Shown here: positions 1 to 64,000 of the stretch, one piece after another
Numbering within the stretch: position 1 is the stretch's first letter
Layout of the letters: the number at the start of each line of letters is the position of its first letter
Source of the DNA: Ruania alba
GTDB taxonomy: Bacteria; Actinomycetota; Actinomycetes; Actinomycetales; Beutenbergiaceae
Direction of reading: 5' to 3'
Assembly (NCBI RefSeq): GCF_900105765.1
Contig: NZ_FNTX01000002.1
Span: 1 to 64,000 of the forward strand
DNA length: 64,000 nucleotides
Position numbers and translations under genes: made by a program
Notes under the pieces: model-generated
The model's database searches: none
The model's input: the letters and a program-made list of their open reading frames with translations, nothing else
What the model was told of the DNA's origin: nothing

Positions 1-99
1 GGATGAACCGGTCTCGACGTTGCCCCAGCCGAAGACGGCCGCACCCAACCAGGTGAGCATCAGTCCACCCCAGACCAGCAGCAGGATCCGCATCCGCAT
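1..99 (-). pseudogene. 5' fragment of a membrane protein gene (copy of 20636-21238)
   Basis: The first 33 codons of the membrane protein encoded at 20636-21238, identical to that gene over these 99 bases. It is cut off by the start of the window, not by a stop codon or mobile element. Confidence 0.8.
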
Positions 100-263
100 C
101 AGTGACTCCATGATGGCGATTCTCCACCGGTTGCGGTGATCAGTCCGCCACTGTGGAACCTGCGGATCGCCAGCCGGCACTCCTGGGGAACCGGGCCGTC
201 GTCGATGCGGGTCTGGATGCCGATCGCCACCACGCCTGAGCGCCGTGTGCCAGGCTGGCTCGC

Positions 264-714
264 GTGCGACGTGAGTTGTGGGCCGTGATCGACCGTTCGC
301 GGTCTCCGGTGTGTTGCACCTGATGCGCCCTGGGCTCTTCGAGTCGATCATCCCGGCGCCGCTGCGGCGCTGGAAGCGGAGCTGGTGATCCTCTCGGGCG
401 TGGCGGAGTGTAGTTGTGCGGCAGGCTGCTGCATCCGCGCACCCGCCGGGTAGCCGGGTGACCAGTGCCGCGCTACTGGTCGCGGTGTGGCCGGCGAACA
501 TGCAGATGAGCGCGGACCTGGCGAGCTGGGCGTGGCGGCACGGTGACGCGGGCTCCTGGGTGCGGTTCGCCGTCTCGGTGGCGCGGCTCCCGCTCCAGGT
601 GCCGGTGATCCGGATCGCGCTGCGGGCCGGCCGGACCGACCGGTCGGGATCACGCCGGAACGAGGACGTCGGAACGGCGAAAGGTCTGCGGACTCACCCC
701 GTAGCGGCGCTTGA
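264..714 (+). pseudogene. DoxX-like protein gene, frameshifted copy of 20010-20465
   Basis: Begins with the same GTG start as the right-arm copy, but one G is missing from a GG pair near base 290, which throws the frame within the first ten codons. Further contractions follow, for example near 640. See the right-arm entry for function. Confidence 0.8.
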
Positions 715-1588
715 ACGCACTGCTGAACGAGAAGGCCGTTCCGTACCCCACCCGGCGGGCGACGGCCGCGAGGGTTCGTCGCTGCCACGGAGCAGATCGG
801 CGGCGAGGGTGAGCCGCCAACCGGTGAGATAGGTCATCGGCGGCTCGCCGACCAGGTCGGTGAACCGGCGCGCGAGCGTCGCGCGGGACACCCCGACAGA
901 GCGCGCCAGGGCATCGATGGTCCACGGTCGGCCGGGTTCGTCTGCAGGGCACGGATCGCCGGACCCACCACCGGGTCGGCGCTCGCCTGCCACCAGCGGG
1001 GCGCGTCGACGGTGGGGTCGGCGAACCAGGTGCGCAGCGTCTGCACCAGCACCAGATCGACGATCCGGTCCAGCACCACCTGCTGCCGAGCGCCTCCTGG
1101 TTCACCTCGGTGTGCAGCACGTCCATGAGGGCGGATCCGCTGCCGACCGGCACCCGCACGGTGCGTGGCAGGGCATCCAGCAGCGCGGCGTCACCTGGCC
1201 GCGCAGGTCGTAGCAAGCGATCACGAAGGCTGTCTCCCGGTGACCGAGTTCCCCCAGGTTCGTGCTCCCAGCAGCATCTCCTCGGCGAGCGAGGCGCCCG
1301 CCGCGTCCCGGCAGACCTCGTCCGTGTCCACGAACACCACCGGGTCACGACCGGGGGAGTCGGAGACCGTGTAGTGATCCGGACCCTTGACCAGCAACAC
1401 GTCACCCGGTACCAGCTCGAGCGGATCCTCTCCGTCGAAGGTCACCCACGCGCGACCACGTGCCATCGCACCAGCGCCAACGGTGCCTCGTCACCGACGC
1501 GGATCGACCACGGTGCGTCGAGCAGGCATCGGAGCACGAAGGCGCCCCGAGCGCGGGGGCCGTCCAGCAGTGCGGAGAGGGCGTCCAT
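650..1588 (-). pseudogene. AraC-family regulator gene, frameshifted copy of 19130-20074
   Basis: The frame is broken several times by single-base losses, for instance near 1085 where a CCC run has become CC. The C-terminal helix-turn-helix part can still be read in pieces. The right-arm copy is intact. Confidence 0.8.
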
Positions 1589-1668
1589 TCCCTGATGTTA
1601 GACGATCACGTATGCCATTGACCGTTCTGCCCATGGATCGTCTTGATTGGAGCCGCTGAGATGAAGAC

Positions 1669-2522
1669 ATGGACACCACAGTGCAGACCCTCGCAGGAAC
1701 GATCCTCATCACCGGCGCGCACGGCAAGACCGGCCGCCGGGTCGCGGCCAGGCTCACTTCGGCCGGGCACCTTGTCCGGAGCGCCTCCCGCTCCGGTGAC
1801 CATCCCTTCGACTGGACCAACCCACACACCTGGCCGGCCGCCGTCGACGGTGTGGCAGCCGCCTACCTGACCTACCAACCCGACCTGGCGCTGCCCGGCG
1901 CACGGGACGCCGTCACGGGTGTGGCGACGGCGCTCGCCGAGCGGGGCGTGCAGCGGGTGGTGCTGCTCTCCGGCCGTGGTGAGCCGCTGGCGCAGGAGTG
2001 TGAACGCGCGTTCCTGGACCTGGTGCCCACTGGCACAGTGGTGCGCTGCGCGTTCTTCGACCAGAACTTCACCGAGGGTCCGTTCGCCCCAGCAGTCATC
2101 GACGGCGTGCTGGCGCTGCCGGGCGCGCCCGACGTTGCCGAACCGTTCCTGGACGCCGAGGACATCGCCGACGTCGTGGTGACAGCCCTGCTGGCGGAGG
2201 CACCGAGCACGAGGGGCGGGTGCTCGAGCTGACCGGACCTCGCGCGGTGCCTCTCGTGGAGACCGCCCGGATCCTGGGAGATGCGGCCGGGCATCGCGTG
2301 CAGTACCAGCAGGTGAGTGCGGCGGATTTCGCTGCCGTGGCCGAAGCGGCAGGTCTGCCGACCGACGAGGCCCGCGGACTTGCCGAGCTGTTCGTGGACC
2401 TGCTCGACGGGCACAACAGCGCCACGACCACCACCGTGGCGGACGTGCTCGGCAGGCCGGCTCGCTCGCTGGAAGAGTTCGCGGCCGAGGCGGCGGCCGG
2501 CGGGGCTTGGGCTAGGGCATGA
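1669..2522 (+). pseudogene. NAD(P)-binding protein gene, frameshifted copy of 18195-19049
   Basis: Open from ATG 1669 to about 2195, where GGG has become GG; the remainder continues in another frame to 2522. The right-arm copy is a single 284-residue frame. Confidence 0.8.
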
Positions 2523-2589
2523 GCGAGGCCGCATGGGCCCGATCTGGATACGGTGGAACCAACCTCGTCGGTGCCCTGGCCCGCCGCAC

Positions 2590-2892
2590 TCAGGGTGTCC
2601 ACGTCTCCTGGAAATCGGGGTGGTCGGAGTAGAGAGTCGCGAGGTGGCGTAGCCCTGAGGGGTACTCACCGACGCGTTCGAGCTCGTGCCAGTCACGAAA
2701 CGCGCCGAACTCGTTCCCGGAGAGGCCTGCGGTCTCCCACAGTTCCTGGACGAGTGCCCGTTTGACTGCGCACTCGGCGAGAATCCGCTCGCGTCCGAAG
2801 GGATGCAGGCCAGCGCCCACTCCGGCCGGGATTCGCAACGCCGCGGCCTCGTCGTCGTCGATCCGGGCATGGATGAACTCGGTGATGGTCAC
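2590..2892 (-). CDS. DUF6221 family protein, intact duplicate of 17825-18127
   Basis: The only full gene in the left arm with an undamaged frame; its 100-residue product is identical to that of 17825-18127. Its survival fits random indels, since it is one of the shortest genes. See the right-arm entry for the description. Confidence 0.75.
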   Translation of the reverse strand: MTITEFIHARIDDDEAAALRIPAGVGAGLHPFGRERILAECAVKRALVQELWETAGLSGNEFGAFRDWHELERVGEYPSGLRHLATLYSDHPDFQETWTP

Positions 2893-2944
2893 TCATCATG
2901 GTCGCACGGCACCACCAACCCGCTCCTGCCGGCAGCGCGTGGAC

Positions 2945-3008
2945 GTATCGACGGCGCTGAGTGAGTTGCTGCCAGATCTGGCACCAGTGGCCTGAGAGGC
3001 GTCGATAC
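2945..3008. repeat. Duplicate copy of palindromic repeat A
   Basis: Mirror copy of the palindromic element at 17709-17772, present only because it lies within the inverted duplication. Confidence 0.8.
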
Positions 3009-3020
3009 TTCCGCGGCCGG

Positions 3021-3564
3021 CTACTCGATGATCTCGCCCTCGGGGAGAGGACGTACCAGACGTCGTTCACGCCCTGGCCGGTGGTGTCGCCGGGGGCGGA
3101 GTCCTGCACCCAGTAGTACAGCGGCCAGCCGTTGTACGAGGCCTGGACCGTGCCGTCGGAGCGTTCGAGGCTGCCGAGCAGCGACGTGTCGATACCTTCG
3201 CCCGCCTCCGGTTCACCCTCCAGGGCCGGCCATGCTTCGAGGCAGTCGCCCTCGCAGTTGCTCACGCCTTCTTCGTCGTTGGTGAACATGTACAAGGTCA
3301 TGCCCTCACCATCGACCAGGATCGTGCCGAGGTCGGTCTCGGCGGTGGTGACAGTCGGGGCGCGGCCATCTCGCCGTTGTCGCTTCCTCGCCGCTCTCCT
3401 CGGTGGCCTCGCCCTCCTCGGTTGTCTCCTCCTCGGCAGGGGCGCCGCCTCCGTAGCCTCCGCCCGCGCCCTCGTCCGTGTCGCCCTCGTCGCGGAGCCG
3501 CATCCTGCCAGCAGGAGGCCCGCGCCATGAGGGTCGCCGTCAGTATGGTCCGGGTCCGTCGCAT
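3021..3564 (-). pseudogene. COG4315-type lipoprotein gene, frameshifted copy of 17148-17696
   Basis: The frame is lost near 3358-3365 where a GGCGG stretch has lost a G, with further losses in the acidic, low-complexity region near 3380-3500. The intact version is at 17148-17696. Confidence 0.8.
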
Positions 3565-3710
3565 GGTCTTCTCCACTCGTCGTGCGTCAGCACCGGCCGA
3601 ACGCCGGTAGGAGTGGTACGTCGGCTGGCGACGAAGGATTGCTCGAGCTGAGGAACAGCGGGATCGCGTACCGGCAATCCCTCCACCCGGGCTGAGCCGT
3701 ATCGTGAAGT

Positions 3711-4290
3711 ATGGGAGCCATGTCACGCGCCGACCGGGCCGCCGACGCCGCCCTGCTGCCGGGCTGGCGGTGGACGATCCCGGTGCGTCGGCGGCGTTCG
3801 TTCGGCGGTTCCAGAGCGCGGTGTTCGGGATGGCAGTGAGCATCACCCGCGACGCGGCGCTCGCGAGGACGTGAGCCAGGAGGTGTTCTTGCGTGCCTGG
3901 GAGCGGCGGCGGTTACGACGCACGCGTGCTTCGGTGCTCACCTGGATCCTCACCATCGCCCGCAACGCCGCCATCGACGCCGTACGGCCCGGCGCAGCAC
4001 TCCCACCGAGGACGACGTCCTCGATCGGCTCGTGCAGGACACACTGACCACCTCGCCGGACCTGAGGAGACGGCCGTGCACCGCGTCGAGGCTGAGCGTG
4101 CGGTGCGCCGGCTGCACCGCCTCTCACCCGAGCAGGCGCGCGCCCGTGGTGCTGGCCGTGCTCGGCGGGTGTACGGCCGCGGAGGTGAGTGTGCGGGAGA
4201 AGATCCCCTGGGCACCGCCAAGACCCGATCCGTGACGGGCTCAGGAAACTACGACGAGGTGTCGAGACCGAACAAGGAGGCGGATCATGA
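3711..4290 (+). pseudogene. ECF sigma factor gene, frameshifted copy of 16411-16998
   Basis: Starts as the right-arm gene does, but a GG has become G near 3762 and at least five further losses follow, so no continuous sigma factor frame remains. Confidence 0.8.
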
Positions 4291-4954
4291 CGTCCAGCCG
4301 GAACGCCGAGTGGCACCCCGACGAGACGCCCTCATCGAGGTGGCGCTCGATCACGCCGATGCCGACACCCGTATCCGGTGAGTGACCACCTGCGCGTGCA
4401 GCGCCTGCCGCCACGACTACGACGAGCGCGCCGGTGCGATCGAGCAGGTGCTCCCCGCCGTACCCGGCACGCACCGGACCCGACTTCGAGTCCGACGTGC
4501 TGGCGCGGTTGCGGGCTGAGCGAACAGGGAGCCCGGGAGAGGCGCGCCTCGCACCAGGGCGAGCGGCCCGTCGGGCCATCTTCGCCGTGGCAGCGGCATG
4601 CTGTTGGGCCTCGCCCTGGACGGGGGGCGGTGGCGCTTGCTGGACGGCGGAACGGAAGCCCCGCCATCAGCCGCCGCCGAGTGGTCGGCCCCCTTGCTGA
4701 CCGCGACGCACCCGGATCGGGCAGGTGTCCCGCGGCTGGGCCCGGACGGGCCGATGCTCGTGGTGGACGTGGCCGAGGGACCCGTGGGGGTGGAATACAC
4801 CTGCCTCGTGGAGTACGCCGACGGTACGAAGGCGGACCTGGGAGCGTGGGCGCTGAGCGCGGACTCGCCGAACCGGTGGATCGTGGCCGATGACGCGTCA
4901 CGTCGGTGGATCTGGTGGCCGAGAGTGGCAGTGTGGTCCAGCGCCGAACTGTGA
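4287..4954 (+). pseudogene. Anti-sigma factor gene, frameshifted copy of 15731-16414
   Basis: Frame broken at 4377 (GGG to GG), just before the zinc-binding motif, and several more times downstream. The intact copy is in the right arm. Confidence 0.8.
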
Positions 4955-4995
4955 GGCATCCTCAAGGATCGAAGCAGTCCGGTTGAATCTCGGCC

Positions 4996-5979
4996 TTACC
5001 GCAGCCCGCCGCTCCTACGGGAAAGGCAGCCGCACGACTCACGCTCAGCCAGCGCATAGTTGGCAACGTTGATGGTCTGGACGAGCTCGTCCTTTCGCTG
5101 GTCCAGTGCCTCGATGGCCGCTCCGGCTATGTCAATGTCGGCGCGACCAGCGACGTCAGCGAGGGCACTGTGAACTGGGCAAGTTCTGTCGCGTTGGCGA
5201 CGGCGAGTGCCAGATCGCCGGCACCGCGACGCCACGCTCATACAGTCGACGCAGGACGCCGAACGCCTGAACGTCGGTTGCCACCAGTGCTGCGGTGGGA
5301 GCCGGGTCCATCGCGAGCAACTGCTCGACGGCGTCGTAGCCGCCGGGTTCGGTCAGGGGCGCTGCGACGACATAGTCGTCGCCGGAATGTAGGTGGTTCT
5401 CGGCCATCACATCGCGCCAGCCCTCATAGCGTCGTTGAGTGGAAACGATGCCCTCAGGGCCGCCGAGCAAGGCAATCTTCTTGTGGCCATGGCTGATCAG
5501 GTGCTGTGTCACCAGTGCTGATCCACGGACCGCGAACTCGGGTCGATCTACCACCACGATCGGTGTGCCCATCGCTGTATAGGGGCCGAAATCCTGATGC
5601 CGGTCCACGCTGACCACGATGATGCCTTCAACACGGCGTTCCACGAGAGCGCGAAGATTGGCCTGCTCCTTCGCCAGGTCCCAATCGGTCGTCGCGACCA
5701 AGAGCTCCAGTCCCTGCGTGAATGCCAGCGAAGAAATCGCCTGAGCGAGGCGTCCGAAGTAGGGCATCACGATGTCCGGAACCACGAGCCCGAGGTCGAT
5801 GAGCGCCCGAGAGCGAGCATCCGGCGACGCCGTCGCGTTGATAGCCCAGGTCGTCGATCGCAGCCAGAACCTTGGCCCGTGCGGCCGATGAGACCGGCCG
5901 GGGCCCATTGTTGAGCACGTAGGACACCACGGCGGTCGACACCCCGGCCCGCAGTGCCACATCTTCTGGTTACTGCCAC
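4996..5979 (-). pseudogene. LacI-family regulator gene, frameshifted copy of 14700-15689
   Basis: The middle of the gene is continuous, but two CC pairs have become C near 5962-5968, and GGG runs have shortened near 5792 and 5821. These losses disconnect the DNA-binding head from the sugar-binding body. Confidence 0.8.
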
Positions 5980-6255
5980 AATTGATGGTAACTGTGGGCG
6001 ATCGAGCGGAAGTCGGGGGACTGTAGCGGGTCCGCTCCGGATTGCACTGCCGTGGCTGCAGGTGCCACCCGGTTAGCTGGAGCACGGTGTGCGACGGCGT
6101 GGCCTCACCGTCCGGGCGGCCTGCCCGTCAAGAACGCGCACGAGCGCGTCACCGACCGGTTTGGGGTTGGCGCTGATCGCGGTCGGGCATCGGGCTCCTT
6201 TACGGCGAGAGGATCGCTGAGTAGCGGAGGAATGAATTGCGTCAGTCTACGCGGG

Positions 6256-6284
6256 TTGACCACGTGTGTCTACGCGGGTAGAGT
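6256..6284 (+). promoter_or_regulatory. Duplicate copy of the sugar operon promoter
   Basis: The -35 TTGACC (6256-6261), 17-base spacer and -10 TAGAGT (6279-6284) are preserved here without change relative to 14391-14419. Confidence 0.5.
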
Positions 6285-6374
6285 CCCATTCGATTTGCCC
6301 CAACGGAATGTGGACTTCACTCGAGCAGACGCGCATCGCGGCGCTGTCTCCTACTACGGCAGTAAGGACGCACG

Positions 6375-7650
6375 ATGAACACAAACCCATCCTGAATCGA
6401 CGTAACTTCCTCGTGCTGGCGCAGGTGCGGCGGAGGCTTCCTCTAGCGAGCTGCGCCGGCGGCAGTGCCGAGAGTGGTCCTGACGAGATCACCGGTGCCG
6501 GCTGGTCGGACGGCCTCAACGATCTCGTCTTCGGGCAGATCAAGACCGACTTCGAGGCAGCCAGCGGCTGACTGTAACTCCGCAGGCCTCGGTGCCCTTC
6601 GACGACTACCAGACCCGGTTCCGCACCCTGATCGCAGGTGGTTCGCCACCGGACCTGATGCGCCTCAATGACGACTTCCTCCGGGAGATGTCGGACAAGG
6701 AGTCGATCCTCGACATCGAGCCCTACCTGTCTGAGTCAGGCGTGGACACCTCGGACTACTTCGAAGGCGTGCTCGACTTCACGGCACTGCCGAACGGCCG
6801 GGCGGCTTGGCCATCGGAGCGCTGCCCGAGTCATCTATTACAACAAGACGCTGTTCGAGGAGAAGGGCGTACCGCTCCCGCCTACGTCCTGGACATCTGA
6901 CGGCTGGACCTGGGAGGACTTCCTGGAGACTGCCCGCGCGCTCACCGAAGGTGACACGTGGGGCGCATGCGTCGTCACCGATACTGCGTACGAGAACACC
7001 TGGGCAGTCAACAATGGTGGGGAGGGCATCTTCTCGGCCGACGGGCGCTCTTCGCCCTTGCCGAGCCGGAGGGCGTTGAAGCGCTGCAATGGGCGGCCGA
7101 CCTCGCGCTCGTGCACGAGGTGGCGCCTCCATGGGCCGAGGTGTCTGGGGACGACTCCGAGCAGCAGCTATTCGTCGGTGGCCGGTGCGCGATGCTCTTC
7201 TCCTCGATGTCAGTCTCCAGTTACTTCAACGAGAATGTCACGGAGTTCGAGTGGGACATCGCCCCCGTCCCGGGCAACGTGAACCAGTTCAGCGAGTCCT
7301 CGATGGCCTTGATGGTGATCCCGACGGCGGCAGCCAACCCCGACGGAGCCTGGGAGTTCCTGAAGTACGTCACCGGGCCCGAAGGTGGTCAGGCGATCGC
7401 GCAGAACCGCGTGGGTGTGCCGCTGAGCAGGACCGCCGCCGAGGCTCTTGAACCCGGTGGAGCCGGCCCTGCGAACATTCATCTGTTCACCGAAGCGGCC
7501 AAGAACAACCGAAGTGTGCATTCCACGACCGCCACCGCAGCGGCAGTGGCGATCTACCGGCCGGCGCTGGAACGTGCCCTGATCGGTGAGATCACGGTGG
7601 AGGAGGCACTGACCGGCGCTCGCGAGCAGGTGGAAGCGGCTCTGGCGTGA
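6375..7650 (+). pseudogene. Sugar-binding lipoprotein gene, frameshifted copy of 13017-14300
   Basis: Three one-base losses between 6414 and 6455 destroy the frame within the signal peptide region, and more occur near 6570, 6805 and 7050. The 3' third is continuous. The right arm holds the intact 427-residue frame. Confidence 0.85.
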
Positions 7651-8580
7651 CGTCGACCAACGTCCCTATCGCGCGCGCAGGGTCGTCGACAGACAGCTCC
7701 GGCCGACGGCGCCGGCTCGGCAGGGGCGAACTCGCCGGTTGGTTGTTCATCGCCCCGCTGATATTCGGCATCCTCGCTTTCCAGCTTGTGCCGATCGTGG
7801 TCTCGATCGTCGCGTCGTTCACCAACTGGGACGGCATCACCACGCCGCAGTTCATCGGCGCTGACAACTACGCAGGACTGGCACAGGACGACCTGTTCTG
7901 GACCACCCTGAGGAACACCGTGCTGTTCACCCTCGGGGTGATACCGCTGACGACCGTGGGAGCCTTGCTCCTGGCGGTGCTGTGCCAGGGAAAGTCGCGT
8001 GTGTCCAATGTGGTCTTCCGGACGGCGTACTTCACGCCCTATGTGACCAGCATCGTGGCGATCGGGTTGGTCTGGAGCAAGCTTCTCGCACCGAGCGGGT
8101 TCATCAACAGCGTCTTCGCCATGGTGGGCGTCGAGGGGCCAGCGTGGCTCACCAACTCGACCTGGGCACTTCCTGCAGTGATCCTCATCTCGGCATGGCA
8201 GGGAATCGGGTATCCGATGATCATCCTGCTCGGCGGCCTCCAGAGCATCGATGACTCACTCAATGAAGCCGCCAAGATCGATGGCGCAGGATCGAGACGA
8301 CGCTTCTTCAGTATCACCCTGCGTTGTTGACGCCTCAGATCTTCTTTGTTCTCGTGACGCAGTTCATCACCTCGTTCCAGGTCTTCGCGTTGATCTTTGT
8401 GCTGACCAGCGGAGGCCCGGGAACGCGACAAATGTCTACATCTACTACCTCTATCAGAACGCTTTCACGTTCGGACAGTTGGGCTACGCCTCGGCCATGG
8501 CCTGGATCCTGTTCATCATCATCGGTGCCGTCACGTTCCTTCAGCTCAGGCTGCAGAAGCGCTGGGTCTTCTACAACTGA
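7647..8580 (+). pseudogene. Sugar ABC permease gene (MalF type), frameshifted copy of 12085-13020
   Basis: Open from the GTG at 7647 to about 8318, where CC has become C; a second loss near 8418 (CCCC to CCC) returns the 3' end to another frame. The intact copy is in the right arm. Confidence 0.85.
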
Positions 8581-8590
8581 TCGGGGAGAC

Positions 8591-9504
8591 ATGACACACC
8601 TGCAGATTCGACACGCGCCTGCGGCACGTGCACGGGAAACCCGGGTTGAGGCGTCTCGACGAACTGGAACCGTTCCCGAGCGAGGCGCCCGTCTGGCGCT
8701 GGCAGGGCGCGGTGGCAAGCTGATCCTGATGACGATGCTCGCCATCAGTTTTCTCACACCACTGAGCTGGATGCTCTCTGCGTCCTTGAAGACCGAGCAG
8801 GACATCGCCCAGAACCCGATGGGGTTCATCCCGCAGACCTGGAGTGGCACAACTACGCTGCAGCGTTCGAATCGATCCGGCCGTTCTTCATCAACAGCGC
8901 GATGCTGGCCGTCATCAACGTCGTCGGAGTGCTCGCGGTCTCGTCAATCGCCGGATACGCCTTCGGCCGGCTCTCCTTCCGTGGCCGTGACCTTGCCTTC
9001 TCGCTCGTCCTAGCGACAGCGATCATCCCCGGGATCGTCCTGATCATCCCGCAGTACATCATCTTCCAGCAGATCGGCTGGGTGGACACCTTCTTCCCGC
9101 TGTGGGTGCCGCGCGTACTGACGCCGGTGTTCGGCACCTTCCTCCTCCGGCAAGCATTCATGACGCTGCCGAAGGAACTGGAGGAGGCCGCGAAGTTGGA
9201 CGGCCTGAACACCTTCATGATCTATGCACGAATCATGCTGCCACAGGTCAAGCCAGCGCTTGCCGCAGTGGGTGTGTTCACCTTCGTGGAGTCGTGGAAC
9301 GACCTCTTCGGCCCATTGATTTTCATCAATTCCACGCACCTACAGACTCTCCCGATCGCACTGGCACAGTTCCAGGGTGAGTTCTTCTCCACCACGAACC
9401 TGCTGATGGCTGCATCGACGATCACGGTGGTGCCCGTGATCGTGATCTACCTGATCGCGCAGAAGTATTTCGTGCAGGGAATCGCCAGCTCCGGCTTGAA
9501 GTAG
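8591..9504 (+). pseudogene. Sugar ABC permease gene (MalG type), frameshifted copy of 11161-12074
   Basis: The frame breaks at about 8841, where GGG has become GG. The right-arm copy has GGG here but has lost a C from CCC seven bases away, so each arm carries its own deletion and the merged sequence is one open gene. This is one of the strongest signs that both arms are error-bearing readings of one locus. Confidence 0.85.
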
Positions 9505-9563
9505 ATCCACTCATCTCCACGGCGTGGTCGAACACCACCCGTGCCCAACTAGGAAGGATTTCC

Positions 9564-10340
9564 ATGCCCGCGAACGAGCCGTGGTACCGAACGAGCCGAC
9601 GATGGGGTCAGACCAACCTCGTCGAGATCGACCCGAGCGATACGACGACGCGTGGTGGCGCAGGTACTGGCGAGATACTCGTATCGACGGTGTGATCGTC
9701 AATGCAGGTGCATCGTCGCCTACTACCCATCCGAGTTCGAACTCCATCACCGTGCTGTCGGGATCTCCGAACAGAACGATCTGTATGGCCGCATCGTCGC
9801 CTCCGCGCGTGACGAGGGACTGGCGGTGGTCGCCCGGATGGACTCCAACCGCGTGGCCGAGGACTTCTTCATCGCGCACCCGGAGTGGATGGCCCGAGAT
9901 GCTGATGGCGAGCCCTATCGGGCTGCCGACAAGTGGATCACCTGCGTCAACAGCGGCTACTACAACGACTACCTGCTCCAAGTGCTCGCCGAGATCACCC
10001 GACGGTCTGCACCAGACGGCTTCGCCGACAACAGCTGGGCCGGTCTGCCACGGGACCGGATCTGCTACTGCGAGAACTGCGCCCGGATCTTCCGTGAAGC
10101 CAAGGGTAGCCCGCTGCCCGCCCAGATCGACTGGAGCGACCCTACCTACCGCGACTGGGTGCGCTGGAACTACGACCGGCGAGTAGAGATCTGGGAGTTG
10201 AACAACAAGGCACCAGGCAGCCGGCGGCGAGCACTGCATCTGGATGGGGATGCTCAGCGGCGATCAGAAGCATGCTGCGAACAGGTTCAACGACCAACGG
10301 CGATCCTGGTGGCTCCCCCGCCAGCCGATCATCAGCCGCG
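9564..10340 (+). pseudogene. Glycosidase-like gene, frameshifted and truncated copy of 10341-11101
   Basis: Frame broken near 9631 (CCCC to CCC) and 9712 (GG to G); from about 9715 to the fold the frame is clean. It then runs across the fold into antisense sequence, so the protein end encoded here is artificial. Confidence 0.8.
10321..10340. other. Spacer at the centre of the inverted duplication
   Basis: These twenty bases separate the two arms; the 8-base palindrome CCGCGCGG spans the right boundary (10336-10343). The flanking arms read into the spacer within a glycosidase-like coding sequence, so the fold interrupts a gene rather than lying between genes. The left arm ends in five C where the right arm has four, another homopolymer difference. 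Confidence 0.85.
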
Positions 10341-11101
10341 CGGGGAGCCACCAGAATCCGCCGTTGGTCGTTGAACCTGTTCGCAGCATGCTTCTGATCG
10401 CCGCTGAGCATCCCCATCCAGATGCAGTGCTCGCCGCCGGCTGCCTGGGTGGCCTTGTTGTTCAACTCCCAGATCTCTACTCGCCGGTCGTAGTTCCAGC
10501 GCACCCAGTCGCGGTAGGTAGGGTCGCTCCAGTCGATCTGGGCGGGCAGCGGGCTACCCTTGGCTTCACGGAAGATCCGGGCGCAGTTCTCGCAGTAGCA
10601 GATCCGGTCCCGTGGCAGACCGGCCCAGCTGTTGTCGGCGAAGCCGTCTGGTGCAGACCGTCGGGTGATCTCGGCGAGCACTTGGAGCAGGTAGTCGTTG
10701 TAGTAGCCGCTGTTGACGCAGGTGATCCACTTGTCGGCAGCCCGATAGGGCTCGCCATCAGCATCTCGGGCCATCCACTCCGGGTGCGCGATGAAGAAGT
10801 CCTCGGCCACGCGGTTGGAGTCCATCCGGGCGACCACCGCCAGTCCCTCGTCACGCGCGGAGGCGACGATGCGGCCATACAGATCGTTCTGTTCGGAGAT
10901 CCCGACAGCACGGTGATGGAGTTCGAACTCGGATGGGTAGTAGGCGACGATGCCACCTGCATTGACGATCACACCGTCGATACGAGTATCTCGCCAGTAC
11001 CTGCGCCACCACGCGTCGTCGTATCGCTCGGGGTCGATCTCGACGAGGTTGGTCTGACCCCATCGTCGGCTCGTTCGGTACCACGGCTCGTTCGCGGGCA
11101 T
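10341..11101 (-). CDS. Putative glycoside hydrolase (GHL6-like), 3' end lost at the fold
   Basis: About 250 N-terminal residues of a larger protein, probably a TIM-barrel glycosidase of the hypothetical glycosyl hydrolase 6 kind. The start has the WYxxxRRWGQTNL motif followed by a segment on an opposing strand reading DGVIVNAGG, then LGLAV-type barrel strands. A CxxC pair (CYCENC) lies near residue 180. Start at ATG 11101 with AGGAAGGA upstream. Last gene of the sugar import operon, so it probably cleaves the imported oligosaccharide in the cytoplasm; no signal peptide is seen. The coding frame passes through the fold at 10340 and is then artificial. The family call rests on recalled motif resemblance only. 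Confidence 0.6.
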
Positions 11102-11160
11102 GGAAATCCTTCCTAGTTGGGCACGGGTGGTGTTCGACCACGCCGTGGAGATGAGTGGAT

Positions 11161-12074
11161 CTACTTCAAGCCGGAGCTGGCGATTCCCTGCACGAAATAC
11201 TTCTGCGCGATCAGGTAGATCACGATCACGGGCACCACCGTGATCGTCGATGCAGCCATCAGCAGGTTCGTGGTGGAGAAGAACTCACCCTGGAACTGTG
11301 CCAGTGCGATCGGGAGAGTCTGTAGGTGCGTGGAATTGATGAAAATCAATGGGCCGAAGAGGTCGTTCCACGACTCCACGAAGGTGAACACACCCACTGC
11401 GGCAAGCGCTGGCTTGACCTGTGGCAGCATGATTCGTGCATAGATCATGAAGGTGTTCAGGCCGTCCAACTTCGCGGCCTCCTCCAGTTCCTTCGGCAGC
11501 GTCATGAATGCTTGCCGGAGGAGGAAGGTGCCGAACACCGGCGTCAGTACGCGCGGCACCCACAGCGGGAAGAAGGTGTCCACCCAGCCGATCTGCTGGA
11601 AGATGATGTACTGCGGGATGATCAGGACGATCCCGGGGATGATCGCTGTCGCTAGGACGAGCGAGAAGGCAAGGTCACGGCCACGGAAGGAGAGCCGGCC
11701 GAAGGCGTATCCGGCGATTGACGAGACCGCGAGCACTCCGACGACGTTGATGACGGCCAGCATCGCGCTGTTGATGAAGAACGGCCGGATCGATTCGAAC
11801 GCTGCAGCGTAGTTGTGCCACTCCCAGGTCTGCGGATGAACCCCATCGGGTTCTGGGCGATGTCCTGCTCGGTCTTCAAGGACGCAGAGAGCATCCAGCT
11901 CAGTGGTGTGAGAAAACTGATGGCGAGCATCGTCATCAGGATCAGCTTGCCACCGCGCCCTGCCAGCGCCAGACGGGCGCCTCGCTCGGGAACGGTTCCA
12001 GTTCGTCGAGACGCCTCAACCCGGGTTTCCCGTGCACGTGCCGCAGGCGCGTGTCGAATCTGCAGGTGTGTCAT
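11161..12074 (-). CDS. Carbohydrate ABC transporter permease, MalG type (one-base frameshift)
   Basis: Inner-membrane subunit of a CUT1 sugar importer, about 304 residues if the frame is repaired. The EAA loop, which contacts the ATPase, reads EEAAKLDGLNTF near residue 195, and the C-terminus KYFVQGIASSGLK is typical of MalG. A C is missing from a CCC run (seen as GG at 11832-11835), so the N-terminal 80 codons and the rest are in different frames; the left arm retains that base. The gene is therefore probably intact in the organism. It starts 10 bases after the MalF-type gene. Confidence 0.85.
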
Positions 12075-12084
12075 GTCTCCCCGA

Positions 12085-13020
12085 TCAGTTGTAGAAGACC
12101 CAGCGCTTCTGCAGCCTGAGCTGAAGGAACGTGACGGCACCGATGATGATGAACAGGATCCAGGCCATGGCCGAGGCGTAGCCCAACTGTCCGAACGTGA
12201 AAGCGTTCTGATAGAGGTAGTAGATGTAGACATTTGTCGCGTTCCCGGGGCCTCCGCTGGTCAGCACAAAGATCAACGCGAAGACCTGGAACGAGGTGAT
12301 GAACTGCGTCACGAGAACAAAGAAGATCTGAGGCGTCAACAACGGCAGGGTGATACTGAAGAAGCGTCGTCTCGATCCTGCGCCATCGATCTTGGCGGCT
12401 TCATTGAGTGAGTCATCGATGCTCTGGAGGCCGCCGAGCAGGATGATCATCGGATACCCGATTCCCTGCCATGCCGAGATGAGGATCACTGCAGGAAGTG
12501 CCCAGGTCGAGTTGGTGAGCCACGCTGGCCCCTCGACGCCCACCATGGCGAAGACGCTGTTGATGAACCCGCTCGGTGCGAGAAGCTTGCTCCAGACCAA
12601 CCCGATCGCCACGATGCTGGTCACATAGGGCGTGAAGTACGCCGTCCGGAAGACCACATTGGACACACGCGACTTTCCCTGGCACAGCACCGCCAGGAGC
12701 AAGGCTCCCACGGTCGTCAGCGGTATCACCCCGAGGGTGAACAGCACGGTGTTCCTCAGGGTGGTCCAGAACAGGTCGTCCTGTGCCAGTCCTGCGTAGT
12801 TGTCAGCGCCGATGAACTGCGGCGTGGTGATGCCGTCCCAGTTGGTGAACGACGCGACGATCGAGACCACGATCGGCACAAGCTGGAAAGCGAGGATGCC
12901 GAATATCAGCGGGGCGATGAACAACCAACCGGCGAGTTCGCCCCTGCCGAGCCGGCGCCGTCGGCCGGAGCTGTCTGTCGACGACCCTGCGCGCGCGATA
13001 GGGACGTTGGTCGACGTCAC
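12085..13020 (-). CDS. Carbohydrate ABC transporter permease, MalF type
   Basis: A 311-residue membrane subunit pairing with the product of 11161-12074. An N-terminal membrane segment follows a short basic head (residues 20-50). The EAA loop reads NEAAKIDGAGSRRRF near residue 210. The C-terminal RLQKRWVFYN is usual for the family. The GTG start overlaps the stop of the binding-protein gene by four bases (GTGA), which suggests translational coupling. No ATPase gene is nearby; as in many actinobacteria a shared MsmK-type ATPase elsewhere probably energises the importer. Confidence 0.9.
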   Translation of the reverse strand: MTSTNVPIARAGSSTDSSGRRRRLGRGELAGWLFIAPLIFGILAFQLVPIVVSIVASFTNWDGITTPQFIGADNYAGLAQDDLFWTTLRNTVLFTLGVIPLTTVGALLLAVLCQGKSRVSNVVFRTAYFTPYVTSIVAIGLVWSKLLAPSGFINSVFAMVGVEGPAWLTNSTWALPAVILISAWQGIGYPMIILLGGLQSIDDSLNEAAKIDGAGSRRRFFSITLPLLTPQIFFVLVTQFITSFQVFALIFVLTSGGPGNATNVYIYYLYQNAFTFGQLGYASAMAWILFIIIGAVTFLQLRLQKRWVFYN

Positions 13021-14300
13021 GCCAGAGCCGCTTCCACCTGCTCGCGAGCGCCGGTCAGTGCCTCCTCCACCGTGATCTCACCGATCAGGGCACGTTCCAG
13101 CGCCGGCCGGTAGATCGCCACTGCCGCTGCGGTGGCGGTCGTGGAATGCACACTTCGGTTGTTCTTGGCCGCTTCGGTGAACAGATGAATGTTCGCAGGG
13201 CCGGCTCCACCGGGTTCAAGAGCCTCGGCGGCGGTCCTGCTCAGCGGCACACCCACGCGGTTCTGCGCGATCGCCTGACCACCTTCGGGCCCGGTGACGT
13301 ACTTCAGGAACTCCCAGGCTCCGTCGGGGTTGGCTGCCGCCGTCGGGATCACCATCAAGGCCATCGAGGACTCGCTGAACTGGTTCACGTTGCCCGGGAC
13401 GGGGGCGATGTCCCACTCGAACTCCGTGACATTCTCGTTGAAGTAACTGGAGACTGACATCGAGGAGAAGAGCATCGCGCACCGGCCACCGACGAATAGC
13501 TGCTGCTCGGAGTCGTCCCCAGACACCTCGGCCCATGGAGGCGCCACCTCGTGCACGAGCGCGAGGTCGGCCGCCCATTGCAGCGCTTCAACGCCCTCCG
13601 GCTCGGCAAGGGCGAAGGAGCGCCCGTCGGCCGAGAAGATGCCCTCCCCACCATTGTTGACTGCCCAGGTGTTCTCGTACGCAGTATCGGTGACGACGCA
13701 TGCGCCCCACGTGTCACCTTCGGTGAGCGCGCGGGCAGTCTCCAGGAAGTCCTCCCAGGTCCAGCCGTCAGATGTCCAGGACGTAGGCGGGAGCGGTACG
13801 CCCTTCTCCTCGAACAGCGTCTTGTTGTAATAGATGACTCGGGGCAGCGCTCCGATGGCCAAGCCCGCCCGGCCGTTCGGCAGTGCCGTGAAGTCGAGCA
13901 CGCCTTCGAAGTAGTCCGAGGTGTCCACGCCTGACTCAGACAGGTAGGGCTCGATGTCGAGGATCGACTCCTTGTCCGACATCTCCCGGAGGAAGTCGTC
14001 ATTGAGGCGCATCAGGTCCGGTGGCGAACCACCTGCGATCAGGGTGCGGAACCGGGTCTGGTAGTCGTCGAAGGGCACCGAGGCCTGCGGAGTTACAGTC
14101 AGCCCGCTGGCTGCCTCGAAGTCGGTCTTGATCTGCCCGAAGACGAGATCGTTGAGGCCGTCCGACCAGCCGGCACCGGTGATCTCGTCAGGACCACTCT
14201 CGGCACTGCCGCCGGCGCAGCTCGCTAGGAGGAAGCCTCCCGCCGCACCTGCGCCAGCCACGAGGAAGTTACGTCGATTCAGGATGGGGTTTGTGTTCAT
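13017..14300 (-). CDS. Sugar ABC transporter substrate-binding lipoprotein
   Basis: Extracellular solute-binding protein (family 1), 427 residues, that captures sugar for the two permeases. The N-terminus has a twin-arginine signal (RRNFLV, residues 9-14) and a lipobox LASC with Cys28 as the lipid anchor, so it is probably exported folded and tethered outside the membrane. Typical motifs include [10 protein letters not shown] and the C-terminal region with a helix of the type EVEEALTGAREQVEAAL. First gene of the operon, expressed from the promoter at 14391-14419. The substrate cannot be told from sequence. Confidence 0.9.
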   Translation of the reverse strand: MNTNPILNRRNFLVAGAGAAGGFLLASCAGGSAESGPDEITGAGWSDGLNDLVFGQIKTDFEAASGLTVTPQASVPFDDYQTRFRTLIAGGSPPDLMRLNDDFLREMSDKESILDIEPYLSESGVDTSDYFEGVLDFTALPNGRAGLAIGALPRVIYYNKTLFEEKGVPLPPTSWTSDGWTWEDFLETARALTEGDTWGACVVTDTAYENTWAVNNGGEGIFSADGRSFALAEPEGVEALQWAADLALVHEVAPPWAEVSGDDSEQQLFVGGRCAMLFSSMSVSSYFNENVTEFEWDIAPVPGNVNQFSESSMALMVIPTAAANPDGAWEFLKYVTGPEGGQAIAQNRVGVPLSRTAAEALEPGGAGPANIHLFTEAAKNNRSVHSTTATAAAVAIYRPALERALIGEITVEEALTGAREQVEAALA

Positions 14301-14390
14301 CGTGCGTCCTTACTGCCGTAGTAGGAGACAGCGCCGCGATGCGCGTCTGCTCGAGTGAAGTCCACATTCCGTTGGGGCAAATCGAATGGG

Positions 14391-14419
14391 ACTCTACCCG
14401 CGTAGACACACGTGGTCAA
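14391..14419 (-). promoter_or_regulatory. Promoter of the sugar import operon
   Basis: On the minus strand a -35 TTGACC (14419-14414), a 17-base spacer and a -10 TAGAGT (14396-14391) lie about 90 bases before the ATG at 14300. Both boxes are covered by operator-like palindromes, the classical layout for repression by the divergent LacI protein. The 14301-14699 intergenic region contains no other gene. Confidence 0.65.
14392..14407. promoter_or_regulatory. Operator-like palindrome O2 (over the -10 box)
   Basis: CTCTACCCGCGTAGAC shares 14 of 16 bases with O1 and is likewise symmetric at 12 of 16 positions. It overlaps the -10 box, so a LacI dimer at either site should block polymerase. Confidence 0.6.
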
Positions 14420-14430
14420 CCCGCGTAGAC
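14415..14430. promoter_or_regulatory. Operator-like palindrome O1 (over the -35 box)
   Basis: GTCAACCCGCGTAGAC is an imperfect 16-base palindrome (12 of 16 positions symmetric) with the central CG common in LacI-family operators. It overlaps the -35 box. The same core ACCCGCGTAGAC recurs in O2, 23 bases away centre to centre, about two helical turns. Confidence 0.6.
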
Positions 14431-14699
14431 TGACGCAATTCATTCCTCCGCTACTCAGCGATCCTCTCGCCGTAAAGGAGCCCGATGCCCGACCGCGATC
14501 AGCCGCCAACCCCAAACCGGTCGGTGACGCGCTCGTGCGCGGTTCTTGACGGGCAGGCCGCCCCGGACGGTGAGGCCACCGCCGTCGCACACCGTGCTCC
14601 AGCTAACCGGGTGGCACCTGCAGCCACGGCAGTGCAATCCGGAGCGGACCCGCTACAGTCCCCCGACTTCCGCTCGATCGCCCACAGTTACCATCAATT

Positions 14700-15689
14700 G
14701 TGGCAGTAACCAGGAAGGATGTGGCACTGCGGGCCGGGGTGTCGACCGCCGTGGTGTCCTACGTGCTCAACAATGGGCCCCGGCCGGTCTCATCGGCCGC
14801 ACGGGCCAAGGTTCTGGCTGCGATCGACGACCTGGGCTATCAACGCGACGGCGTCGCCCGGATGCTCGCTCTCGGGCGCTCATCGACCCTCGGGCTCGTG
14901 GTTCCGGACATCGTGATGCCCTACTTCGGACGCCTCGCTCAGGCGATTTCTTCGCTGGCATTCACGCAGGGACTGGAGCTCTTGGTCGCGACGACCGATT
15001 GGGACCTGGCGAAGGAGCAGGCCAATCTTCGCGCTCTCGTGGAACGCCGTGTTGAAGGCATCATCGTGGTCAGCGTGGACCGGCATCAGGATTTCGGCCC
15101 CTATACAGCGATGGGCACACCGATCGTGGTGGTAGATCGACCCGAGTTCGCGGTCCGTGGATCAGCACTGGTGACACAGCACCTGATCAGCCATGGCCAC
15201 AAGAAGATTGCCTTGCTCGGCGGCCCTGAGGGCATCGTTTCCACTCAACGACGCTATGAGGGCTGGCGCGATGTGATGGCCGAGAACCACCTACATTCCG
15301 GCGACGACTATGTCGTCGCAGCGCCCCTGACCGAACCCGGCGGCTACGACGCCGTCGAGCAGTTGCTCGCGATGGACCCGGCTCCCACCGCAGCACTGGT
15401 GGCAACCGACGTTCAGGCGTTCGGCGTCCTGCGTCGACTGTATGAGCGTGGCGTCGCGGTGCCCGGCGATCTGGCACTCGCCGTCGCCAACGCGACAGAA
15501 CTTGCCCAGTTCACAGTGCCCTCGCTGACGTCGCTGGTCGCGCCGACCATTGACATAGCCGGAGCGGCCATCGAGGCACTGGACCAGCGAAAGGACGAGC
15601 TCGTCCAGACCATCAACGTTGCCAACTATGCGCTGGCTGAGCGTGAGTCGTGCGGCTGCCTTCCCCGTAGGAGCGGCGGGCTGCGGTAA
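14700..15689 (+). CDS. LacI-family transcriptional regulator of the sugar operon
   Basis: A 329-residue repressor. The N-terminal helix-turn-helix reads [19 protein letters not shown] (residues 8-26), followed by the hinge YQRDGVARMLALG and a periplasmic-binding-like sugar sensor domain to the end. GTG start at 14700; a TTG lies just before it. It is transcribed away from the import operon, and the two operators in the shared region are its likely targets, with the imported sugar as inducer. It converges on the anti-sigma gene with 41 bases between the stops. Confidence 0.9.
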   Translation: MAVTRKDVALRAGVSTAVVSYVLNNGPRPVSSAARAKVLAAIDDLGYQRDGVARMLALGRSSTLGLVVPDIVMPYFGRLAQAISSLAFTQGLELLVATTDWDLAKEQANLRALVERRVEGIIVVSVDRHQDFGPYTAMGTPIVVVDRPEFAVRGSALVTQHLISHGHKKIALLGGPEGIVSTQRRYEGWRDVMAENHLHSGDDYVVAAPLTEPGGYDAVEQLLAMDPAPTAALVATDVQAFGVLRRLYERGVAVPGDLALAVANATELAQFTVPSLTSLVAPTIDIAGAAIEALDQRKDELVQTINVANYALAERESCGCLPRRSGGLR

Positions 15690-15730
15690 GGCCGAGATTC
15701 AACCGGACTGCTTCGATCCTTGAGGATGCC

Positions 15731-16414
15731 TCACAGTTCGGCGCTGGACCACACCTGCCCACTCTCGGCCACCAGATCCACCGACGTGACGCCGTCATCG
15801 GCCACGATCCACCGGTTCGGCGAGTCCGCGCTCAGCGCCCACGCTCCCAGGTCCGCCTTCGTACCGTCGGCGTACTCCACGAGGCAGGTGTATTCCACCC
15901 CCACGGGTCCCTCGGCCACGTCCACCACGAGCATCGGCCCGTCCGGGCCCCAGCCGCGGGACACCTGCCCGATCCGGGTGCCGTCCGCGGTCAGCAAGGG
16001 GGCCGACCACTCGGCGGCGGCTGATGGCGGGGCTTCCGTTCCGCCGTCCAGCAGCGCCACCGCCCCCGCTCCCAGGGCGAGGCCCAACAGCCATGCCGCT
16101 GCCACGGCGAAGATGGCCCGACGGCGGCCGCTCGCCCTGGTGCGAGGCGCGCCTCTCCCGGGCTCCCCTGTTCGCTCAGCCCGCAACCGCGCCAGCACGT
16201 CGGACTCGAAGTCGGGTCCCGGTGCGTGCCGGGGTACGGCGGGGAGCACCTGCTCGATCGCACCGGCGCGCTCGTCGTAGTCGTGGCGGCAGGCGCTGCA
16301 CGCGGCCAGGTGGTCACTCACCCGGATACGGGTGTCGGCATCGGCGTGATCGAGCGCCACCTCGATGAGGGCGTCCTCGTCGGGGTGCCACTCGGCGTTC
16401 CGGCTGGACGTCAT
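15731..16414 (-). CDS. Anti-sigma factor, RskA-like, zinc-binding
   Basis: A 227-residue single-pass membrane protein that should hold the adjacent ECF sigma factor inactive. The N-terminal zinc anti-sigma motif is HLAACSAC (His35, Cys39, Cys42). One membrane helix lies at about residues 100-120 (AIFAVAAAWLLGLALGAGAV), with an extracytoplasmic domain beyond it resembling the RskA C-terminal domain. The ATG overlaps the sigma factor stop by four bases. Release is probably by regulated proteolysis, as known for RskA; that is inference. Confidence 0.85.
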   Translation of the reverse strand: MTSSRNAEWHPDEDALIEVALDHADADTRIRVSDHLAACSACRHDYDERAGAIEQVLPAVPRHAPGPDFESDVLARLRAERTGEPGRGAPRTRASGRRRAIFAVAAAWLLGLALGAGAVALLDGGTEAPPSAAAEWSAPLLTADGTRIGQVSRGWGPDGPMLVVDVAEGPVGVEYTCLVEYADGTKADLGAWALSADSPNRWIVADDGVTSVDLVAESGQVWSSAEL

Positions 16415-16998
16415 GATCCGCCTCCTTGTTCGGTCTCGACACCTCGTCGTAGTTTCCTGAGCCCGTCACGGATCCGGGTCTTGGCGGTGCCCAGGGGGAT
16501 CTTCTCCCGCACACTCACCTCCGCGGCCGTACACCCGCCGAGCACGGCCAGCACCACGGCGCGCGCCTGCTCGGGTGAGAGGCGGTGCAGCCGGCGCACC
16601 GCACGCTCAGCCTCGACGCGGTGCACGGCCGTCTCCTCCAGGTCCGGCGAGGTGGTCAGTGTGTCCTGCACGAGCCGATCGAGGACGTCGTCCTCGGTGG
16701 GAGTGCTGCGCCGGGCCCGTACGGCGTCGATGGCGGCGTTGCGGGCGATGGTGAGGATCCAGGTGAGCACCGAAGCACGCCGTGCGTCGTAACCGCCGGC
16801 CGCTCCCCAGGCACGCAAGAACACCTCCTGGCTCACGTCCTCGGCGAGCGCCGCGTCGCGGGTGATGCTCACTGCCATCCCGAACACCGCGCTCTGGAAC
16901 CGCCGAACGAACGCCGCCGACGCACCGGGATCGTCCACCGCCAGCCCGGCCAGCAGGGCGGCGTCGGCGGCCCGGTCGGCGCGTGACATGGCTCCCAT
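16411..16998 (-). CDS. ECF RNA polymerase sigma factor (SigK-like)
   Basis: A 195-residue group 4 sigma factor. Region 2 contains DVSQEVFLRAWGAAGGYD and LTWILTIARNAAID, for -10 recognition and melting. Region 4 contains LSPEQARAVVLAVLGG followed by a helix-turn-helix ending GTAKTRIRDGLRKLR. Start taken as ATG 16998; a second ATG three codons later is possible. The pairing with an RskA-like anti-sigma and a COG4315 lipoprotein resembles SigK-type modules of actinobacteria. Confidence 0.88.
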   Translation of the reverse strand: MGAMSRADRAADAALLAGLAVDDPGASAAFVRRFQSAVFGMAVSITRDAALAEDVSQEVFLRAWGAAGGYDARRASVLTWILTIARNAAIDAVRARRSTPTEDDVLDRLVQDTLTTSPDLEETAVHRVEAERAVRRLHRLSPEQARAVVLAVLGGCTAAEVSVREKIPLGTAKTRIRDGLRKLRRGVETEQGGGS

Positions 16999-17102
16999 AC
17001 TTCACGATACGGCTCAGCCCGGGTGGAGGGATTGCCGGTACGCGGATCCCGCTGTTCCTCAGCTCGAGCAATCCCTTCGTCGCCAGCCGACGTACCACTC
17101 CT

Positions 17103-17120
17103 ACCGGCCGTTCGGCCGGT
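17103..17120. promoter_or_regulatory. Inverted repeat upstream of the COG4315 lipoprotein gene
   Basis: ACCGGCCG, two T, CGGCCGGT: an 8-base perfect arm with a two-base loop, 27 bases before the ATG. It may be a regulator site or a leader hairpin. Which one is not decidable from sequence. Confidence 0.4.
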
Positions 17121-17147
17121 GCTGACGCACGACGAGTGGAGAAGACC

Positions 17148-17696
17148 ATGCGACGGACCCGGACCATACTGACGGCGACCCTCATGGGCGCGGGCCTCCT
17201 GCTGGCAGGATGCGGCTCCGCCGACGAGGGCGACACGGACGAGGGCGCGGGCGGAGGCTACGGAGGCGGCGCCCCTGCCGAGGAGGAGACAACCGAGGAG
17301 GGCGAGGCCACCGAGGAGAGCGGCGAGGAAGGCGACAACGGCGAGATGGCCGCCGCCCCGACTGTCACCACCGCCGAGACCGACCTCGGCACGATCCTGG
17401 TCGATGGTGAGGGCATGACCTTGTACATGTTCACCAACGACGAAGAAGGCGTGAGCAACTGCGAGGGCGACTGCCTCGAAGCATGGCCGGCCCTGGAGGG
17501 TGAACCGGAGGCGGGCGAAGGTATCGACACGTCGCTGCTCGGCAGCCTCGAACGCTCCGACGGCACGGTCCAGGCCTCGTACAACGGCTGGCCGCTGTAC
17601 TACTGGGTGCAGGACTCCGCCCCCGGCGACACCACCGGCCAGGGCGTGAACGACGTCTGGTACGTCCTCTCCCCCGAGGGCGAGATCATCGAGTAG
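17148..17696 (+). CDS. COG4315-type secreted lipoprotein
   Basis: A 182-residue lipoprotein with a Sec lipobox LAGC (Cys22). An acidic, Gly/Glu-rich linker (residues 23-65) precedes two secreted-repeat units. The first ends in the pattern LYMFTNDEEGVSNCEGDCLEAWPAL, described here by its key residues (two Cys, Trp-Pro), and the second has GWPLYYWVQD. The family is of unknown function but is often near redox or envelope-stress genes. It is transcribed divergently from the ECF sigma factor gene and is a likely target of that sigma factor. Confidence 0.85.
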   Translation: MRRTRTILTATLMGAGLLLAGCGSADEGDTDEGAGGGYGGGAPAEEETTEEGEATEESGEEGDNGEMAAAPTVTTAETDLGTILVDGEGMTLYMFTNDEEGVSNCEGDCLEAWPALEGEPEAGEGIDTSLLGSLERSDGTVQASYNGWPLYYWVQDSAPGDTTGQGVNDVWYVLSPEGEIIE

Positions 17697-17708
17697 CCGG
17701 CCGCGGAA

Positions 17709-17772
17709 GTATCGACGCCTCTCAGGCCACTGGTGCCAGATCTGGCAGCAACTCACTCAGCGCCGTCGATAC
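17709..17772. repeat. Palindromic repeat, copy A
   Basis: A nested palindrome. The outer arms are GTATCGACG and CGTCGATAC; the inner arms form a perfect palindrome TGCCAGATCTGGCA. It lies between a stop codon (17696) and the next gene (17825) and is the most divergent of four unique copies (A-D). Confidence 0.75.
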
Positions 17773-17824
17773 GTCCACGCGCTGCCGGCAGGAGCGGGTT
17801 GGTGGTGCCGTGCGACCATGATGA

Positions 17825-18127
17825 GTGACCATCACCGAGTTCATCCATGCCCGGATCGACGACGACGAGGCCGCGGCGTTGCGAATCCCGGCCGGAGTGG
17901 GCGCTGGCCTGCATCCCTTCGGACGCGAGCGGATTCTCGCCGAGTGCGCAGTCAAACGGGCACTCGTCCAGGAACTGTGGGAGACCGCAGGCCTCTCCGG
18001 GAACGAGTTCGGCGCGTTTCGTGACTGGCACGAGCTCGAACGCGTCGGTGAGTACCCCTCAGGGCTACGCCACCTCGCGACTCTCTACTCCGACCACCCC
18101 GATTTCCAGGAGACGTGGACACCCTGA
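17825..18127 (+). CDS. DUF6221 family protein
   Basis: A 100-residue cytosolic protein of unknown function, common in actinobacteria. The family pattern is visible: N-terminal ITEFIHARIDDDEAAA, a middle RILAECAVKRALV and a C-terminal LRHLATLYSDHPDF. GTG start at 17825. No operon partner. It often accompanies phage-like or accessory genes in other genomes, but nothing here shows that. Confidence 0.8.
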   Translation: MTITEFIHARIDDDEAAALRIPAGVGAGLHPFGRERILAECAVKRALVQELWETAGLSGNEFGAFRDWHELERVGEYPSGLRHLATLYSDHPDFQETWTP

Positions 18128-18194
18128 GTGCGGCGGGCCAGGGCACCGACGAGGTTGGTTCCACCGTATCCAGATCGGGCCCATGCGGCCTCGC

Positions 18195-19049
18195 TCATGC
18201 CCTAGCCCAAGCCCCGCCGGCCGCCGCCTCGGCCGCGAACTCTTCCAGCGAGCGAGCCGGCCTGCCGAGCACGTCCGCCACGGTGGTGGTCGTGGCGCTG
18301 TTGTGCCCGTCGAGCAGGTCCACGAACAGCTCGGCAAGTCCGCGGGCCTCGTCGGTCGGCAGACCTGCCGCTTCGGCCACGGCAGCGAAATCCGCCGCAC
18401 TCACCTGCTGGTACTGCACGCGATGCCCGGCCGCATCTCCCAGGATCCGGGCGGTCTCCACGAGAGGCACCGCGCGAGGTCCGGTCAGCTCGAGCACCCG
18501 CCCCTCGTGCTCGGTGCCCTCCGCCAGCAGGGCTGTCACCACGACGTCGGCGATGTCCTCGGCGTCCAGGAACGGTTCGGCAACGTCGGGCGCGCCCGGC
18601 AGCGCCAGCACGCCGTCGATGACTGCTGGGGCGAACGGACCCTCGGTGAAGTTCTGGTCGAAGAACGCGCAGCGCACCACTGTGCCAGTGGGCACCAGGT
18701 CCAGGAACGCGCGTTCACACTCCTGCGCCAGCGGCTCACCACGGCCGGAGAGCAGCACCACCCGCTGCACGCCCCGCTCGGCGAGCGCCGTCGCCACACC
18801 CGTGACGGCGTCCCGTGCGCCGGGCAGCGCCAGGTCGGGTTGGTAGGTCAGGTAGGCGGCTGCCACACCGTCGACGGCGGCCGGCCAGGTGTGTGGGTTG
18901 GTCCAGTCGAAGGGATGGTCACCGGAGCGGGAGGCGCTCCGGACAAGGTGCCCGGCCGAAGTGAGCCTGGCCGCGACCCGGCGGCCGGTCTTGCCGTGCG
19001 CGCCGGTGATGAGGATCGTTCCTGCGAGGGTCTGCACTGTGGTGTCCAT
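18195..19049 (-). CDS. NmrA-like NAD(P)-binding protein
   Basis: A 284-residue atypical short-chain dehydrogenase of the NmrA/quinone-reductase-like group. The Rossmann nucleotide-binding motif near the start reads ITGAHGKTGRRVA (residues 14-26), followed by a second strand with AASRSGD-type residues. Mid-protein motifs VVLLSGRG and FFDQNF fit this group; the substrate is unknown. Divergent from an AraC regulator with 80 bases between starts, so probably its target. Confidence 0.8.
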   Translation of the reverse strand: MDTTVQTLAGTILITGAHGKTGRRVAARLTSAGHLVRSASRSGDHPFDWTNPHTWPAAVDGVAAAYLTYQPDLALPGARDAVTGVATALAERGVQRVVLLSGRGEPLAQECERAFLDLVPTGTVVRCAFFDQNFTEGPFAPAVIDGVLALPGAPDVAEPFLDAEDIADVVVTALLAEGTEHEGRVLELTGPRAVPLVETARILGDAAGHRVQYQQVSAADFAAVAEAAGLPTDEARGLAELFVDLLDGHNSATTTTVADVLGRPARSLEEFAAEAAAGGAWARA

Positions 19050-19129
19050 GTCTTCATCTCAGCGGCTCCAATCAAGACGATCCATGGGCAGAACGGTCAA
19101 TGGCATACGTGATCGTCTAACATCAGGGA

Positions 19130-20074
19130 ATGGACGCCCTCTCCGCACTGCTGGACGGCCCCCGCGCTCGGGGCGCCTTCGTGCTCCGATGCCTGCTCGA
19201 CGCACCGTGGTCGATCCGCGTCGGTGACGAGGCACCGTTGGCGCTGGTGGCGATGGCACGTGGTCGCGCGTGGGTGACCTTCGACGGAGAGGATCCGCTC
19301 GAGCTGGTACCGGGTGACGTGTTGCTGGTCAAGGGTCCGGATCACTACACGGTCTCCGACTCCCCCGGTCGTGACCCGGTGGTGTTCGTGGACACGGACG
19401 AGGTCTGCCGGGACGCGGCGGGCGCCTCGCTCGCCGAGGAGATGCTGCTGGGAGCACGAACCTGGGGGAACTCGGTCACCGGGGAGACAGCCTTCGTGAT
19501 CGCTTGCTACGACCTGCGCGGCCAGGTGACGCCGCGGCTGCTGGATGCCCTGCCACGCACCGTGCGGGTGCCGGTCGGCAGCGGATCCGCCCTCATGGAC
19601 GTGCTGCACACCGAGGTGAACCAGGAGGCGCTCGGGCAGCAGGTGGTGCTGGACCGGATCGTCGATCTGGTGCTGGTGCAGACGCTGCGCACCTGGTTCG
19701 CCGACCCCACCGTCGACGCGCCCCGCTGGTGGCAGGCGAGCGCCGACCCGGTGGTGGGTCCGGCGATCCGTGCCCTGCAGACGAACCCGGCCCGACCGTG
19801 GACCATCGATGCCCTGGCGCGCTCTGTCGGGGTGTCCCGCGCGACGCTCGCGCGCCGGTTCACCGACCTGGTCGGCGAGCCGCCGATGACCTATCTCACC
19901 GGTTGGCGGCTCACCCTCGCCGCCGATCTGCTCCGTGGCAGCGACGAGACCCTCGCGGCCGTCGCCCGCCGGGTGGGGTACGGAACGGCCTTCTCGTTCA
20001 GCAGTGCGTTCAAGCGCCGCTACGGGGTGAGTCCGCAGACCTTTCGCCGTTCCGACGTCCTCGTTCCGGCGTGA
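19130..20074 (+). CDS. AraC-family transcriptional regulator
   Basis: A 314-residue regulator. The N-terminal cupin_6-type ligand domain (about 1-195) is followed by two AraC helix-turn-helices. The first is WTIDALARSVGVSRATLARRF and the second ends GYGTAFSFSSAFKRRYGVSP (residues 283-302). It probably activates the divergent NAD(P)-binding gene. The 3' end overlaps the convergent DoxX-like gene by 65 bases. Confidence 0.88.
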   Translation: MDALSALLDGPRARGAFVLRCLLDAPWSIRVGDEAPLALVAMARGRAWVTFDGEDPLELVPGDVLLVKGPDHYTVSDSPGRDPVVFVDTDEVCRDAAGASLAEEMLLGARTWGNSVTGETAFVIACYDLRGQVTPRLLDALPRTVRVPVGSGSALMDVLHTEVNQEALGQQVVLDRIVDLVLVQTLRTWFADPTVDAPRWWQASADPVVGPAIRALQTNPARPWTIDALARSVGVSRATLARRFTDLVGEPPMTYLTGWRLTLAADLLRGSDETLAAVARRVGYGTAFSFSSAFKRRYGVSPQTFRRSDVLVPA

Positions 20075-20465
20075 TCCCGACCGGGTCGGTCCGGCCGGCC
20101 CGCAGCGCGATCCGGATCACCGGCACCTGGAGCGGGAGCCGCGCCACCGAGACGGCGAACCGCACCCAGGAGCCCGCGTCACCGTGCCGCCACGCCCAGC
20201 TCGCCAGGTCCGCGCTCATCTGCATGTTCGCCGGCCACACCGCGACCAGTAGCGCGGCACTGGTCCACCCGGCTACCCGGCGGGTGCGCGGATGCAGCAG
20301 CCCTGCCGCACAACTACACTCCGCCACGCCCGAGAGGATCACCAGCTCCCGCTTCCAGCGCCGCAGCGGCGCCGGGATGATCGACTCGAAGAGCCCAGGG
20401 CGCATCAGGTGCAACACACCGGAGACCGCGAACGGTCCGATCACGGCCCACAACTCACGTCGCAC
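20010..20465 (-). CDS. DoxX-like membrane protein
   Basis: About 151 residues with three or four membrane helices. The N-terminal GVLHLMRPGLFESIIPAPL and the motif VILSGVAECSCAAGLL, then VAVWPANMQMSAD, are typical of the DoxX-like group. Function unclear. GTG start at 20465. The last 22 codons lie on the opposite strand of the AraC gene's end, so the true stop may be earlier in related strains. Confidence 0.7.
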   Translation of the reverse strand: MRRELWAVIGPFAVSGVLHLMRPGLFESIIPAPLRRWKRELVILSGVAECSCAAGLLHPRTRRVAGWTSAALLVAVWPANMQMSADLASWAWRHGDAGSWVRFAVSVARLPLQVPVIRIALRAGRTDPVGITPERGRRNGERSADSPRSGA

Positions 20466-20635
20466 GCGAGCCAGCCTGGCACACGGCGCTCAGGGCGTGG
20501 TGGCGATCGGCATCCAGACCCGCATCGACGACGGGCCCGGTTCCCCCAGGAGTGCCGGCTGGCGATCCGCAGGTTCCACAGTGGCGGACTGATCACCGCA
20601 ACCGGTGGGAGAATCGCCATCATGGGAGGTCACTG

Positions 20636-21238
20636 ATGCGGATGCGGATCCTGCTGCTGGTCTGGGGTGGACTGATGCTCACCTGGTTGGGTGCGGCCGT
20701 CTTCGGCTGGGGCAACGTCGAGACCGGTTCATCCCGACCACTGGTGCAGATCAGCAGCGCAACCAGCCTGGTGCCCAACGACATCCAGGCTCAGGTCTCT
20801 CCCGAGTACTACCTCGCCGAGGGCCATCTCCTGGTGCTGATCGCTGCCTCTGCGCTGAGCGTGCTGTTGCCCCTGCGCGCGAAGGCGCTGCGGATCCTGG
20901 CCGGGCTGGCCTACGTGGCCACCGGCGGGTACCTGGGCTACACCGCGTGGTCGGGCAGCCCACCGGCCGAGATCGGCACGATGGTGGGATACGTCGTGGC
21001 CGGGTCGTTGGTGCTGGCCGGGTTGCTGTTCTTCGCGGACCGGCGCGGGGGCGTCGGCGTGGTAGCCGGGATCGCGGCGCTGGCAGGTGCGGCCTGGAAC
21101 ACCCACGCTGTGGTGCTGGTGGCCTTGCCCGGCCGCCCGGGCCTGGGCGCGGTGTGCCTGACCGTGGGCTACCTGCTGGTGGCAGCGGGGGCGTTTGGTG
21201 CGCTGGGTGACCGAGCCCGCAAGAATCGACGATCCTGA
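20636..21238 (+). CDS. Membrane protein of unknown function
   Basis: A 200-residue protein with about five membrane segments (near residues 5-25, 65-85, 92-112, 120-140, 145-185). I do not recognise the family. Start ATG 20636 follows GGGAGG. The right arm of the duplication ends within codon 33, so sequence from 20735 on is unique. Its last codons, RKNRRS-stop, lie inside palindromic repeat copy B, which supplies the stop codon. Confidence 0.7.
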   Translation: MRMRILLLVWGGLMLTWLGAAVFGWGNVETGSSRPLVQISSATSLVPNDIQAQVSPEYYLAEGHLLVLIAASALSVLLPLRAKALRILAGLAYVATGGYLGYTAWSGSPPAEIGTMVGYVVAGSLVLAGLLFFADRRGGVGVVAGIAALAGAAWNTHAVVLVALPGRPGLGAVCLTVGYLLVAAGAFGALGDRARKNRRS

Positions 21239-21288
21239 GCACATTGCTGCCGAATGTGGCGGCAGCGTGCCCGGGCCCGTCGATAGTT
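21221..21288. repeat. Palindromic repeat, copy B
   Basis: Outer arms are AATCGACGATCCTGAG and the degraded complement CCGTCGATAGTT; the inner arms are CTGCCG and CGGCAG. It sits exactly between two convergent genes and contains the stop codon of the upstream one, so it probably acts as a bidirectional terminator as well. Confidence 0.75.
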
Positions 21289-22122
21289 TCACGCTTGCCG
21301 CGGCCATCGTCGGTGCTGACGAGTGGCGAGCATGGCGGCTAGCTGATCCCGGGTGTCGTCCCAGTCGCGCCAGACCTGGGAGTAGCTCAACCGAGTGATC
21401 CGATACCCCATGCGTGAGGCGGGGAGGTCGCGCCGCCGGTCGTTCTCGTAGTTTCGCAGCGCGGTGTGGTGCGCCTTGCTGTCAGCCTCGACGATCCAGG
21501 AGCGTCCGACCACGAAGTCCACCCGGCCGACGCCGTCGATCTCGACCTGCTGCCGGAAGCTGACTCGGCGGCTGCGGAACCACCGTGCAAGCCTGGTCTC
21601 CGTGCCGGACTCGCTGCGGAGCGAGAGCACTCCGATCTTTCGCCGAATCGTCCTCGGGACGCTCTCGAAGAGGGCGGGCAGATCCGCCACGGTGAGATGA
21701 CCGCTGTTGAGGGCCGACTCAAAGAGGACAGCGGCGCCCTCGGGAGGCAGGCACTGCGTGGCGTGCTGCAAGCACAACCCGAGCGATGCGACGGGACCTT
21801 GTTCCGGCCATGCGTCCAGATACGGGCCATGCCGGGAGTGGCCCAGCGGAACGGCACCCCGCCGGGCGTACACGTGCAGCCCCTCGAACGGCGGCACCCA
21901 GAGGCCGTGGAAGCGGGCGGCTGAGAGACATGTGAGGCGCGCACCGGCCTGGATCGCCGCCACCGCGTCCGGATCCGCGTCATAGGTGGCGTACCACCCG
22001 TGCGCGATGCGGCGCAGCTGACCGACCTCACACCGCCGTCGGAGCTCTGTCGAGCCGATTCCGCTGGCTTTCAACTGGCTCCAGGAGTGCAGACCGTGAT
22101 CGGGTACGTCGCGCATACCCAC
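21289..22122 (-). CDS. AbiEi-like HTH / DUF559 endonuclease-like protein
   Basis: A 277-residue protein. The N-terminus resembles an AbiEi-type winged helix (residues 12-50, ending LRRIAHGWYAT). The C-terminal part from about 185 resembles DUF559, a Vsr/restriction-like fold: VEIDGVGRVDFVVG, then IVEADSKAHH and YENDRRRD. The D-x-E/D-x-K-like pattern (VDFVVG ... EADSKAHH) could be a nuclease site. Such proteins are common and multi-copy in actinobacteria; role unknown. Start ATG 22122; two codons in is another ATG. Confidence 0.65.
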   Translation of the reverse strand: MGMRDVPDHGLHSWSQLKASGIGSTELRRRCEVGQLRRIAHGWYATYDADPDAVAAIQAGARLTCLSAARFHGLWVPPFEGLHVYARRGAVPLGHSRHGPYLDAWPEQGPVASLGLCLQHATQCLPPEGAAVLFESALNSGHLTVADLPALFESVPRTIRRKIGVLSLRSESGTETRLARWFRSRRVSFRQQVEIDGVGRVDFVVGRSWIVEADSKAHHTALRNYENDRRRDLPASRMGYRITRLSYSQVWRDWDDTRDQLAAMLATRQHRRWPRQA

Positions 22123-22177
22123 CAGGCTGCCCGCAGCGCCCGCGCGCCGGGAGGGGGTGTGGATAACCTCCGGGTGG

Positions 22178-22247
22178 AACTATCGACGGTCCTGGACACA
22201 CTGTCGCCACAATCGGCAGCAATGTGCTCAGGAGCGTCGATACTTGC
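22178..22247. repeat. Palindromic repeat, copy C
   Basis: Outer arms AACTATCGACGGTCCTG and CAGGAGCGTCGATACTT, inner arms TCGCC and GGCAGCA. Located between the start of the minus-strand gene ending at 22122 and the stop of the next minus-strand gene at 22253. Confidence 0.75.
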
Positions 22248-22252
22248 AGCGG

Positions 22253-22621
22253 TCAGGAGTTGGGGTCGCGGTACTTCGACATCGGGTCCGGGTCGCCGAC
22301 CGAGTTGATGCCGGACCTGTCGCTGTAACTGACGTCGCCGGACTCCCCGGTCGACGGGTGCGGTGCCTGCCCCGGGACGGTGGGCCGGAGCCCCTGACGT
22401 TGCTGGGCCGCCTGGACGCTGCGGATCTTCCAGACCAGCACCACCGCACCGATCAAGGCGGTCACGATGAGCACGGGCAACATCACATCGATCGTGATGA
22501 TGTCGAGCACCATCGCCAGGATGACCGCAGCGAACACCGTGCCCTCGATGAGGGCGAACCGGACGAAGAAACGAGAGAGTTGCTGGCCCACGTCAGGCCC
22601 ACCCGGATTCTGGTAACCCAT
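22253..22621 (-). CDS. Small two-helix membrane protein, hypothetical
   Basis: A 122-residue protein with two adjacent membrane helices (about residues 20-40 and 46-66) and a hydrophilic cytoplasmic tail rich in Gly, Ser and Asp. Family not recognised. Its ATG is only 17 bases from the divergent ATG at 22639, so at least one transcript must be leaderless or one start is wrong. Confidence 0.6.
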   Translation of the reverse strand: MGYQNPGGPDVGQQLSRFFVRFALIEGTVFAAVILAMVLDIITIDVMLPVLIVTALIGAVVLVWKIRSVQAAQQRQGLRPTVPGQAPHPSTGESGDVSYSDRSGINSVGDPDPMSKYRDPNS

Positions 22622-22638
22622 AGCTCTATGGTCTCACT

Positions 22639-23100
22639 ATGCGTGCGAATCGTCATCTGTGGATGCGGATCCGTCATGCGGCGAACTGGGTCAACTTGTC
22701 CACGCCGCTCGGCCTGGTCGTCGCGCGAGCCGGCGGCGCCCGACGGCGTCCCGGACCCTGGCTGCTGACCCTCGCCGAGGGCTACCGGTGGCCTTTCCCC
22801 ACGGGCGGCGCGTTCACCGTGGGGGACGTGGTCATCACCCGGTCCACGATCACCCAGCTGCAGCGCCGTCACCCGCACATGCTCCGGCACGAAGAGGTGC
22901 ACTCCCGGCAGTGGGCGTACTGTCTCGGCCTGCCGTTCCTCCCGCTGTACTGCGCGGCGATGGGGTGGTCGTGGCTGCGCACCGGGGACCGTGCTGCTCG
23001 CTGCTTCTTCGAGCGGCAGGCGGGCCTGGCCGACGGTGGGTACCGGGACCTGCCCCCGCGGAAGATTCGCACCCCGTGGCAGAACTATCGACGGTCCTGA
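22639..23100 (+). CDS. Hypothetical protein with HEExH zinc-protease-like motif
   Basis: A 153-residue protein containing HEEVHSRQWAYCLG near residue 90, which matches HExxH, and a later FERQAG that could give the third zinc ligand. A hydrophobic stretch LPFLPLYCAAMGWSWL follows the motif. I infer a minimal membrane-associated zincin-like fold; activity is unknown. The last codons (NYRRS-stop) are provided by repeat copy D. Confidence 0.6.
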   Translation: MRANRHLWMRIRHAANWVNLSTPLGLVVARAGGARRRPGPWLLTLAEGYRWPFPTGGAFTVGDVVITRSTITQLQRRHPHMLRHEEVHSRQWAYCLGLPFLPLYCAAMGWSWLRTGDRAARCFFERQAGLADGGYRDLPPRKIRTPWQNYRRS

Positions 23101-23152
23101 GTGCCGTACTGCCAGATCTCGCAGCAGATCGCTCAGGAGCGTCGATAGTTGC
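23083..23152. repeat. Palindromic repeat, copy D
   Basis: The clearest copy: AACTATCGACGGTCCTGAG at one end and CTCAGGAGCGTCGATAGTT at the other, with inner arms CTGCCAGATC and GCAGCAGATC around the centre. It carries the stop codon of the upstream gene and ends just before the stop of the convergent caspase-like gene at 23156. Confidence 0.8.
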
Positions 23153-23155
23153 GGG

Positions 23156-24691
23156 CTATCCCAGGGCGGCCCAGGTGGCCGGTCCGACCACGCCATCGGC
23201 TGTCAGACCGTGGCTGCTCTGGAAGCTGCGGACCGCTGAGAGGGTACGCGGTCCGAACTGGCCGTCGGCGGTCATGTTCTGTCCCCAGGCGATGAGCCGG
23301 TTCTGGAGGTAGACGACATCCTCGCCGCTGGCGCCGTAGCGAAGGGTGGGTCGGGGCTGGGTGGGCTGCTGACCGCCAGGTTGCTGGCCTCCGCCAGGTT
23401 GCTGACCGCCAGGTTGCTGGCCTCCTCCGGGCTGCTGACCGCCAGGTTGCTGGCCTCCTCCCGGCTGGCCACCACCAGACTGTCCACCACCGGGCTGGCC
23501 CCCTCCGGACTGACCACCACCCGGCTGACCACCACCAGGCTGACCACCACCAGGCTGCCCGCCACCTGGCTGCTGACCGGCCCCTTCCAACGCCGACCAG
23601 GTCGCCGGCCCCACCACCCCATCGGCGGTGAGCCCCCGTGCCGACTGGAACTCCCGCACGGCGTTCTGCGTGCCGTACCCGAAGATGCCATCCACGCTCA
23701 CCGAGTGCCCCAGCTCACTGAGCCGCTGCTGCAGGTACTCCACATCGGCTCCGCGGGACCACAGCCGGACGGTGGGCCGGTTCGTCACCGGTGTGCCACC
23801 AGTCCCGCCACCGCCTCCCCCAGTCCCTCCACCGGTGCCGCTCGGCGGCGCCACGGTGAATGGCTGCTGCGCCTGATAGCCGGCCGACGCCCCGAGCAGG
23901 AAGTAGTTCGGGGTCTGGTCGGGCGGCATGAGCTCAACGATCTTGCGATGGAAGGTCGGGTAGTCCCCCGGGAAGGCGCCCTGGGCATACACCTGCAGCA
24001 GCTTCTCGGTGAACAGCCCGTTCACGTCCCCGTCGGCGGAGAGCTGGTTGTCCTGGCACCCACTGATCAGGATGAGCTCAGACGCGATCGACCGGCTCTC
24101 ACTGGGTCCGGCGAGGTTCTTCACGAACTGATAGGTGCCCTCCCGAGCCTCGTAGTCGCGCATCTGCACGTCCATCGGCATCCGCCGCATCCGAGCCCGC
24201 GGGGTCCACTGCTCCACCGGCCGCAACTGGGCTCGTGCCCCCGGCTCGATCTCCGGTGCCATCACCATCCTGGCCACGGTTCCGCTGTGGCAGGAGTCGC
24301 TGGTCACCAGCACTCGCACGCCGGCTCGGAACTGGGAGTACATCTGGTGCAGTTCGTCGTCGACCACCTGGCGATCCCAGGCCACCCAGGTCTCGTCCTG
24401 GCCGTCGTCCTCGTCCCCGGTGCTGTCCGGGACCTGGCCGCCGTGACCGGAATAGGTGATCAGGCAGATGTCGCCGGCGACGGCGGTTCTCGCCAACCGC
24501 CCGAGCTCACCGATGATGGCTTGTGACGTGGCCTGCGCGTCGTGCAGGCGAGCGGCCTGATAGCCGTGGGAGAGCGCGATCTGCTCCATCGCGTTCGCGT
24601 CGTTGATGCACCCGGCGAGCTCGCCGTCCCAGCCGCCGTAGGCGTTCGGGTCGACGTAGTTGAGGCCGATGTGCAGTGAGTATCCGGACAT
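23156..24691 (-). CDS. Caspase-family (C14) protease with two peptidoglycan-binding domains
   Basis: A 511-residue protein. Residues 1-290 form a caspase/metacaspase domain with the catalytic dyad visible: His83 in YSGHGGQ and Cys134 in SDSCHSG. Residues about 303-365 and 445-511 are PG_binding_1 domains, each ending GLTADGVVGPATW. They are joined by a low-complexity Gly-Gln-Pro linker (about 366-440) of GGGQP and QQPGG units. No signal peptide or membrane helix is seen, which is odd for cell-wall binding domains. It is the last gene of a three-gene operon, 15 bases after the previous gene. Target proteins are unknown. Confidence 0.85.
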   Translation of the reverse strand: MSGYSLHIGLNYVDPNAYGGWDGELAGCINDANAMEQIALSHGYQAARLHDAQATSQAIIGELGRLARTAVAGDICLITYSGHGGQVPDSTGDEDDGQDETWVAWDRQVVDDELHQMYSQFRAGVRVLVTSDSCHSGTVARMVMAPEIEPGARAQLRPVEQWTPRARMRRMPMDVQMRDYEAREGTYQFVKNLAGPSESRSIASELILISGCQDNQLSADGDVNGLFTEKLLQVYAQGAFPGDYPTFHRKIVELMPPDQTPNYFLLGASAGYQAQQPFTVAPPSGTGGGTGGGGGGTGGTPVTNRPTVRLWSRGADVEYLQQRLSELGHSVSVDGIFGYGTQNAVREFQSARGLTADGVVGPATWSALEGAGQQPGGGQPGGGQPGGGQPGGGQSGGGQPGGGQSGGGQPGGGQQPGGQQPGGGQQPGGQQPGGGQQPGGQQPTQPRPTLRYGASGEDVVYLQNRLIAWGQNMTADGQFGPRTLSAVRSFQSSHGLTADGVVGPATWAALG

Positions 24692-24706
24692 GGTGGATCC
24701 CTTTCT

Positions 24707-27619
24707 CTAGGTGTTCTGTGCCGGGTCGATCGGGACGAGCGCCCCCTGGGACCGCATCGCCCAGGTACGTGTCGGCGTGGATGTCCGCGACCCGTCGTCG
24801 GCGAGGTGGTGCACCTCGTAGGTGAGCTGCGGGTCGGCGATATAGCTGGTCAGCGGCAGGTGCAGCCGCACCTCGGCCTGCCGGGCGGTGTCGGTGAGGG
24901 TCACCGCCGGCAGGTCCCTGCCCTCGAAATGCGCCGTCACCTCGAGCCCGGCCGCACCGGCGGTCGAGGGCTTGGCCGTGGTCACGAACACCACACCCAC
25001 CTCGAGATCCTCGATGTAGGCCCGCACCTCCTCGATCGGGTGCCCGGCCGAGGAGAGGGAGTACACCGGGAGCATCCCGGGGTCGCTGTCCTCGCTGGTC
25101 ACCACGATCTGCTCACCGGGATCGATGACGGCGTCCACGGCGGTCACGGCCACGCCGTCCCGTTCCAGCCCGGTCACCGCGACCGGGATCGCTACCTCGT
25201 TCGTGATCCGTTGGGAGCCCCGATCCGGTTGCACGGTCAGGGGGCCGGCCTCGAACGGACCGGTGATGGCCGCCGTCGAGATCGTCACGTCTGAGGCGGC
25301 ACGGACACCGCCCGGCAGTGGCCAGGTGACCGAGCCGCGTAGCCCGCCCCGGTCCAGCAGTGTCTTCAGCGCCATGAAGCCCGCGATATCGCTCTCGCAG
25401 ACCAGGTCGAATCCGGAGGAGGTGGCCGCCCAGTCCACGGTGACGCTGCCGGGCGCGACCACGGTGAGGGCCGGCTCGTGATGGGTGTCCTCGGGCAGCT
25501 CCAACCGGGGCTGGGGGTGCAGCTCACGCAGCTCGGCGAGGATCCGTGCCCGCACGAACCGGGGCAGGTCCGGCTGCAACCCGATCGCGACGATGCACCG
25601 CATCTGGGTGGGGTTGTCGATGTCGATGGTGGAGTGCACGAGCAGCTGCGGGGCGTAGGGCCGTGCGCCGTCTGGTTCGCTCCATCCCACTGTGTACCGG
25701 TCCGGGACCACGAGGAACGTGCCGGGGGTGCGCAGGGATCGCATCACAGCGGCCCACCCGTCCGCTGCCGCCACCTCGACCGGCTCGTATGTCTTGTACT
25801 CGATCTGACCGAGTTGCATCGCCGGTTGGCACCCGATCGCGGTGGACTCACCGTCGGTGCTGGAGCGGTAGAGATCACCGTGGGTCGCACACGGCACCAC
25901 GAGATCCACGCGGTCCAGCGCGACCAGCTGTTCCCAGACGTCCTGCACGTTCAGCACGGCGGTGGCCTCGGTGAGCTGGTGCTGCAGGGTCGGTGAGATC
26001 GTCGCGCCGGCGAGGGAATGCATCGCCGGGATCTTCGGGGTGCTCGAGCGGGTGCGTCGGGCGGCGAGCGAGCTGATCTTCGTGATGCCGGCCAACGTCC
26101 CGGGCGTCCACGTGGTGCCGGACGTCTTGCGCCATCCGTGGAAGGTCGTGGTGGCCACGATCTGCGGCGGTTCGGACTGGAACCCGGGGGTGGACAGCGC
26201 CCCGTAGGCGAGCCGCGCCCAGGTGTCGCGCAGCCGGAAGGTGAGCGTGGTGCTGGCGTCGTCGTGGCTGATCGTCTCGGCGGCGAACAGTTCGCGCCGG
26301 GTCTGGCTGTGCTCGTCCACGAACGGGATCCGGAGCCGGTACTCGGTCTCGGCGTCGGGCACCACGTTCAGCTCCTCGGTACTGCCGGCGGCCTCCTCGG
26401 AGGGACCCCGCTCGAGCCGGACGGTGACGGTGGCGGCGATGGAGGGCCGCCCGTCTAGATCGTGGCCGGGTTCGCTGGTGATCTCGAACCGGAACGGACT
26501 CTGCGCAAGGTCGGCTACGGTCTCCGGCACGGTGAGCCGATGCCGGCGCACGTACCAGCGCTTGCCGAGCGTCCAGCGGTCCTGCCACCAGTCGCGGTCC
26601 ACGGTGCCGCTGTCCCGTCCCACGTCCGGACCGGGTCGGCGCCGGATGGGGTTCAGCTCGATCAGGTCCAGCGGCTGCACGGTCAGCTCGGCCGTGTGCG
26701 CCGAGGCGAGGGTCGCGACGGTCGAGGCCGGCGGCCGGGCCACCACTCCTGGGCGCAGTGCCGCGGCGATGCTCTGCAGCCCACCCCCGGCAGCGGTGAC
26801 CTTCAAGGTGGTGGCGAGCCCCGCCGTCGGGCCTCGGGTGCTGCGTGCCCGCCGCAGGGGCAGCAGAGGCCGCACCTCCCCTCCCCCGGCGACCACCACA
26901 TGCACGTTCTCGTGCATGTCCGCCTCGATCAGCTCGGTGAGCGGCAGCGTGCGGTGCTGCGGGGGCGGCGCACTGACATCCGAGGTGAGGGACGTCGTCA
27001 CCGTCATGTCGGGTGGGCGTGTCCGGCTCAGGCGACGGTCGCCGTCGTCGGTCAGCTCCAGCACCCAACGCCCTGCCGTGACCAGGGCGCCCACCACGGC
27101 CTCGGGTGACTGGCCGCCGTCAGAGATCGCACCGGCCTCCCGCAGTGCGGGGACCGCGCCGAGCAGGTCGGCGTGACGGAACACCCGCCCGACGGCGGCC
27201 CTCGCCTCGAGCACGTCCCACACCATGGCCAGGTGCACAGTGAGCGGGACCGGCGGAGCACCCTGGGGCGGTAGGTCCACCTCAGCACCCACCCGCAGTG
27301 CCGGCGCTCCGGACAGGACCGACTCCATGGCGGCCACCGCGTCGCTGCCAGTGAGCGTGGCCTCCAGGGCCACCGTGCCGAACGGGTCGGTGGACGCCTG
27401 CTCGGCGAGCAGCTGATCCTGCTCGCCGAGCAGCACGATGTGGCAGCCCCGGATCGTCGTGGCCTGGTCGGTGCCGGCTGCGAGGGTGAGGGCGAGGGTG
27501 GCGGACTCGACCAGGTCGGTGAGGCGTTCGTCCGGCTCGGGCGGGCGCCGGAGCAGGAACGTCGCCGAGAACACCGGGCGGTCGGCCTGGTCGCGCAGCA
27601 CGGTCAGAGTGGCAGCCAT
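24707..27619 (-). CDS. Large protein of unknown function (970 residues), caspase operon
   Basis: A 970-residue acidic protein, rich in beta-strand-like valine/threonine patterns, without signal peptide or membrane helix. I do not recognise the family. The N-terminal 150 residues look like a separate domain; the last 250 residues look like tandem beta-sandwich units (for example GPLTVQPDRGSQRITNEVAI). It follows the 765-class gene by 27 bases and precedes the caspase gene by 15, so the three are probably co-transcribed and co-functional. Confidence 0.7.
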   Translation of the reverse strand: MAATLTVLRDQADRPVFSATFLLRRPPEPDERLTDLVESATLALTLAAGTDQATTIRGCHIVLLGEQDQLLAEQASTDPFGTVALEATLTGSDAVAAMESVLSGAPALRVGAEVDLPPQGAPPVPLTVHLAMVWDVLEARAAVGRVFRHADLLGAVPALREAGAISDGGQSPEAVVGALVTAGRWVLELTDDGDRRLSRTRPPDMTVTTSLTSDVSAPPPQHRTLPLTELIEADMHENVHVVVAGGGEVRPLLPLRRARSTRGPTAGLATTLKVTAAGGGLQSIAAALRPGVVARPPASTVATLASAHTAELTVQPLDLIELNPIRRRPGPDVGRDSGTVDRDWWQDRWTLGKRWYVRRHRLTVPETVADLAQSPFRFEITSEPGHDLDGRPSIAATVTVRLERGPSEEAAGSTEELNVVPDAETEYRLRIPFVDEHSQTRRELFAAETISHDDASTTLTFRLRDTWARLAYGALSTPGFQSEPPQIVATTTFHGWRKTSGTTWTPGTLAGITKISSLAARRTRSSTPKIPAMHSLAGATISPTLQHQLTEATAVLNVQDVWEQLVALDRVDLVVPCATHGDLYRSSTDGESTAIGCQPAMQLGQIEYKTYEPVEVAAADGWAAVMRSLRTPGTFLVVPDRYTVGWSEPDGARPYAPQLLVHSTIDIDNPTQMRCIVAIGLQPDLPRFVRARILAELRELHPQPRLELPEDTHHEPALTVVAPGSVTVDWAATSSGFDLVCESDIAGFMALKTLLDRGGLRGSVTWPLPGGVRAASDVTISTAAITGPFEAGPLTVQPDRGSQRITNEVAIPVAVTGLERDGVAVTAVDAVIDPGEQIVVTSEDSDPGMLPVYSLSSAGHPIEEVRAYIEDLEVGVVFVTTAKPSTAGAAGLEVTAHFEGRDLPAVTLTDTARQAEVRLHLPLTSYIADPQLTYEVHHLADDGSRTSTPTRTWAMRSQGALVPIDPAQNT

Positions 27620-27646
27620 GTCTCTCGCTCCTCGTTCCTGGTGCCG

Positions 27647-29809
27647 TCAGACCGTGTACTCGAGGTACTGGGCGGGCGGACCGCTACGGGTGGTGCGGGC
27701 CTGCTCCCCGTCCGCTGCGCCGTCGGGGGCCTCCCGGGAGGCCAGCTCACGGAGCTTGCCGATGCGCTCCTCCGGCAGGTAGCGCACACCGCGCACCGGG
27801 TCCGGCTGGGGGACGTTCACCACGAGCGGGCCGTTGCCGCTGCTGTACTCCCAGTCGCCGGACCACGAGCGCCCGGGCTCGAACAGGGTGCCCTTGACGG
27901 TCACGTGCACCCGGTAGCGGTAGAAGGGGCGAAACTCGGGGTCGGAGGTGAACACGGTCCAGAACCGGTCGGTGTCCAGATCGTCCTCGCCCCAGGAGAA
28001 ACGCACCGAGGGGCGGCCGAGGGGTTCGCGGGTGTCCGGGTCGACGGGCTCGAACTCGGCCTCGACCTTCTGGGTGTTGTCGGTGAGGACCACACCCAGC
28101 TCGACCGGCCCGACGGCGAGGCGGCCGGCCGTATCGGCGCGGACCTCCAGCGTGGTGTCGTTGAGCAGCTGCCCGTTGGGTTCGGGGTCGAGATCGAGGA
28201 CGTTGTTGTCGATCTGCACGCGACGGTAGGGGTCGGAGGCCTCGCTGGGCGGCTCGGCCAGGTGCACCTTGCGCTTGACGAAGGTCTTGTCCGGGGACCA
28301 GTCCTCCGGGGCGTTCGCCACGTCGGAGGCGACCTTCTGCGCCGTCTGGTACTTCCAGGATCCGTCCTCTCCCTCCAGTCCGGCGAAGCTGTGCCCCTCC
28401 CACTGGATCTCACCGCTGGTGTTCGGGTAGCCGACCTGCACGCTGAGGAACTCGACGTTGCCGTCCTCCCAGGCGGCCACCGGGCGCACCACACGGGCGA
28501 GCTTGCGGGGCCAGTCGTCGAGATAGACGGTGAGGAAGTACTTCTTCTCCGCCTCGGGGTCGGCTTTGATCTCGTCGAACATCCCGGCCATCGAGCTGGA
28601 GATGGTGTGATCCTGCAGGTAGGCGAACTGCTGGGTCTCGTGGTACTCGAGGTTCAGGCGGGTGGTGTCGCGGCGGTACTTCAGCGCCACGCCCACACCC
28701 CACGGAGTGAAGGAACCGGAGTCCGCCTCGGCCGCTTCGACCTCGGGGGGTGGCGGGTCGAAGATCATGCCCTTGGCCTGCTCCATGAACTTCTCGTAGA
28801 CGAGATTGGACTTCTCGTCGAGGCGGCGGGCGATCTCCTCGGACCCGGGCAGCGTGGTGTCGACCTTGAGATCAACGGTGATGGTGCCGTTCGTGCGCAT
28901 GTTGTTGAACTCGGCCTGGATGTCGGCCGAGGCCCAGAAGGCACGACCCGAGGCGGCGGCCGAGAAGTGCTCGAAGACGCGGTCCCAGTTGCCGACGATG
29001 TCCAGGGTCACCACCGGGGACCACACCTTGAGCTTGTAGTTCTGGATGACGATCAGCGGGGACGCGGTGCCGTGGAAGGCCTCCCAGCAGATCGCGGCCG
29101 GGTAGGCGCCGATGAGGCCGCTGAAGGCGTGCGTGCCGGTGGGCACGATGGAGCCCTTGCCGTTGCCGTGCATCTGCCAGTACCAGGGGTCAAGGTTGGA
29201 GCCGCTGCCGCCGGTGAGGACGGGGCTGCCGTCCTCGGCGACCGGGGGCGGGCCGGACTCGTCCCGGGTGCGGGTCAGCTGGGGCCGCCCAGCGGTGCCG
29301 CGGTAGGTGAACCGGGACCCGCCGGCGCTCGGCAGCGTGGGCAGGCCGCGGGAGGTGGGCGAGACGTTGGAGACCGACGTGATGTTCTCGGTGATGATCG
29401 CCGGGCGGAAGGTGGGTTCCTTGCGGCGGCCCTTCAGCCCCCAGAACACGTCCTCGCTCTCGGCGTACTTAGCGACGATCTGCTCCTCGGCCTGACGGCG
29501 CACGTGCTCCGGGATCGCCCCGGTCACGGAGAAGCTGAGCACACCGCCGGCGACCTCGCCGGGTGAGCCGATGACTGCCTCCCCGCCGGTACCGGAGAAG
29601 CGGATCAGGTTGAACAGGTAGTCGCCCGAGTCCGGCCCGTCCTTACGGGCCATCCGCACGATGTTCGGGATGTAGTAGAAGACGGGCGATTCGCCCTGCC
29701 TGATCAGTTCCTGCTGGTTCACGTCGGGCAGATACAGCACGTCGTACCCACCGCTGACGATCGGTTCGGTTCCCCCGGCGTAGGTAGGCCCCATGGCTTG
29801 AACGGACAT
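27647..29809 (-). CDS. Large protein of unknown function (720 residues), caspase operon
   Basis: First gene of the three-gene operon. The frame is open from 29944, but I prefer ATG 29809, which follows GGGGA at six bases and gives 720 residues; the sequence between lacks a ribosome site. No signal peptide. Features seen: a Tyr/Pro-rich start (GGYDVLYLPDVNQQEL), mid-protein WYWQMHGNGKGSIVPTGTHA, and a C-terminal half with beta-rich repeats (for example VELGVVLTDNTQKVEAEF). Family not recognised. A virion-like, polymer-binding or effector role cannot be told apart from sequence. Confidence 0.7.
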   Translation of the reverse strand: MSVQAMGPTYAGGTEPIVSGGYDVLYLPDVNQQELIRQGESPVFYYIPNIVRMARKDGPDSGDYLFNLIRFSGTGGEAVIGSPGEVAGGVLSFSVTGAIPEHVRRQAEEQIVAKYAESEDVFWGLKGRRKEPTFRPAIITENITSVSNVSPTSRGLPTLPSAGGSRFTYRGTAGRPQLTRTRDESGPPPVAEDGSPVLTGGSGSNLDPWYWQMHGNGKGSIVPTGTHAFSGLIGAYPAAICWEAFHGTASPLIVIQNYKLKVWSPVVTLDIVGNWDRVFEHFSAAASGRAFWASADIQAEFNNMRTNGTITVDLKVDTTLPGSEEIARRLDEKSNLVYEKFMEQAKGMIFDPPPPEVEAAEADSGSFTPWGVGVALKYRRDTTRLNLEYHETQQFAYLQDHTISSSMAGMFDEIKADPEAEKKYFLTVYLDDWPRKLARVVRPVAAWEDGNVEFLSVQVGYPNTSGEIQWEGHSFAGLEGEDGSWKYQTAQKVASDVANAPEDWSPDKTFVKRKVHLAEPPSEASDPYRRVQIDNNVLDLDPEPNGQLLNDTTLEVRADTAGRLAVGPVELGVVLTDNTQKVEAEFEPVDPDTREPLGRPSVRFSWGEDDLDTDRFWTVFTSDPEFRPFYRYRVHVTVKGTLFEPGRSWSGDWEYSSGNGPLVVNVPQPDPVRGVRYLPEERIGKLRELASREAPDGAADGEQARTTRSGPPAQYLEYTV

Positions 29810-29953
29810 GACGTTCCCCAATCTCGGTGACAGGTGGTCGTACCTGCTCATGAGGGGGTCGGGGGCGGCGTGATACAGCCACCGGGTCATCACGCGTGGC
29901 GAAGGGCGATCGAGACAGCAACTCAGTCCTACGACGGCGAGCAATCGACCGAT

Positions 29954-29965
29954 TCAACCGGTTGA
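29954..29965. promoter_or_regulatory. Perfect palindrome upstream of the polysaccharide locus
   Basis: TCAACCGGTTGA is a 12-base perfect palindrome with a central CG, nearly symmetric for two more bases on each side. It lies 103 bases before the ATG of the binding-protein gene and 145 bases before the caspase operon start. A plausible operator for the locus regulators at 43211-44287 (LacI) or 44471-45592 (GntR). Confidence 0.45.
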
Positions 29966-30005
29966 TTTGGTGAGGGAACAACCGCATAGAACACTTTGAT
30001 CCATC

Positions 30006-30034
30006 TTGACATTGAGAAGGGAAAGCGGTTGACT
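30006..30034 (+). promoter_or_regulatory. Possible promoter of the polysaccharide locus
   Basis: A consensus -35 TTGACA (30006-30011), 17-base spacer and a weak -10 TTGACT (30029-30034) lie 33 bases before the ATG at 30068. The -10 matches consensus at only three of six bases, so an alternative promoter around 29962-29992 cannot be excluded. Confidence 0.35.
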
Positions 30035-30067
30035 CATGGAAGTCGACATTCGAAGGAGAGAGTCATC

Positions 30068-31561
30068 ATGGACAATCACAGGCTGACGCGACGCCACATG
30101 CTCGGGCTGCTCGGCGCGGGAGCAGGGAGCGCCACGCTGGCAGGCTGCGGCAGGGAACGGCCCGAGGACGACCCGGCGCCGTCCGGATCCGCCGGCGAGT
30201 CCCTCAGCGGCGCGGTCCGCGTCGCACTGGGAGCACCGAACCCGAACTACGAGGCGTTCCTGAACGAGCAGGTCACCGTCTTCAACCAGCAGTATCCGGA
30301 CATCGAGGTCGAGATGCTGTTCTACCCGCCGCCGGAGTACGCCAACGCGATCAACCTGGCGTTCACCTCCGGCGAGGCTCCCGACGTCTACCGGCTCACC
30401 GGCCCGTCCCCGGCCACGAACATGGTGAACTCCTACCGCAACGACTGGCTGCAGCCGCTGACCCCGTTCCTCACCGACGAGTTCAAGTCCCGCGCCTTCG
30501 CCGAGGGCACGTGGGAGAACCCCGACGTGAGCGGCCTCTTCGTCGGCGAGGACGTCTACGCCCTCCCGCTGGAGTCGATGCGCTACACCCAGCTGCGGAT
30601 CCTCTACTGCAACCGGGAGCTGCTCGCGGCTGCCGGGGCGGACGCACCGCCGGCGACGTGGAGCGAAGCAGCGGAGCTTGCGAAAGCCATCACGGCCAGC
30701 GGTGACGACGTGCACGGGTTCGGGTTGTCGGGCCAGAACATGGTGGTCTCCGTGGACGCGTTGCAGAACGTGGCTGGCCCCCCGATGTCGGGCATCGCGC
30801 CGATCAACCTCACCAACGCCACGTCCGGCGCGTCGCACGAGAGCTATGTGGGCGCCGTCGACTTCCTGCGGCAGATGGCAGCAGACGGATCGATCACACC
30901 GGGATACGAGTCCTGGGACGCAGCGCGACCGATCCAGGAGTTCGCCCTTGGAACTCTCGGCATGTACATCGGCGCGAACTTCCACGCCGGGCGCATCCGC
31001 GAGACGAACCCCGATCTCGACTTCGTGATGGGCACCGTCCCCGTGCCGGACTCGGGGCGCGGTGGCTACCAGCGCGCGGTGGCACTGAACCAGCCGTACT
31101 GGGGGATGAGCAAGACAGCCCAGAACCCGGAAGCCGCCTGGGCCTGGATGGACTTCATGAGCACCCCCGAGTTCCAGAGCGCCGCCTATCAGGCACTGGG
31201 CCTCATCCCGGCGCTGGAGGACGCGATCGCTCCCGAGGACATGACCGACGACACCAGCCGGCAGGTCGAGATCATGGACGAGACCCTGCGGGTGAGCCCC
31301 AACGTCGCCTCCAACGGTCTCGACGCCGACCAGCTGCTCTCGGCCGCGACCGGAGCCGCCCCGAACCCGAACGCCGTCGAGCTCTACACCCGCTCCATCA
31401 CCGAGGACGTCGAGTACGCCGGCCCCGCCGGCGACTTCGACGCCGCCTTCGACCAGGTGATCGACGACACGGTGGAGCGTCTGCAGTCCGACGGCCTCGA
31501 GGTATCGCGGGACGACCTCGAGTTCCCGAGCTGGGACCCGCTGCAGGACTACACGGGCTGA
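30068..31561 (+). CDS. ABC transporter substrate-binding lipoprotein of the polysaccharide locus
   Basis: A 497-residue extracellular binding protein (family 1). Twin-arginine signal (RRHMLGLLG, from residue 8) with lipobox LAGC (Cys27). Contains the APDVYRL and WDPLQDYTG-type ends of sugar-binding proteins. ATG 30068 follows AGGAGA. First gene of a compact operon; the permeases follow within 3 bases. Given the neighbours (lyase, sulfatases), the ligand is probably an unsaturated or sulfated oligosaccharide; this is inference. Confidence 0.9.
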   Translation: MDNHRLTRRHMLGLLGAGAGSATLAGCGRERPEDDPAPSGSAGESLSGAVRVALGAPNPNYEAFLNEQVTVFNQQYPDIEVEMLFYPPPEYANAINLAFTSGEAPDVYRLTGPSPATNMVNSYRNDWLQPLTPFLTDEFKSRAFAEGTWENPDVSGLFVGEDVYALPLESMRYTQLRILYCNRELLAAAGADAPPATWSEAAELAKAITASGDDVHGFGLSGQNMVVSVDALQNVAGPPMSGIAPINLTNATSGASHESYVGAVDFLRQMAADGSITPGYESWDAARPIQEFALGTLGMYIGANFHAGRIRETNPDLDFVMGTVPVPDSGRGGYQRAVALNQPYWGMSKTAQNPEAAWAWMDFMSTPEFQSAAYQALGLIPALEDAIAPEDMTDDTSRQVEIMDETLRVSPNVASNGLDADQLLSAATGAAPNPNAVELYTRSITEDVEYAGPAGDFDAAFDQVIDDTVERLQSDGLEVSRDDLEFPSWDPLQDYTG

Positions 31562-31564
31562 TCG

Positions 31565-32569
31565 ATGACGCTGACCGTCGATACGGACCCGCTGGAGACC
31601 AGCGGGTCCGCGAAACCCGGGCCACCTGCAGGAGACCGCTTCGCCCGGATCAAGGAGCACCGGTGGCACTACCTGTTCGTCGCTCCCATGGTGATCCTGC
31701 TCGCCCTGTTCACCCTCTGGCCGATCGTGGCCAGTTGGGCGTACGGGTTCTACGAGTGGGACGGCTACGGCCCGCTGGAGCACTTCATCGGCCTGGACAA
31801 CTACCGCGAGGCTGCCGCTGACCCCAGCTTCTGGCAGGCGTTCGGCAACACCTTCTGGTTCTCCTTCGCGTCGCTGTTCATCCAGGCCCCGCTCGCGTTG
31901 CTGTTCGCGCTCATCCTGAACAACCCGCGGCTGTTCGCACGCAACGTGTACCGGGTGCTGCTGTTCATCCCGGTGGTCAGCACGACGGCGGTCGTCGGCC
32001 TGGTCTTCTCGGTGCTGCTGGACACCAATCGCGGTCCGATCAACGTGGTCCTGACCACGCTGGGACTGGAGCCGGTGAACTTCCTCGGGGACTCCTCCAC
32101 GGCACTGGCGACCGTGATCGCCGTCGAGACGTGGCGTGGCCTGGGGATCACGATGATCTACTGGCTGGCCGCGTTGCAGACCATTCCGGGCGAGCTCTAT
32201 GAGGCAGCCAAGATCGACGGTGCTGGGCGCTGGCGCACCTTCGGATCGATCACCCTCCCACTGCTGGCACCATTCGCCATCATCATCATGCTGCTGACGT
32301 TCATCACCAGCTTCAACGCCTTCGACATCGTGCAGACGATGACCGCCGGTGGACCCAACGGTGCCAGCGACATCGTGCAGACCTATATCTACCGGTACGC
32401 CTTCGCACCCACCCAGTTCATCCCCCGATTCGGGTTCGCCTCGGCTGCAGCCCTGCTGTTCGGACTCGTGGTGATGGTGCTGACCTTCGTCCAGGTGCTC
32501 CTCGTCCGCCAGGCGCGCCGCAAGGCAGCAGGCGTCAGCCAGACCACAGACCAGGAGGCCACGTCATGA
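31565..32569 (+). CDS. Carbohydrate ABC transporter permease, MalF type
   Basis: A 334-residue CUT1-type permease with six membrane segments. EAA loop YEAAKIDGAGRWRTF near residue 218. It starts 3 bases after the binding-protein stop and ends overlapping the next permease by four bases (ATGA). No ATPase subunit is encoded in the locus, so a shared one must be used. Confidence 0.9.
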   Translation: MTLTVDTDPLETSGSAKPGPPAGDRFARIKEHRWHYLFVAPMVILLALFTLWPIVASWAYGFYEWDGYGPLEHFIGLDNYREAAADPSFWQAFGNTFWFSFASLFIQAPLALLFALILNNPRLFARNVYRVLLFIPVVSTTAVVGLVFSVLLDTNRGPINVVLTTLGLEPVNFLGDSSTALATVIAVETWRGLGITMIYWLAALQTIPGELYEAAKIDGAGRWRTFGSITLPLLAPFAIIIMLLTFITSFNAFDIVQTMTAGGPNGASDIVQTYIYRYAFAPTQFIPRFGFASAAALLFGLVVMVLTFVQVLLVRQARRKAAGVSQTTDQEATS

Positions 32570-33483
32570 CAACGACGGAGACCCGTCGTACGGCGGCACC
32601 TCAGCCCACGCGACGCGGACCGCGGAGCACCGGCGCTGGCTTGCGCCGTCAACGGTCCATGGGGCGGACCGGGCGGATGGTCACCCACCTGGTGCTGCTG
32701 CCCCTGGTGTTCCTGTGGGTGTACCCGTACGCGTGGTCGATGGTCTCCAGCATCCGGCCCCAGGCGGAGACGCTACTCGGCGGCGCGAGCCTGATCCCGG
32801 AGGAGTTGACCTGGAGCAACTTCGAGCGTGCGTGGACGCAGGCCCGGTTCGAGACCTACACGATCAACACGGTCATCGTGACTCTGGCCGTGGTCTTCCT
32901 GACCATCGCGATCTCCGCGACCGCCGGCTACGCGCTCGGCCGCGGTTCGATGCCCGGCCGGAAGGTGATCATCGGAACGCTGGTGGTGACGATGTTCCTG
33001 CCGAAGGGCTTCACCATCATCCCGGTCTTCCTGCTCATCGACGCGCTCGGCGTGAACAACACGCTGTTCGCGGTGATCCTCGCAGAGGCGGGGCCCGCGC
33101 ACATCATGCCGATCCTGCTCTACATCGGGTACTTCTCGGCTATCCCCCGCGATCTGGAGGATGCGGCCCGCGTGGACGGCGCCGGCTTCGTCCGCACCTT
33201 TGCCTCGGTGATGTTCCCGATGGCCAAGCCGGTCACCGCCACCGTGGCGATCTTCAGCTTCATCGGTGCATGGAACGCCTTCCTCGTACCGCTGGTGTTC
33301 ACCCTGAACGCTCCGGAGCTGCGCACGCTCGGCGTGGGGATCTACGCCTTCTTCGGGGAGGACTCCATCGACTGGGGTGGCCTCGCAGCGGCATCCGTGA
33401 TCGCCGTGGTCCCGGTGATCGTGGTGTTCCTTTCCTTGCAGAAGTACTTCGTCGATGGCATCGCGGGGTCGATCAAGGGATGA
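32566..33483 (+). CDS. Carbohydrate ABC transporter permease, MalG type
   Basis: A 305-residue partner permease. EAA loop EDAARVDGAGFVRTF near residue 200, and C-terminal KYFVDGIAGSIKG typical of MalG proteins. ATGA overlap on both sides, so translation is probably coupled through to the first sulfatase. Confidence 0.9.
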   Translation: MTTTETRRTAAPQPTRRGPRSTGAGLRRQRSMGRTGRMVTHLVLLPLVFLWVYPYAWSMVSSIRPQAETLLGGASLIPEELTWSNFERAWTQARFETYTINTVIVTLAVVFLTIAISATAGYALGRGSMPGRKVIIGTLVVTMFLPKGFTIIPVFLLIDALGVNNTLFAVILAEAGPAHIMPILLYIGYFSAIPRDLEDAARVDGAGFVRTFASVMFPMAKPVTATVAIFSFIGAWNAFLVPLVFTLNAPELRTLGVGIYAFFGEDSIDWGGLAAASVIAVVPVIVVFLSLQKYFVDGIAGSIKG

Positions 33484-35051
33484 CCGCAACGGAACAGCCC
33501 GACATCCTGCTCATCCTCGCCGACCAGCTGCCCGCCGCAGCATTGGGCAGTTACGGGTGCACGGTGCCATCGGTCACCCCGCACCTCGACGCCCTCGCCG
33601 AACGGGGCGTCCGGTTCGACCGGCACTACACCCCGGTTCCGATCTGCGGTCCGAGCCGGGTCGCGCTGCTCACCGGCTGCTCCCCGGCCGTGACCGGCGG
33701 AGTGGCCAACGACTCCCCGCGTCACCCCGACGTGCGCTACGCACCGCAGGACCTGCGCGAGGCCGGGTACACCACCACGGGGATCGGCAAGTTCCACCTC
33801 GTCCCGCACAGCGAGTACCCGCCGGACGACCTCGACGAGTTCGGGTTCGACCACGTCGAAATCACCGAGGACACCAAGCACGGACCGTGGATGGACTGGA
33901 TCGCCCAGGAGCACCCCGAGCGCGTCGACGAGGCGTTCGCCACGACCTGGCCTGCCCCCTACCTGAGCGCGATGCCACCGGACGGCCGCGATGAGCGGGA
34001 CCGCTGGGAGCAGGCACAGCAGCGCCATCTGGCACCGCTCGCGGCTGAGCCGCACCGGCCCATCGTGCATCCCTCGCCGCTGCCCGCCGAACTCCATCAG
34101 TCCACCTGGATCGCGGACCGGACGATCCACCACATGCAGGAGCGCGATCCCGACCGCCCGATGTTCCTTTACGCCTCCTTCGTGGATCCGCACGATCCGT
34201 ACGACCCGCCGGAACCGTGGTGGTCGTTCGTCGACCCCGACGACGTCCCATCGCCAGTCCCGCAGGAGTGGGACAGGCACAACGCACCCTGGCAGTACCC
34301 GGCCTTCCAGGACACCAAGTTCGGGCTGGACACCTTCGACGAGGGCACCTGGGCAACCCTGCGGGCCGCCTACTTCGGCTCGCTCGCCTTCGTGGACGAA
34401 CAGATCGGCCGGATCCTGACGGCGCTGCGGGACAGCGGTCGGGAACGCGACACCTTGGTCCTGGTGACCACCGACCACGGCGACCTGCTCGGCGACCACG
34501 GCCTGCTGATGAAGGGACCCTGGCACTACGACTCCTGCATCCGCGTCCCGATGATCGCCGCCGGCGCGGGAACCGAGGTCGGGGCCAGTTTCGACGGGCT
34601 CACCTCGCACCTGGACCTACGCCCTACCCTGCTCTCCGCGGCAGGGATCGACGCCGGCCCGAGCGAAGGCGTCAGACTCCCCCGGTCGACCACGGAGCTG
34701 TCCGACCACCAGGGGCACGACCACCTCGTGGTAGAGACCAACACCTCGTACGTGGCCCCGGCCGGGGACCAGGTGCGCACGCTGCTCAGCGCCGACGGGT
34801 GGCGGCTGACCGTCTTCCCCGATCAGGAGTACGGCGAGCTGTTCCACCTAGTGGACGACCCCCAGGAGCAGACCAACCGGTACGACGAGCCGGGCTGCCT
34901 GCAGCGACGCCTGCAGATGACCGAAGAGCTGGTGGCCGCGATGGCCGCCCCGTCGATGGCGCAGTACCGACCCGGGACACGGCCGCCCGCCACTGCGCCG
35001 CAAACCGCCACGCGTGCCAGCGCTGGGACTGACCGAACGGTCGCGTCATGA
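33480..35051 (+). CDS. Sulfatase (formylglycine type), first of three
   Basis: A 523-residue alkaline-phosphatase-fold sulfatase that removes sulfate esters from sugars. The Cys-type signature for formylglycine maturation is CGPSR with Cys56. Metal-site residues near the start (ILADQ) and later TTDHGDLLGDHG fit the family. No signal peptide, so it should act in the cytoplasm on imported fragments. Needs a formylglycine-generating enzyme, not encoded in this window. Starts at ATG 33480 in overlap with the permease stop. Confidence 0.88.
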   Translation: MTATEQPDILLILADQLPAAALGSYGCTVPSVTPHLDALAERGVRFDRHYTPVPICGPSRVALLTGCSPAVTGGVANDSPRHPDVRYAPQDLREAGYTTTGIGKFHLVPHSEYPPDDLDEFGFDHVEITEDTKHGPWMDWIAQEHPERVDEAFATTWPAPYLSAMPPDGRDERDRWEQAQQRHLAPLAAEPHRPIVHPSPLPAELHQSTWIADRTIHHMQERDPDRPMFLYASFVDPHDPYDPPEPWWSFVDPDDVPSPVPQEWDRHNAPWQYPAFQDTKFGLDTFDEGTWATLRAAYFGSLAFVDEQIGRILTALRDSGRERDTLVLVTTDHGDLLGDHGLLMKGPWHYDSCIRVPMIAAGAGTEVGASFDGLTSHLDLRPTLLSAAGIDAGPSEGVRLPRSTTELSDHQGHDHLVVETNTSYVAPAGDQVRTLLSADGWRLTVFPDQEYGELFHLVDDPQEQTNRYDEPGCLQRRLQMTEELVAAMAAPSMAQYRPGTRPPATAPQTATRASAGTDRTVAS

Positions 35052-36268
35052 CCGCCGCCTGGCGCGCCCTGGATGCCGAGGTCCGGTCCTGGTGGGACAT
35101 CGACCTCGCCCGTGCAGACCCCGCCGCGTGCGCCGAGGACGCCACGCTGCTCCCGCTGCCGAGCCCGTACATCACCGCGGGCGGCACCCACACCAGCGAT
35201 TTCGCCGAGATGTACGGGTGGGACACGGCGTTCATCAATCACGGCCTCCTCGCGCACGAGCGGGGCGACATCGTGGCCGGCCACATCGACAATCACCTGA
35301 CCATGATCGAGCGGTACGGGATGGTGCTCAACGGCAACCGCAGCTACTACCTCACCCGGTCCCAGCCGCCGCTGCTCGCCGACTCGATCGCGGCTTACAT
35401 CCGCTGCACGGGCGACGAGCAGCTGGTCCGGCGGGCGGCTGCCGCGCTGGCCGCGGAGTACCTGGACTACTGGTGCGGGCCGGAGCATCAGACCGAGGCG
35501 GGGTTGGCGCGCGCTTTCGACCGTGGGGCGCCGAACCTCCGCGCGGAGCTCGCGGCCGAGGCCGAGACCGGCCTCGACTTCACGGCACAGTACGGGGGCG
35601 ACGCTCGCCGGTGCGTGCCGTTGGTCCTGAACACCGCCCTGGTGCGGACGGCGCGCGTGCTCGCCGAGCTCCATCAGCTGCTGAATGAGCCGGCTGCCGC
35701 CGAGGGCTGGCACCAGCGAGCCGAGGTCCGGGCACAGGCGATCCGGGAGCACTGCTGGGCCGAGGACTTCTTTTACGAGTTCGACATCTCGAACCGACGC
35801 CACGTACCGGTCCGGACCGTTGCGGCCTACTGGACCCTCTGGGCCGGCGTGGCCACCGCGGAGCAGGCCGCCACGTTGGTGGACGCATTGCCGGACTTCC
35901 GAGGACCGGGCGGGCTCGCCAGCACCGACCGCCGGTACGCCAGCCCGCATCCCGAGTTCACCGACCTGCAGTGGCAGCACCCGGCCGGCTGGGCGCCGAT
36001 GCAGATGATCGCCGTGGCTGGCCTCGACGCCTACGGCTACCACGAGCACGCCGCGAGCATCGCGCGTGACTTCGTCGACCTGCAGGTCCGCACGCACGCC
36101 GCGACCGGGTCGTTGTGGGAACGCTACGACGTCGTCCACGACGGCGCGCTACCGACCGATCTGCCCGTCGAGCGCTATCAGGTGGTCCCGATGCACGGCT
36201 GGTCCGCCGCGGCCGTCGCCGTGCTCGGACGCCGCGCCTACGCACCCGCCGAAGGAGACCTCCGATGA
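35048..36268 (+). CDS. GH37-like (trehalase-fold) glycosidase
   Basis: A 406-residue (alpha/alpha)6-barrel glycosidase. Trehalase-type signatures appear in modified form: GGTHTSDFAEMYGWDTAF near residue 45, ETGLDFTAQY near 176 (family ESGWDFSSR, keeping the Asp), LQWQHPAGWAP near 306 and a C-terminal LWERYD glutamate. The differences and the context among sulfatases argue for a substrate other than trehalose. Cytoplasmic; ATGA overlaps at both ends. Confidence 0.72.
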   Translation: MTAAWRALDAEVRSWWDIDLARADPAACAEDATLLPLPSPYITAGGTHTSDFAEMYGWDTAFINHGLLAHERGDIVAGHIDNHLTMIERYGMVLNGNRSYYLTRSQPPLLADSIAAYIRCTGDEQLVRRAAAALAAEYLDYWCGPEHQTEAGLARAFDRGAPNLRAELAAEAETGLDFTAQYGGDARRCVPLVLNTALVRTARVLAELHQLLNEPAAAEGWHQRAEVRAQAIREHCWAEDFFYEFDISNRRHVPVRTVAAYWTLWAGVATAEQAATLVDALPDFRGPGGLASTDRRYASPHPEFTDLQWQHPAGWAPMQMIAVAGLDAYGYHEHAASIARDFVDLQVRTHAATGSLWERYDVVHDGALPTDLPVERYQVVPMHGWSAAAVAVLGRRAYAPAEGDLR

Positions 36269-37569
36269 GCCGACCGAACGTGGTGTATCTGCACACCCAC
36301 GACACCGGGCGCTGGGTCAGCCCGTACGGGCACGCTGCTCCCACACCGAACATCCAGCGTTTCGCCGAGGACGGCGTCCTGTTCCGCCGCGCTTTCTCCG
36401 CGGCACCCACCTGCTCCCCGAGCCGGGCGGCACTCCTCACCGGCAGATCGGCGCACTCGGTGGGGATGCTCGGGCTCGCCCACCTGGGCTGGGGGTTGCA
36501 CGATTACCGCCAGCACGTGATCCACCCGCTGCACGAGGCCGGGTACACCTCCGCGCTGATCGGGGTGCAGCACATCGCTCCCGGGCCCGACGAAGGCCCG
36601 GTGATCGGCTATCACGAACAACTGCCTCTGGCCGGCAACCGTGCGCCCGAGGTCGCCGCGGCAGCGGTCGACTACCTCGGCCGCGAGCACGAGCGCCCCT
36701 TCTTCCTCTCGGTCGGGTTCGTCGAGACACACACGCTGCCCGAGCCCGGTGCCACGTTCGGATACCCGCCCGAGGACGACCGGTACGTCGCCGTGCCTCC
36801 GACTCTGCCCGACACGGCCCGCACCCGGGCCGACATGGCCAGCTTCTGGTCGTCGGCACGAGCCATGGACGCCGGGATGGGCGCGGTACTGACCGCGCTC
36901 GAGGAGAATGGGCTCAGCGAGAACACCATCGTCATCATCACGACCGACCATGGGGTGCCGCTGCCGGGGATGAAGGCCACGCTGACCGACCATGGCACCG
37001 GCGTGATGCTCATGATGCGAGGGCCCGGCCTGCCCGCGGGCTCCATCTGCGACGCCCTGGTCTCCCAGATCGATGTGGTCCCCACCCTGTGCTCGCTGCT
37101 CGGGATCGACCCGCCCGAGTGGACCGAGGGGGTGGACCTGACCCCCGCGATCCGAGATGGCATCGAGGTGAACTCGGCGGTCTTCTCCGAGCTGACGTAC
37201 CACGTCTGCTACGAGCCGGCCCGGTCCGTGCGGACCGATCGGTGGCGGTATACCCGGCGGTTCGACGATCGCGATCGGCCGACCTTGCCGAACATCGATG
37301 ACAGCCCGAGCAAGGACGTGCTCGTGGAGGCCGGGTGGCCGCAGGTCACAGTGCCCGCTGAGGAACTGGTCGACCTCGCCCTCGACCCTGGCGGCGCCGC
37401 CAACCTGGTGGGCGATCCGGCCCATGCAGACGTGCTCGAGGACCTCCGGGCACAGCTGACCGCCTGGATGGTCCGCACTGACGACCCAATCCTGGACGGA
37501 CCCGTCCCCCAGCCCGCGGGCTACCCGTACGCCTCGGTGGACGCCATCTCGGCGGAGGTGGCGCGATGA
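36265..37569 (+). CDS. Sulfatase (formylglycine type), second of three
   Basis: A 434-residue sulfatase. The maturation signature is CSPSR with Cys50, preceded by a metal-binding HTHDTGRW near residue 12. TTDHGVPLPGMK replaces the usual DHG-GxHG region. No signal peptide. It differs strongly in sequence from the first and third sulfatases, suggesting a different sulfate position or sugar. Confidence 0.86.
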   Translation: MSRPNVVYLHTHDTGRWVSPYGHAAPTPNIQRFAEDGVLFRRAFSAAPTCSPSRAALLTGRSAHSVGMLGLAHLGWGLHDYRQHVIHPLHEAGYTSALIGVQHIAPGPDEGPVIGYHEQLPLAGNRAPEVAAAAVDYLGREHERPFFLSVGFVETHTLPEPGATFGYPPEDDRYVAVPPTLPDTARTRADMASFWSSARAMDAGMGAVLTALEENGLSENTIVIITTDHGVPLPGMKATLTDHGTGVMLMMRGPGLPAGSICDALVSQIDVVPTLCSLLGIDPPEWTEGVDLTPAIRDGIEVNSAVFSELTYHVCYEPARSVRTDRWRYTRRFDDRDRPTLPNIDDSPSKDVLVEAGWPQVTVPAEELVDLALDPGGAANLVGDPAHADVLEDLRAQLTAWMVRTDDPILDGPVPQPAGYPYASVDAISAEVAR

Positions 37570-38471
37570 TCCGGCACGTCATCGTCACCGGTGCCGGCGG
37601 ACGCATCGGGAGTGCCGTGGTCCGCGAGCTCCGCGACCACGGGATCCGGACCACAGGTCTGGTCGTCGAGGGCACCAGCCCGGCGGACGACACGCTGCTC
37701 GGAGACGCCGGTGACCCACGAGCCGTTGACCGCGCGATCACGCACGCTCTCGATCACTCCCCGGTGGCGGAGGTCGGCATCGCCCATCTGGCCGCGATCC
37801 CCTCCCCCGGTGAGGGCCTTGCGGAGGAAGTGTTCGGCAACAACACCGCAGCCACGTTCGCCGTGCTCGAGGCCGCCGGACGGGCCGGGATCGGGCGCGC
37901 GGTGATCGCCTCCAGCGTCTCCGTCCTCGGCTTCGCCTGGGGCAGCGCGGACCTTCGCCCGCACTACCTGCCGATGGACGAGCAGCACCCGGTCCTGGCC
38001 GAGGACCCCTACGCCCTGTCCAAATGGGTGGACGAGTGTACGACCGTCATGATGCACCGGCGCTGGGGCACCACGATCGTCGCGCTACGGCTCCCGTTCG
38101 TGGCAGACGGCGAACGGTTGGCAGCACGCCAGCGGGAAGCCGCCGCTGATCCTGCGGCACTGCGGGCCGAGCTCTGGGGCTGGCTGCACACTGATGACGC
38201 CGGGCGTGCCTTCCGGCTCGCGCTGACGGCACCGACGAGCAGGGCCACCACGATCACTGTCACCGCGCCGGAGTCGCTCTCCGACGTTCCGACGGCCGAC
38301 CTCCTGCGCACCTACCTGCCCGACGTCCCCACGCGGGAAGAGCTCCCAGACCGCACCGTCCCCTACGACCTCACCCGGGCGCGAGAGATTCTCGGATTCA
38401 CCGCCCGCCGTCGACTCGTTCGCTCCACTCCCATCACCGCGAGCGAGTCCCTGCAGAAAGGAACGACATGA
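37566..38471 (+). CDS. NAD-dependent epimerase/dehydratase family protein
   Basis: A 301-residue extended short-chain dehydrogenase. Nucleotide-binding motif VTGAGGRIGSAVV (residues 7-19), SSVSVLG serine strand and catalytic YALSK near residue 152. The size and the neighbourhood fit a uronate dehydrogenase- or sugar-epimerase-like enzyme acting on released sugar acids; the exact reaction is not decidable. ATGA overlaps with both neighbours. Confidence 0.75.
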   Translation: MIRHVIVTGAGGRIGSAVVRELRDHGIRTTGLVVEGTSPADDTLLGDAGDPRAVDRAITHALDHSPVAEVGIAHLAAIPSPGEGLAEEVFGNNTAATFAVLEAAGRAGIGRAVIASSVSVLGFAWGSADLRPHYLPMDEQHPVLAEDPYALSKWVDECTTVMMHRRWGTTIVALRLPFVADGERLAARQREAAADPAALRAELWGWLHTDDAGRAFRLALTAPTSRATTITVTAPESLSDVPTADLLRTYLPDVPTREELPDRTVPYDLTRAREILGFTARRRLVRSTPITASESLQKGTT

Positions 38472-40444
38472 GACAGCGACGTCTACCCCGTCTCGCCGCG
38501 CTCGGAGCCGGCGGAGCACTCCTCGCCGGGACGGCGATGGTGGCGACGCCCGCGTGGTCGGCGGACCCGCCGGTGATCGACGAAGCACCGTTGAGCTCGA
38601 TCGCGGTGGACACGCACGCAATGAGCTTCACGATCACTACTTCCACCACGGCGACCTGGGTCGCCACGGACGACCAGGGTCGCACGGTCGCCTCCGGCGA
38701 CCTGGCCGCCGGTGCCACGCCGATCACGCTCGAGAACCTGGCGATGGGGCAGTACCTGTTGCGCGTCGAGGACAGCAACGGGCTCGTCGACTCCTCCCCG
38801 TTCGCCGTCGTGACGACCTTCACGGGTGAACGTGACGTGCGCTTCGCCATGAACACGAAGTTCGGCCTGCCTGCAGACGGCCAGGCCCCGCGGTGGGATC
38901 CTGAGTCAGAGACCTATGACCCGGTAGGAACACCGCGGTATACACAGGATCTGATGCCGATCCTCGAGCTCACCGGCGCGGGTGCCACCCGGGACACCAT
39001 CGCGTGGAACCAGTTCGAGCCGGAGACTGCGCGATACGCCGGCGGTCCGCACTGGTACGAGGACTTCATCGACGCCAACGCCGAGATGGGAGCGCCCACC
39101 ACGGTGATCCTCTCCTACGGGAACAACCTGTACGACATCGATGAGGAGGGCTTCGGGGCCGCGCCGCACACCGACGAGGGCATCGCCGCCTACGCCGCCT
39201 ACGCCCGCGAGGTCCTGAGCCGCTACGAGGGCCGCGTCGACACCGTCGAGGTGTGGAACGAGTACAACGCCGCCGAGGCCCCGTGGAATCGCGGCCCGTG
39301 CGCCGGGGACGCACGCTGCTACTACGAGATGCTCAAGGCCACCCACGAGGCTGTCGCGGAGGTGCACCCCGAGGCGCAGATCGTCGGCCCGGCGGCGGTG
39401 ACCCTCCCCTACGGCTGGTTGGACGAGCTGTTCTCCTACGGAGCGCTCGACTACCTCGATGCCGTCACGGTGCACCCCTACGGATTCCCCGCAGCGCCGG
39501 AGACCGGCTACTCGCACCCCAGCTTCGACGAGGCGGGGATCGAGGCGCGCGTCGAACAGCTCGACGAGCTGATCCGTGAGCACAACGACGGCGAGCAGGT
39601 GCCGATCTGGTTCACCGAGATTGGGTGGGGCTCCTACGAGGCACCTCGCGGGGTGAGCGAATCCGTGCAGGCCGACTACATGGTCCGCACCCACGTGATG
39701 GCACTCTCGGCAGGCGTGGAGCGGATGTACTGGTACTCCCTGCGCAACGACCGGTCCATCCCGGCCGGCCCCGGCGCCAACTGGGGACTCGTCCGCAACG
39801 AGGGCGACCCGCTCGGCAGCTACGCACCCAAGGAGTCCTTCACGGCGTACACCACGATGACCCGGCTGCTCAGCGGCGCCGAGTCCAGCGGACGCCAGGA
39901 TGCTCCGGAGGGCGTCCGCGACTACCTGTTCGAGCAAGCCGATGGCACCGAGATCGATGTCCTCTGGTCGCCGGAGGGACACCGGGACGTGACCCTGCGC
40001 ACCGATGCTCCGGTCACCGTGACCCGGCAGGACGGTGAGTCGCGCACCCTGTTCCCCGACGACGGTCGTGTCTATCTCTCGATCAGCACCGATCCGGTCT
40101 ACGTCGACGGTGGCATCGACGCCGTCGAGGACGGGTCACGCATCACCGCGAGCGGGCCCGCCTCGGCTCCCGCAGCCGAGAACGCCACCATCACCGTGAC
40201 CGTGGACGGCAGCGACGAGCAGCAGGCCACCCCCGCCCTCGTCGACGTGGAAGGCGAGGTCCTGGACGTCACCACCCCGCCGAACCAAGAGCGGGCCGCC
40301 GAGAGTTCGGTGCCCGTCGGCCCGGGTGTGGAGACCTCGCCGCACGAGGGACAGGAGCAGATCTACACCCGCACCGTCCTGGTGGAGGTCGAGCTCCGGG
40401 ACCGGCTCAGCGGCTGGCTCTCCACTGAGGTCCGGGTGAGCTGA
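38468..40444 (+). CDS. Secreted clan GH-A glycosidase (GH39-like)
   Basis: A 658-residue exported enzyme with a Sec signal peptide ending near residue 31 (PAWSA). A short beta-domain (35-115) leads into a TIM barrel with the acid/base in WNEYN (Glu265) and the nucleophile in WFTEIGWG (Glu384). The C-terminal 150 residues are beta-rich. It is the only clearly secreted enzyme of the first operon block and should cut polymer or oligomers outside the cell. Family assignment within clan GH-A is tentative. Confidence 0.75.
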   Translation: MRQRRLPRLAALGAGGALLAGTAMVATPAWSADPPVIDEAPLSSIAVDTHAMSFTITTSTTATWVATDDQGRTVASGDLAAGATPITLENLAMGQYLLRVEDSNGLVDSSPFAVVTTFTGERDVRFAMNTKFGLPADGQAPRWDPESETYDPVGTPRYTQDLMPILELTGAGATRDTIAWNQFEPETARYAGGPHWYEDFIDANAEMGAPTTVILSYGNNLYDIDEEGFGAAPHTDEGIAAYAAYAREVLSRYEGRVDTVEVWNEYNAAEAPWNRGPCAGDARCYYEMLKATHEAVAEVHPEAQIVGPAAVTLPYGWLDELFSYGALDYLDAVTVHPYGFPAAPETGYSHPSFDEAGIEARVEQLDELIREHNDGEQVPIWFTEIGWGSYEAPRGVSESVQADYMVRTHVMALSAGVERMYWYSLRNDRSIPAGPGANWGLVRNEGDPLGSYAPKESFTAYTTMTRLLSGAESSGRQDAPEGVRDYLFEQADGTEIDVLWSPEGHRDVTLRTDAPVTVTRQDGESRTLFPDDGRVYLSISTDPVYVDGGIDAVEDGSRITASGPASAPAAENATITVTVDGSDEQQATPALVDVEGEVLDVTTPPNQERAAESSVPVGPGVETSPHEGQEQIYTRTVLVEVELRDRLSGWLSTEVRVS

Positions 40445-40475
40445 TGTCCCTCGACCTGCTCACGCAGGTCGACTG

Positions 40476-40513
40476 TTGCGGTGCCGTCGACCTCGAGGTC
40501 GACGGCACCGCAA
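40476..40513. repeat. 38-base perfect palindrome
   Basis: Each 19-base arm begins TTGCGGTGCC and meets its exact complement with no loop (centre between 40494 and 40495). It lies in the 202-base gap between the glycosidase and the third sulfatase, which otherwise holds no convincing gene. Possible roles are an mRNA-processing or attenuating hairpin that separates two operon halves, or an operator. Confidence 0.75.
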
Positions 40514-40646
40514 CCCCTGGCACCTGCCCGTCGGCTGACGAACGCACCGATGTCGGCCTGACGTTGGCCGCCCCGGGACCGCCCTTCGGCGACCACTCCT
40601 CGCCGAGGAGTCTCGATCCCCACCTGTCCGACCACCTGGAGCACCT

Positions 40647-42050
40647 GTGAGACCCCGCCCGAACATCGTCTTCGTCATGTCCGACGATCACGCGAGCCAC
40701 GCCATCGGCGCCTACGGAAGCCGCGTGAACAGCACGCCACAGATCGACAGGATCGCCGCCACCGGGATGCGCTTCGACAGCTGCTTCTGCGCCAACGCGC
40801 TGTGCGCGCCGAGCCGAGCGTCGATCCTGACGGGGACGTACAACCATCGCAACGGCGTGCGCACTCTGAGCACCGAGTTCGACGCCTCCCAACCCACGTT
40901 CCCCCCGTTGCTGCAGCAGGCCGGCTATGCCACCGCCGTCATCGGTAAGTGGCATCTCGGCCACGGAGAGGGTCACGACCCCGTCGGGTTCGACGACTGG
41001 GCGGTCCTGCACGACCAGGGCACCTATCAGGACCCGCTGTTTCACACCGCCGACGGCGAGGTGGTCCACGAGGGGTACGTCACCGACGTCATCACGGATC
41101 TGTCCGTGGAATGGCTCGCCGACCGGAGCACGGACCAGCCGTTCTGCCTGCTGGTGCATCACAAGGCACCGCATCGACCGTTCGTCCCCGCCGAGCGCCA
41201 TCGCGACCTCTATCAGGACCCGATCCCCGAGCCCGAGACGCTCCGGGACGACTATGCGGGGCGCCCTGCCGCGGAAGCGGCCCGGATGCGCGTCGCTCGC
41301 GACTTCCGGGAGGTCGACGTCAAGGAGCCGGTGCCGGAGGGACTCACCGACGACGAGTCGCTGGCCTGGCACTACCAGCGCTACCTGCAGGACTACCTGC
41401 GCTGCGTCGCGGCCGTCGACGAAGGAGTGGGCCGCATCCTCGACCAGCTGGAGGATTCCGGCCTTCGGGAGAACACGATCGTCGTCTACACCTCGGACCA
41501 GGGGTTCTTCCTCGGTGAGCACGGGTGGTACGACAAGCGCTTCATGTACGAGGAGTCATTGCGGATGCCCCTGCTGATCAGCTACCCGGCAGCGGTGCCC
41601 GCCGGGACCGTCAACGATGACCTGGTCAGCAACGTCGACCTGGCGCAGACGCTCTGTGAGCTCACCGGCGTGGCGGCCCCGGCAGGAGCCCAAGGGCGCA
41701 GCGTGGTCCCACTGCTCGCCGGGGAGGAGGTTCCCCAGTGGCGCGAGGAGGTCTACTACCGGTACTGGGAGCACGATGACGCCCAGCACGGGGTGTGGTC
41801 GCACTACGGGATCCGCACCCACCGGTTCAAGCTGATCCACTACGACGCCACCGGCCGAGGCCTGCCCGGGACGGGACCGGCGGCACCACCGCCGTACTGG
41901 GAACTGTTCGATCTCGCCGACGACCCGCTGGAACTGCACAACCGGTACGACGACCCTGCCTACGCCGAGGAGCGCCGCATGCTGCACGACCAACTCGACC
42001 GGACGATGGCGGACGTGGGCGACGTCGCCGAGACGGGGGTGCTGGTATGA
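40647..42050 (+). CDS. Sulfatase (formylglycine type), third of three
   Basis: A 467-residue sulfatase with N-terminal metal motif VMSDDHASHAIG, maturation signature CAPSR (Cys53), GKWHLGH near residue 108 and YTSDQGFFLGEHGWYDK near 282. It resembles the large group of choline-sulfatase-like and glycosaminoglycan-type family S1 enzymes. GTG start at 40647 after TGGAG. No signal peptide. Overlaps the dehydratase gene by ATGA. Confidence 0.88.
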   Translation: MRPRPNIVFVMSDDHASHAIGAYGSRVNSTPQIDRIAATGMRFDSCFCANALCAPSRASILTGTYNHRNGVRTLSTEFDASQPTFPPLLQQAGYATAVIGKWHLGHGEGHDPVGFDDWAVLHDQGTYQDPLFHTADGEVVHEGYVTDVITDLSVEWLADRSTDQPFCLLVHHKAPHRPFVPAERHRDLYQDPIPEPETLRDDYAGRPAAEAARMRVARDFREVDVKEPVPEGLTDDESLAWHYQRYLQDYLRCVAAVDEGVGRILDQLEDSGLRENTIVVYTSDQGFFLGEHGWYDKRFMYEESLRMPLLISYPAAVPAGTVNDDLVSNVDLAQTLCELTGVAAPAGAQGRSVVPLLAGEEVPQWREEVYYRYWEHDDAQHGVWSHYGIRTHRFKLIHYDATGRGLPGTGPAAPPPYWELFDLADDPLELHNRYDDPAYAEERRMLHDQLDRTMADVGDVAETGVLV

Positions 42051-43255
42051 GAATCACCGACGTCCGACTGATCCTCACCTCCCCCGGCGCCAACTACCTG
42101 ACCGTGAAGGTGATCACCGACGACGGCCTGTACGGGTTGGGCGACGCCACTCTCGTCGGGCGGGAGCTCGCCGTGGCCACCTACCTCGAGGAGTACGTGA
42201 TCCCGATGCTGATCGGACGGGACCCGTCCGCGATCGAGGACACGTGGCAATTGCTCGGGCGATCGGCGTACTGGCGGCGGGGCCCGGTCCACACGACCGC
42301 CCAGTCCGCCATCGATATGGCCCTGTGGGACATCAAGGGCAAGGAGCTCGGCGCCCCCGTCTACCAGCTGCTCGGCGGCCGGAGTCGCCGGGGAGTTCTC
42401 GCCTACTCGCACGCGAGCGGCATCGAGATCGCTCAGGCCGTGGACGCGATGCACGAGCAGATCGCGGCCGGATACCGCGCCGTCAGGTTGCAGTGCGGGG
42501 TACCCGGACTGCCCTCCACCTACGGGGTCGTCAGCGACGAGAGTGACCAGCCACGAGCACCCCACGAGGTGCCCTACGAGGAGAGCTGGAACACCGCTGC
42601 CTACCTCGAGACCGCCCCGAAGCTGTTCGCTGCGGCACGGGACGCCGTCGGGATGGACGTACACCTGCTGCACGATGCCCACCACCGGCTCACCTCGATC
42701 GAGGCGGCAGCCCTGGGCAAGTCGCTGGAACCGTACCGGCTGTTCTGGCTGGAGGATCCCGTGCAGGCAGACGATCAGACGGCGTTCCGGCTGGTGCGCC
42801 AGCACACGACCACACCCCTGGCGGTGGGTGAGGTGGTGAACCATCTGAGCGAATGTCAGACCCTGATCAGCGAGCGACTGATCGACTACATCCGTGCCAC
42901 GGTGGTTCATGCTGGCGGAATCACGGGCTTGCGCCGGATCGCGGCGTTCGCGGAGCCGTTCGGGGTGCGCACGGGGTGCCACGGGGCCCCGGACATGTCT
43001 CCGGTCACGCTCGCGGCCGCCCTGCACACGGGCATCAGCACGCACAACGTGGGCATCCAGGAGCACGGGCGACACACCTCGACCACCGACGAGGTGTTCC
43101 CACACGCCTACACCTTCGCCGACGGCTACCTGGACCCGGGAGAGGCCCCGGGTCTGGGCGTCGACATCGACGAGGGCCTTGCCGCCCGGTTCGAGTACCG
43201 GCGCAAGTACCTACCGACGACCCGACTGGTCGACGGCACCATGTGGAACTGGTAG
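42047..43255 (+). CDS. Mannonate dehydratase family enzyme (enolase superfamily)
   Basis: A 402-residue sugar-acid dehydratase. The metal ligands fall at Asp210, Glu236 and Glu262 and the catalytic His at 212, the same numbering as described for characterised ManD enzymes, which is strong support for the family. Position 314 is Ala (HGAPDMSP); members with Ala there, as I recall, are poor mannonate dehydratases or act on gluconate, so the true substrate may be another aldonate. It would produce a 2-keto-3-deoxy acid from sugar acids released by the lyase and sulfatases. ATG overlaps the sulfatase stop. Confidence 0.85.
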   Translation: MRITDVRLILTSPGANYLTVKVITDDGLYGLGDATLVGRELAVATYLEEYVIPMLIGRDPSAIEDTWQLLGRSAYWRRGPVHTTAQSAIDMALWDIKGKELGAPVYQLLGGRSRRGVLAYSHASGIEIAQAVDAMHEQIAAGYRAVRLQCGVPGLPSTYGVVSDESDQPRAPHEVPYEESWNTAAYLETAPKLFAAARDAVGMDVHLLHDAHHRLTSIEAAALGKSLEPYRLFWLEDPVQADDQTAFRLVRQHTTTPLAVGEVVNHLSECQTLISERLIDYIRATVVHAGGITGLRRIAAFAEPFGVRTGCHGAPDMSPVTLAAALHTGISTHNVGIQEHGRHTSTTDEVFPHAYTFADGYLDPGEAPGLGVDIDEGLAARFEYRRKYLPTTRLVDGTMWNW

Positions 43256-44287
43256 GTCCGGCTCGGCGTCGGGATCGGGCCCCAGCGTCGACTCGCCGAG
43301 CCGGAGGATGCAGGGGTGCAGGTGCACCCCCGGCTCGAAGGCGCCGTCGACGGCCTCGATCAGATGGGCGGCTGCTGCCGCGCCCAGGCCACGCAGGTCT
43401 GGATCGACGGAGGTGAGCACGTTCCGGCCCTGACGACCGGTGCCCGTCATGGACTCCCAGTTGTCCACGCCCACCAATGCCACGTCGTCGGGCACCCGCA
43501 GCCCGGCGGCGGTGAGCGCGGCCAGCGCCCCGAACGCGATCTGGTCGTTGGCGCAAAAGATCGCGTCGAAGGCGACGTCGGCGGCGAGGAGCCGGCGAGT
43601 GGCCTCGATGCCTCCGGAGCGCCGCCAATCGTTGCTCTCCACCCTCCCGCCGACCATGTCCAGCTCGGCGGCAGCCAATGCACGGAGGCAGCCGCGGGCA
43701 CGGGCGGCGCCGGCGAGGTCGTCAGCGACCCCGATGTGGGCGATCTTTGTCCGGCCCCTCTCGATCAGGTGCTCGGTCGCGACCACGCCGACCATCTCGT
43801 TGTCCGGGATGAAGGACACGTCGGCCGGGTCGGCCGACTCACCGAAGGCGTAGACCACGGGAACACCCAAGCCGGCCGAGACGGATCCGAGCCGCGAGTG
43901 CAGCCCGTCACCGATCACCAGCAGCCCGTCGATCCGCCGCGCTCGCAGCGATCCTGCCAACTCGCCCATCGCCTCACGGTTGAGTGCCGCGTCGGCGAAC
44001 AGCACGCCCATCTCGTGCTTACCGAGGTACGTGCTGGCGCCCACCATCACGGGGCTGGTAAAGGCACCCGGCGCGAATTCGGTCAGCACGCCGACGAGCT
44101 GGCTGCGTCCGGTCGCGAACGAGCGTGCCAGTGCATCCGGCCGGAACCCCAGACGCTGCACCGCCTGGGCAATCTTCAGATGCGTCTCCGGGGCAAACTT
44201 GCCGCGTCCGTTGAGCACTTTCGAGACGGTGGAGACGGAGACGCCGGCGACTGCCGCCACGTCGCGAAGAGTGGGTGCGCTGGCCAT
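43211..44287 (-). CDS. LacI-family transcriptional regulator of the polysaccharide locus
   Basis: A 358-residue regulator with helix-turn-helix VAAVAGVSVSTVSKVLNGRG (residues 9-28) and a sugar-sensing domain. Its 3' end overlaps the 3' end of the convergent dehydratase gene by 45 bases. It is divergent from the GntR gene across 183 bases (44288-44470), which contain no gene. Likely represses one or both transcription units of the locus. Confidence 0.88.
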   Translation of the reverse strand: MASAPTLRDVAAVAGVSVSTVSKVLNGRGKFAPETHLKIAQAVQRLGFRPDALARSFATGRSQLVGVLTEFAPGAFTSPVMVGASTYLGKHEMGVLFADAALNREAMGELAGSLRARRIDGLLVIGDGLHSRLGSVSAGLGVPVVYAFGESADPADVSFIPDNEMVGVVATEHLIERGRTKIAHIGVADDLAGAARARGCLRALAAAELDMVGGRVESNDWRRSGGIEATRRLLAADVAFDAIFCANDQIAFGALAALTAAGLRVPDDVALVGVDNWESMTGTGRQGRNVLTSVDPDLRGLGAAAAAHLIEAVDGAFEPGVHLHPCILRLGESTLGPDPDAEPDLPVPHGAVDQSGRR

Positions 44288-44470
44288 CTCACTCCTCTCC
44301 CCTGGGCTTCGATCCTAGTTCACGGGACGCTTCGCCGGGGCCACGTCGCGGCGGCTTCCAGGGCGCGAGACGAGCCGCGCCACAGCCAATTCTCTTCGAT
44401 TACCTCTTGATTACTCTGCACACCGGAGCGCACGCTCGCTCTGCAACGAAGCACGGGGAGAGGATGTGCG

Positions 44471-45592
44471 GTGGCAGATTCCGCGGTCGGTGGCGAACGA
44501 CCCGACGTGCGAGACACTGCCGTCAGCGCCCTGAAGTTCCAGGCGCTGGCTGGTGACCTCCGGCGCGGGATCCTGGCGGGCGAGTGGGCAGGCCATGGCA
44601 AGTTGCCGACTGAGAGCCGCCTCGCTGCCGAGACCGGCTTGTCCCTGACCACCGTGCGCCGCGCCTACGACGAGCTGGTGACCGAGGGGCTCGTCGTTCG
44701 TCGTCGGGGCGCCGGCACCTTCGTCATCGACAGGACTGCCGCTGTGCAGCGCGGCGACCTCCGAATCGGCGTGCTCGTCCCGGACGCGCAGCTCTACTAC
44801 CCGCGGGTGCTGCAAGGGATCGACGACGCATTGTCGGCCGCCGGGGCGGGAATGCAGCTGGCGACGTACCACTACGACCTGGACGAGGAGCAGGCCGATC
44901 TCCTGCGGCTCCTCGACTCCGGCGTGCACGGGCTACTCCTCGCCCCCGACCTGCTGACGGTCGACGACCCTGCTGCCCGCGCGGCGGAGCTCACGGCACT
45001 ACCGGTCCCGGTGGTGCTGATGGAACGCCGACTGGCCGGGACCGGTCCGGCGGACACGAGCGAGCACGTCACCTCCGACCATCAGGGCGGGGCCTTCGAC
45101 GCCGTCGTTCACCTGCACCGACTCGGCCACCACCGGATCGCCTTGCTCACCCGGAGCCACGGCCCCACCCAGGACGGCGTGCGTTCCGGGTATGAGGCGG
45201 CCGTCCGTGCGCTCGGCCTTCCCGATCTACAACGGTGCGAGCCGCCGGTATGGAACCGCGAGCTCGCGGCCGAGTGCATCGACACGCTGACCGACGCCGA
45301 GGCCACAGCCGCCCTGATCTTCAGCGACCGTGAGGCCACTCTCGTCCTCGGCGCGGCACGTCGCCGGGGGCTGCGGGTGCCCGAGGACCTCGCCCTGGTC
45401 TCCTACGACGACGAGCTCGCCGACGTGGCAGACGTACCGCTGACCGCGGTGGCGCCACCGAAGTATCGGGTCGGCAGGATGGCGGCGGAGGTCCTGCTGC
45501 GCCGGCTCATCGACGGTGACGCCGGACCCATCCACCAGATCCAGCTGCGGCCGCGCGTGGTGGTGCGCCAGTCCTGCGGAGCCCGCACCTGA
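44471..45592 (+). CDS. GntR-type regulator with LacI-like sensor domain
   Basis: A 373-residue regulator. Winged-helix DNA-binding domain at about residues 18-90 (KLPTESRLAAETGLSLTTVRRAYDEL is the core; key residues L-P-T-E-S-R), joined to a periplasmic-binding-like sugar sensor as in AraR-type proteins. GTG start at 44471 with GGGGAGAGGA upstream. It lies 75 bases before the lyase gene and may control it in response to lyase products. Confidence 0.87.
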   Translation: MADSAVGGERPDVRDTAVSALKFQALAGDLRRGILAGEWAGHGKLPTESRLAAETGLSLTTVRRAYDELVTEGLVVRRRGAGTFVIDRTAAVQRGDLRIGVLVPDAQLYYPRVLQGIDDALSAAGAGMQLATYHYDLDEEQADLLRLLDSGVHGLLLAPDLLTVDDPAARAAELTALPVPVVLMERRLAGTGPADTSEHVTSDHQGGAFDAVVHLHRLGHHRIALLTRSHGPTQDGVRSGYEAAVRALGLPDLQRCEPPVWNRELAAECIDTLTDAEATAALIFSDREATLVLGAARRRGLRVPEDLALVSYDDELADVADVPLTAVAPPKYRVGRMAAEVLLRRLIDGDAGPIHQIQLRPRVVVRQSCGART

Positions 45593-45667
45593 CCCGACCC
45601 ACTGGTCGCACAGACCGGACGACATGAACAGCCAACCGACCCCCCACCAGTTCAGAAGGAGCCAGTC

Positions 45668-48625
45668 ATGACCCGAGGACGCGCCATCGACCGCCCTACC
45701 CACACCCTGAGCCGCCGAGCTGTGCTCGCCGGATTCGGCGGTGCCGCCCTGCTCTCCGGCACGCTCCCGGGCCTGGGAGGCTTCTCCGCCGCGGGAGCCT
45801 ATGCGGATACCGAGGACACCTATGCGGCCGCGCTGCAGGTGTGGCGTGATCTCCTGACCGGCGGTGAGGACCTCGACCCCGGCGATCCTCGGCTGGCCGG
45901 AGCCATCGACGTCCTCGACGCGGAGGTCGCCGACGCACTCGCGCTCCTCATCCGCTCTCCTAGCCGGACCCAGGTGTTCACCGACCTCCCGCTCGATCAG
46001 CCTCCGATGATGACCGCCACCTACCGGCGGCTGGCGTCGATGGCCGCTGCCTTCATCACACCAGGGAGCGAGTACCAGGAGGATCCGGCCGTGCTGGCGG
46101 ACGTGCTCGCGGGCCTGCGAACCACGCACGACGTCGCCTATCACCCGGACCGGGATGAGCCCGGCAACTGGTGGGAGTGGGAGATCGGCTCAGCCCGCGC
46201 CTCGATGGACGCGTGCATCCTGATCGCCGACCACCTCAGCGATGCCGAGATCGGCGACTACACCGCCACCATCGACTTCTTCGTGGCGGACCCGTTCTTC
46301 CAGTTCCTCGGCTCCCGGCGGACGGTCTCCACCGGCGCCAACCGGATCGACCTGTGCCGATCGGTGGCACTGCGAGGCCTCCTCGGGCGCGTCGAGGAGA
46401 AGGTCCTGCGCGCCCGTGACGGCGTCTCCGAGGTCTTCGAGTACGTCGAGACCGGCGACGGCTTCTACCGGGACGGCTCGTTCGTGCAGCACGGGAACGT
46501 CGCCTACACGGGCACCTACGGTGAGGTGCTGCTCGATGGGTCCTCCCGTCTGATCACCCTGCTCTCCGGAACTCCCGGGGCGATCGTCGACCCGGACCGG
46601 CAGATCCTGTTCGACGCCGTCGACATCACCTTCGCCCCCGTCATGTTCAACGGACTGATGATGGACTTCGTCAGTGGCCGTGCGATCTCGCGGGAGCGGG
46701 CGTCGGACAACTACCACGGCCGGCTCATCATCGACCACATCCTGCGCCTCGCCGATGGGCTCGCGGTCGAGCACCCGGAGATGGCCGCGCGTTGGAGGGC
46801 ACGCTGCAAGGGCTTGCTGGAGCGGTCCACCTTCCAGGATGTGTTCCTCGATGCCCGTGCTCCACGCGCGGCCGCCTACGCCGCCCTGCTCGACGACGAC
46901 ACTGTCGAGGCCCTCCCTGAGCCGCGGGACTTCGCGCTGTTCCCCGGCATGGCTCGCGCGGTCGGACGCGGCGACGGCTGGGCGTACGCGATCTCGATGT
47001 CGAGCAAGCGGATCGCCTACTACGAGGCCGGTAACGGGGAGAACGAGCGAGGGTTCCACACCGGCGAGGGCATGACCTACCTCTACAACGACGACCACGG
47101 GCAGTTCACCGACGAGTTCTGGCCCACCGTCGACCTGTACCGGCTACCCGGTACCACGGTGGACAGCAGGCCGCTCCCCGATGCGGTCGGCGGCGAGTGG
47201 GGAGCCGCTCAGCCACCGAGCGCCGCCTGGGTGGGCGGTGCATCGCTGGGGGCGCACGGCGCCGTGGGGCAGCACCTGCAGGGCATCGCCTCCACGTTGG
47301 AGGCCCGCAAGTCCTGGTTCCACCTCGGGGACGTCGTCGTCGCCCTCGGTGCCGGGATCACCGGGGGTGGGGACGCGCACCCGGTGGAGACGGTCATCGA
47401 GAACCGGAACCTGCACGCCGACGGCGCGAACACCCTGATCCTTGACGGCACCGGCCAGCCGACGCAGCAGGGCTGGTCCACCGAAGGGCGGGTGCGCTGG
47501 GCGCACCTGGAGGGAGTCGGCGGCTATGTCTTCCCACGTGGGTCTCAGGTGCATGCTCTCCGTGAGGAACGGACCGGAAGTTGGCAGGACATTCATGTCA
47601 ACGGCTCCACCGATCCGATCTCCCGCCGGTACCTGACGATGTGGTTCGACCACGGCGTGCAGCCCGACGACGACAGTTACGCGTACCTGCTGCTACCTGG
47701 TGGTTCACCGGCTCAGACCCGCGAGCTCGCCGAGTCCGATCGCGCCGACGTGCAGATCCTGGAGAACTCGGGCGAGGTCCAGGCGGTGCGCCGGCGCAGC
47801 CTCGGTCTCACCGCGGTCAACTTCTGGGACGCCGCGCCCGACACGTCGAACCGGGCGGTCGCCAGCGCCGATGCGCACGTCAACGACGGGCAGCATGCGG
47901 ACACGAACTACGGCGCACGGACGCTCATGCTCGTCAAGCACGTGGCACGAGCGGACTCGGGCTACTCCCGGCAGAGCTATCTGAAGTTCGATCTCTCCGG
48001 CATCACCGTCCCCGCCGGGGAGGTGGGGGCCGCCACCCTGTATCTGCGTGCCCGGGTCAACGACGCGGGCGGTTCAACGGCCGACGTGATCGTGCACTCC
48101 GTGGACGAGGCCTGGGACGAGGCCGCACTGACCTGGAACACCAAGCCCGCCCTGGGGGCGGAGGTCACCACGGTCTCGATCGACAGCGACTGGGAGTGGC
48201 GCGCGATCGATCTGACCGCGCATGCGGTCGGAGTCCTGCGTGACGGCGGCTCGCTGTCACTGGCCCTGGCCGAGCCGGACGGCCCGACGAACGGCCTGTC
48301 GATCGAGATCTTCAGCCGAGAGTCGGCCGATGCTCCCTATCTCGCGTTCGAACCTGTCCTGGAGCCCCGGTCGGTCGCCAGGATCACCAGCGCCCACCCC
48401 TGCTCAGTGGTGCTCGACGAGTCCGAGCCCGGGACCCTGGCGGTGGCGGTGTCCGACCCCACCCAGGAGCAGGACGCCGTGGAGGTGCTGATCGCGGGCC
48501 CGAGCTACGGCTCGTGGGACGCCGATTCCACGATCGAGGTAAGCCGGCACGATGAGGGGACCCAGCTAACTGTCCGCACGGCAGGATCCCTGGGAGCCAC
48601 GCACCGGGTGACGTTCCGCAGCTGA
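45668..48625 (+). CDS. Secreted polysaccharide lyase family 8 enzyme with inserted DNRLRE domain
   Basis: A 985-residue lyase of the hyaluronate/chondroitin/xanthan lyase family, which cleaves uronic-acid polymers by beta-elimination. Tat signal SRRAVLAGFGG at the start. NWWEWEIG near 168 is a family hallmark. The catalytic triad is Asn225, His275, Tyr284, with spacings 50 and 9 that match those known for pneumococcal hyaluronate lyase. Unusually, residues about 730-895 form a DNRLRE/CBM96-like beta-sandwich (AHVNDGQHADTNYG, YLKFDLSG, WNTKP) placed between the central domain and the small C-terminal PL8 domain. It should initiate polymer breakdown outside the cell. Confidence 0.9.
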   Translation: MTRGRAIDRPTHTLSRRAVLAGFGGAALLSGTLPGLGGFSAAGAYADTEDTYAAALQVWRDLLTGGEDLDPGDPRLAGAIDVLDAEVADALALLIRSPSRTQVFTDLPLDQPPMMTATYRRLASMAAAFITPGSEYQEDPAVLADVLAGLRTTHDVAYHPDRDEPGNWWEWEIGSARASMDACILIADHLSDAEIGDYTATIDFFVADPFFQFLGSRRTVSTGANRIDLCRSVALRGLLGRVEEKVLRARDGVSEVFEYVETGDGFYRDGSFVQHGNVAYTGTYGEVLLDGSSRLITLLSGTPGAIVDPDRQILFDAVDITFAPVMFNGLMMDFVSGRAISRERASDNYHGRLIIDHILRLADGLAVEHPEMAARWRARCKGLLERSTFQDVFLDARAPRAAAYAALLDDDTVEALPEPRDFALFPGMARAVGRGDGWAYAISMSSKRIAYYEAGNGENERGFHTGEGMTYLYNDDHGQFTDEFWPTVDLYRLPGTTVDSRPLPDAVGGEWGAAQPPSAAWVGGASLGAHGAVGQHLQGIASTLEARKSWFHLGDVVVALGAGITGGGDAHPVETVIENRNLHADGANTLILDGTGQPTQQGWSTEGRVRWAHLEGVGGYVFPRGSQVHALREERTGSWQDIHVNGSTDPISRRYLTMWFDHGVQPDDDSYAYLLLPGGSPAQTRELAESDRADVQILENSGEVQAVRRRSLGLTAVNFWDAAPDTSNRAVASADAHVNDGQHADTNYGARTLMLVKHVARADSGYSRQSYLKFDLSGITVPAGEVGAATLYLRARVNDAGGSTADVIVHSVDEAWDEAALTWNTKPALGAEVTTVSIDSDWEWRAIDLTAHAVGVLRDGGSLSLALAEPDGPTNGLSIEIFSRESADAPYLAFEPVLEPRSVARITSAHPCSVVLDESEPGTLAVAVSDPTQEQDAVEVLIAGPSYGSWDADSTIEVSRHDEGTQLTVRTAGSLGATHRVTFRS

Positions 48626-48676
48626 GGTGCATGGGCCTGGTCCGCGCCGAGGTGTCGATGCGCTCCGCCACAGGCT

Positions 48677-48708
48677 CCCCCTGAGACGACAGCCGTGAGA
48701 TCAGGGGG
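48677..48708. terminator. Hairpin after the lyase gene
   Basis: CCCCCTGA and TCAGGGGG form an 8-base stem with a 16-base loop, 51 bases after the stop. No T-run follows, as is usual in high-GC genomes, so it is a candidate terminator only. Confidence 0.45.
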
Positions 48709-48763
48709 CAGATCGGGGTGGTACCCGATGTGTCAGCAGGGATGAAGCCGGTTGCCTGGTGCC

Positions 48764-50278
48764 ATGCACAGGATCCTCCCCGCGCGAATCGATCGTCGCA
48801 TCTTCCTTCAACTCGGCACACTCGGTGTCGCCGGCGCCGTCACACTGACCGGCTGTGACGGCTTCGGCTCGCGTGGCACGAGAGACACCGTCGGCGACGT
48901 GGACTTCCGCAACCAGCTGCCGATCCCACCACTCGCCGAAGGAACCCACCGAGACGGCGTCACCGTCTTCGACCTGACCGCCCAGGCGGGCAGGTCCGCC
49001 ATCGTCCCGGAAGGGATGTCGGACACGTGGGGACTGAACGGAACATTCCTCGGGCCCACGCTGCGTGCCCGACAGGACGAGTCCGTGCAGGTCAACGTCA
49101 CCAATCAACTCGACGAGGCCACCACGTTGCACTGGCACGGGATGCACCTTCCCGCTTCCGCCGACGGCGGCCCGCACCAGATGATCGCCCCCGGTGACAC
49201 ATGGTCACCGGCCTGGACCATCAACCAGCCCGCCGCCACGCTCTGGTACCACCCGCACCCCCACGGGGAGACCGAGCGCCACGTCTACCGCGGTCTGGGC
49301 GGCCTGTTCATCATCGACGACGAGCAGGAGTCCCTCCTCGGCCTGCCGCGCGACTACGGCGTCGATGACATCCCCGTCATCGTCCAGGACAAGAGCTTCG
49401 ACGACCGCGGCCGGCTCGTGGAGACCTCCCGACGTGACAACGGCATGCTCGGCGAGACGATCCTGGTCAACGGGAGCCCCGGGCCCGTTCTCGAAATCAC
49501 CAGCGAGCGGACCCGATTGCGACTACTGAACGCCTCCACCGCGAGGAGCTACTCCTTCGGGTTCTCCGACGATCGTGAGTTCGCCATGATCGCCAGCGAC
49601 GGCGGACTCCTCCGTGAGCCGACCTGGCTGACCCGCATCCTGCTGACTCCCGGCGAACGTGCGGAGATCATCGTGGAGATGCGTCCCGGACAGCAGGTAA
49701 CGCTGCGCTCCTTCCCCCACGATCTGGGCCTGTCGAATGGCCGTAGTCGCAGCACCGGCGCGACCGACACGCTCGATATCCTCCTGCTGCGCGCAAACGA
49801 GGACCTCGACAGATCCGCCGATCTGCCTGCGCGCCTCGCCACCATCGACAGGTTGGACCCGTCATCGGCGGTTGAGACGCGTGAGTTCGAGCTGCGTAGT
49901 CACCGGATCAACGGGCAGTCGATGGAGATGGACCGCATCGACGACGTCGTCACCGTCGACACCACCGAGATCTGGGAGGTCTGGAACGGCCACCGTCAGC
50001 CCCACAACTTCCACGTCCACGACGTGCAGTTCCAGGTCCTGGAGATCGATGGACAGCCGCCCTCACCCGAACTAGCCGGGTGGAAGGACACGATCTACCT
50101 GCCCCCAGACCTCCGCTACACACTGATCATGCGGTTCACCGAGTATGCAGATCCCGCGGTGCCGTACATGTACCACTGCCACCTGCTCTGGCACGAGGAC
50201 CAGGGGATGATGGGCCAGTTCGTCGTCGTCGAACCCGGGCAGGACCCGGATCGGATAGGAACCGATCACGACCACTGA
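48764..50278 (+). CDS. Multicopper oxidase, Tat-exported lipoprotein
   Basis: A 504-residue three-domain copper oxidase of the CotA/CueO/bilirubin-oxidase type. Tat signal RRIFLQLG and lipobox LTGC (Cys31). All four copper-binding segments are present: HWHG near 127, HPHPHG near 167, HNFHVH near 411 and HCHLLWHEDQGMM near 471, so it should oxidise metals or phenols outside the cell. An in-frame TTG at 48752 is an alternative start. No operon partner. Confidence 0.9.
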   Translation: MHRILPARIDRRIFLQLGTLGVAGAVTLTGCDGFGSRGTRDTVGDVDFRNQLPIPPLAEGTHRDGVTVFDLTAQAGRSAIVPEGMSDTWGLNGTFLGPTLRARQDESVQVNVTNQLDEATTLHWHGMHLPASADGGPHQMIAPGDTWSPAWTINQPAATLWYHPHPHGETERHVYRGLGGLFIIDDEQESLLGLPRDYGVDDIPVIVQDKSFDDRGRLVETSRRDNGMLGETILVNGSPGPVLEITSERTRLRLLNASTARSYSFGFSDDREFAMIASDGGLLREPTWLTRILLTPGERAEIIVEMRPGQQVTLRSFPHDLGLSNGRSRSTGATDTLDILLLRANEDLDRSADLPARLATIDRLDPSSAVETREFELRSHRINGQSMEMDRIDDVVTVDTTEIWEVWNGHRQPHNFHVHDVQFQVLEIDGQPPSPELAGWKDTIYLPPDLRYTLIMRFTEYADPAVPYMYHCHLLWHEDQGMMGQFVVVEPGQDPDRIGTDHDH

Positions 50279-50288
50279 CTTGGGCTGG

Positions 50289-50804
50289 TCAGTTGGCGCG
50301 CTCGACGAACGCGCGCGCCTCGCTCTCGTTCCAGCCACTGATGGTCACCGCGCCGCCGGTGATGCTCTCCGCCACGACCGGAGCCGAGACGACGGCGCCG
50401 TCCACGAGCAGGGCGATCCGCCCCTGCCCGGACGCCGACGCTGCCTCGGTCAGTGCCGCGAACTCCTCGGCCTCATCGGGCAGGAACTCGATCTGCACGA
50501 CCGTCTCACCGGTGGTCTCACCGTCGCCGTCGACCGACTCCCCCAGCTCGAGCCGCTGGAGTGCCTGGACGTCGACCTGCTCGGTCAGCGCGAGACACTC
50601 TGTCCCGTCGGGCCCGCGGTGGTATCCGTCGTCGCAGTCCGGTCCGTCCCTCACCTCGTCCACGAGGGCGAAGACGAACGGGGCGGCAAGCGTCACCGCG
50701 TCCGAGCCCGGATCGCTGGTCCCGCATCCGCCGAGCACCACGGCCCCGGCCATGACGGCGACCGCCGCAGTCGATCGAACCCCTGACCTACCCCCAGATC
50801 CCAT
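50289..50804 (-). CDS. Lipoprotein with SecDF P1 head-like domain
   Basis: A 171-residue lipoprotein (lipobox LGGC, Cys27). The C-terminal 80 residues resemble the head of the SecD periplasmic P1 domain: FLPDEAEEFAALTEA, then ALLVDGAVVSAPVV and ITGGAVTISGW. There are no membrane helices for transport, so it is a stand-alone head domain; function unknown. Start taken as ATG 50804, with an in-frame upstream alternative at 50834. Confidence 0.75.
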   Translation of the reverse strand: MGSGGRSGVRSTAAVAVMAGAVVLGGCGTSDPGSDAVTLAAPFVFALVDEVRDGPDCDDGYHRGPDGTECLALTEQVDVQALQRLELGESVDGDGETTGETVVQIEFLPDEAEEFAALTEAASASGQGRIALLVDGAVVSAPVVAESITGGAVTISGWNESEARAFVERAN

Positions 50805-50841
50805 ACCGCCACCGTACGCATCCCGCGCCGGCACACAAGGG

Positions 50842-51498
50842 TCAGTCGGTGACGAAGTCCGCGCTCACCTCGGCGCGGGTGTCCACATCGCCGGCCTTGA
50901 GATCCGCCGACGCGCCGGCCGAGGCCGGTGCACCACGGGCAGCGAATGCCGCCGGCGGCGGCGAAGCCGGGCCCGCGTGCGGCCGCAGCCCTGGTTCGAA
51001 CACCGCCACCAGCCGCGGTTCGCCCAGTCCGAGGGCCGTCGCGTAGTCCTGGGCCCGCACGACGGCGTCCCGCACCGCATCGATGCGCGTCGCCTTCTCC
51101 GTCTCTCGACGGGTGTGCTGGGTCAGCTCCCAGTCGATGCCGCTCACGGACACCCCGTCCAGCGCGCCGACCTGCGCCACCCACTCGGCCAATGCCTCGA
51201 AGTCCTGGAACCGCACCGTCACCGACGCTGAGCTGCGGAACTTCGTGATCCGCCTGTCGGAGTTCTTCACGTACTCCTTGAACGGCATCGCCTGCACCCG
51301 GTCCGCACCCCACCAGGTGGCTGCCCCGGACTCCTGATGACGCCGTGCCTGCTCGGTGACCCGCCGGTGCACCTCGATCGTCCGACTCAGCACTTTGCCA
51401 CGGTCGGCGCCCTCGAAGACCACCTGCAGCCGTAGTTGCGCCCGCTCGGGCGGAACTGAACGAATGGCCGTCCCGTGCACACTGAACGTGGTCATCAA
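50842..51498 (-). CDS. SIMPL (DUF541) domain protein
   Basis: A 218-residue protein of the SIMPL/DUF541 family, whose members bind kinase-like partners or act in envelope stress. Starts TTFSVHGTAIRSVPPERAQL, and the closing pattern EVSADFVTD is typical. No signal peptide, unlike most Gram-negative relatives. A 37-base gap separates it from the lipoprotein gene downstream; co-transcription is possible. Confidence 0.8.
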   Translation of the reverse strand: MMTTFSVHGTAIRSVPPERAQLRLQVVFEGADRGKVLSRTIEVHRRVTEQARRHQESGAATWWGADRVQAMPFKEYVKNSDRRITKFRSSASVTVRFQDFEALAEWVAQVGALDGVSVSGIDWELTQHTRRETEKATRIDAVRDAVVRAQDYATALGLGEPRLVAVFEPGLRPHAGPASPPPAAFAARGAPASAGASADLKAGDVDTRAEVSADFVTD

Positions 51499-51603
51499 TG
51501 CATGATGGCACGAGTTCTCGCCCGCGACCGTCCGGCCGACTGCCGTCGTGGGGTCACGCTCCGGGACACCCGCGCCGGCGCTTGCCCACCAGGTGGGTGC
51601 CGG

Positions 51604-52389
51604 TCACAGCCCCTGCCACGCGGGCTTGGTCTCGTAGGTCTCGCGGTAGTAGTCCGCCAGTTGCAGGCGCGCCGCCGCGGCCGGGTCCACGAGCACCGAG
51701 ACGTGCGGGTGGTGCTGCAGCACCGACGCCGGCCACATCGCCGAGACCGGCCCCTCGACCATCTGGTGGATGGCCTCAGCCTTATGCCGCCCGGTGGACA
51801 CGAGTACGAGATGCCGGGCTGCCCGGATGGTGGCCAGCCCCTGGGTGAGGGTGTGGGTGGGCACCTTCTCCACGTCATCGTCGAAGAACCGGGCGTTGTC
51901 GATCCGGGTCTGTCGGGTGAGGGTCTTGATGCGGGTGCGGGAGGCGAGCGAGGATCCGGGCTCGTTGAACGCGATATGCCCGTCAGTACCGATGCCCAGG
52001 ATCTGCAGGTCCACCCCACCGGCGTCCACGATCGCCTGCTCATAGGCGGCACAGGCGGCCGGGATGTCCGCAGCGAGCCCGTCCGGGCCCTGCACCGCCC
52101 CCTCGGCGAAGTCCACCCGGCCCACCAGCTCGGTCTCGATCACGTTCCGGTACCGCTGCGGATGGTCAGCAGGCAGCCCGACGTACTCGTCCAGCAGGAA
52201 GGCGCGCGCCTGCGCGAAACTCACATCTCCGGCCTCGTGCCGCCGTACCAGCTCGTCATACACCGCGAGCGGTGACGATCCGGTGGCCAGGCCGAGAACG
52301 GCGTCGGGCTTGCGCTGCAGCAGCGCCACGATCGAGTCGGCGACGATCCGGGCGCTTTCGGGCGCCCCGGGCTGAATGATCAGTTCCAT
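51604..52389 (-). CDS. nagB: Glucosamine-6-phosphate deaminase
   Basis: A 261-residue enzyme that converts glucosamine-6-phosphate to fructose-6-phosphate and ammonia. Motifs: LGLATGSSPLAVY near residue 33, FLLDEYVGLP near 64 and GIGTDGHIAFNEPGSS near 137, which hold the phosphate-binding and catalytic residues. Size matches the family. It stands alone here; a link to the nearby polysaccharide locus (amino-sugar-containing polymer) is possible but not shown. Confidence 0.95.
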   Translation of the reverse strand: MELIIQPGAPESARIVADSIVALLQRKPDAVLGLATGSSPLAVYDELVRRHEAGDVSFAQARAFLLDEYVGLPADHPQRYRNVIETELVGRVDFAEGAVQGPDGLAADIPAACAAYEQAIVDAGGVDLQILGIGTDGHIAFNEPGSSLASRTRIKTLTRQTRIDNARFFDDDVEKVPTHTLTQGLATIRAARHLVLVSTGRHKAEAIHQMVEGPVSAMWPASVLQHHPHVSVLVDPAAAARLQLADYYRETYETKPAWQGL

Positions 52390-52407
52390 ACGCCCAGTCT
52401 CACAGAA

Positions 52408-52446
52408 AGAGGCCCCTGTACGGACCGTGTCCGTGCAGGGGCCTCT
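52408..52446 (-). terminator. Terminator downstream of the GlsB-type gene
   Basis: AGAGGCCCCTG and CAGGGGCCTCT pair perfectly over 11 bases, with a partly self-complementary loop. It lies 14 bases beyond the stop at 52460 on the minus strand and before the nagB start at 52389, so it insulates the two genes. Confidence 0.75.
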
Positions 52447-52459
52447 CCGAGCGAGTGTG

Positions 52460-52732
52460 CTACTTGCTCCCGGTCTTCTTCTTCCCTGTGATCCCCATGA
52501 ACACGCCCAGCAGGATGACGGCAGCGACGACCGAGATAATCAGCCGGATCCAGTCGATCCCGGAGGTGTCGTCCACCCCGAGCCAGCCGGCCACCAAGTA
52601 CCCGATCAGCGCTCCTGCGATACCGACGAGGATCGTCCAGATCACGCCGATCTTCTGCTCACCCGGCTTGAAGAGCCGCGCGAGCACACCGATGATGGCG
52701 CCGAAAACGATGAGGCCGATGATTTCGCCCAT
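52460..52732 (-). CDS. GlsB/YeaQ/YmgE-family stress membrane protein
   Basis: A 90-residue protein with three membrane helices; starts GEIIGLIVFGAIIGVLARL and has the family GALIGYLVAGWLG glycine pattern. Often induced by envelope or general stress in actinobacteria. ATG 52732 chosen because the upstream extension is not family-like. Confidence 0.85.
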   Translation of the reverse strand: MGEIIGLIVFGAIIGVLARLFKPGEQKIGVIWTILVGIAGALIGYLVAGWLGVDDTSGIDWIRLIISVVAAVILLGVFMGITGKKKTGSK

Positions 52733-52889
52733 GCGTGGCGTCTCCTTCCTGTCAACCGCCCGAGGCGGCGCGCAAGCGTTCCTCGCGCGACGCTCACAGT
52801 GCCACAGCAGCGACCGAGCCGCTCGTCGAGACACGTCCTTGACCTTGTCACTGTGACAATCTCTTGACTGACGGACAAGGAGGTGGCCC

Positions 52890-53582
52890 ATGTCTACGCC
52901 ACAGCACCGTCCGTCCCCTGAGCGAGTGCAGCAGGCGCTCGCTGCCGCCAACGCCTCGACCCGGCTGCGTGCCGCGATGGCGGCCGGCACCTACCCGCAC
53001 ACCCAGCTCCTCGATCCTCTGCTGGACCGCGCAGCGATCGAGCCGGACTTCTTCGTCCGGGACATGCTCACCTGGGCGTTGACCCGGCACCCGGCCACTC
53101 GCACCGTGCCACGGCTGCTCGCCGAGCTGGACTCCGATCGTGGACAGGCCCGGAGTCAGGCCTTGCACACCCTGTCCAAGATCGGCGCGGGCCAGGCGTG
53201 GCAGGCGGTGCGCGGCCGACTCCAGGACCCGGACCCCGAGGTCGCCCGCAGCGCCTGGCGTGCCGCCGTGGTGCTCGCCCCGATCGAGGAGCGAGCCGAG
53301 GTGATCCGCTCCCTGGGCGCACTTCTCGGCCACGGTGACCGGGAGGTCCGGCTCAGCCTCAGCCGGGCACTCATCACGCTCGCGAGCAGCACCGAGAGCG
53401 CTGGCCGCGCCCTGCACGCCACCCTCGAGGCGGCCGCCATCAGCCCGGACCCTGCCGTGCGCGAGCATGCGAGCGCCACCGAGAGCCTGTGGCACGACCC
53501 GGACGCCGGGTTCGAGGTCTCCGTTGCGCAGGCGCAGAAGGTCCGGGCACGGGCTGTCGACCCGCAGGGCCAGGCAGGATAG
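52890..53582 (+). CDS. HEAT-repeat domain protein
   Basis: A 230-residue all-helical protein of HEAT-like repeats, with units such as DFFVRDMLTWALTRHP and DPEVARSAWRAAV (about residues 45-205). Acts presumably as a protein-binding scaffold. ATG 52890 follows GGAGGT. The neighbour 4 bases downstream encodes a MerR regulator fused to the same kind of repeats. Confidence 0.8.
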   Translation: MSTPQHRPSPERVQQALAAANASTRLRAAMAAGTYPHTQLLDPLLDRAAIEPDFFVRDMLTWALTRHPATRTVPRLLAELDSDRGQARSQALHTLSKIGAGQAWQAVRGRLQDPDPEVARSAWRAAVVLAPIEERAEVIRSLGALLGHGDREVRLSLSRALITLASSTESAGRALHATLEAAAISPDPAVREHASATESLWHDPDAGFEVSVAQAQKVRARAVDPQGQAG

Positions 53583-53586
53583 GTCC

Positions 53587-54579
53587 ATGCTGATCGGTGA
53601 GGTGGCCCGTCGCTCGGGGGTGAGCGCCCGGATGCTCCGGCACTACGACCGCCTCGGCCTGGTCCGCCCCACGGGGCGCACCAGCAGCGGGTATCGGGAA
53701 TACTCGGCGAAGGACTTCCGGCGCCTCTTCCAGGTCGAGGGCCTGCGCACCTTGGGATTGTCCCTGCGTCAGGTCGCCCAGGCGCTCGAGGACCCGGGCG
53801 TCACGCCCGCCCACCTCGTCGGTGACTTGGTGCAGCAGTCCGAGGAGCGCCTGGCCCGGGAGCAGGAGCTGCTCGATCGCCTGCGCACGGTCGAGCAGCT
53901 CCGATCCACCGGGTGGGAGGACGCGCTGCAGGTGGTCGCGCTGTTGAAGGATCTGCGCTCGACCAGCTCCATCCGCCGGCAGCAGGTGGCGCTGGATCCG
54001 ACGAGGCCCGCGCCTACCGATGCGCTCACGGCAGCGCTGCTCACCGAAGCGGACCAGAATGCCGCGGGAGCGCTGCGATGGGCGCTGGTCCGGGCCGGCG
54101 GTGAGGCCGTCGACCACCTCGCCCCCGCCCTCACCGCCGCAGACGTCATGGTGCGACGCCGCGCCGTCCGGGCTGTGGCCGCCATCCACCGTGAGCAGGC
54201 GACCCCAGCCTCGCTCGCCGCACTTCGGACGGCCCTCACCGACGGCGACCCCTCTGTCCGCCGGCACGCCGCCCTGGCCCTGGGGGCCGCCGCCGAGGCA
54301 GCCGCCGTTCCCACGCTCGTGGCCATGGTCATCGAGGGCAGCAATGACGTCGAGGCCGCCGAGACTTTGGGGGCCTTGGCCACTGATCCGGCAGCAGCCG
54401 GGACCATCGTCTCCGCCCTCAGTACGGCCGCCGACACACCGGACCCGGCCGTCCGTCGTCGGATCGCTCAGGCCCTCGCCGAGTTCCCCGGTGAGCTCAC
54501 CGCCCCACTGTTGCAGTACCTGGCCACCGACGAGGATCGGTCGGTCTCCCTCACCGCGGCCGCGCTGCGCGACCGGTGA
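53587..54579 (+). CDS. MerR-family regulator fused to HEAT repeats
   Basis: A 330-residue protein. Residues 1-70 are a MerR winged helix (IGEVARRSGVSARMLRHYDRLGL; core residues R-x-L-R-H-Y-D), then a coiled-coil dimerisation helix (85-110). Residues about 150-330 are HEAT repeats (PSVRRHAALALGAAAEAA, DPAVRRRIAQALAEF). The repeats replace the ligand-binding domain, so the signal is probably a protein. It starts 4 bases after the HEAT-repeat gene; the two products may interact. Confidence 0.85.
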   Translation: MLIGEVARRSGVSARMLRHYDRLGLVRPTGRTSSGYREYSAKDFRRLFQVEGLRTLGLSLRQVAQALEDPGVTPAHLVGDLVQQSEERLAREQELLDRLRTVEQLRSTGWEDALQVVALLKDLRSTSSIRRQQVALDPTRPAPTDALTAALLTEADQNAAGALRWALVRAGGEAVDHLAPALTAADVMVRRRAVRAVAAIHREQATPASLAALRTALTDGDPSVRRHAALALGAAAEAAAVPTLVAMVIEGSNDVEAAETLGALATDPAAAGTIVSALSTAADTPDPAVRRRIAQALAEFPGELTAPLLQYLATDEDRSVSLTAAALRDR

Positions 54580-54598
54580 TCGTCCAGCAGCCTGGCCG

Positions 54599-55504
54599 CT
54601 ACTCCCCGGCCGCCCGCTGCAGCCCTGGCCGCTTCCGCGGGGCGGAGATCCAGACGGCGGCACTCACCGCGAGCGTGCCTGCCACCTCACCCCAGGTGGG
54701 GATCTGGCGCAGCGCGATCACACCGATCACGGCCGCCGAGACCGGCAGCAGGGCGTTCAGCAAAGCGAACGTGGCTGTGCCCAACCGCTTCAGGGTGATC
54801 TGGTCGAGGGTGTACGGCAGCGCCGTGGAGAGCAGCCCGACCAGCACGACAACCAGCCCGATCGGCCAGGTCAGCTCCGTCACCGCGTCGGCCGCCAGCA
54901 ACGGCGCATACAGGAGCGAGGCCATCGTCAGGCCCATCGCGAGCGAGGCCACCCCGCTGCGCCGTTGCACGATCCGGCCACCGATCACCATGTATCCCGC
55001 CCAGAGCACCCCTGCTCCCAGGGCAGCGGCCAGACCGAGGGCGAGCTCCGCCGTCGCCCCCTGCACGGACCAGTCCAGCCCGACCAGGGAGATCGCGAGC
55101 ACGCCGGCGGCGGCGAGCGCCACGGCGATGCGGTGCCGCGCGGTTCGTCCGCCGATGGCGGCCACCGCTACTGGCCCGGCGAACTCGATCGCCACTGCGG
55201 CCCCCAGCGGCAGGTGGTCGATCGCCACGTAGAACAGGATGTTCATGCCGAGCAGGACCACCCCGAACAGCCCTGTCTGCGCCAGCTGGCGCCTGGTCCA
55301 TCGCAGCCGCCACGGCCGCACCAGCACCAGCAGCACCAAGGCCCCGACGGCGCCGCGCGCCCAGGCCACCGAGGTCGCCGGGATCACGGTGTACAGCCCC
55401 ACCGCGAGCGCCGCACCGATGTACTGGCTGATCCCGGCGGTCAGGAAGAGCATCGGTGCGGGGACACGGTCGAGCCTGCCCCCGCGTGCCGTGCTCACGC
55501 GCAC
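54599..55504 (-). CDS. EamA-family exporter (RhtA-like)
   Basis: A 301-residue permease with ten predicted membrane helices in two EamA halves. The sequence LLSTALPYTLDQITLKRL near residue 232 is characteristic of the RhtA/threonine-homoserine exporter branch. GTG start at 55504. Convergent with the MerR gene, 19 bases between stops. Confidence 0.85.
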   Translation of the reverse strand: MRVSTARGGRLDRVPAPMLFLTAGISQYIGAALAVGLYTVIPATSVAWARGAVGALVLLVLVRPWRLRWTRRQLAQTGLFGVVLLGMNILFYVAIDHLPLGAAVAIEFAGPVAVAAIGGRTARHRIAVALAAAGVLAISLVGLDWSVQGATAELALGLAAALGAGVLWAGYMVIGGRIVQRRSGVASLAMGLTMASLLYAPLLAADAVTELTWPIGLVVVLVGLLSTALPYTLDQITLKRLGTATFALLNALLPVSAAVIGVIALRQIPTWGEVAGTLAVSAAVWISAPRKRPGLQRAAGE

Positions 55505-55557
55505 CTGCCTGCCGTCATGGCTCCATGGTCACAGGTTTTCTCCGCTGCCTGCGCCGC

Positions 55558-56343
55558 TCACATCTGGACCCGGACCTGCAGGCCCCGGTGGTCCGAGATC
55601 GGCAGACGCGGCGCGGACACCTCACTCAGGGCTTCCCCACGGACGAGCACGTGGTCGAGCTGGCGGCGCGGATCGGCTGCTGGGAAGGTGCGGGCCCGGG
55701 GCAGCTGATAGCCGGGGGCGAGCACGGAGACCCACCCGGGGTCGAGGTTGAGGTCGCCGCAGACCAGCAGCCGACCCTGGGTCGCGCGGCCGAGGCGCTC
55801 GGCGGCGCGCAGCACCCGCGGGAGCTGGACGGCGGCCATCGGGCCCGCGAGCGAGAGGTGCGTGGAGCACACTGCCACCGGGCCTGCTGGGGCCTGCACG
55901 ATCGCCGCCAGCACCCCGCGCGGCTCGTCCTCCCACCATGCGGGGCGACCCCTGCGCAGCGCCGGCAGTGGCATCGGGACGCGAGGCAGCCGGGTGGTGA
56001 ACCAGGCCAGCACCGGGTACCGGGAGGCGATGGCCAGGCCGTAGGCGGGGCCGGGGTGGTTGCCGGCTCGCGCGGGAACCTGGTCCCGACGATGCCCTCG
56101 GCGCACGTCACCGGCGAGGGTGGCCGCATACCGCAGGTGGGGCAGCCCGAGCCCGTCGGCCACCAGCTGCGCCTGGTCCAGCCCACCGCTACGTGGCTGG
56201 CCGCGATCGACCTCCTGCAGGGCGACCACGTCCGCGCTCACCCCCGCCATGGCGTGGGTGAGCGCATCTGCATCGGTGGGACGGCCGGTCTCGGCGGTCA
56301 GGCCTCGCTGCAGGTTCAGGGTGAGGACCTGCAGGTGGCTCAC
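55558..56343 (-). CDS. Endonuclease/exonuclease/phosphatase-family hydrolase
   Basis: A 261-residue metal-dependent phosphoesterase. Motifs of the fold are in order: VLTLNLQRG near residue 7, VVALQEVD near 37 (metal Glu), THLSLAG near 165, CGDLNLDPG near 196 and a C-terminal PISDHRGLQV (catalytic Asp-His). Substrate unknown (nucleic acid, inositol or sphingomyelin-like lipid). Start GTG 56343 overlaps the msrB stop by four bases. Confidence 0.82.
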   Translation of the reverse strand: MSHLQVLTLNLQRGLTAETGRPTDADALTHAMAGVSADVVALQEVDRGQPRSGGLDQAQLVADGLGLPHLRYAATLAGDVRRGHRRDQVPARAGNHPGPAYGLAIASRYPVLAWFTTRLPRVPMPLPALRRGRPAWWEDEPRGVLAAIVQAPAGPVAVCSTHLSLAGPMAAVQLPRVLRAAERLGRATQGRLLVCGDLNLDPGWVSVLAPGYQLPRARTFPAADPRRQLDHVLVRGEALSEVSAPRLPISDHRGLQVRVQM

Positions 56344-56756
56344 GCTCCGCCGTCGGGCTCTGCGCCCTCCTCGAAGCTGAGCGAGACGGAGTTCATGCAG
56401 TACCGGTCCCCGGTGGGGGTCTGCGGGGCGTCCGGGAAGACGTGCCCGAGGTGCGAGCCGCACCGCGCGCAACGCACCTCGGTGCGAAGCATGCCGAGGC
56501 TGTGGTCGTCGATCGTCTCCACGGCGTCGGAGTCCTGCGGGGCGTAGAAGCTGGGCCAGCCGCAGTGGGAGTCGAACTTCGTGGTGGAGCGGAACAGCTC
56601 GTTCCCGCACGCGCGGCACCGGTAGATCCCCTCGCGGTTCTCGTTCAGCAGCGCCCCGGTGCCGGCCCGCTCGGTCCCGGCCTCGCGCAGCACGGCGTAC
56701 TCGGTCGGGTCCAGCTCGGACCGCCACTGCTCCTCGGACTTGCTCACCTCGTACAT
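56340..56756 (-). CDS. msrB: Peptide-methionine (R)-S-oxide reductase
   Basis: A 138-residue enzyme that repairs methionine-R-sulfoxide in proteins. Zinc is bound by two CxxC pairs (CRAC near 48, CARC near 97). The catalytic Cys lies in DRYCMNSVSLSF near residue 121, and CGWPSFY is a family signature. Start ATG 56756. Confidence 0.95.
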   Translation of the reverse strand: MYEVSKSEEQWRSELDPTEYAVLREAGTERAGTGALLNENREGIYRCRACGNELFRSTTKFDSHCGWPSFYAPQDSDAVETIDDHSLGMLRTEVRCARCGSHLGHVFPDAPQTPTGDRYCMNSVSLSFEEGAEPDGGA

Positions 56757-56909
56757 CTCGCCATCATCCCACCCCGCCGGAGAAGTCCGACGTCGATCTG
56801 GCGGCCCGATCGACGTCGGTTCTCCCCGGGTACGACGCTGCCGTCCGCCCGGACCAGGCAGAATGGTGCTGCCCAGCTCGGCAAACCCCCTCTTGGAGTG
56901 CTCTCCCCT

Positions 56910-57680
56910 ATGCGCGTGCTCATCACCAACGACGACGGCATCACCTCCCCCGGACTGGCGATCCTTGCGCACGTGGCCGCGGACGCCGGGCACGAGGTCC
57001 TCGTGGCCCCGCCGAACCGGGAGTACTCCGGGTACAGCGCCGGGCTGAACGGCGAGCAGGGCGACGACGGCAACCTGCTCCGGACCGAGGGCCGTCCACC
57101 GGGGCTGCGCGCGGACATCGAGGCATTCGGGGTGCACGCCAGCCCGGCGCTGATCGCCTACGCCGCAGGGATGGGCGGCCTCGGGCCGCGGCCGGACCTG
57201 GTGCTCTCCGGCATCAACCTCGGTCCGAACGTGGGGCCGGCGATCCTGCACTCGGGCACCGTGGGGGCGGCACTCTCGGCCGCCGCGCAGGGGATCCCCG
57301 CCGTCGCCTTCTCCAGCACCGGCCGCGAGATCGAGCACCCGGAGACCGCCACCGCGGTGGTCACCGAGGCGTTCCGGTGGGTCACCAGCCACCCGCAGGA
57401 CGGGCGCGTGCTCAACATCAACATGCCGGACATCCCGATGGCACAGCTGCGCGGGCTGCGCACCGCCGTCCCGGCCCGGTTCACCCTCGAGGACGGTGAG
57501 CGGGACCGGCAGGTCCAGCGCCTGCTTTTCCAGCCCTTCTCCGCCGACGCCGTCACGTTCGAGCCGGAGACCGACGCCGGTCTGCTCACCCGCGGGTGGG
57601 CGACGGCCACCCTGCTTCGGTCGCACACGCACGACGAGTCGGCCGCGACGATGCCCGGATTCCAGACTCAGGAGGCCTAA
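56910..57680 (+). CDS. surE: 5'/3'-nucleotidase SurE
   Basis: A 256-residue survival protein that removes phosphate from nucleoside monophosphates. N-terminal metal site LITNDDGITSPGL, conserved LSGINLGPNVG near 105 and HSGTVGAA near 116. ATG 56910 after CTTGGAG. Followed 3 bases later by galE, so probably co-transcribed. Confidence 0.93.
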   Translation: MRVLITNDDGITSPGLAILAHVAADAGHEVLVAPPNREYSGYSAGLNGEQGDDGNLLRTEGRPPGLRADIEAFGVHASPALIAYAAGMGGLGPRPDLVLSGINLGPNVGPAILHSGTVGAALSAAAQGIPAVAFSSTGREIEHPETATAVVTEAFRWVTSHPQDGRVLNINMPDIPMAQLRGLRTAVPARFTLEDGERDRQVQRLLFQPFSADAVTFEPETDAGLLTRGWATATLLRSHTHDESAATMPGFQTQEA

Positions 57681-57683
57681 GCG

Positions 57684-58649
57684 ATGACATGGTTGGTGAC
57701 CGGCGGAGCCGGCTACATCGGAGCGCACGTGGTGCGCGCGTTCACCACAGCGGGGATCGACGTCGTGGTGGTGGACGACCTGTCCAGCGGACTGGGCGGG
57801 TTCGTGCCCCAGGGGGTGCCCTTCGAGCAGGCGTCCATCCTGGACACCGAGCGCCTCACCGGGATCATGCGCACGCACTCGGTCCAGGGTGTGGTCCACG
57901 TGGCCGGGTTCAAGTACGCCGGGGTGAGCGTGCAGCGGCCGCTGCACACCTACACCCAGAACGTCACCGGCACGGTCAGCGTGCTGGAGGCGATGGCCGC
58001 CGCCGGGGTCCCCGCGATCGTGTTCTCCTCCTCCGCCGCCACCTACGGCACCCCGGAGGTGGACCTGGTCACCGAGGACACCGCCACTCGCCCGGAGTCG
58101 CCCTACGGGGAGTCCAAGCTCATCGGTGAGTGGCTGCTGGCCGACCAGGCGCGCGCCACCGGGCTGCTGCACACGTCGTTGCGGTACTTCAACGTCGTCG
58201 GCTCCGGCTCACCCGACCTGCGCGACGTCTCCCCGCACAACCTGTTCCCGCTGGTGATGGACGCACTCGTCGAGGGCCGGACCCCGAAGATCATGGGCAC
58301 CGACTACGACACCCCGGACGGCACCTGCGTGCGTGACTACATCCACGTCGCCGATCTCGCGGATGCGCACGTGAACGCCGCCAAGGCGCTCGCTCAGGGG
58401 CAGAACCTGCTGCCGGTGTACAACCTGGGCAGCGGCGACGGGGTCTCGGTGCGCCAGATCATGGACACCATCGCTGCCGTCACCGGGATCGACTTCGAGC
58501 CCGAGCTGGTCGACCGCCGGCCCGGCGACCCGGCCCGGATCGTCGCCTCCGGTGAGGCCGCGGCCCGCGACCTGGGCTGGCAGATGACGCACACCCTGGA
58601 GCAGATGGTCTCCAGCGCATGGGAAGCCCGCCAGGCCGCCGACGCCTGA
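57684..58649 (+). CDS. galE: UDP-glucose 4-epimerase
   Basis: A 321-residue extended short-chain dehydrogenase that interconverts UDP-glucose and UDP-galactose. NAD site TGGAGYIGAHVV, SSSAATYG serine and catalytic YGESK near residue 141, PDGTCVRDYIHV near 209. ATG 57684. The heptamer repeat array begins 20 bases after its stop. Confidence 0.92.
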   Translation: MTWLVTGGAGYIGAHVVRAFTTAGIDVVVVDDLSSGLGGFVPQGVPFEQASILDTERLTGIMRTHSVQGVVHVAGFKYAGVSVQRPLHTYTQNVTGTVSVLEAMAAAGVPAIVFSSSAATYGTPEVDLVTEDTATRPESPYGESKLIGEWLLADQARATGLLHTSLRYFNVVGSGSPDLRDVSPHNLFPLVMDALVEGRTPKIMGTDYDTPDGTCVRDYIHVADLADAHVNAAKALAQGQNLLPVYNLGSGDGVSVRQIMDTIAAVTGIDFEPELVDRRPGDPARIVASGEAAARDLGWQMTHTLEQMVSSAWEARQAADA

Positions 58650-58669
58650 CGCTTGCCTGCACCGGTACC

Positions 58670-58788
58670 GGCACCCGGCACCCAGCACCCGGCACCCAGC
58701 ACCCAGCACCCAGCACCCGGCACCCGGCACCCGGCACCCGGCACCCGGCACCCGGCACCCGGCACCCGGCACCCGGCACCCGGCACCC
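58670..58788. repeat. Tandem heptanucleotide array, 17 units
   Basis: Seventeen uninterrupted units of GGCACCC, of which units 3, 5, 6 and 7 read AGCACCC, followed by a partial unit ending GGCAC. It lies in the gap between galE and the convergent zincin-like gene. Its length is a multiple of seven, so copy number can change by slippage. No spacers, so it is not a CRISPR. Confidence 0.95.
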
Positions 58789-58880
58789 GGCACTATCTGA
58801 CATACCTCCGGCAGACTGACCTACCGCCGTCGGTGGGTCACTCTGCCGAACCTCGTTCAGACGCGCGGCGAATGCGGACC

Positions 58881-59240
58881 TCAGCCCCAGCCGAGCGCGT
58901 GCAGGCGCGCGTCGTCGATGCCGAAGTGGTGCGCGATCTCGTGGATCACAGTCACCGCGACCTCTTCGGCGACCTCGTCGACCGACTCGCAGAACCGCAG
59001 CGTGGGGTTGCGGTAGATGGTGATCCGGTCCGGGAGCGATCCCGCTGCCCACCACTCCCCGCGCTCGGTGAGCGGGGTGCCCTCGTACAGGCCGAGCAGA
59101 TCCGCGTCACCGGCGTCGGCGGGTGGGTCGTCCTCCACCAGCACCACCACGTTGTCGATGTGCCGGGCGAGCTCGGGCGGGATCAGGTCGAGCCCTTCAC
59201 CGACGGCCGTCTCGAAGTCTTCCCGCGACATCTCGATCAC
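58881..59240 (-). CDS. Zincin-like metallopeptidase family protein
   Basis: A 119-residue minimal zinc-protease-fold protein (PF06262 type), with the HEIAHHFGIDD motif near residue 100 and the family YEGTPLTER near 52. Whether it cleaves proteins is not established for the family. GTG start at 59240 or ATG at 59231. Confidence 0.88.
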   Translation of the reverse strand: MIEMSREDFETAVGEGLDLIPPELARHIDNVVVLVEDDPPADAGDADLLGLYEGTPLTERGEWWAAGSLPDRITIYRNPTLRFCESVDEVAEEVAVTVIHEIAHHFGIDDARLHALGWG

Positions 59241-59293
59241 CCGGGCAGTCTCTCACTGCGACCGACTCCGGGTCGCGCCGGCACCCGCCCACG

Positions 59294-59420
59294 AGGTGCC
59301 ACTCGCCGTCGGTATCCGGGCCCGGTGCCGACGGCCGATGGCACCTACCCGCGAGGGCGCCCTCGGTAGGTGCCACTCGCCGTCGGGACGAGCGCCGAGC
59401 GGCGACAGGCGGTGGCACCT
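59294..59420. repeat. Cluster of inverted 19-base repeats
   Basis: Four related units alternate in orientation: AGGTGCCACTCGCCGTCGG at 59294-59312 and 59368-59386 (identical), and inverted relatives at 59328-59346 and 59402-59420. A further near-palindrome with arms GGCACCTACC / GGTAGGTGCC spans 59340-59374 around the palindrome GAGGGCGCCCTC. The region 59241-59557 holds no gene, only this structure and the tRNA promoter region. Confidence 0.8.
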
Positions 59421-59557
59421 ACTGGGTCAGGAGGTCGCCCCGACGGCGCCTGGCACCAGCGTGCTCCACGTCACGTTCAGGCGTTTTGCCGAGCGGGCCA
59501 AGTCTGTCGTATGCTTTCCGAGGTTCTGGGGCGTCGGACGGCGTCACGGGCAACCGG

Positions 59558-59630
59558 GCCCCCATCGTCTAGCGGCCTAGGACCCCGCCCTTTCACGGCG
59601 GTAGCACGGGTTCGAATCCCGTTGGGGGTA
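59558..59630 (+). tRNA. tRNA-Glu (anticodon TTC)
   Basis: A 73-base cloverleaf: acceptor GCCCCCA paired with TGGGGGT (one G-U pair), anticodon stem CCGCC/GGCGG around loop CTTTCAC, T arm GGGTTCGAATCCC. CCA is not encoded. First of a three-tRNA cluster. Confidence 0.95.
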
Positions 59631-59659
59631 CGACCACAATTTCATAGCAACACACGCGA

Positions 59660-59733
59660 GGCCCCGTAGCTCAGTTGGTCAGAGCGCCGCCCTGTCACGG
59701 CGGAGGCCGCCGGTTCAAGTCCGGTCGGGGTCG
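59660..59733 (+). tRNA. tRNA-Asp (anticodon GTC)
   Basis: A 74-base cloverleaf: acceptor GGCCCCG/CGGGGTC, anticodon loop CTGTCAC, T arm CCGGTTCAAGTCCGG, discriminator G. CCA is not encoded. Confidence 0.95.
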
Positions 59734-59737
59734 CGAT

Positions 59738-59771
59738 CAATCGCCCGGTCACCACCATGACCGGGCGATTG
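59738..59771 (+). terminator. Terminator between tRNA-Asp and tRNA-Phe
   Basis: A perfect 14-base stem, CAATCGCCCGGTCA with its complement, around a six-base loop. It ends six bases before tRNA-Phe, so that tRNA either has its own promoter beyond or within the hairpin, or is made by processing. Confidence 0.75.
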
Positions 59772-59777
59772 TGTCAG

Positions 59778-59850
59778 GGCTCTGTAGCTCAGTTGGTAGA
59801 GCGTTCGACTGAAAATCGAAAGGTCACCGGATCGACGCCGGTCGGAGCCA
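59778..59850 (+). tRNA. tRNA-Phe (anticodon GAA)
   Basis: A 73-base cloverleaf: acceptor GGCTCTG/CGGAGCC, D arm GCTCAGTTGGTAGAGC, anticodon stem TTCGA/TCGAA with loop CTGAAAA, discriminator A. CCA is not encoded. Note the unusual T loop ATCGACG in place of TTCGANN. Confidence 0.93.
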
Positions 59851-59871
59851 CCGAAGAACAGCAGATCAACC

Positions 59872-59903
59872 CAGCCCCGCCCGGAACTCCTGGAGCGGGG
59901 CTG
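59872..59903 (+). terminator. Terminator after tRNA-Phe
   Basis: Nine-base stem CAGCCCCGC/GCGGGGCTG with a 14-base loop followed by AGTTGTT, 21 bases beyond the tRNA. The next 250 bases to 60157 hold no gene I can support. Confidence 0.75.
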
Positions 59904-60157
59904 AGTTGTTCCACCGATCGGGACCGGAGCCCACCTGGAGGCGGCCCCGCTGACCGGTTCACGTGCGCCTACCCAGTAGCGCAGCGCGATTCCAGGGCAC
60001 CACTGGCGGGCACGGCTGAGCCTGCCCCCGCCATCGTGAAGATCACAGGTCCCAGGGGTCCGTAGACTGCGAGTTGCCGAACTCCGGCCGACACGGTTGG
60101 GTGAGGACCCGTACAGGCATCGACGTCACGAACCAAGGCAATCGAGAGGTGAGCACG

Positions 60158-60565
60158 GTGAGCCAGAGCACGAAGGACCCTGGGTCGGGGCAGGAGCCGT
60201 CGATCGGCGCCCTGGTCGGCCAGCTCACTGAGAGCCTCTCCCGGCTCCTGCGGGACGAGCTCCAGCTGCTTCAGGCGCAGATCGCGGAGAAGGGGAAGTC
60301 GGTCGGGATCGGTGGCGGGCTGCTCGCCGGCGCCGGCGTGTTCGCCCTGTTCGGGCTCGGTTGGCTGTTCACCGCAGCGATGCTCGCACTGGCCACTGTG
60401 CTGCCGTACTGGGCGGCCGCGCTGATCGTGGCCGGTGGGATCCTGCTCATCACGGCGATCCTCGCGCTGGTGGGCAAGACGCTGCTGAAGAAGGGCCCCA
60501 CCCCGCAGCCCAAGGACAGCGTGATGAAGGACGTCGAGGCGATCAAGCAGGGAGTGGGCAAGTGA
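60158..60565 (+). CDS. Actinobacterial holin-X-like (phage holin family) membrane protein
   Basis: A 135-residue protein with an amphipathic N-terminal helix (LTESLSRLLRDELQLLQAQI) and two membrane helices (about 47-72 and 78-100). It belongs to the chromosomal holin-like family usually paired with a DUF3618 gene and is not evidence of a prophage. GTG 60158 was chosen because GAGAGGTGA lies at a normal distance; GTG 60149 is in frame. The stop overlaps the next start (GTGA). Confidence 0.82.
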   Translation: MSQSTKDPGSGQEPSIGALVGQLTESLSRLLRDELQLLQAQIAEKGKSVGIGGGLLAGAGVFALFGLGWLFTAAMLALATVLPYWAAALIVAGGILLITAILALVGKTLLKKGPTPQPKDSVMKDVEAIKQGVGK

Positions 60566-60843
60566 GCGGTGAGAGCGAGCAGACGCGGAAGCGCACGGTC
60601 GCAGAGATCGAGGCAGACCTCGCGGCCAGTCGTGAGCAGTTGACCAAGGCTGTCGACGAACTCTCGCGACGCGTGGACCCTCGCCGTCAGGTCGAGGACG
60701 TCAAGGAACGCGCACGTGACAGCGCGACATCCTTCGTCGACGGGCTCAAGTCCGGCGACCCCAAGGCGCTCGGCATCGCCGGCGCAGCAGCAGCGACCGT
60801 CCTCGCGATCGTCGGTCTGACCGTCGCACGCCGGAAGAAGTGA
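60562..60843 (+). CDS. DUF3618 domain protein
   Basis: A 93-residue protein. The N-terminal helix carries the family motif AEIEADLAASREQLTKAVDELSRRVDP (key residues I-E-x-x-L, R-x-x-L, L-x-x-R-V-D-P). A single membrane helix lies near the C-terminus (GIAGAAAATVLAIVGLTVA). Translationally coupled to the holin-like gene; together they are a common envelope-associated pair of unknown function. Confidence 0.85.
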   Translation: MSGESEQTRKRTVAEIEADLAASREQLTKAVDELSRRVDPRRQVEDVKERARDSATSFVDGLKSGDPKALGIAGAAAATVLAIVGLTVARRKK

Positions 60844-61016
60844 TCTGTCTCACTCAACGAGACCCATCTCCTCGCAGGACGGCGCATTTCGTCCCGTTCG
60901 GTTCGCCCGCTGGCCGAATCACGGGGTACGGTTGAGACACGACAAATGACCATTCCCGGTGTCACTACGTCCTCGGACGGTGTGGTGCCGGCACCAACGG
61001 TGGAGGGGGTCACGCC

Positions 61017-61208
61017 ATGGGGCGCGGCCGTCAGAAGGCAAAGCAGACGAAGGTTGCTCGGAAGCTGAAGTACTACAGCCCCGAGACGGACTACAACGCG
61101 CTCGAGCGCGAGCTGGCTTCGTCGACGCAGACCGACCTTGCGGATCGGTATGACATTCCGCCTGCGGAGGACGAGGACGACTGGCAGTCGCCACCGTCCC
61201 GTCACTGA
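61017..61208 (+). CDS. DUF3073 family protein
   Basis: A 63-residue basic protein starting MGRGRQKAKQTKVARKLKYY, the hallmark of this actinobacterial family, with an acidic C-terminus. Function unknown. Its position next to purM is conserved in many actinobacteria. The 239 bases after it, to the purM stop, hold only a 9-base inverted repeat (ATGGTCGCG / CGCGACCAT) that may end transcription. Confidence 0.9.
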   Translation: MGRGRQKAKQTKVARKLKYYSPETDYNALERELASSTQTDLADRYDIPPAEDEDDWQSPPSRH

Positions 61209-61447
61209 ACGTGCAAGCCGCGCGGTAGGCGCGCGTCTCGTTCCTTCAGTGTGCCGCAGGCCCCGTCGGGTGCCGACGATGCGTGATGGTCGCGGCCGGT
61301 CCTGATCGGGTCAGACTCTGGTCAGGGTCAGTCGCGACCATGCGTCCACGCGTGACCACCCGGATGCGTGCCCGCCCGCACCATGGGGCCGGCCGATCAT
61401 TGCGCGACCTCGCAGCCAGCGACGCCCGCTCGCGGGCATCCGATGGC

Positions 61448-62578
61448 TCACGACGTGCGGTAGTCGCCGATCAGGCGAACTCCGCCACCATGCACGCCCT
61501 TGGTCCCGCTGACGATCTCGACGTCGCCACCAGCGGTCAGGTCGACGTCCTCAGCGCCACGGACGACGCCGAGCTCCCAGGCGGGAACGCCTCGCTCGGT
61601 GCACAGCCGTCGCGCCGCGTCTACTCCGTCAGCAGGGAGCACCGCCACCATGCCCACGCCGAGGTTCAGGGTGTTCTGCAGGTCGGTCCACGGCACGGAG
61701 CCGAGGCGGCGCACCATGTCGAACACCGGTGGCACCACCCAGGACGAGCGGTCCACGTCCGCCACCAGTCCAGCGGGCAGCACTCGAGCCAGGTTGGCCG
61801 CCAGTCCCCCACCGGTCACGTGCGTGAAGGCGTGCACGCCCACGTCGTCCGCTCGGGCCAGCGCCAGGCAGTCGGCGGCATAGACCCTGGTCGGCTCCAG
61901 CAGCTCAGCGCCGAGAGTACGCCCCAGCTCAGGCACGTCCCGGTCCAGCTCCCAGCCGGCCACACTGATCACGCGACGCACCAGCGAGTACCCGTTGGAG
62001 TGCAGACCGCTCGCGCCCATCGCAAGCAGCACGTCACCGGCCTGCACGCGGTCGGGTCCGAGCAACGCGTCGGCCTCGACCACTCCGGTCGCCGCGCCGG
62101 CCACGTCATACTCGTCGGGGTCCAGCAGACCCGGGTGCTCGGCCGTCTCGCCGCCCACCAGGGCGGTCCCGGCCACCGAGCAGGCCGCCGCGATCCCTCG
62201 CACGATGTCGGCGATCCGTTCCGGCACCACGGAGCCGCAGGCGATGTAGTCGGTCATGAACAACGGCTCGGCACCCACCACCACGATGTCGTCGACCACC
62301 ATGCCGACCAGGTCGAAGCCGATGGTGTCGTGGATGTCGAGCGCCTGCGCGAGCGCCACCTTGGTGCCGACGCCGTCGGTGGAGCTGGCCAGCAACGGCT
62401 TGCGGTACCGCGTCAGGGCCGTGGCATCGTAGAGACCGGCGAAGCCACCGACACCACCGAGCACCTGCGGCCCGTGCGTGGCCCGGACGGCGTCCTTCAT
62501 CAGTTCGACGGCTTTGTCCCCGGCCTCGGTGTCGACCCCGGCGGAGGCATACGTGATGGGTGCGTTGGATGTCGTCAT
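61448..62578 (-). CDS. purM: Phosphoribosylformylglycinamidine cyclo-ligase (AIR synthetase)
   Basis: A 376-residue purine-synthesis enzyme that closes the imidazole ring using ATP. Motifs: ITYASAGVDTEAGD at the start, LLASSTDGVGTKVALA near 62 and GGETAEHPGLL near 144, HAFTHVTGGGLAANLARVLP near 236. ATG 62578 overlaps the purF stop by four bases, the usual purF-purM coupling. Confidence 0.96.
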   Translation of the reverse strand: MTTSNAPITYASAGVDTEAGDKAVELMKDAVRATHGPQVLGGVGGFAGLYDATALTRYRKPLLASSTDGVGTKVALAQALDIHDTIGFDLVGMVVDDIVVVGAEPLFMTDYIACGSVVPERIADIVRGIAAACSVAGTALVGGETAEHPGLLDPDEYDVAGAATGVVEADALLGPDRVQAGDVLLAMGASGLHSNGYSLVRRVISVAGWELDRDVPELGRTLGAELLEPTRVYAADCLALARADDVGVHAFTHVTGGGLAANLARVLPAGLVADVDRSSWVVPPVFDMVRRLGSVPWTDLQNTLNLGVGMVAVLPADGVDAARRLCTERGVPAWELGVVRGAEDVDLTAGGDVEIVSGTKGVHGGGVRLIGDYRTS

Positions 62579-64000
62579 GGGTGAACCAGTGCTCCCGACC
62601 CGCCAGCAGAGACGGACAAGGACCGTAACCCGTCCTCGGGTGCGCCGAGCGGCAGTTCCTCCTGGTCACCCAGTTGCGCGGCCACCTCACGCTGCTCAAT
62701 CTTCACCGGGTACTCACCGGTGAAGCATGCGGCGCAGAGCTGGCTGGCCGGCTGCTCGGTGGCGGCGATCATGCCGTCGGTGGAGATGTAACCGAGGGTG
62801 TCGGCACCCAGGCCCTGCCCGATCTCCTCGGGGCTCAGGCCGTTCGCGATGAGCTCGGCGCGGGTGGCGAAGTCGATGCCGTAGAAGCACGGCCACTTCA
62901 CGGGCGGGGAGGAGATCCGCACGTGCACCTCCGCGGCCCCAGCCTCGCGGAGCATCCGGATCAGGGCGCGCTGGGTGTTGCCGCGCACGATCGAGTCGTC
63001 CACCACCACCAGGCGCTTGCCGCGAATCACCTCGCGCAGCGGGTTGAGCTTGAGCCGGATGCCGAGCTGACGGATCGTCTGGCTCGGTTGGATGAAGGTG
63101 CGGCCCACGTAGGCGTTCTTCGTCAGCCCCTGCGCGAACGGGATGCCGGACTCCGTGGCGTACCCGATCGCGGCCGGGGTGCCGGACTCGGGCACCGGGA
63201 TCACCAGGTCGGCCTCGGCGGGGTGCTCACGGGCGAGCGCGCGGCCCATCTCCACCCGCGCGGCGTTCACGGAGCGGCCGCTGATGGTGGTGTCCGGGCG
63301 GGCCAGGTAGACGTACTCGAAGACGCAGCCCTTCGGCTCGGCCGGGGCGAACCGCTGAGCGCGCAGCCCATCGGCGTCGATCGTGATCAGCTCACCCGGT
63401 TCCACCTCACGCACGAATGCCGCACCCACGATGTCCAGTGCCGCTGTCTCGGAGGCCACCACCCAGCCGCGTTCCAGGCGCCCGAGCACCAACGGCCGGA
63501 TGCCCTGCGGGTCCCGCGCGGCGTACAGCGTGTTCTCGCTCATGAACGCCAACGAGAAGGCGCCGCGCACCCGCGGCAACACCTCCATAGCCGTGTCACC
63601 CAGAGTGTGCTCCGGGTCTCCGGAGAGCAGCGCGGTGAGCACCGTGGTGTCGGAGGCGCAGTCGTCGAGCGCGCGGTCGCGCACCATGCTGCCGTAGCGC
63701 TCGCGCACCAGCTCGATGAGCTCACCGGTGTTGGTGAGATTGCCGTTGTGGCCGAGGGCCAGCGTTCCCGACGACGTGGGGCCCAGTGTGGGCTGTGCGT
63801 TCTCCCAGGTGCTCGCACCGGTAGTGGAGTAGCGTGCGTGGCCCAGGGCGATGTGCCCGGTCAGTGAGCGCAGCGCCCCATCGTCGAAGACCTGGGAGAC
63901 CAGGCCCATGTCCTTGTAGACGAGGATCTGCTCACCGTTGCTGGTGGCGATCCCGGCGGACTCCTGCCCTCGGTGCTGCAAGGCGTACAGGCCGAAGTAG
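62575..64000 (-). CDS. purF: Amidophosphoribosyltransferase, 5' end outside the window
   Basis: First committed enzyme of purine synthesis: makes phosphoribosylamine from PRPP and glutamine. The visible 475 residues begin inside the glutaminase domain (YFGLYALQHRGQESAGIAT); the catalytic N-terminal Cys lies beyond base 64000. The PRPP-binding site is seen as RLVVVDDSIVRGNT near 330. C-terminal cysteines (CAACFTGEYP) are typical of the iron-sulfur or regulatory type. Confidence 0.96.
   Translation of the reverse strand, partial: YFGLYALQHRGQESAGIATSNGEQILVYKDMGLVSQVFDDGALRSLTGHIALGHARYSTTGASTWENAQPTLGPTSSGTLALGHNGNLTNTGELIELVRERYGSMVRDRALDDCASDTTVLTALLSGDPEHTLGDTAMEVLPRVRGAFSLAFMSENTLYAARDPQGIRPLVLGRLERGWVVASETAALDIVGAAFVREVEPGELITIDADGLRAQRFAPAEPKGCVFEYVYLARPDTTISGRSVNAARVEMGRALAREHPAEADLVIPVPESGTPAAIGYATESGIPFAQGLTKNAYVGRTFIQPSQTIRQLGIRLKLNPLREVIRGKRLVVVDDSIVRGNTQRALIRMLREAGAAEVHVRISSPPVKWPCFYGIDFATRAELIANGLSPEEIGQGLGADTLGYISTDGMIAATEQPASQLCAACFTGEYPVKIEQREVAAQLGDQEELPLGAPEDGLRSLSVSAGGSGALVHP

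What the first reader, a model, noticed from the sequence alone, without database searches (positions are those of the whole stretch)
1..20734. Ten-kilobase inverted duplication, probably a fold-back artefact at a contig end
Arms 1-10320 and 10341-20734 mirror each other gene for gene. The left arm is net 74 bases shorter, and every difference I compared in detail but two (a G-to-A change near 5024 and the fold junction) is loss of one base from a short G/C run. This indel spectrum, unbiased between coding and non-coding DNA, is that of uncorrected single-molecule reads, not of evolving pseudogenes. The fold lies inside a gene. Gene counts, regulator numbers and any claim of a palindromic replicon end from this region would be wrong if the left arm is accepted as real.
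Basis: partly seen in the sequence, partly recalled or inferred. Interest (0 to 1): 0.8.

Follow-up and report, generated by a model that had tools for sequence, protein, structure and literature searches.

The report
False mirror-image copy at contig end
The first 10 kb of this bacterial sequence is a spurious, error-marked mirror copy of the next 10 kb, most likely left by a folded-back DNA read at a contig end; it is an ordinary assembly artefact and the genes in it should not be counted.

Summary
The inverted duplication is in the record: window 1-20734 aligns to its own reverse complement at 99.1%. The assembly supplies the test. The window starts contig C2 of two. Contig C1 begins with the right arm (C1:1-9017 = window 19366-10341 reversed), then runs past the fold into unique sequence and completes the interrupted gene as an intact 728-aa GHL6-type glycosidase frame. 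Two of two relatives aligned there are colinear with C1. The other two contig ends also overlap, by 10.8 kb, so C1 and C2 without the left arm close a circle of about 4.80 Mb. C1 agrees with the right arm at 61 of 65 arm differences. Ten of ten arm genes checked are split in the left arm. The far end of C1, which has no fold, shows the same loss of G/C bases. The fold lies in a native imperfect hairpin: sequence passes through the native loop, then switches strand inside the stem. 'Uncorrected single-molecule reads' fits only the apex; the arm is partly corrected. No reads were available.

The parts
1..10308 (-). Spurious left arm: mirror copy of 10357-20734, with 77 deletion events, mostly single G/C bases; splits all ten arm genes checked
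10309..10356 (+). Fold apex: corresponds to C1 9007-9070 read colinearly through the native hairpin loop, with 16 bases missing in 7 places and one mismatch
10356..10357 (.). Strand-switch point: stem arm 2 sequence (ending CCACCAGAA, as on the C1 plus strand) is followed by the complement of stem arm 1 (TCCGCCGTTGG, as on the C1 minus strand)
10341..20734 (+). Right arm: the genuine locus apart from its first bases at the fold; window 10341-19366 is also present as the first 9017 bases of contig C1
10346..11101 (-). First 252 codons of the interrupted GHL6-family glycosidase gene; the whole 728-codon gene is on C1 8256-10442
11161..12057 (-). ABC permease gene (BPD_transp_1; start placed approximately from C1 7300), broken in the right arm too by a missing C at 11835 that C1 and the left arm both have
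12085..13020 (-). ABC permease (BPD_transp_1), whole here, split in left arm
13017..14300 (-). Extracellular solute-binding protein (SBP_bac_1), whole here, split in left arm
14700..15689 (+). LacI-family regulator, whole here, split in left arm
15731..16414 (-). Putative anti-sigma factor (no Pfam hit; named from its position beside the sigma gene), whole here, split in left arm
16411..16998 (-). ECF-type sigma factor, whole here, split in left arm
17145..17696 (+). Lipoprotein_15 repeat lipoprotein, open here, split in left arm
18195..19049 (-). NmrA-like NAD(P)-binding protein, open here, split in left arm
19130..20074 (+). Cupin_6/AraC-type regulator, open here, split in left arm

Best explanation
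Window 1-10340 is an assembly artefact. One or a few long reads from a folded-back DNA molecule ended contig C2. The real chromosome goes from the right arm, across the fold point, into contig C1. The likely molecular origin (inferred) is strand switching at a native imperfect hairpin in the glycosidase gene, CGGCGGATCCTGCGTGGCTCCCCG ... CGGGGAGAGCTTCCACCAGAACGCCG. A 3' end in the second stem arm paired with the first arm and was extended along its own strand during library preparation, end repair or amplification, giving a hairpin molecule that was sequenced as a palindrome. The assembler used it as the end of C2. Other reads polished the right arm but only partly corrected the left arm and could not correct the apex. 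Shown: native continuation on C1, overlap at both contig joins, error placement, and the strand switch inside the hairpin. Inferred: the snap-back chemistry, the sequencing platform, the polishing history and the number of reads.
For: C1:1-9017 matches window 19366-10341 and then continues colinearly into sequence found once in the genome. The 728-aa frame is intact on C1 and cut at the fold in C2. Two of two relatives aligned there, L019 (same genus, unnamed) and L012 (Candidatus Ruania gallistercoris), run through the fold point without a break. The C1 end and C2 end overlap by 10.8 kb in the orientation needed to close a circle. C1 sides with the right arm at 61 of 65 differences within its span, the last 34 bases at the fold set aside. 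Ten of ten arm genes are split in the left arm; of the seven whose reference protein came from C1, six are whole in the right arm. The same G/C loss appears at the unfolded C1 end (43 of 49 events there are C1-end losses), rising towards the end. The apex reproduces the native loop with 16 of 64 bases missing, then switches strand within complementary stem arms. Fold-back reads are documented at about 0.55-0.6% of nanopore genomic reads (PMC12870357, Results read), and inverted-repeat chimeras at 0.18-7.33% with ligation preparation (PMC13141652, passages).
Against: No reads were available, so single-read support and falling coverage are not shown. The hairpin is not rare: 12% of 427 comparison windows on C1 score at least as high, so its causal role is weakly supported. 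The C missing from TGCGTGG in the left arm is not a run deletion; in the right arm it fits stem arm 2, but in the left arm it is unexplained. At 11835 the left arm, not the right, agrees with C1. C1 is itself imperfect near its start: an 11-base difference where both arms agree against it, and a split NmrA-like gene.
Confidence: 0.95

Rival explanations
1. A real inverted duplication (palindromic junction) exists in a minority of cells, formed in vivo by replication-template switching at the same hairpin, and the assembler picked it up alongside the normal arrangement.
For: The strand switch within a quasi-palindrome is also what in vivo template switching would leave. At window 11835 the left arm agrees with C1 against the right arm, so it is not a plain copy of the right-arm consensus.
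Against: Ten of ten genes are split in the left arm by scattered G/C losses. The contig holds nothing beyond the left arm, and C1 carries the normal arrangement. The apex has lost 16 of 64 native bases in 7 scattered places, which looks like uncorrected read error.
Confidence: 0.04
2. The palindrome is the end of a linear replicon or a terminal inverted repeat.
For: It sits at a contig end, and some actinomycetes have linear chromosomes (general knowledge).
Against: Both ends of C1 overlap both ends of C2, closing a circle. The fold lies inside a gene that is whole on C1. The outer 12 kb at the two ends of the related genome G003's main contig share no repeat.
Confidence: 0.005
3. Still an artefact (this share lies inside the 0.95 given above), but the mirror comes from the instrument or basecaller (unsplit template and complement strands, or an undetected hairpin adapter) and not from a folded DNA molecule.
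For: Such joins give the same gross structure. PMC13141652 hypothesises that consecutive reads mistaken for one explain part of the nanopore chimeras (passages).
Against: The apex holds native loop sequence and a switch inside complementary stem arms. A joined strand pair or an adapter would not be expected to reproduce these.
Confidence: 0.1

Closest known systems
Fold-back (inverted-repeat chimera) long-read artefacts, as in PMC12870357 and PMC13141652
   Same: Two near-perfect mirrored segments of the same locus with little sequence between them, while the reference continues normally
   Different: Here it was carried into an assembled contig; the apex holds a short native loop
Inverted chimeras of multiple displacement amplification (PMC1855051; palindromic reads, PMC6218980)
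   Same: A 3' end re-primes at a short complementary stretch nearby and yields an inverted sequence
   Different: Whether this genome was amplified is not known; only 1 of 4 contig ends is folded (20 kb examined at each of the other three)
Terminal inverted repeats of linear actinomycete chromosomes (recalled)
   Same: Long inverted repeat near a contig end
   Different: The contigs close a circle, and the arms abut in place of lying at opposite ends

Membership tests
Fold-back long-read artefact | Second segment maps to the same place as the first on the opposite strand (within 200 bp, PMC12870357) | tested here: met
   Arms pair base 1 with base 20734, turning around 10320-10341
Fold-back long-read artefact | Native sequence continues past the fold in other data | tested here: met
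   C1 continues uniquely through the fold into an intact gene; two relatives agree
Fold-back long-read artefact | Other reads cover the fold location with no sign of a breakpoint | not testable with these tools
   No reads held; C1 is a second assembled contig, not a read count
Fold-back long-read artefact | Uncorrected or thinly corrected quality in the spurious part | tested here: met
   77 left-arm deletion events; apex missing 16 of 64 bases; same spectrum at the C1 end. Losses are fewer next to the fold, so correction was partial
Self-primed (snap-back) chimera | Complementary stretch at the switch point | tested here: met
   Imperfect stem; switch inside it. Comparable stems occur in 12% of 427 comparison windows, so the match is weak evidence of cause
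Multiple displacement amplification chimera | DNA was amplified with phi29 polymerase | not testable with these tools
   No sample record for this genome is held
Linear replicon with terminal inverted repeats | Repeat lies at true replicon ends | tested here: not met
   C1 and C2 overlap at both ends
Real biological inverted duplication | Both copies are functional or decay with an evolutionary spectrum | tested here: not met
   10 of 10 genes split in the left arm, almost only by single G/C losses, 2 substitutions in 10 kb

The most novel reading that the evidence does not exclude
A minority of cells really carry a 10-kb-arm palindromic inverted duplication, formed in vivo by template switching at the hairpin in the glycosidase gene, and the assembly caught this rearrangement as it arose.
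Probability: 0.04. Interest if true: 0.4.

Novelty: not a real feature. Interest (0 to 1): 0.1.

Why it matters
The record carries about 30 kb of false or redundant sequence: the left arm plus two unmerged contig overlaps (lengths). It holds a false second, frame-broken set of the ten genes checked, including an ECF-type sigma factor and LacI- and AraC-type regulators. One glycosidase gene appears whole on one contig and truncated on the other. Counts of paralogues, pseudogenes or regulators, or a claim of a palindromic replicon end, would be wrong. The case shows that contig overlap, frame integrity and an unfolded contig end as control can largely settle such a question without raw reads.

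Tried and rejected
Linear replicon end: rejected because both contig joins overlap. Evolving pseudogenes: rejected because differences are almost all single G/C losses, equally frequent in coding and non-coding DNA. Hairpin as a strong cause of the fold: not supported statistically, 12% of comparison windows score as high. Fully uncorrected left arm: not supported; losses thin out next to the fold. A first three-way alignment split paired deletions into false substitutions and ran C1 past the fold, so its counts were not used; one search replaced it. In one search the last 34 bases at the fold were set aside before the 61-of-65 count, and agreement meant no difference between C1 and the right arm within 8 bases. 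In one search the reference proteins came from C1 for seven genes and from the right arm for three, so the wholeness of those three in the right arm is by construction. Related genome G003: no folded or shared contig ends seen in the stretches taken, 12 kb at each end of its main contig and the first 20 kb of its 38-kb contig. Two literature searches showed no paper on folded contig ends in bacterial assemblies that I recognised from the listings (10 of 217 listed, 4 of 4). Searches for the genus showed no paper that I recognised as describing this genome (20 of 41 listed, 6 of 6); the organism's own name is not known to me. The one scan of genome contigs allowed names a relative, not this genome.

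Full report
Observation. The duplication is in the sequence as described. Self-BLAST pairs window 1-20734 with its own reverse complement over 20,817 columns at 99.14% identity. With an alignment that prefers gaps to mismatches, the left arm has 77 deletion events (79 bases, all G or C), 73 of them one base from a run of two or more; at 4 places the right arm lacks a base; there are 2 substitutions. Losses climb with run length: 35 of 1214 G/C runs of two, 25 of 274 of three, 10 of 50 of four, 3 of 12 of five.

Where the window lies. It is bases 1-64000 of contig C2 in a two-contig assembly of 4,830,506 bases (C1 2,284,280; C2 2,546,226). The genus Ruania (Actinomycetota) is therefore an inference.

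The test the assembly provides. C1:1-9017 equals window 19366-10341 reversed, at 99.8%. Beyond the fold point C1 continues into sequence found once in the genome. On C1 the interrupted gene is an open frame of 728 codons, C1 8256-10442, with a GHL6 (hypothetical glycosyl hydrolase 6) domain. In C2 only its first 252 codons remain in the right arm, plus fragments in the left arm. Two of two relatives aligned there, L019 (same genus, unnamed) and L012, match C1 without a break across the fold. In the relatives search 11 of 29 genomes, the own genome included, have some match to the protein; in G003 and G007 the close homologue covers 728 and 727 of 728 residues with no stop. G007 may be the same genome as L012 (similar contig coordinates), so I count them once.

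One circle. The last 10.8 kb of C1 matches the last 10.8 kb of C2 in inverted orientation with no mismatch and 50 gap openings. With the overlap at the window end, the contigs close into one circle of about 4.80 Mb (an estimate by subtraction), from which only the left arm is left over. A linear-replicon end is thereby excluded for practical purposes. Of the four contig ends only this one is folded (the window here, 20 kb examined at each of the other three).

Which arm is right. Within the C1 span, leaving out the last 34 bases at the fold, C1 agrees with the right arm at 61 of 65 arm differences (57 left losses, 3 extra left bases, 1 substitution). Of the other four, three lie where C1 itself differs nearby, and in one (window 11835) C1 and the left arm agree against the right. 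In a protein-level check of ten arm genes, 10 of 10 are split in the left arm. Seven reference proteins came from C1; six of these are whole in the right arm, the exception being the permease broken at 11835. Three came from the right arm, where they are whole by construction. On C1 those three fare less well: the NmrA-like gene is split, the lipoprotein matches 176 of 183 residues, and the AraC-type gene is cut by the contig end. The left-arm losses fall in coding DNA in proportion (59 of 77; 81-82% expected).

Control. The far end of C1, which has no fold, shows the same kind of loss against C2: 43 C1-end loss events (41 single bases in runs, 2 of two bases) and 6 C2-end events, no substitution. 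C1's losses rise towards its end: 0, 0, 0, 0, 1, 0, 3, 5, 9, 15, 10 per kb. The error pattern thus belongs to contig ends of this assembly more generally and needs no special story for the left arm; thin coverage as its cause is an inference. In the left arm the losses are fewer next to the fold (9 observed, 20.4 expected from run lengths) than further out (68 against 52.6). The arm is therefore not uniformly raw.

The apex. Window 10309-10356 is C1 9007-9070 read straight through, with 47 identical bases, one mismatch and 16 bases missing in 7 places. At 10356/10357 the sequence changes from the C1 plus strand (CCACCAGAA) to the C1 minus strand (TCCGCCGTTGG). The two stretches involved are the arms of an imperfect hairpin (predicted -17.8 kcal/mol for 90 nt with DNA parameters). 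The apparent T/C substitution at 10355 fits the native difference between those stem arms. This is what self-priming of a 3' end at a hairpin would leave. Read in the other direction it could equally be a template switch, so the direction is not determined. Comparable stems are common here (12% of 427 windows). A C missing from the left arm in TGCGTGG remains unexplained.

Literature. PMC12870357 (Results and Discussion read) reports fold-back reads at about 0.55-0.6% of nanopore genomic reads and virtually none in PacBio HiFi. PMC13141652 (passages) reports inverted-repeat chimeras at 0.18-7.33% with ligation preparation. PMC1855051 (passages) describes displaced 3' ends re-priming at short complementary stretches during amplification. 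PMC6218980 (abstract and Background read) describes palindromic reads after amplification. PMC7229812 (abstract and Results read) reports poor nanopore base calls in the second half of true inverted duplications; since the right arm here appears polished by other reads, it does not help to tell which half was read second. The platform used for this genome is unknown to me.

Verdict. The finding is a correct and useful artefact call: observation confirmed, interpretation supported, with small corrections. It is not a biological feature.

Noticed in passing
C1 end (L010) and C2 end (L011): The other two contig ends overlap by 10.8 kb in inverted orientation, so the assembly is one unclosed circle with two unmerged overlaps.
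   Followed up: yes
window 11835: A C missing from the right arm but present in the left arm and in C1 splits an ABC permease gene.
   Followed up: yes
L009 (C1) about 2263-2275; window 17082-17103: C1 lacks about 11 bases that both arms have, in the divergent intergenic region between the ECF sigma gene and the Lipoprotein_15 gene; by eye, three relatives look more like the arms. Probably a consensus error near the C1 end, possibly a variant in the culture.
   Followed up: partly
window 17700-17771: A stretch of about 70 bases just after the Lipoprotein_15 gene has matches of 73-81% at several other places in the genome, on both strands: a short dispersed repeat.
   Followed up: no
window 40475-40514: A 40-base perfect palindrome by self-BLAST.
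   Followed up: no
window 58656-58793: A short tandem array, apparently with a 7-base period (offsets).
   Followed up: no
window 21219-21292 and 22174-22247: A 74-base inverted repeat, 88% identical, just beyond the duplicated region.
   Followed up: no
L009 (C1) 5056-15403: The real locus looks like a carbohydrate-use cluster: binding protein, two permeases, GHL6 glycosidase, then two sulfatase-like frames and an arabinofuranosidase-like frame (these three judged by eye). The contig break splits it.
   Followed up: no
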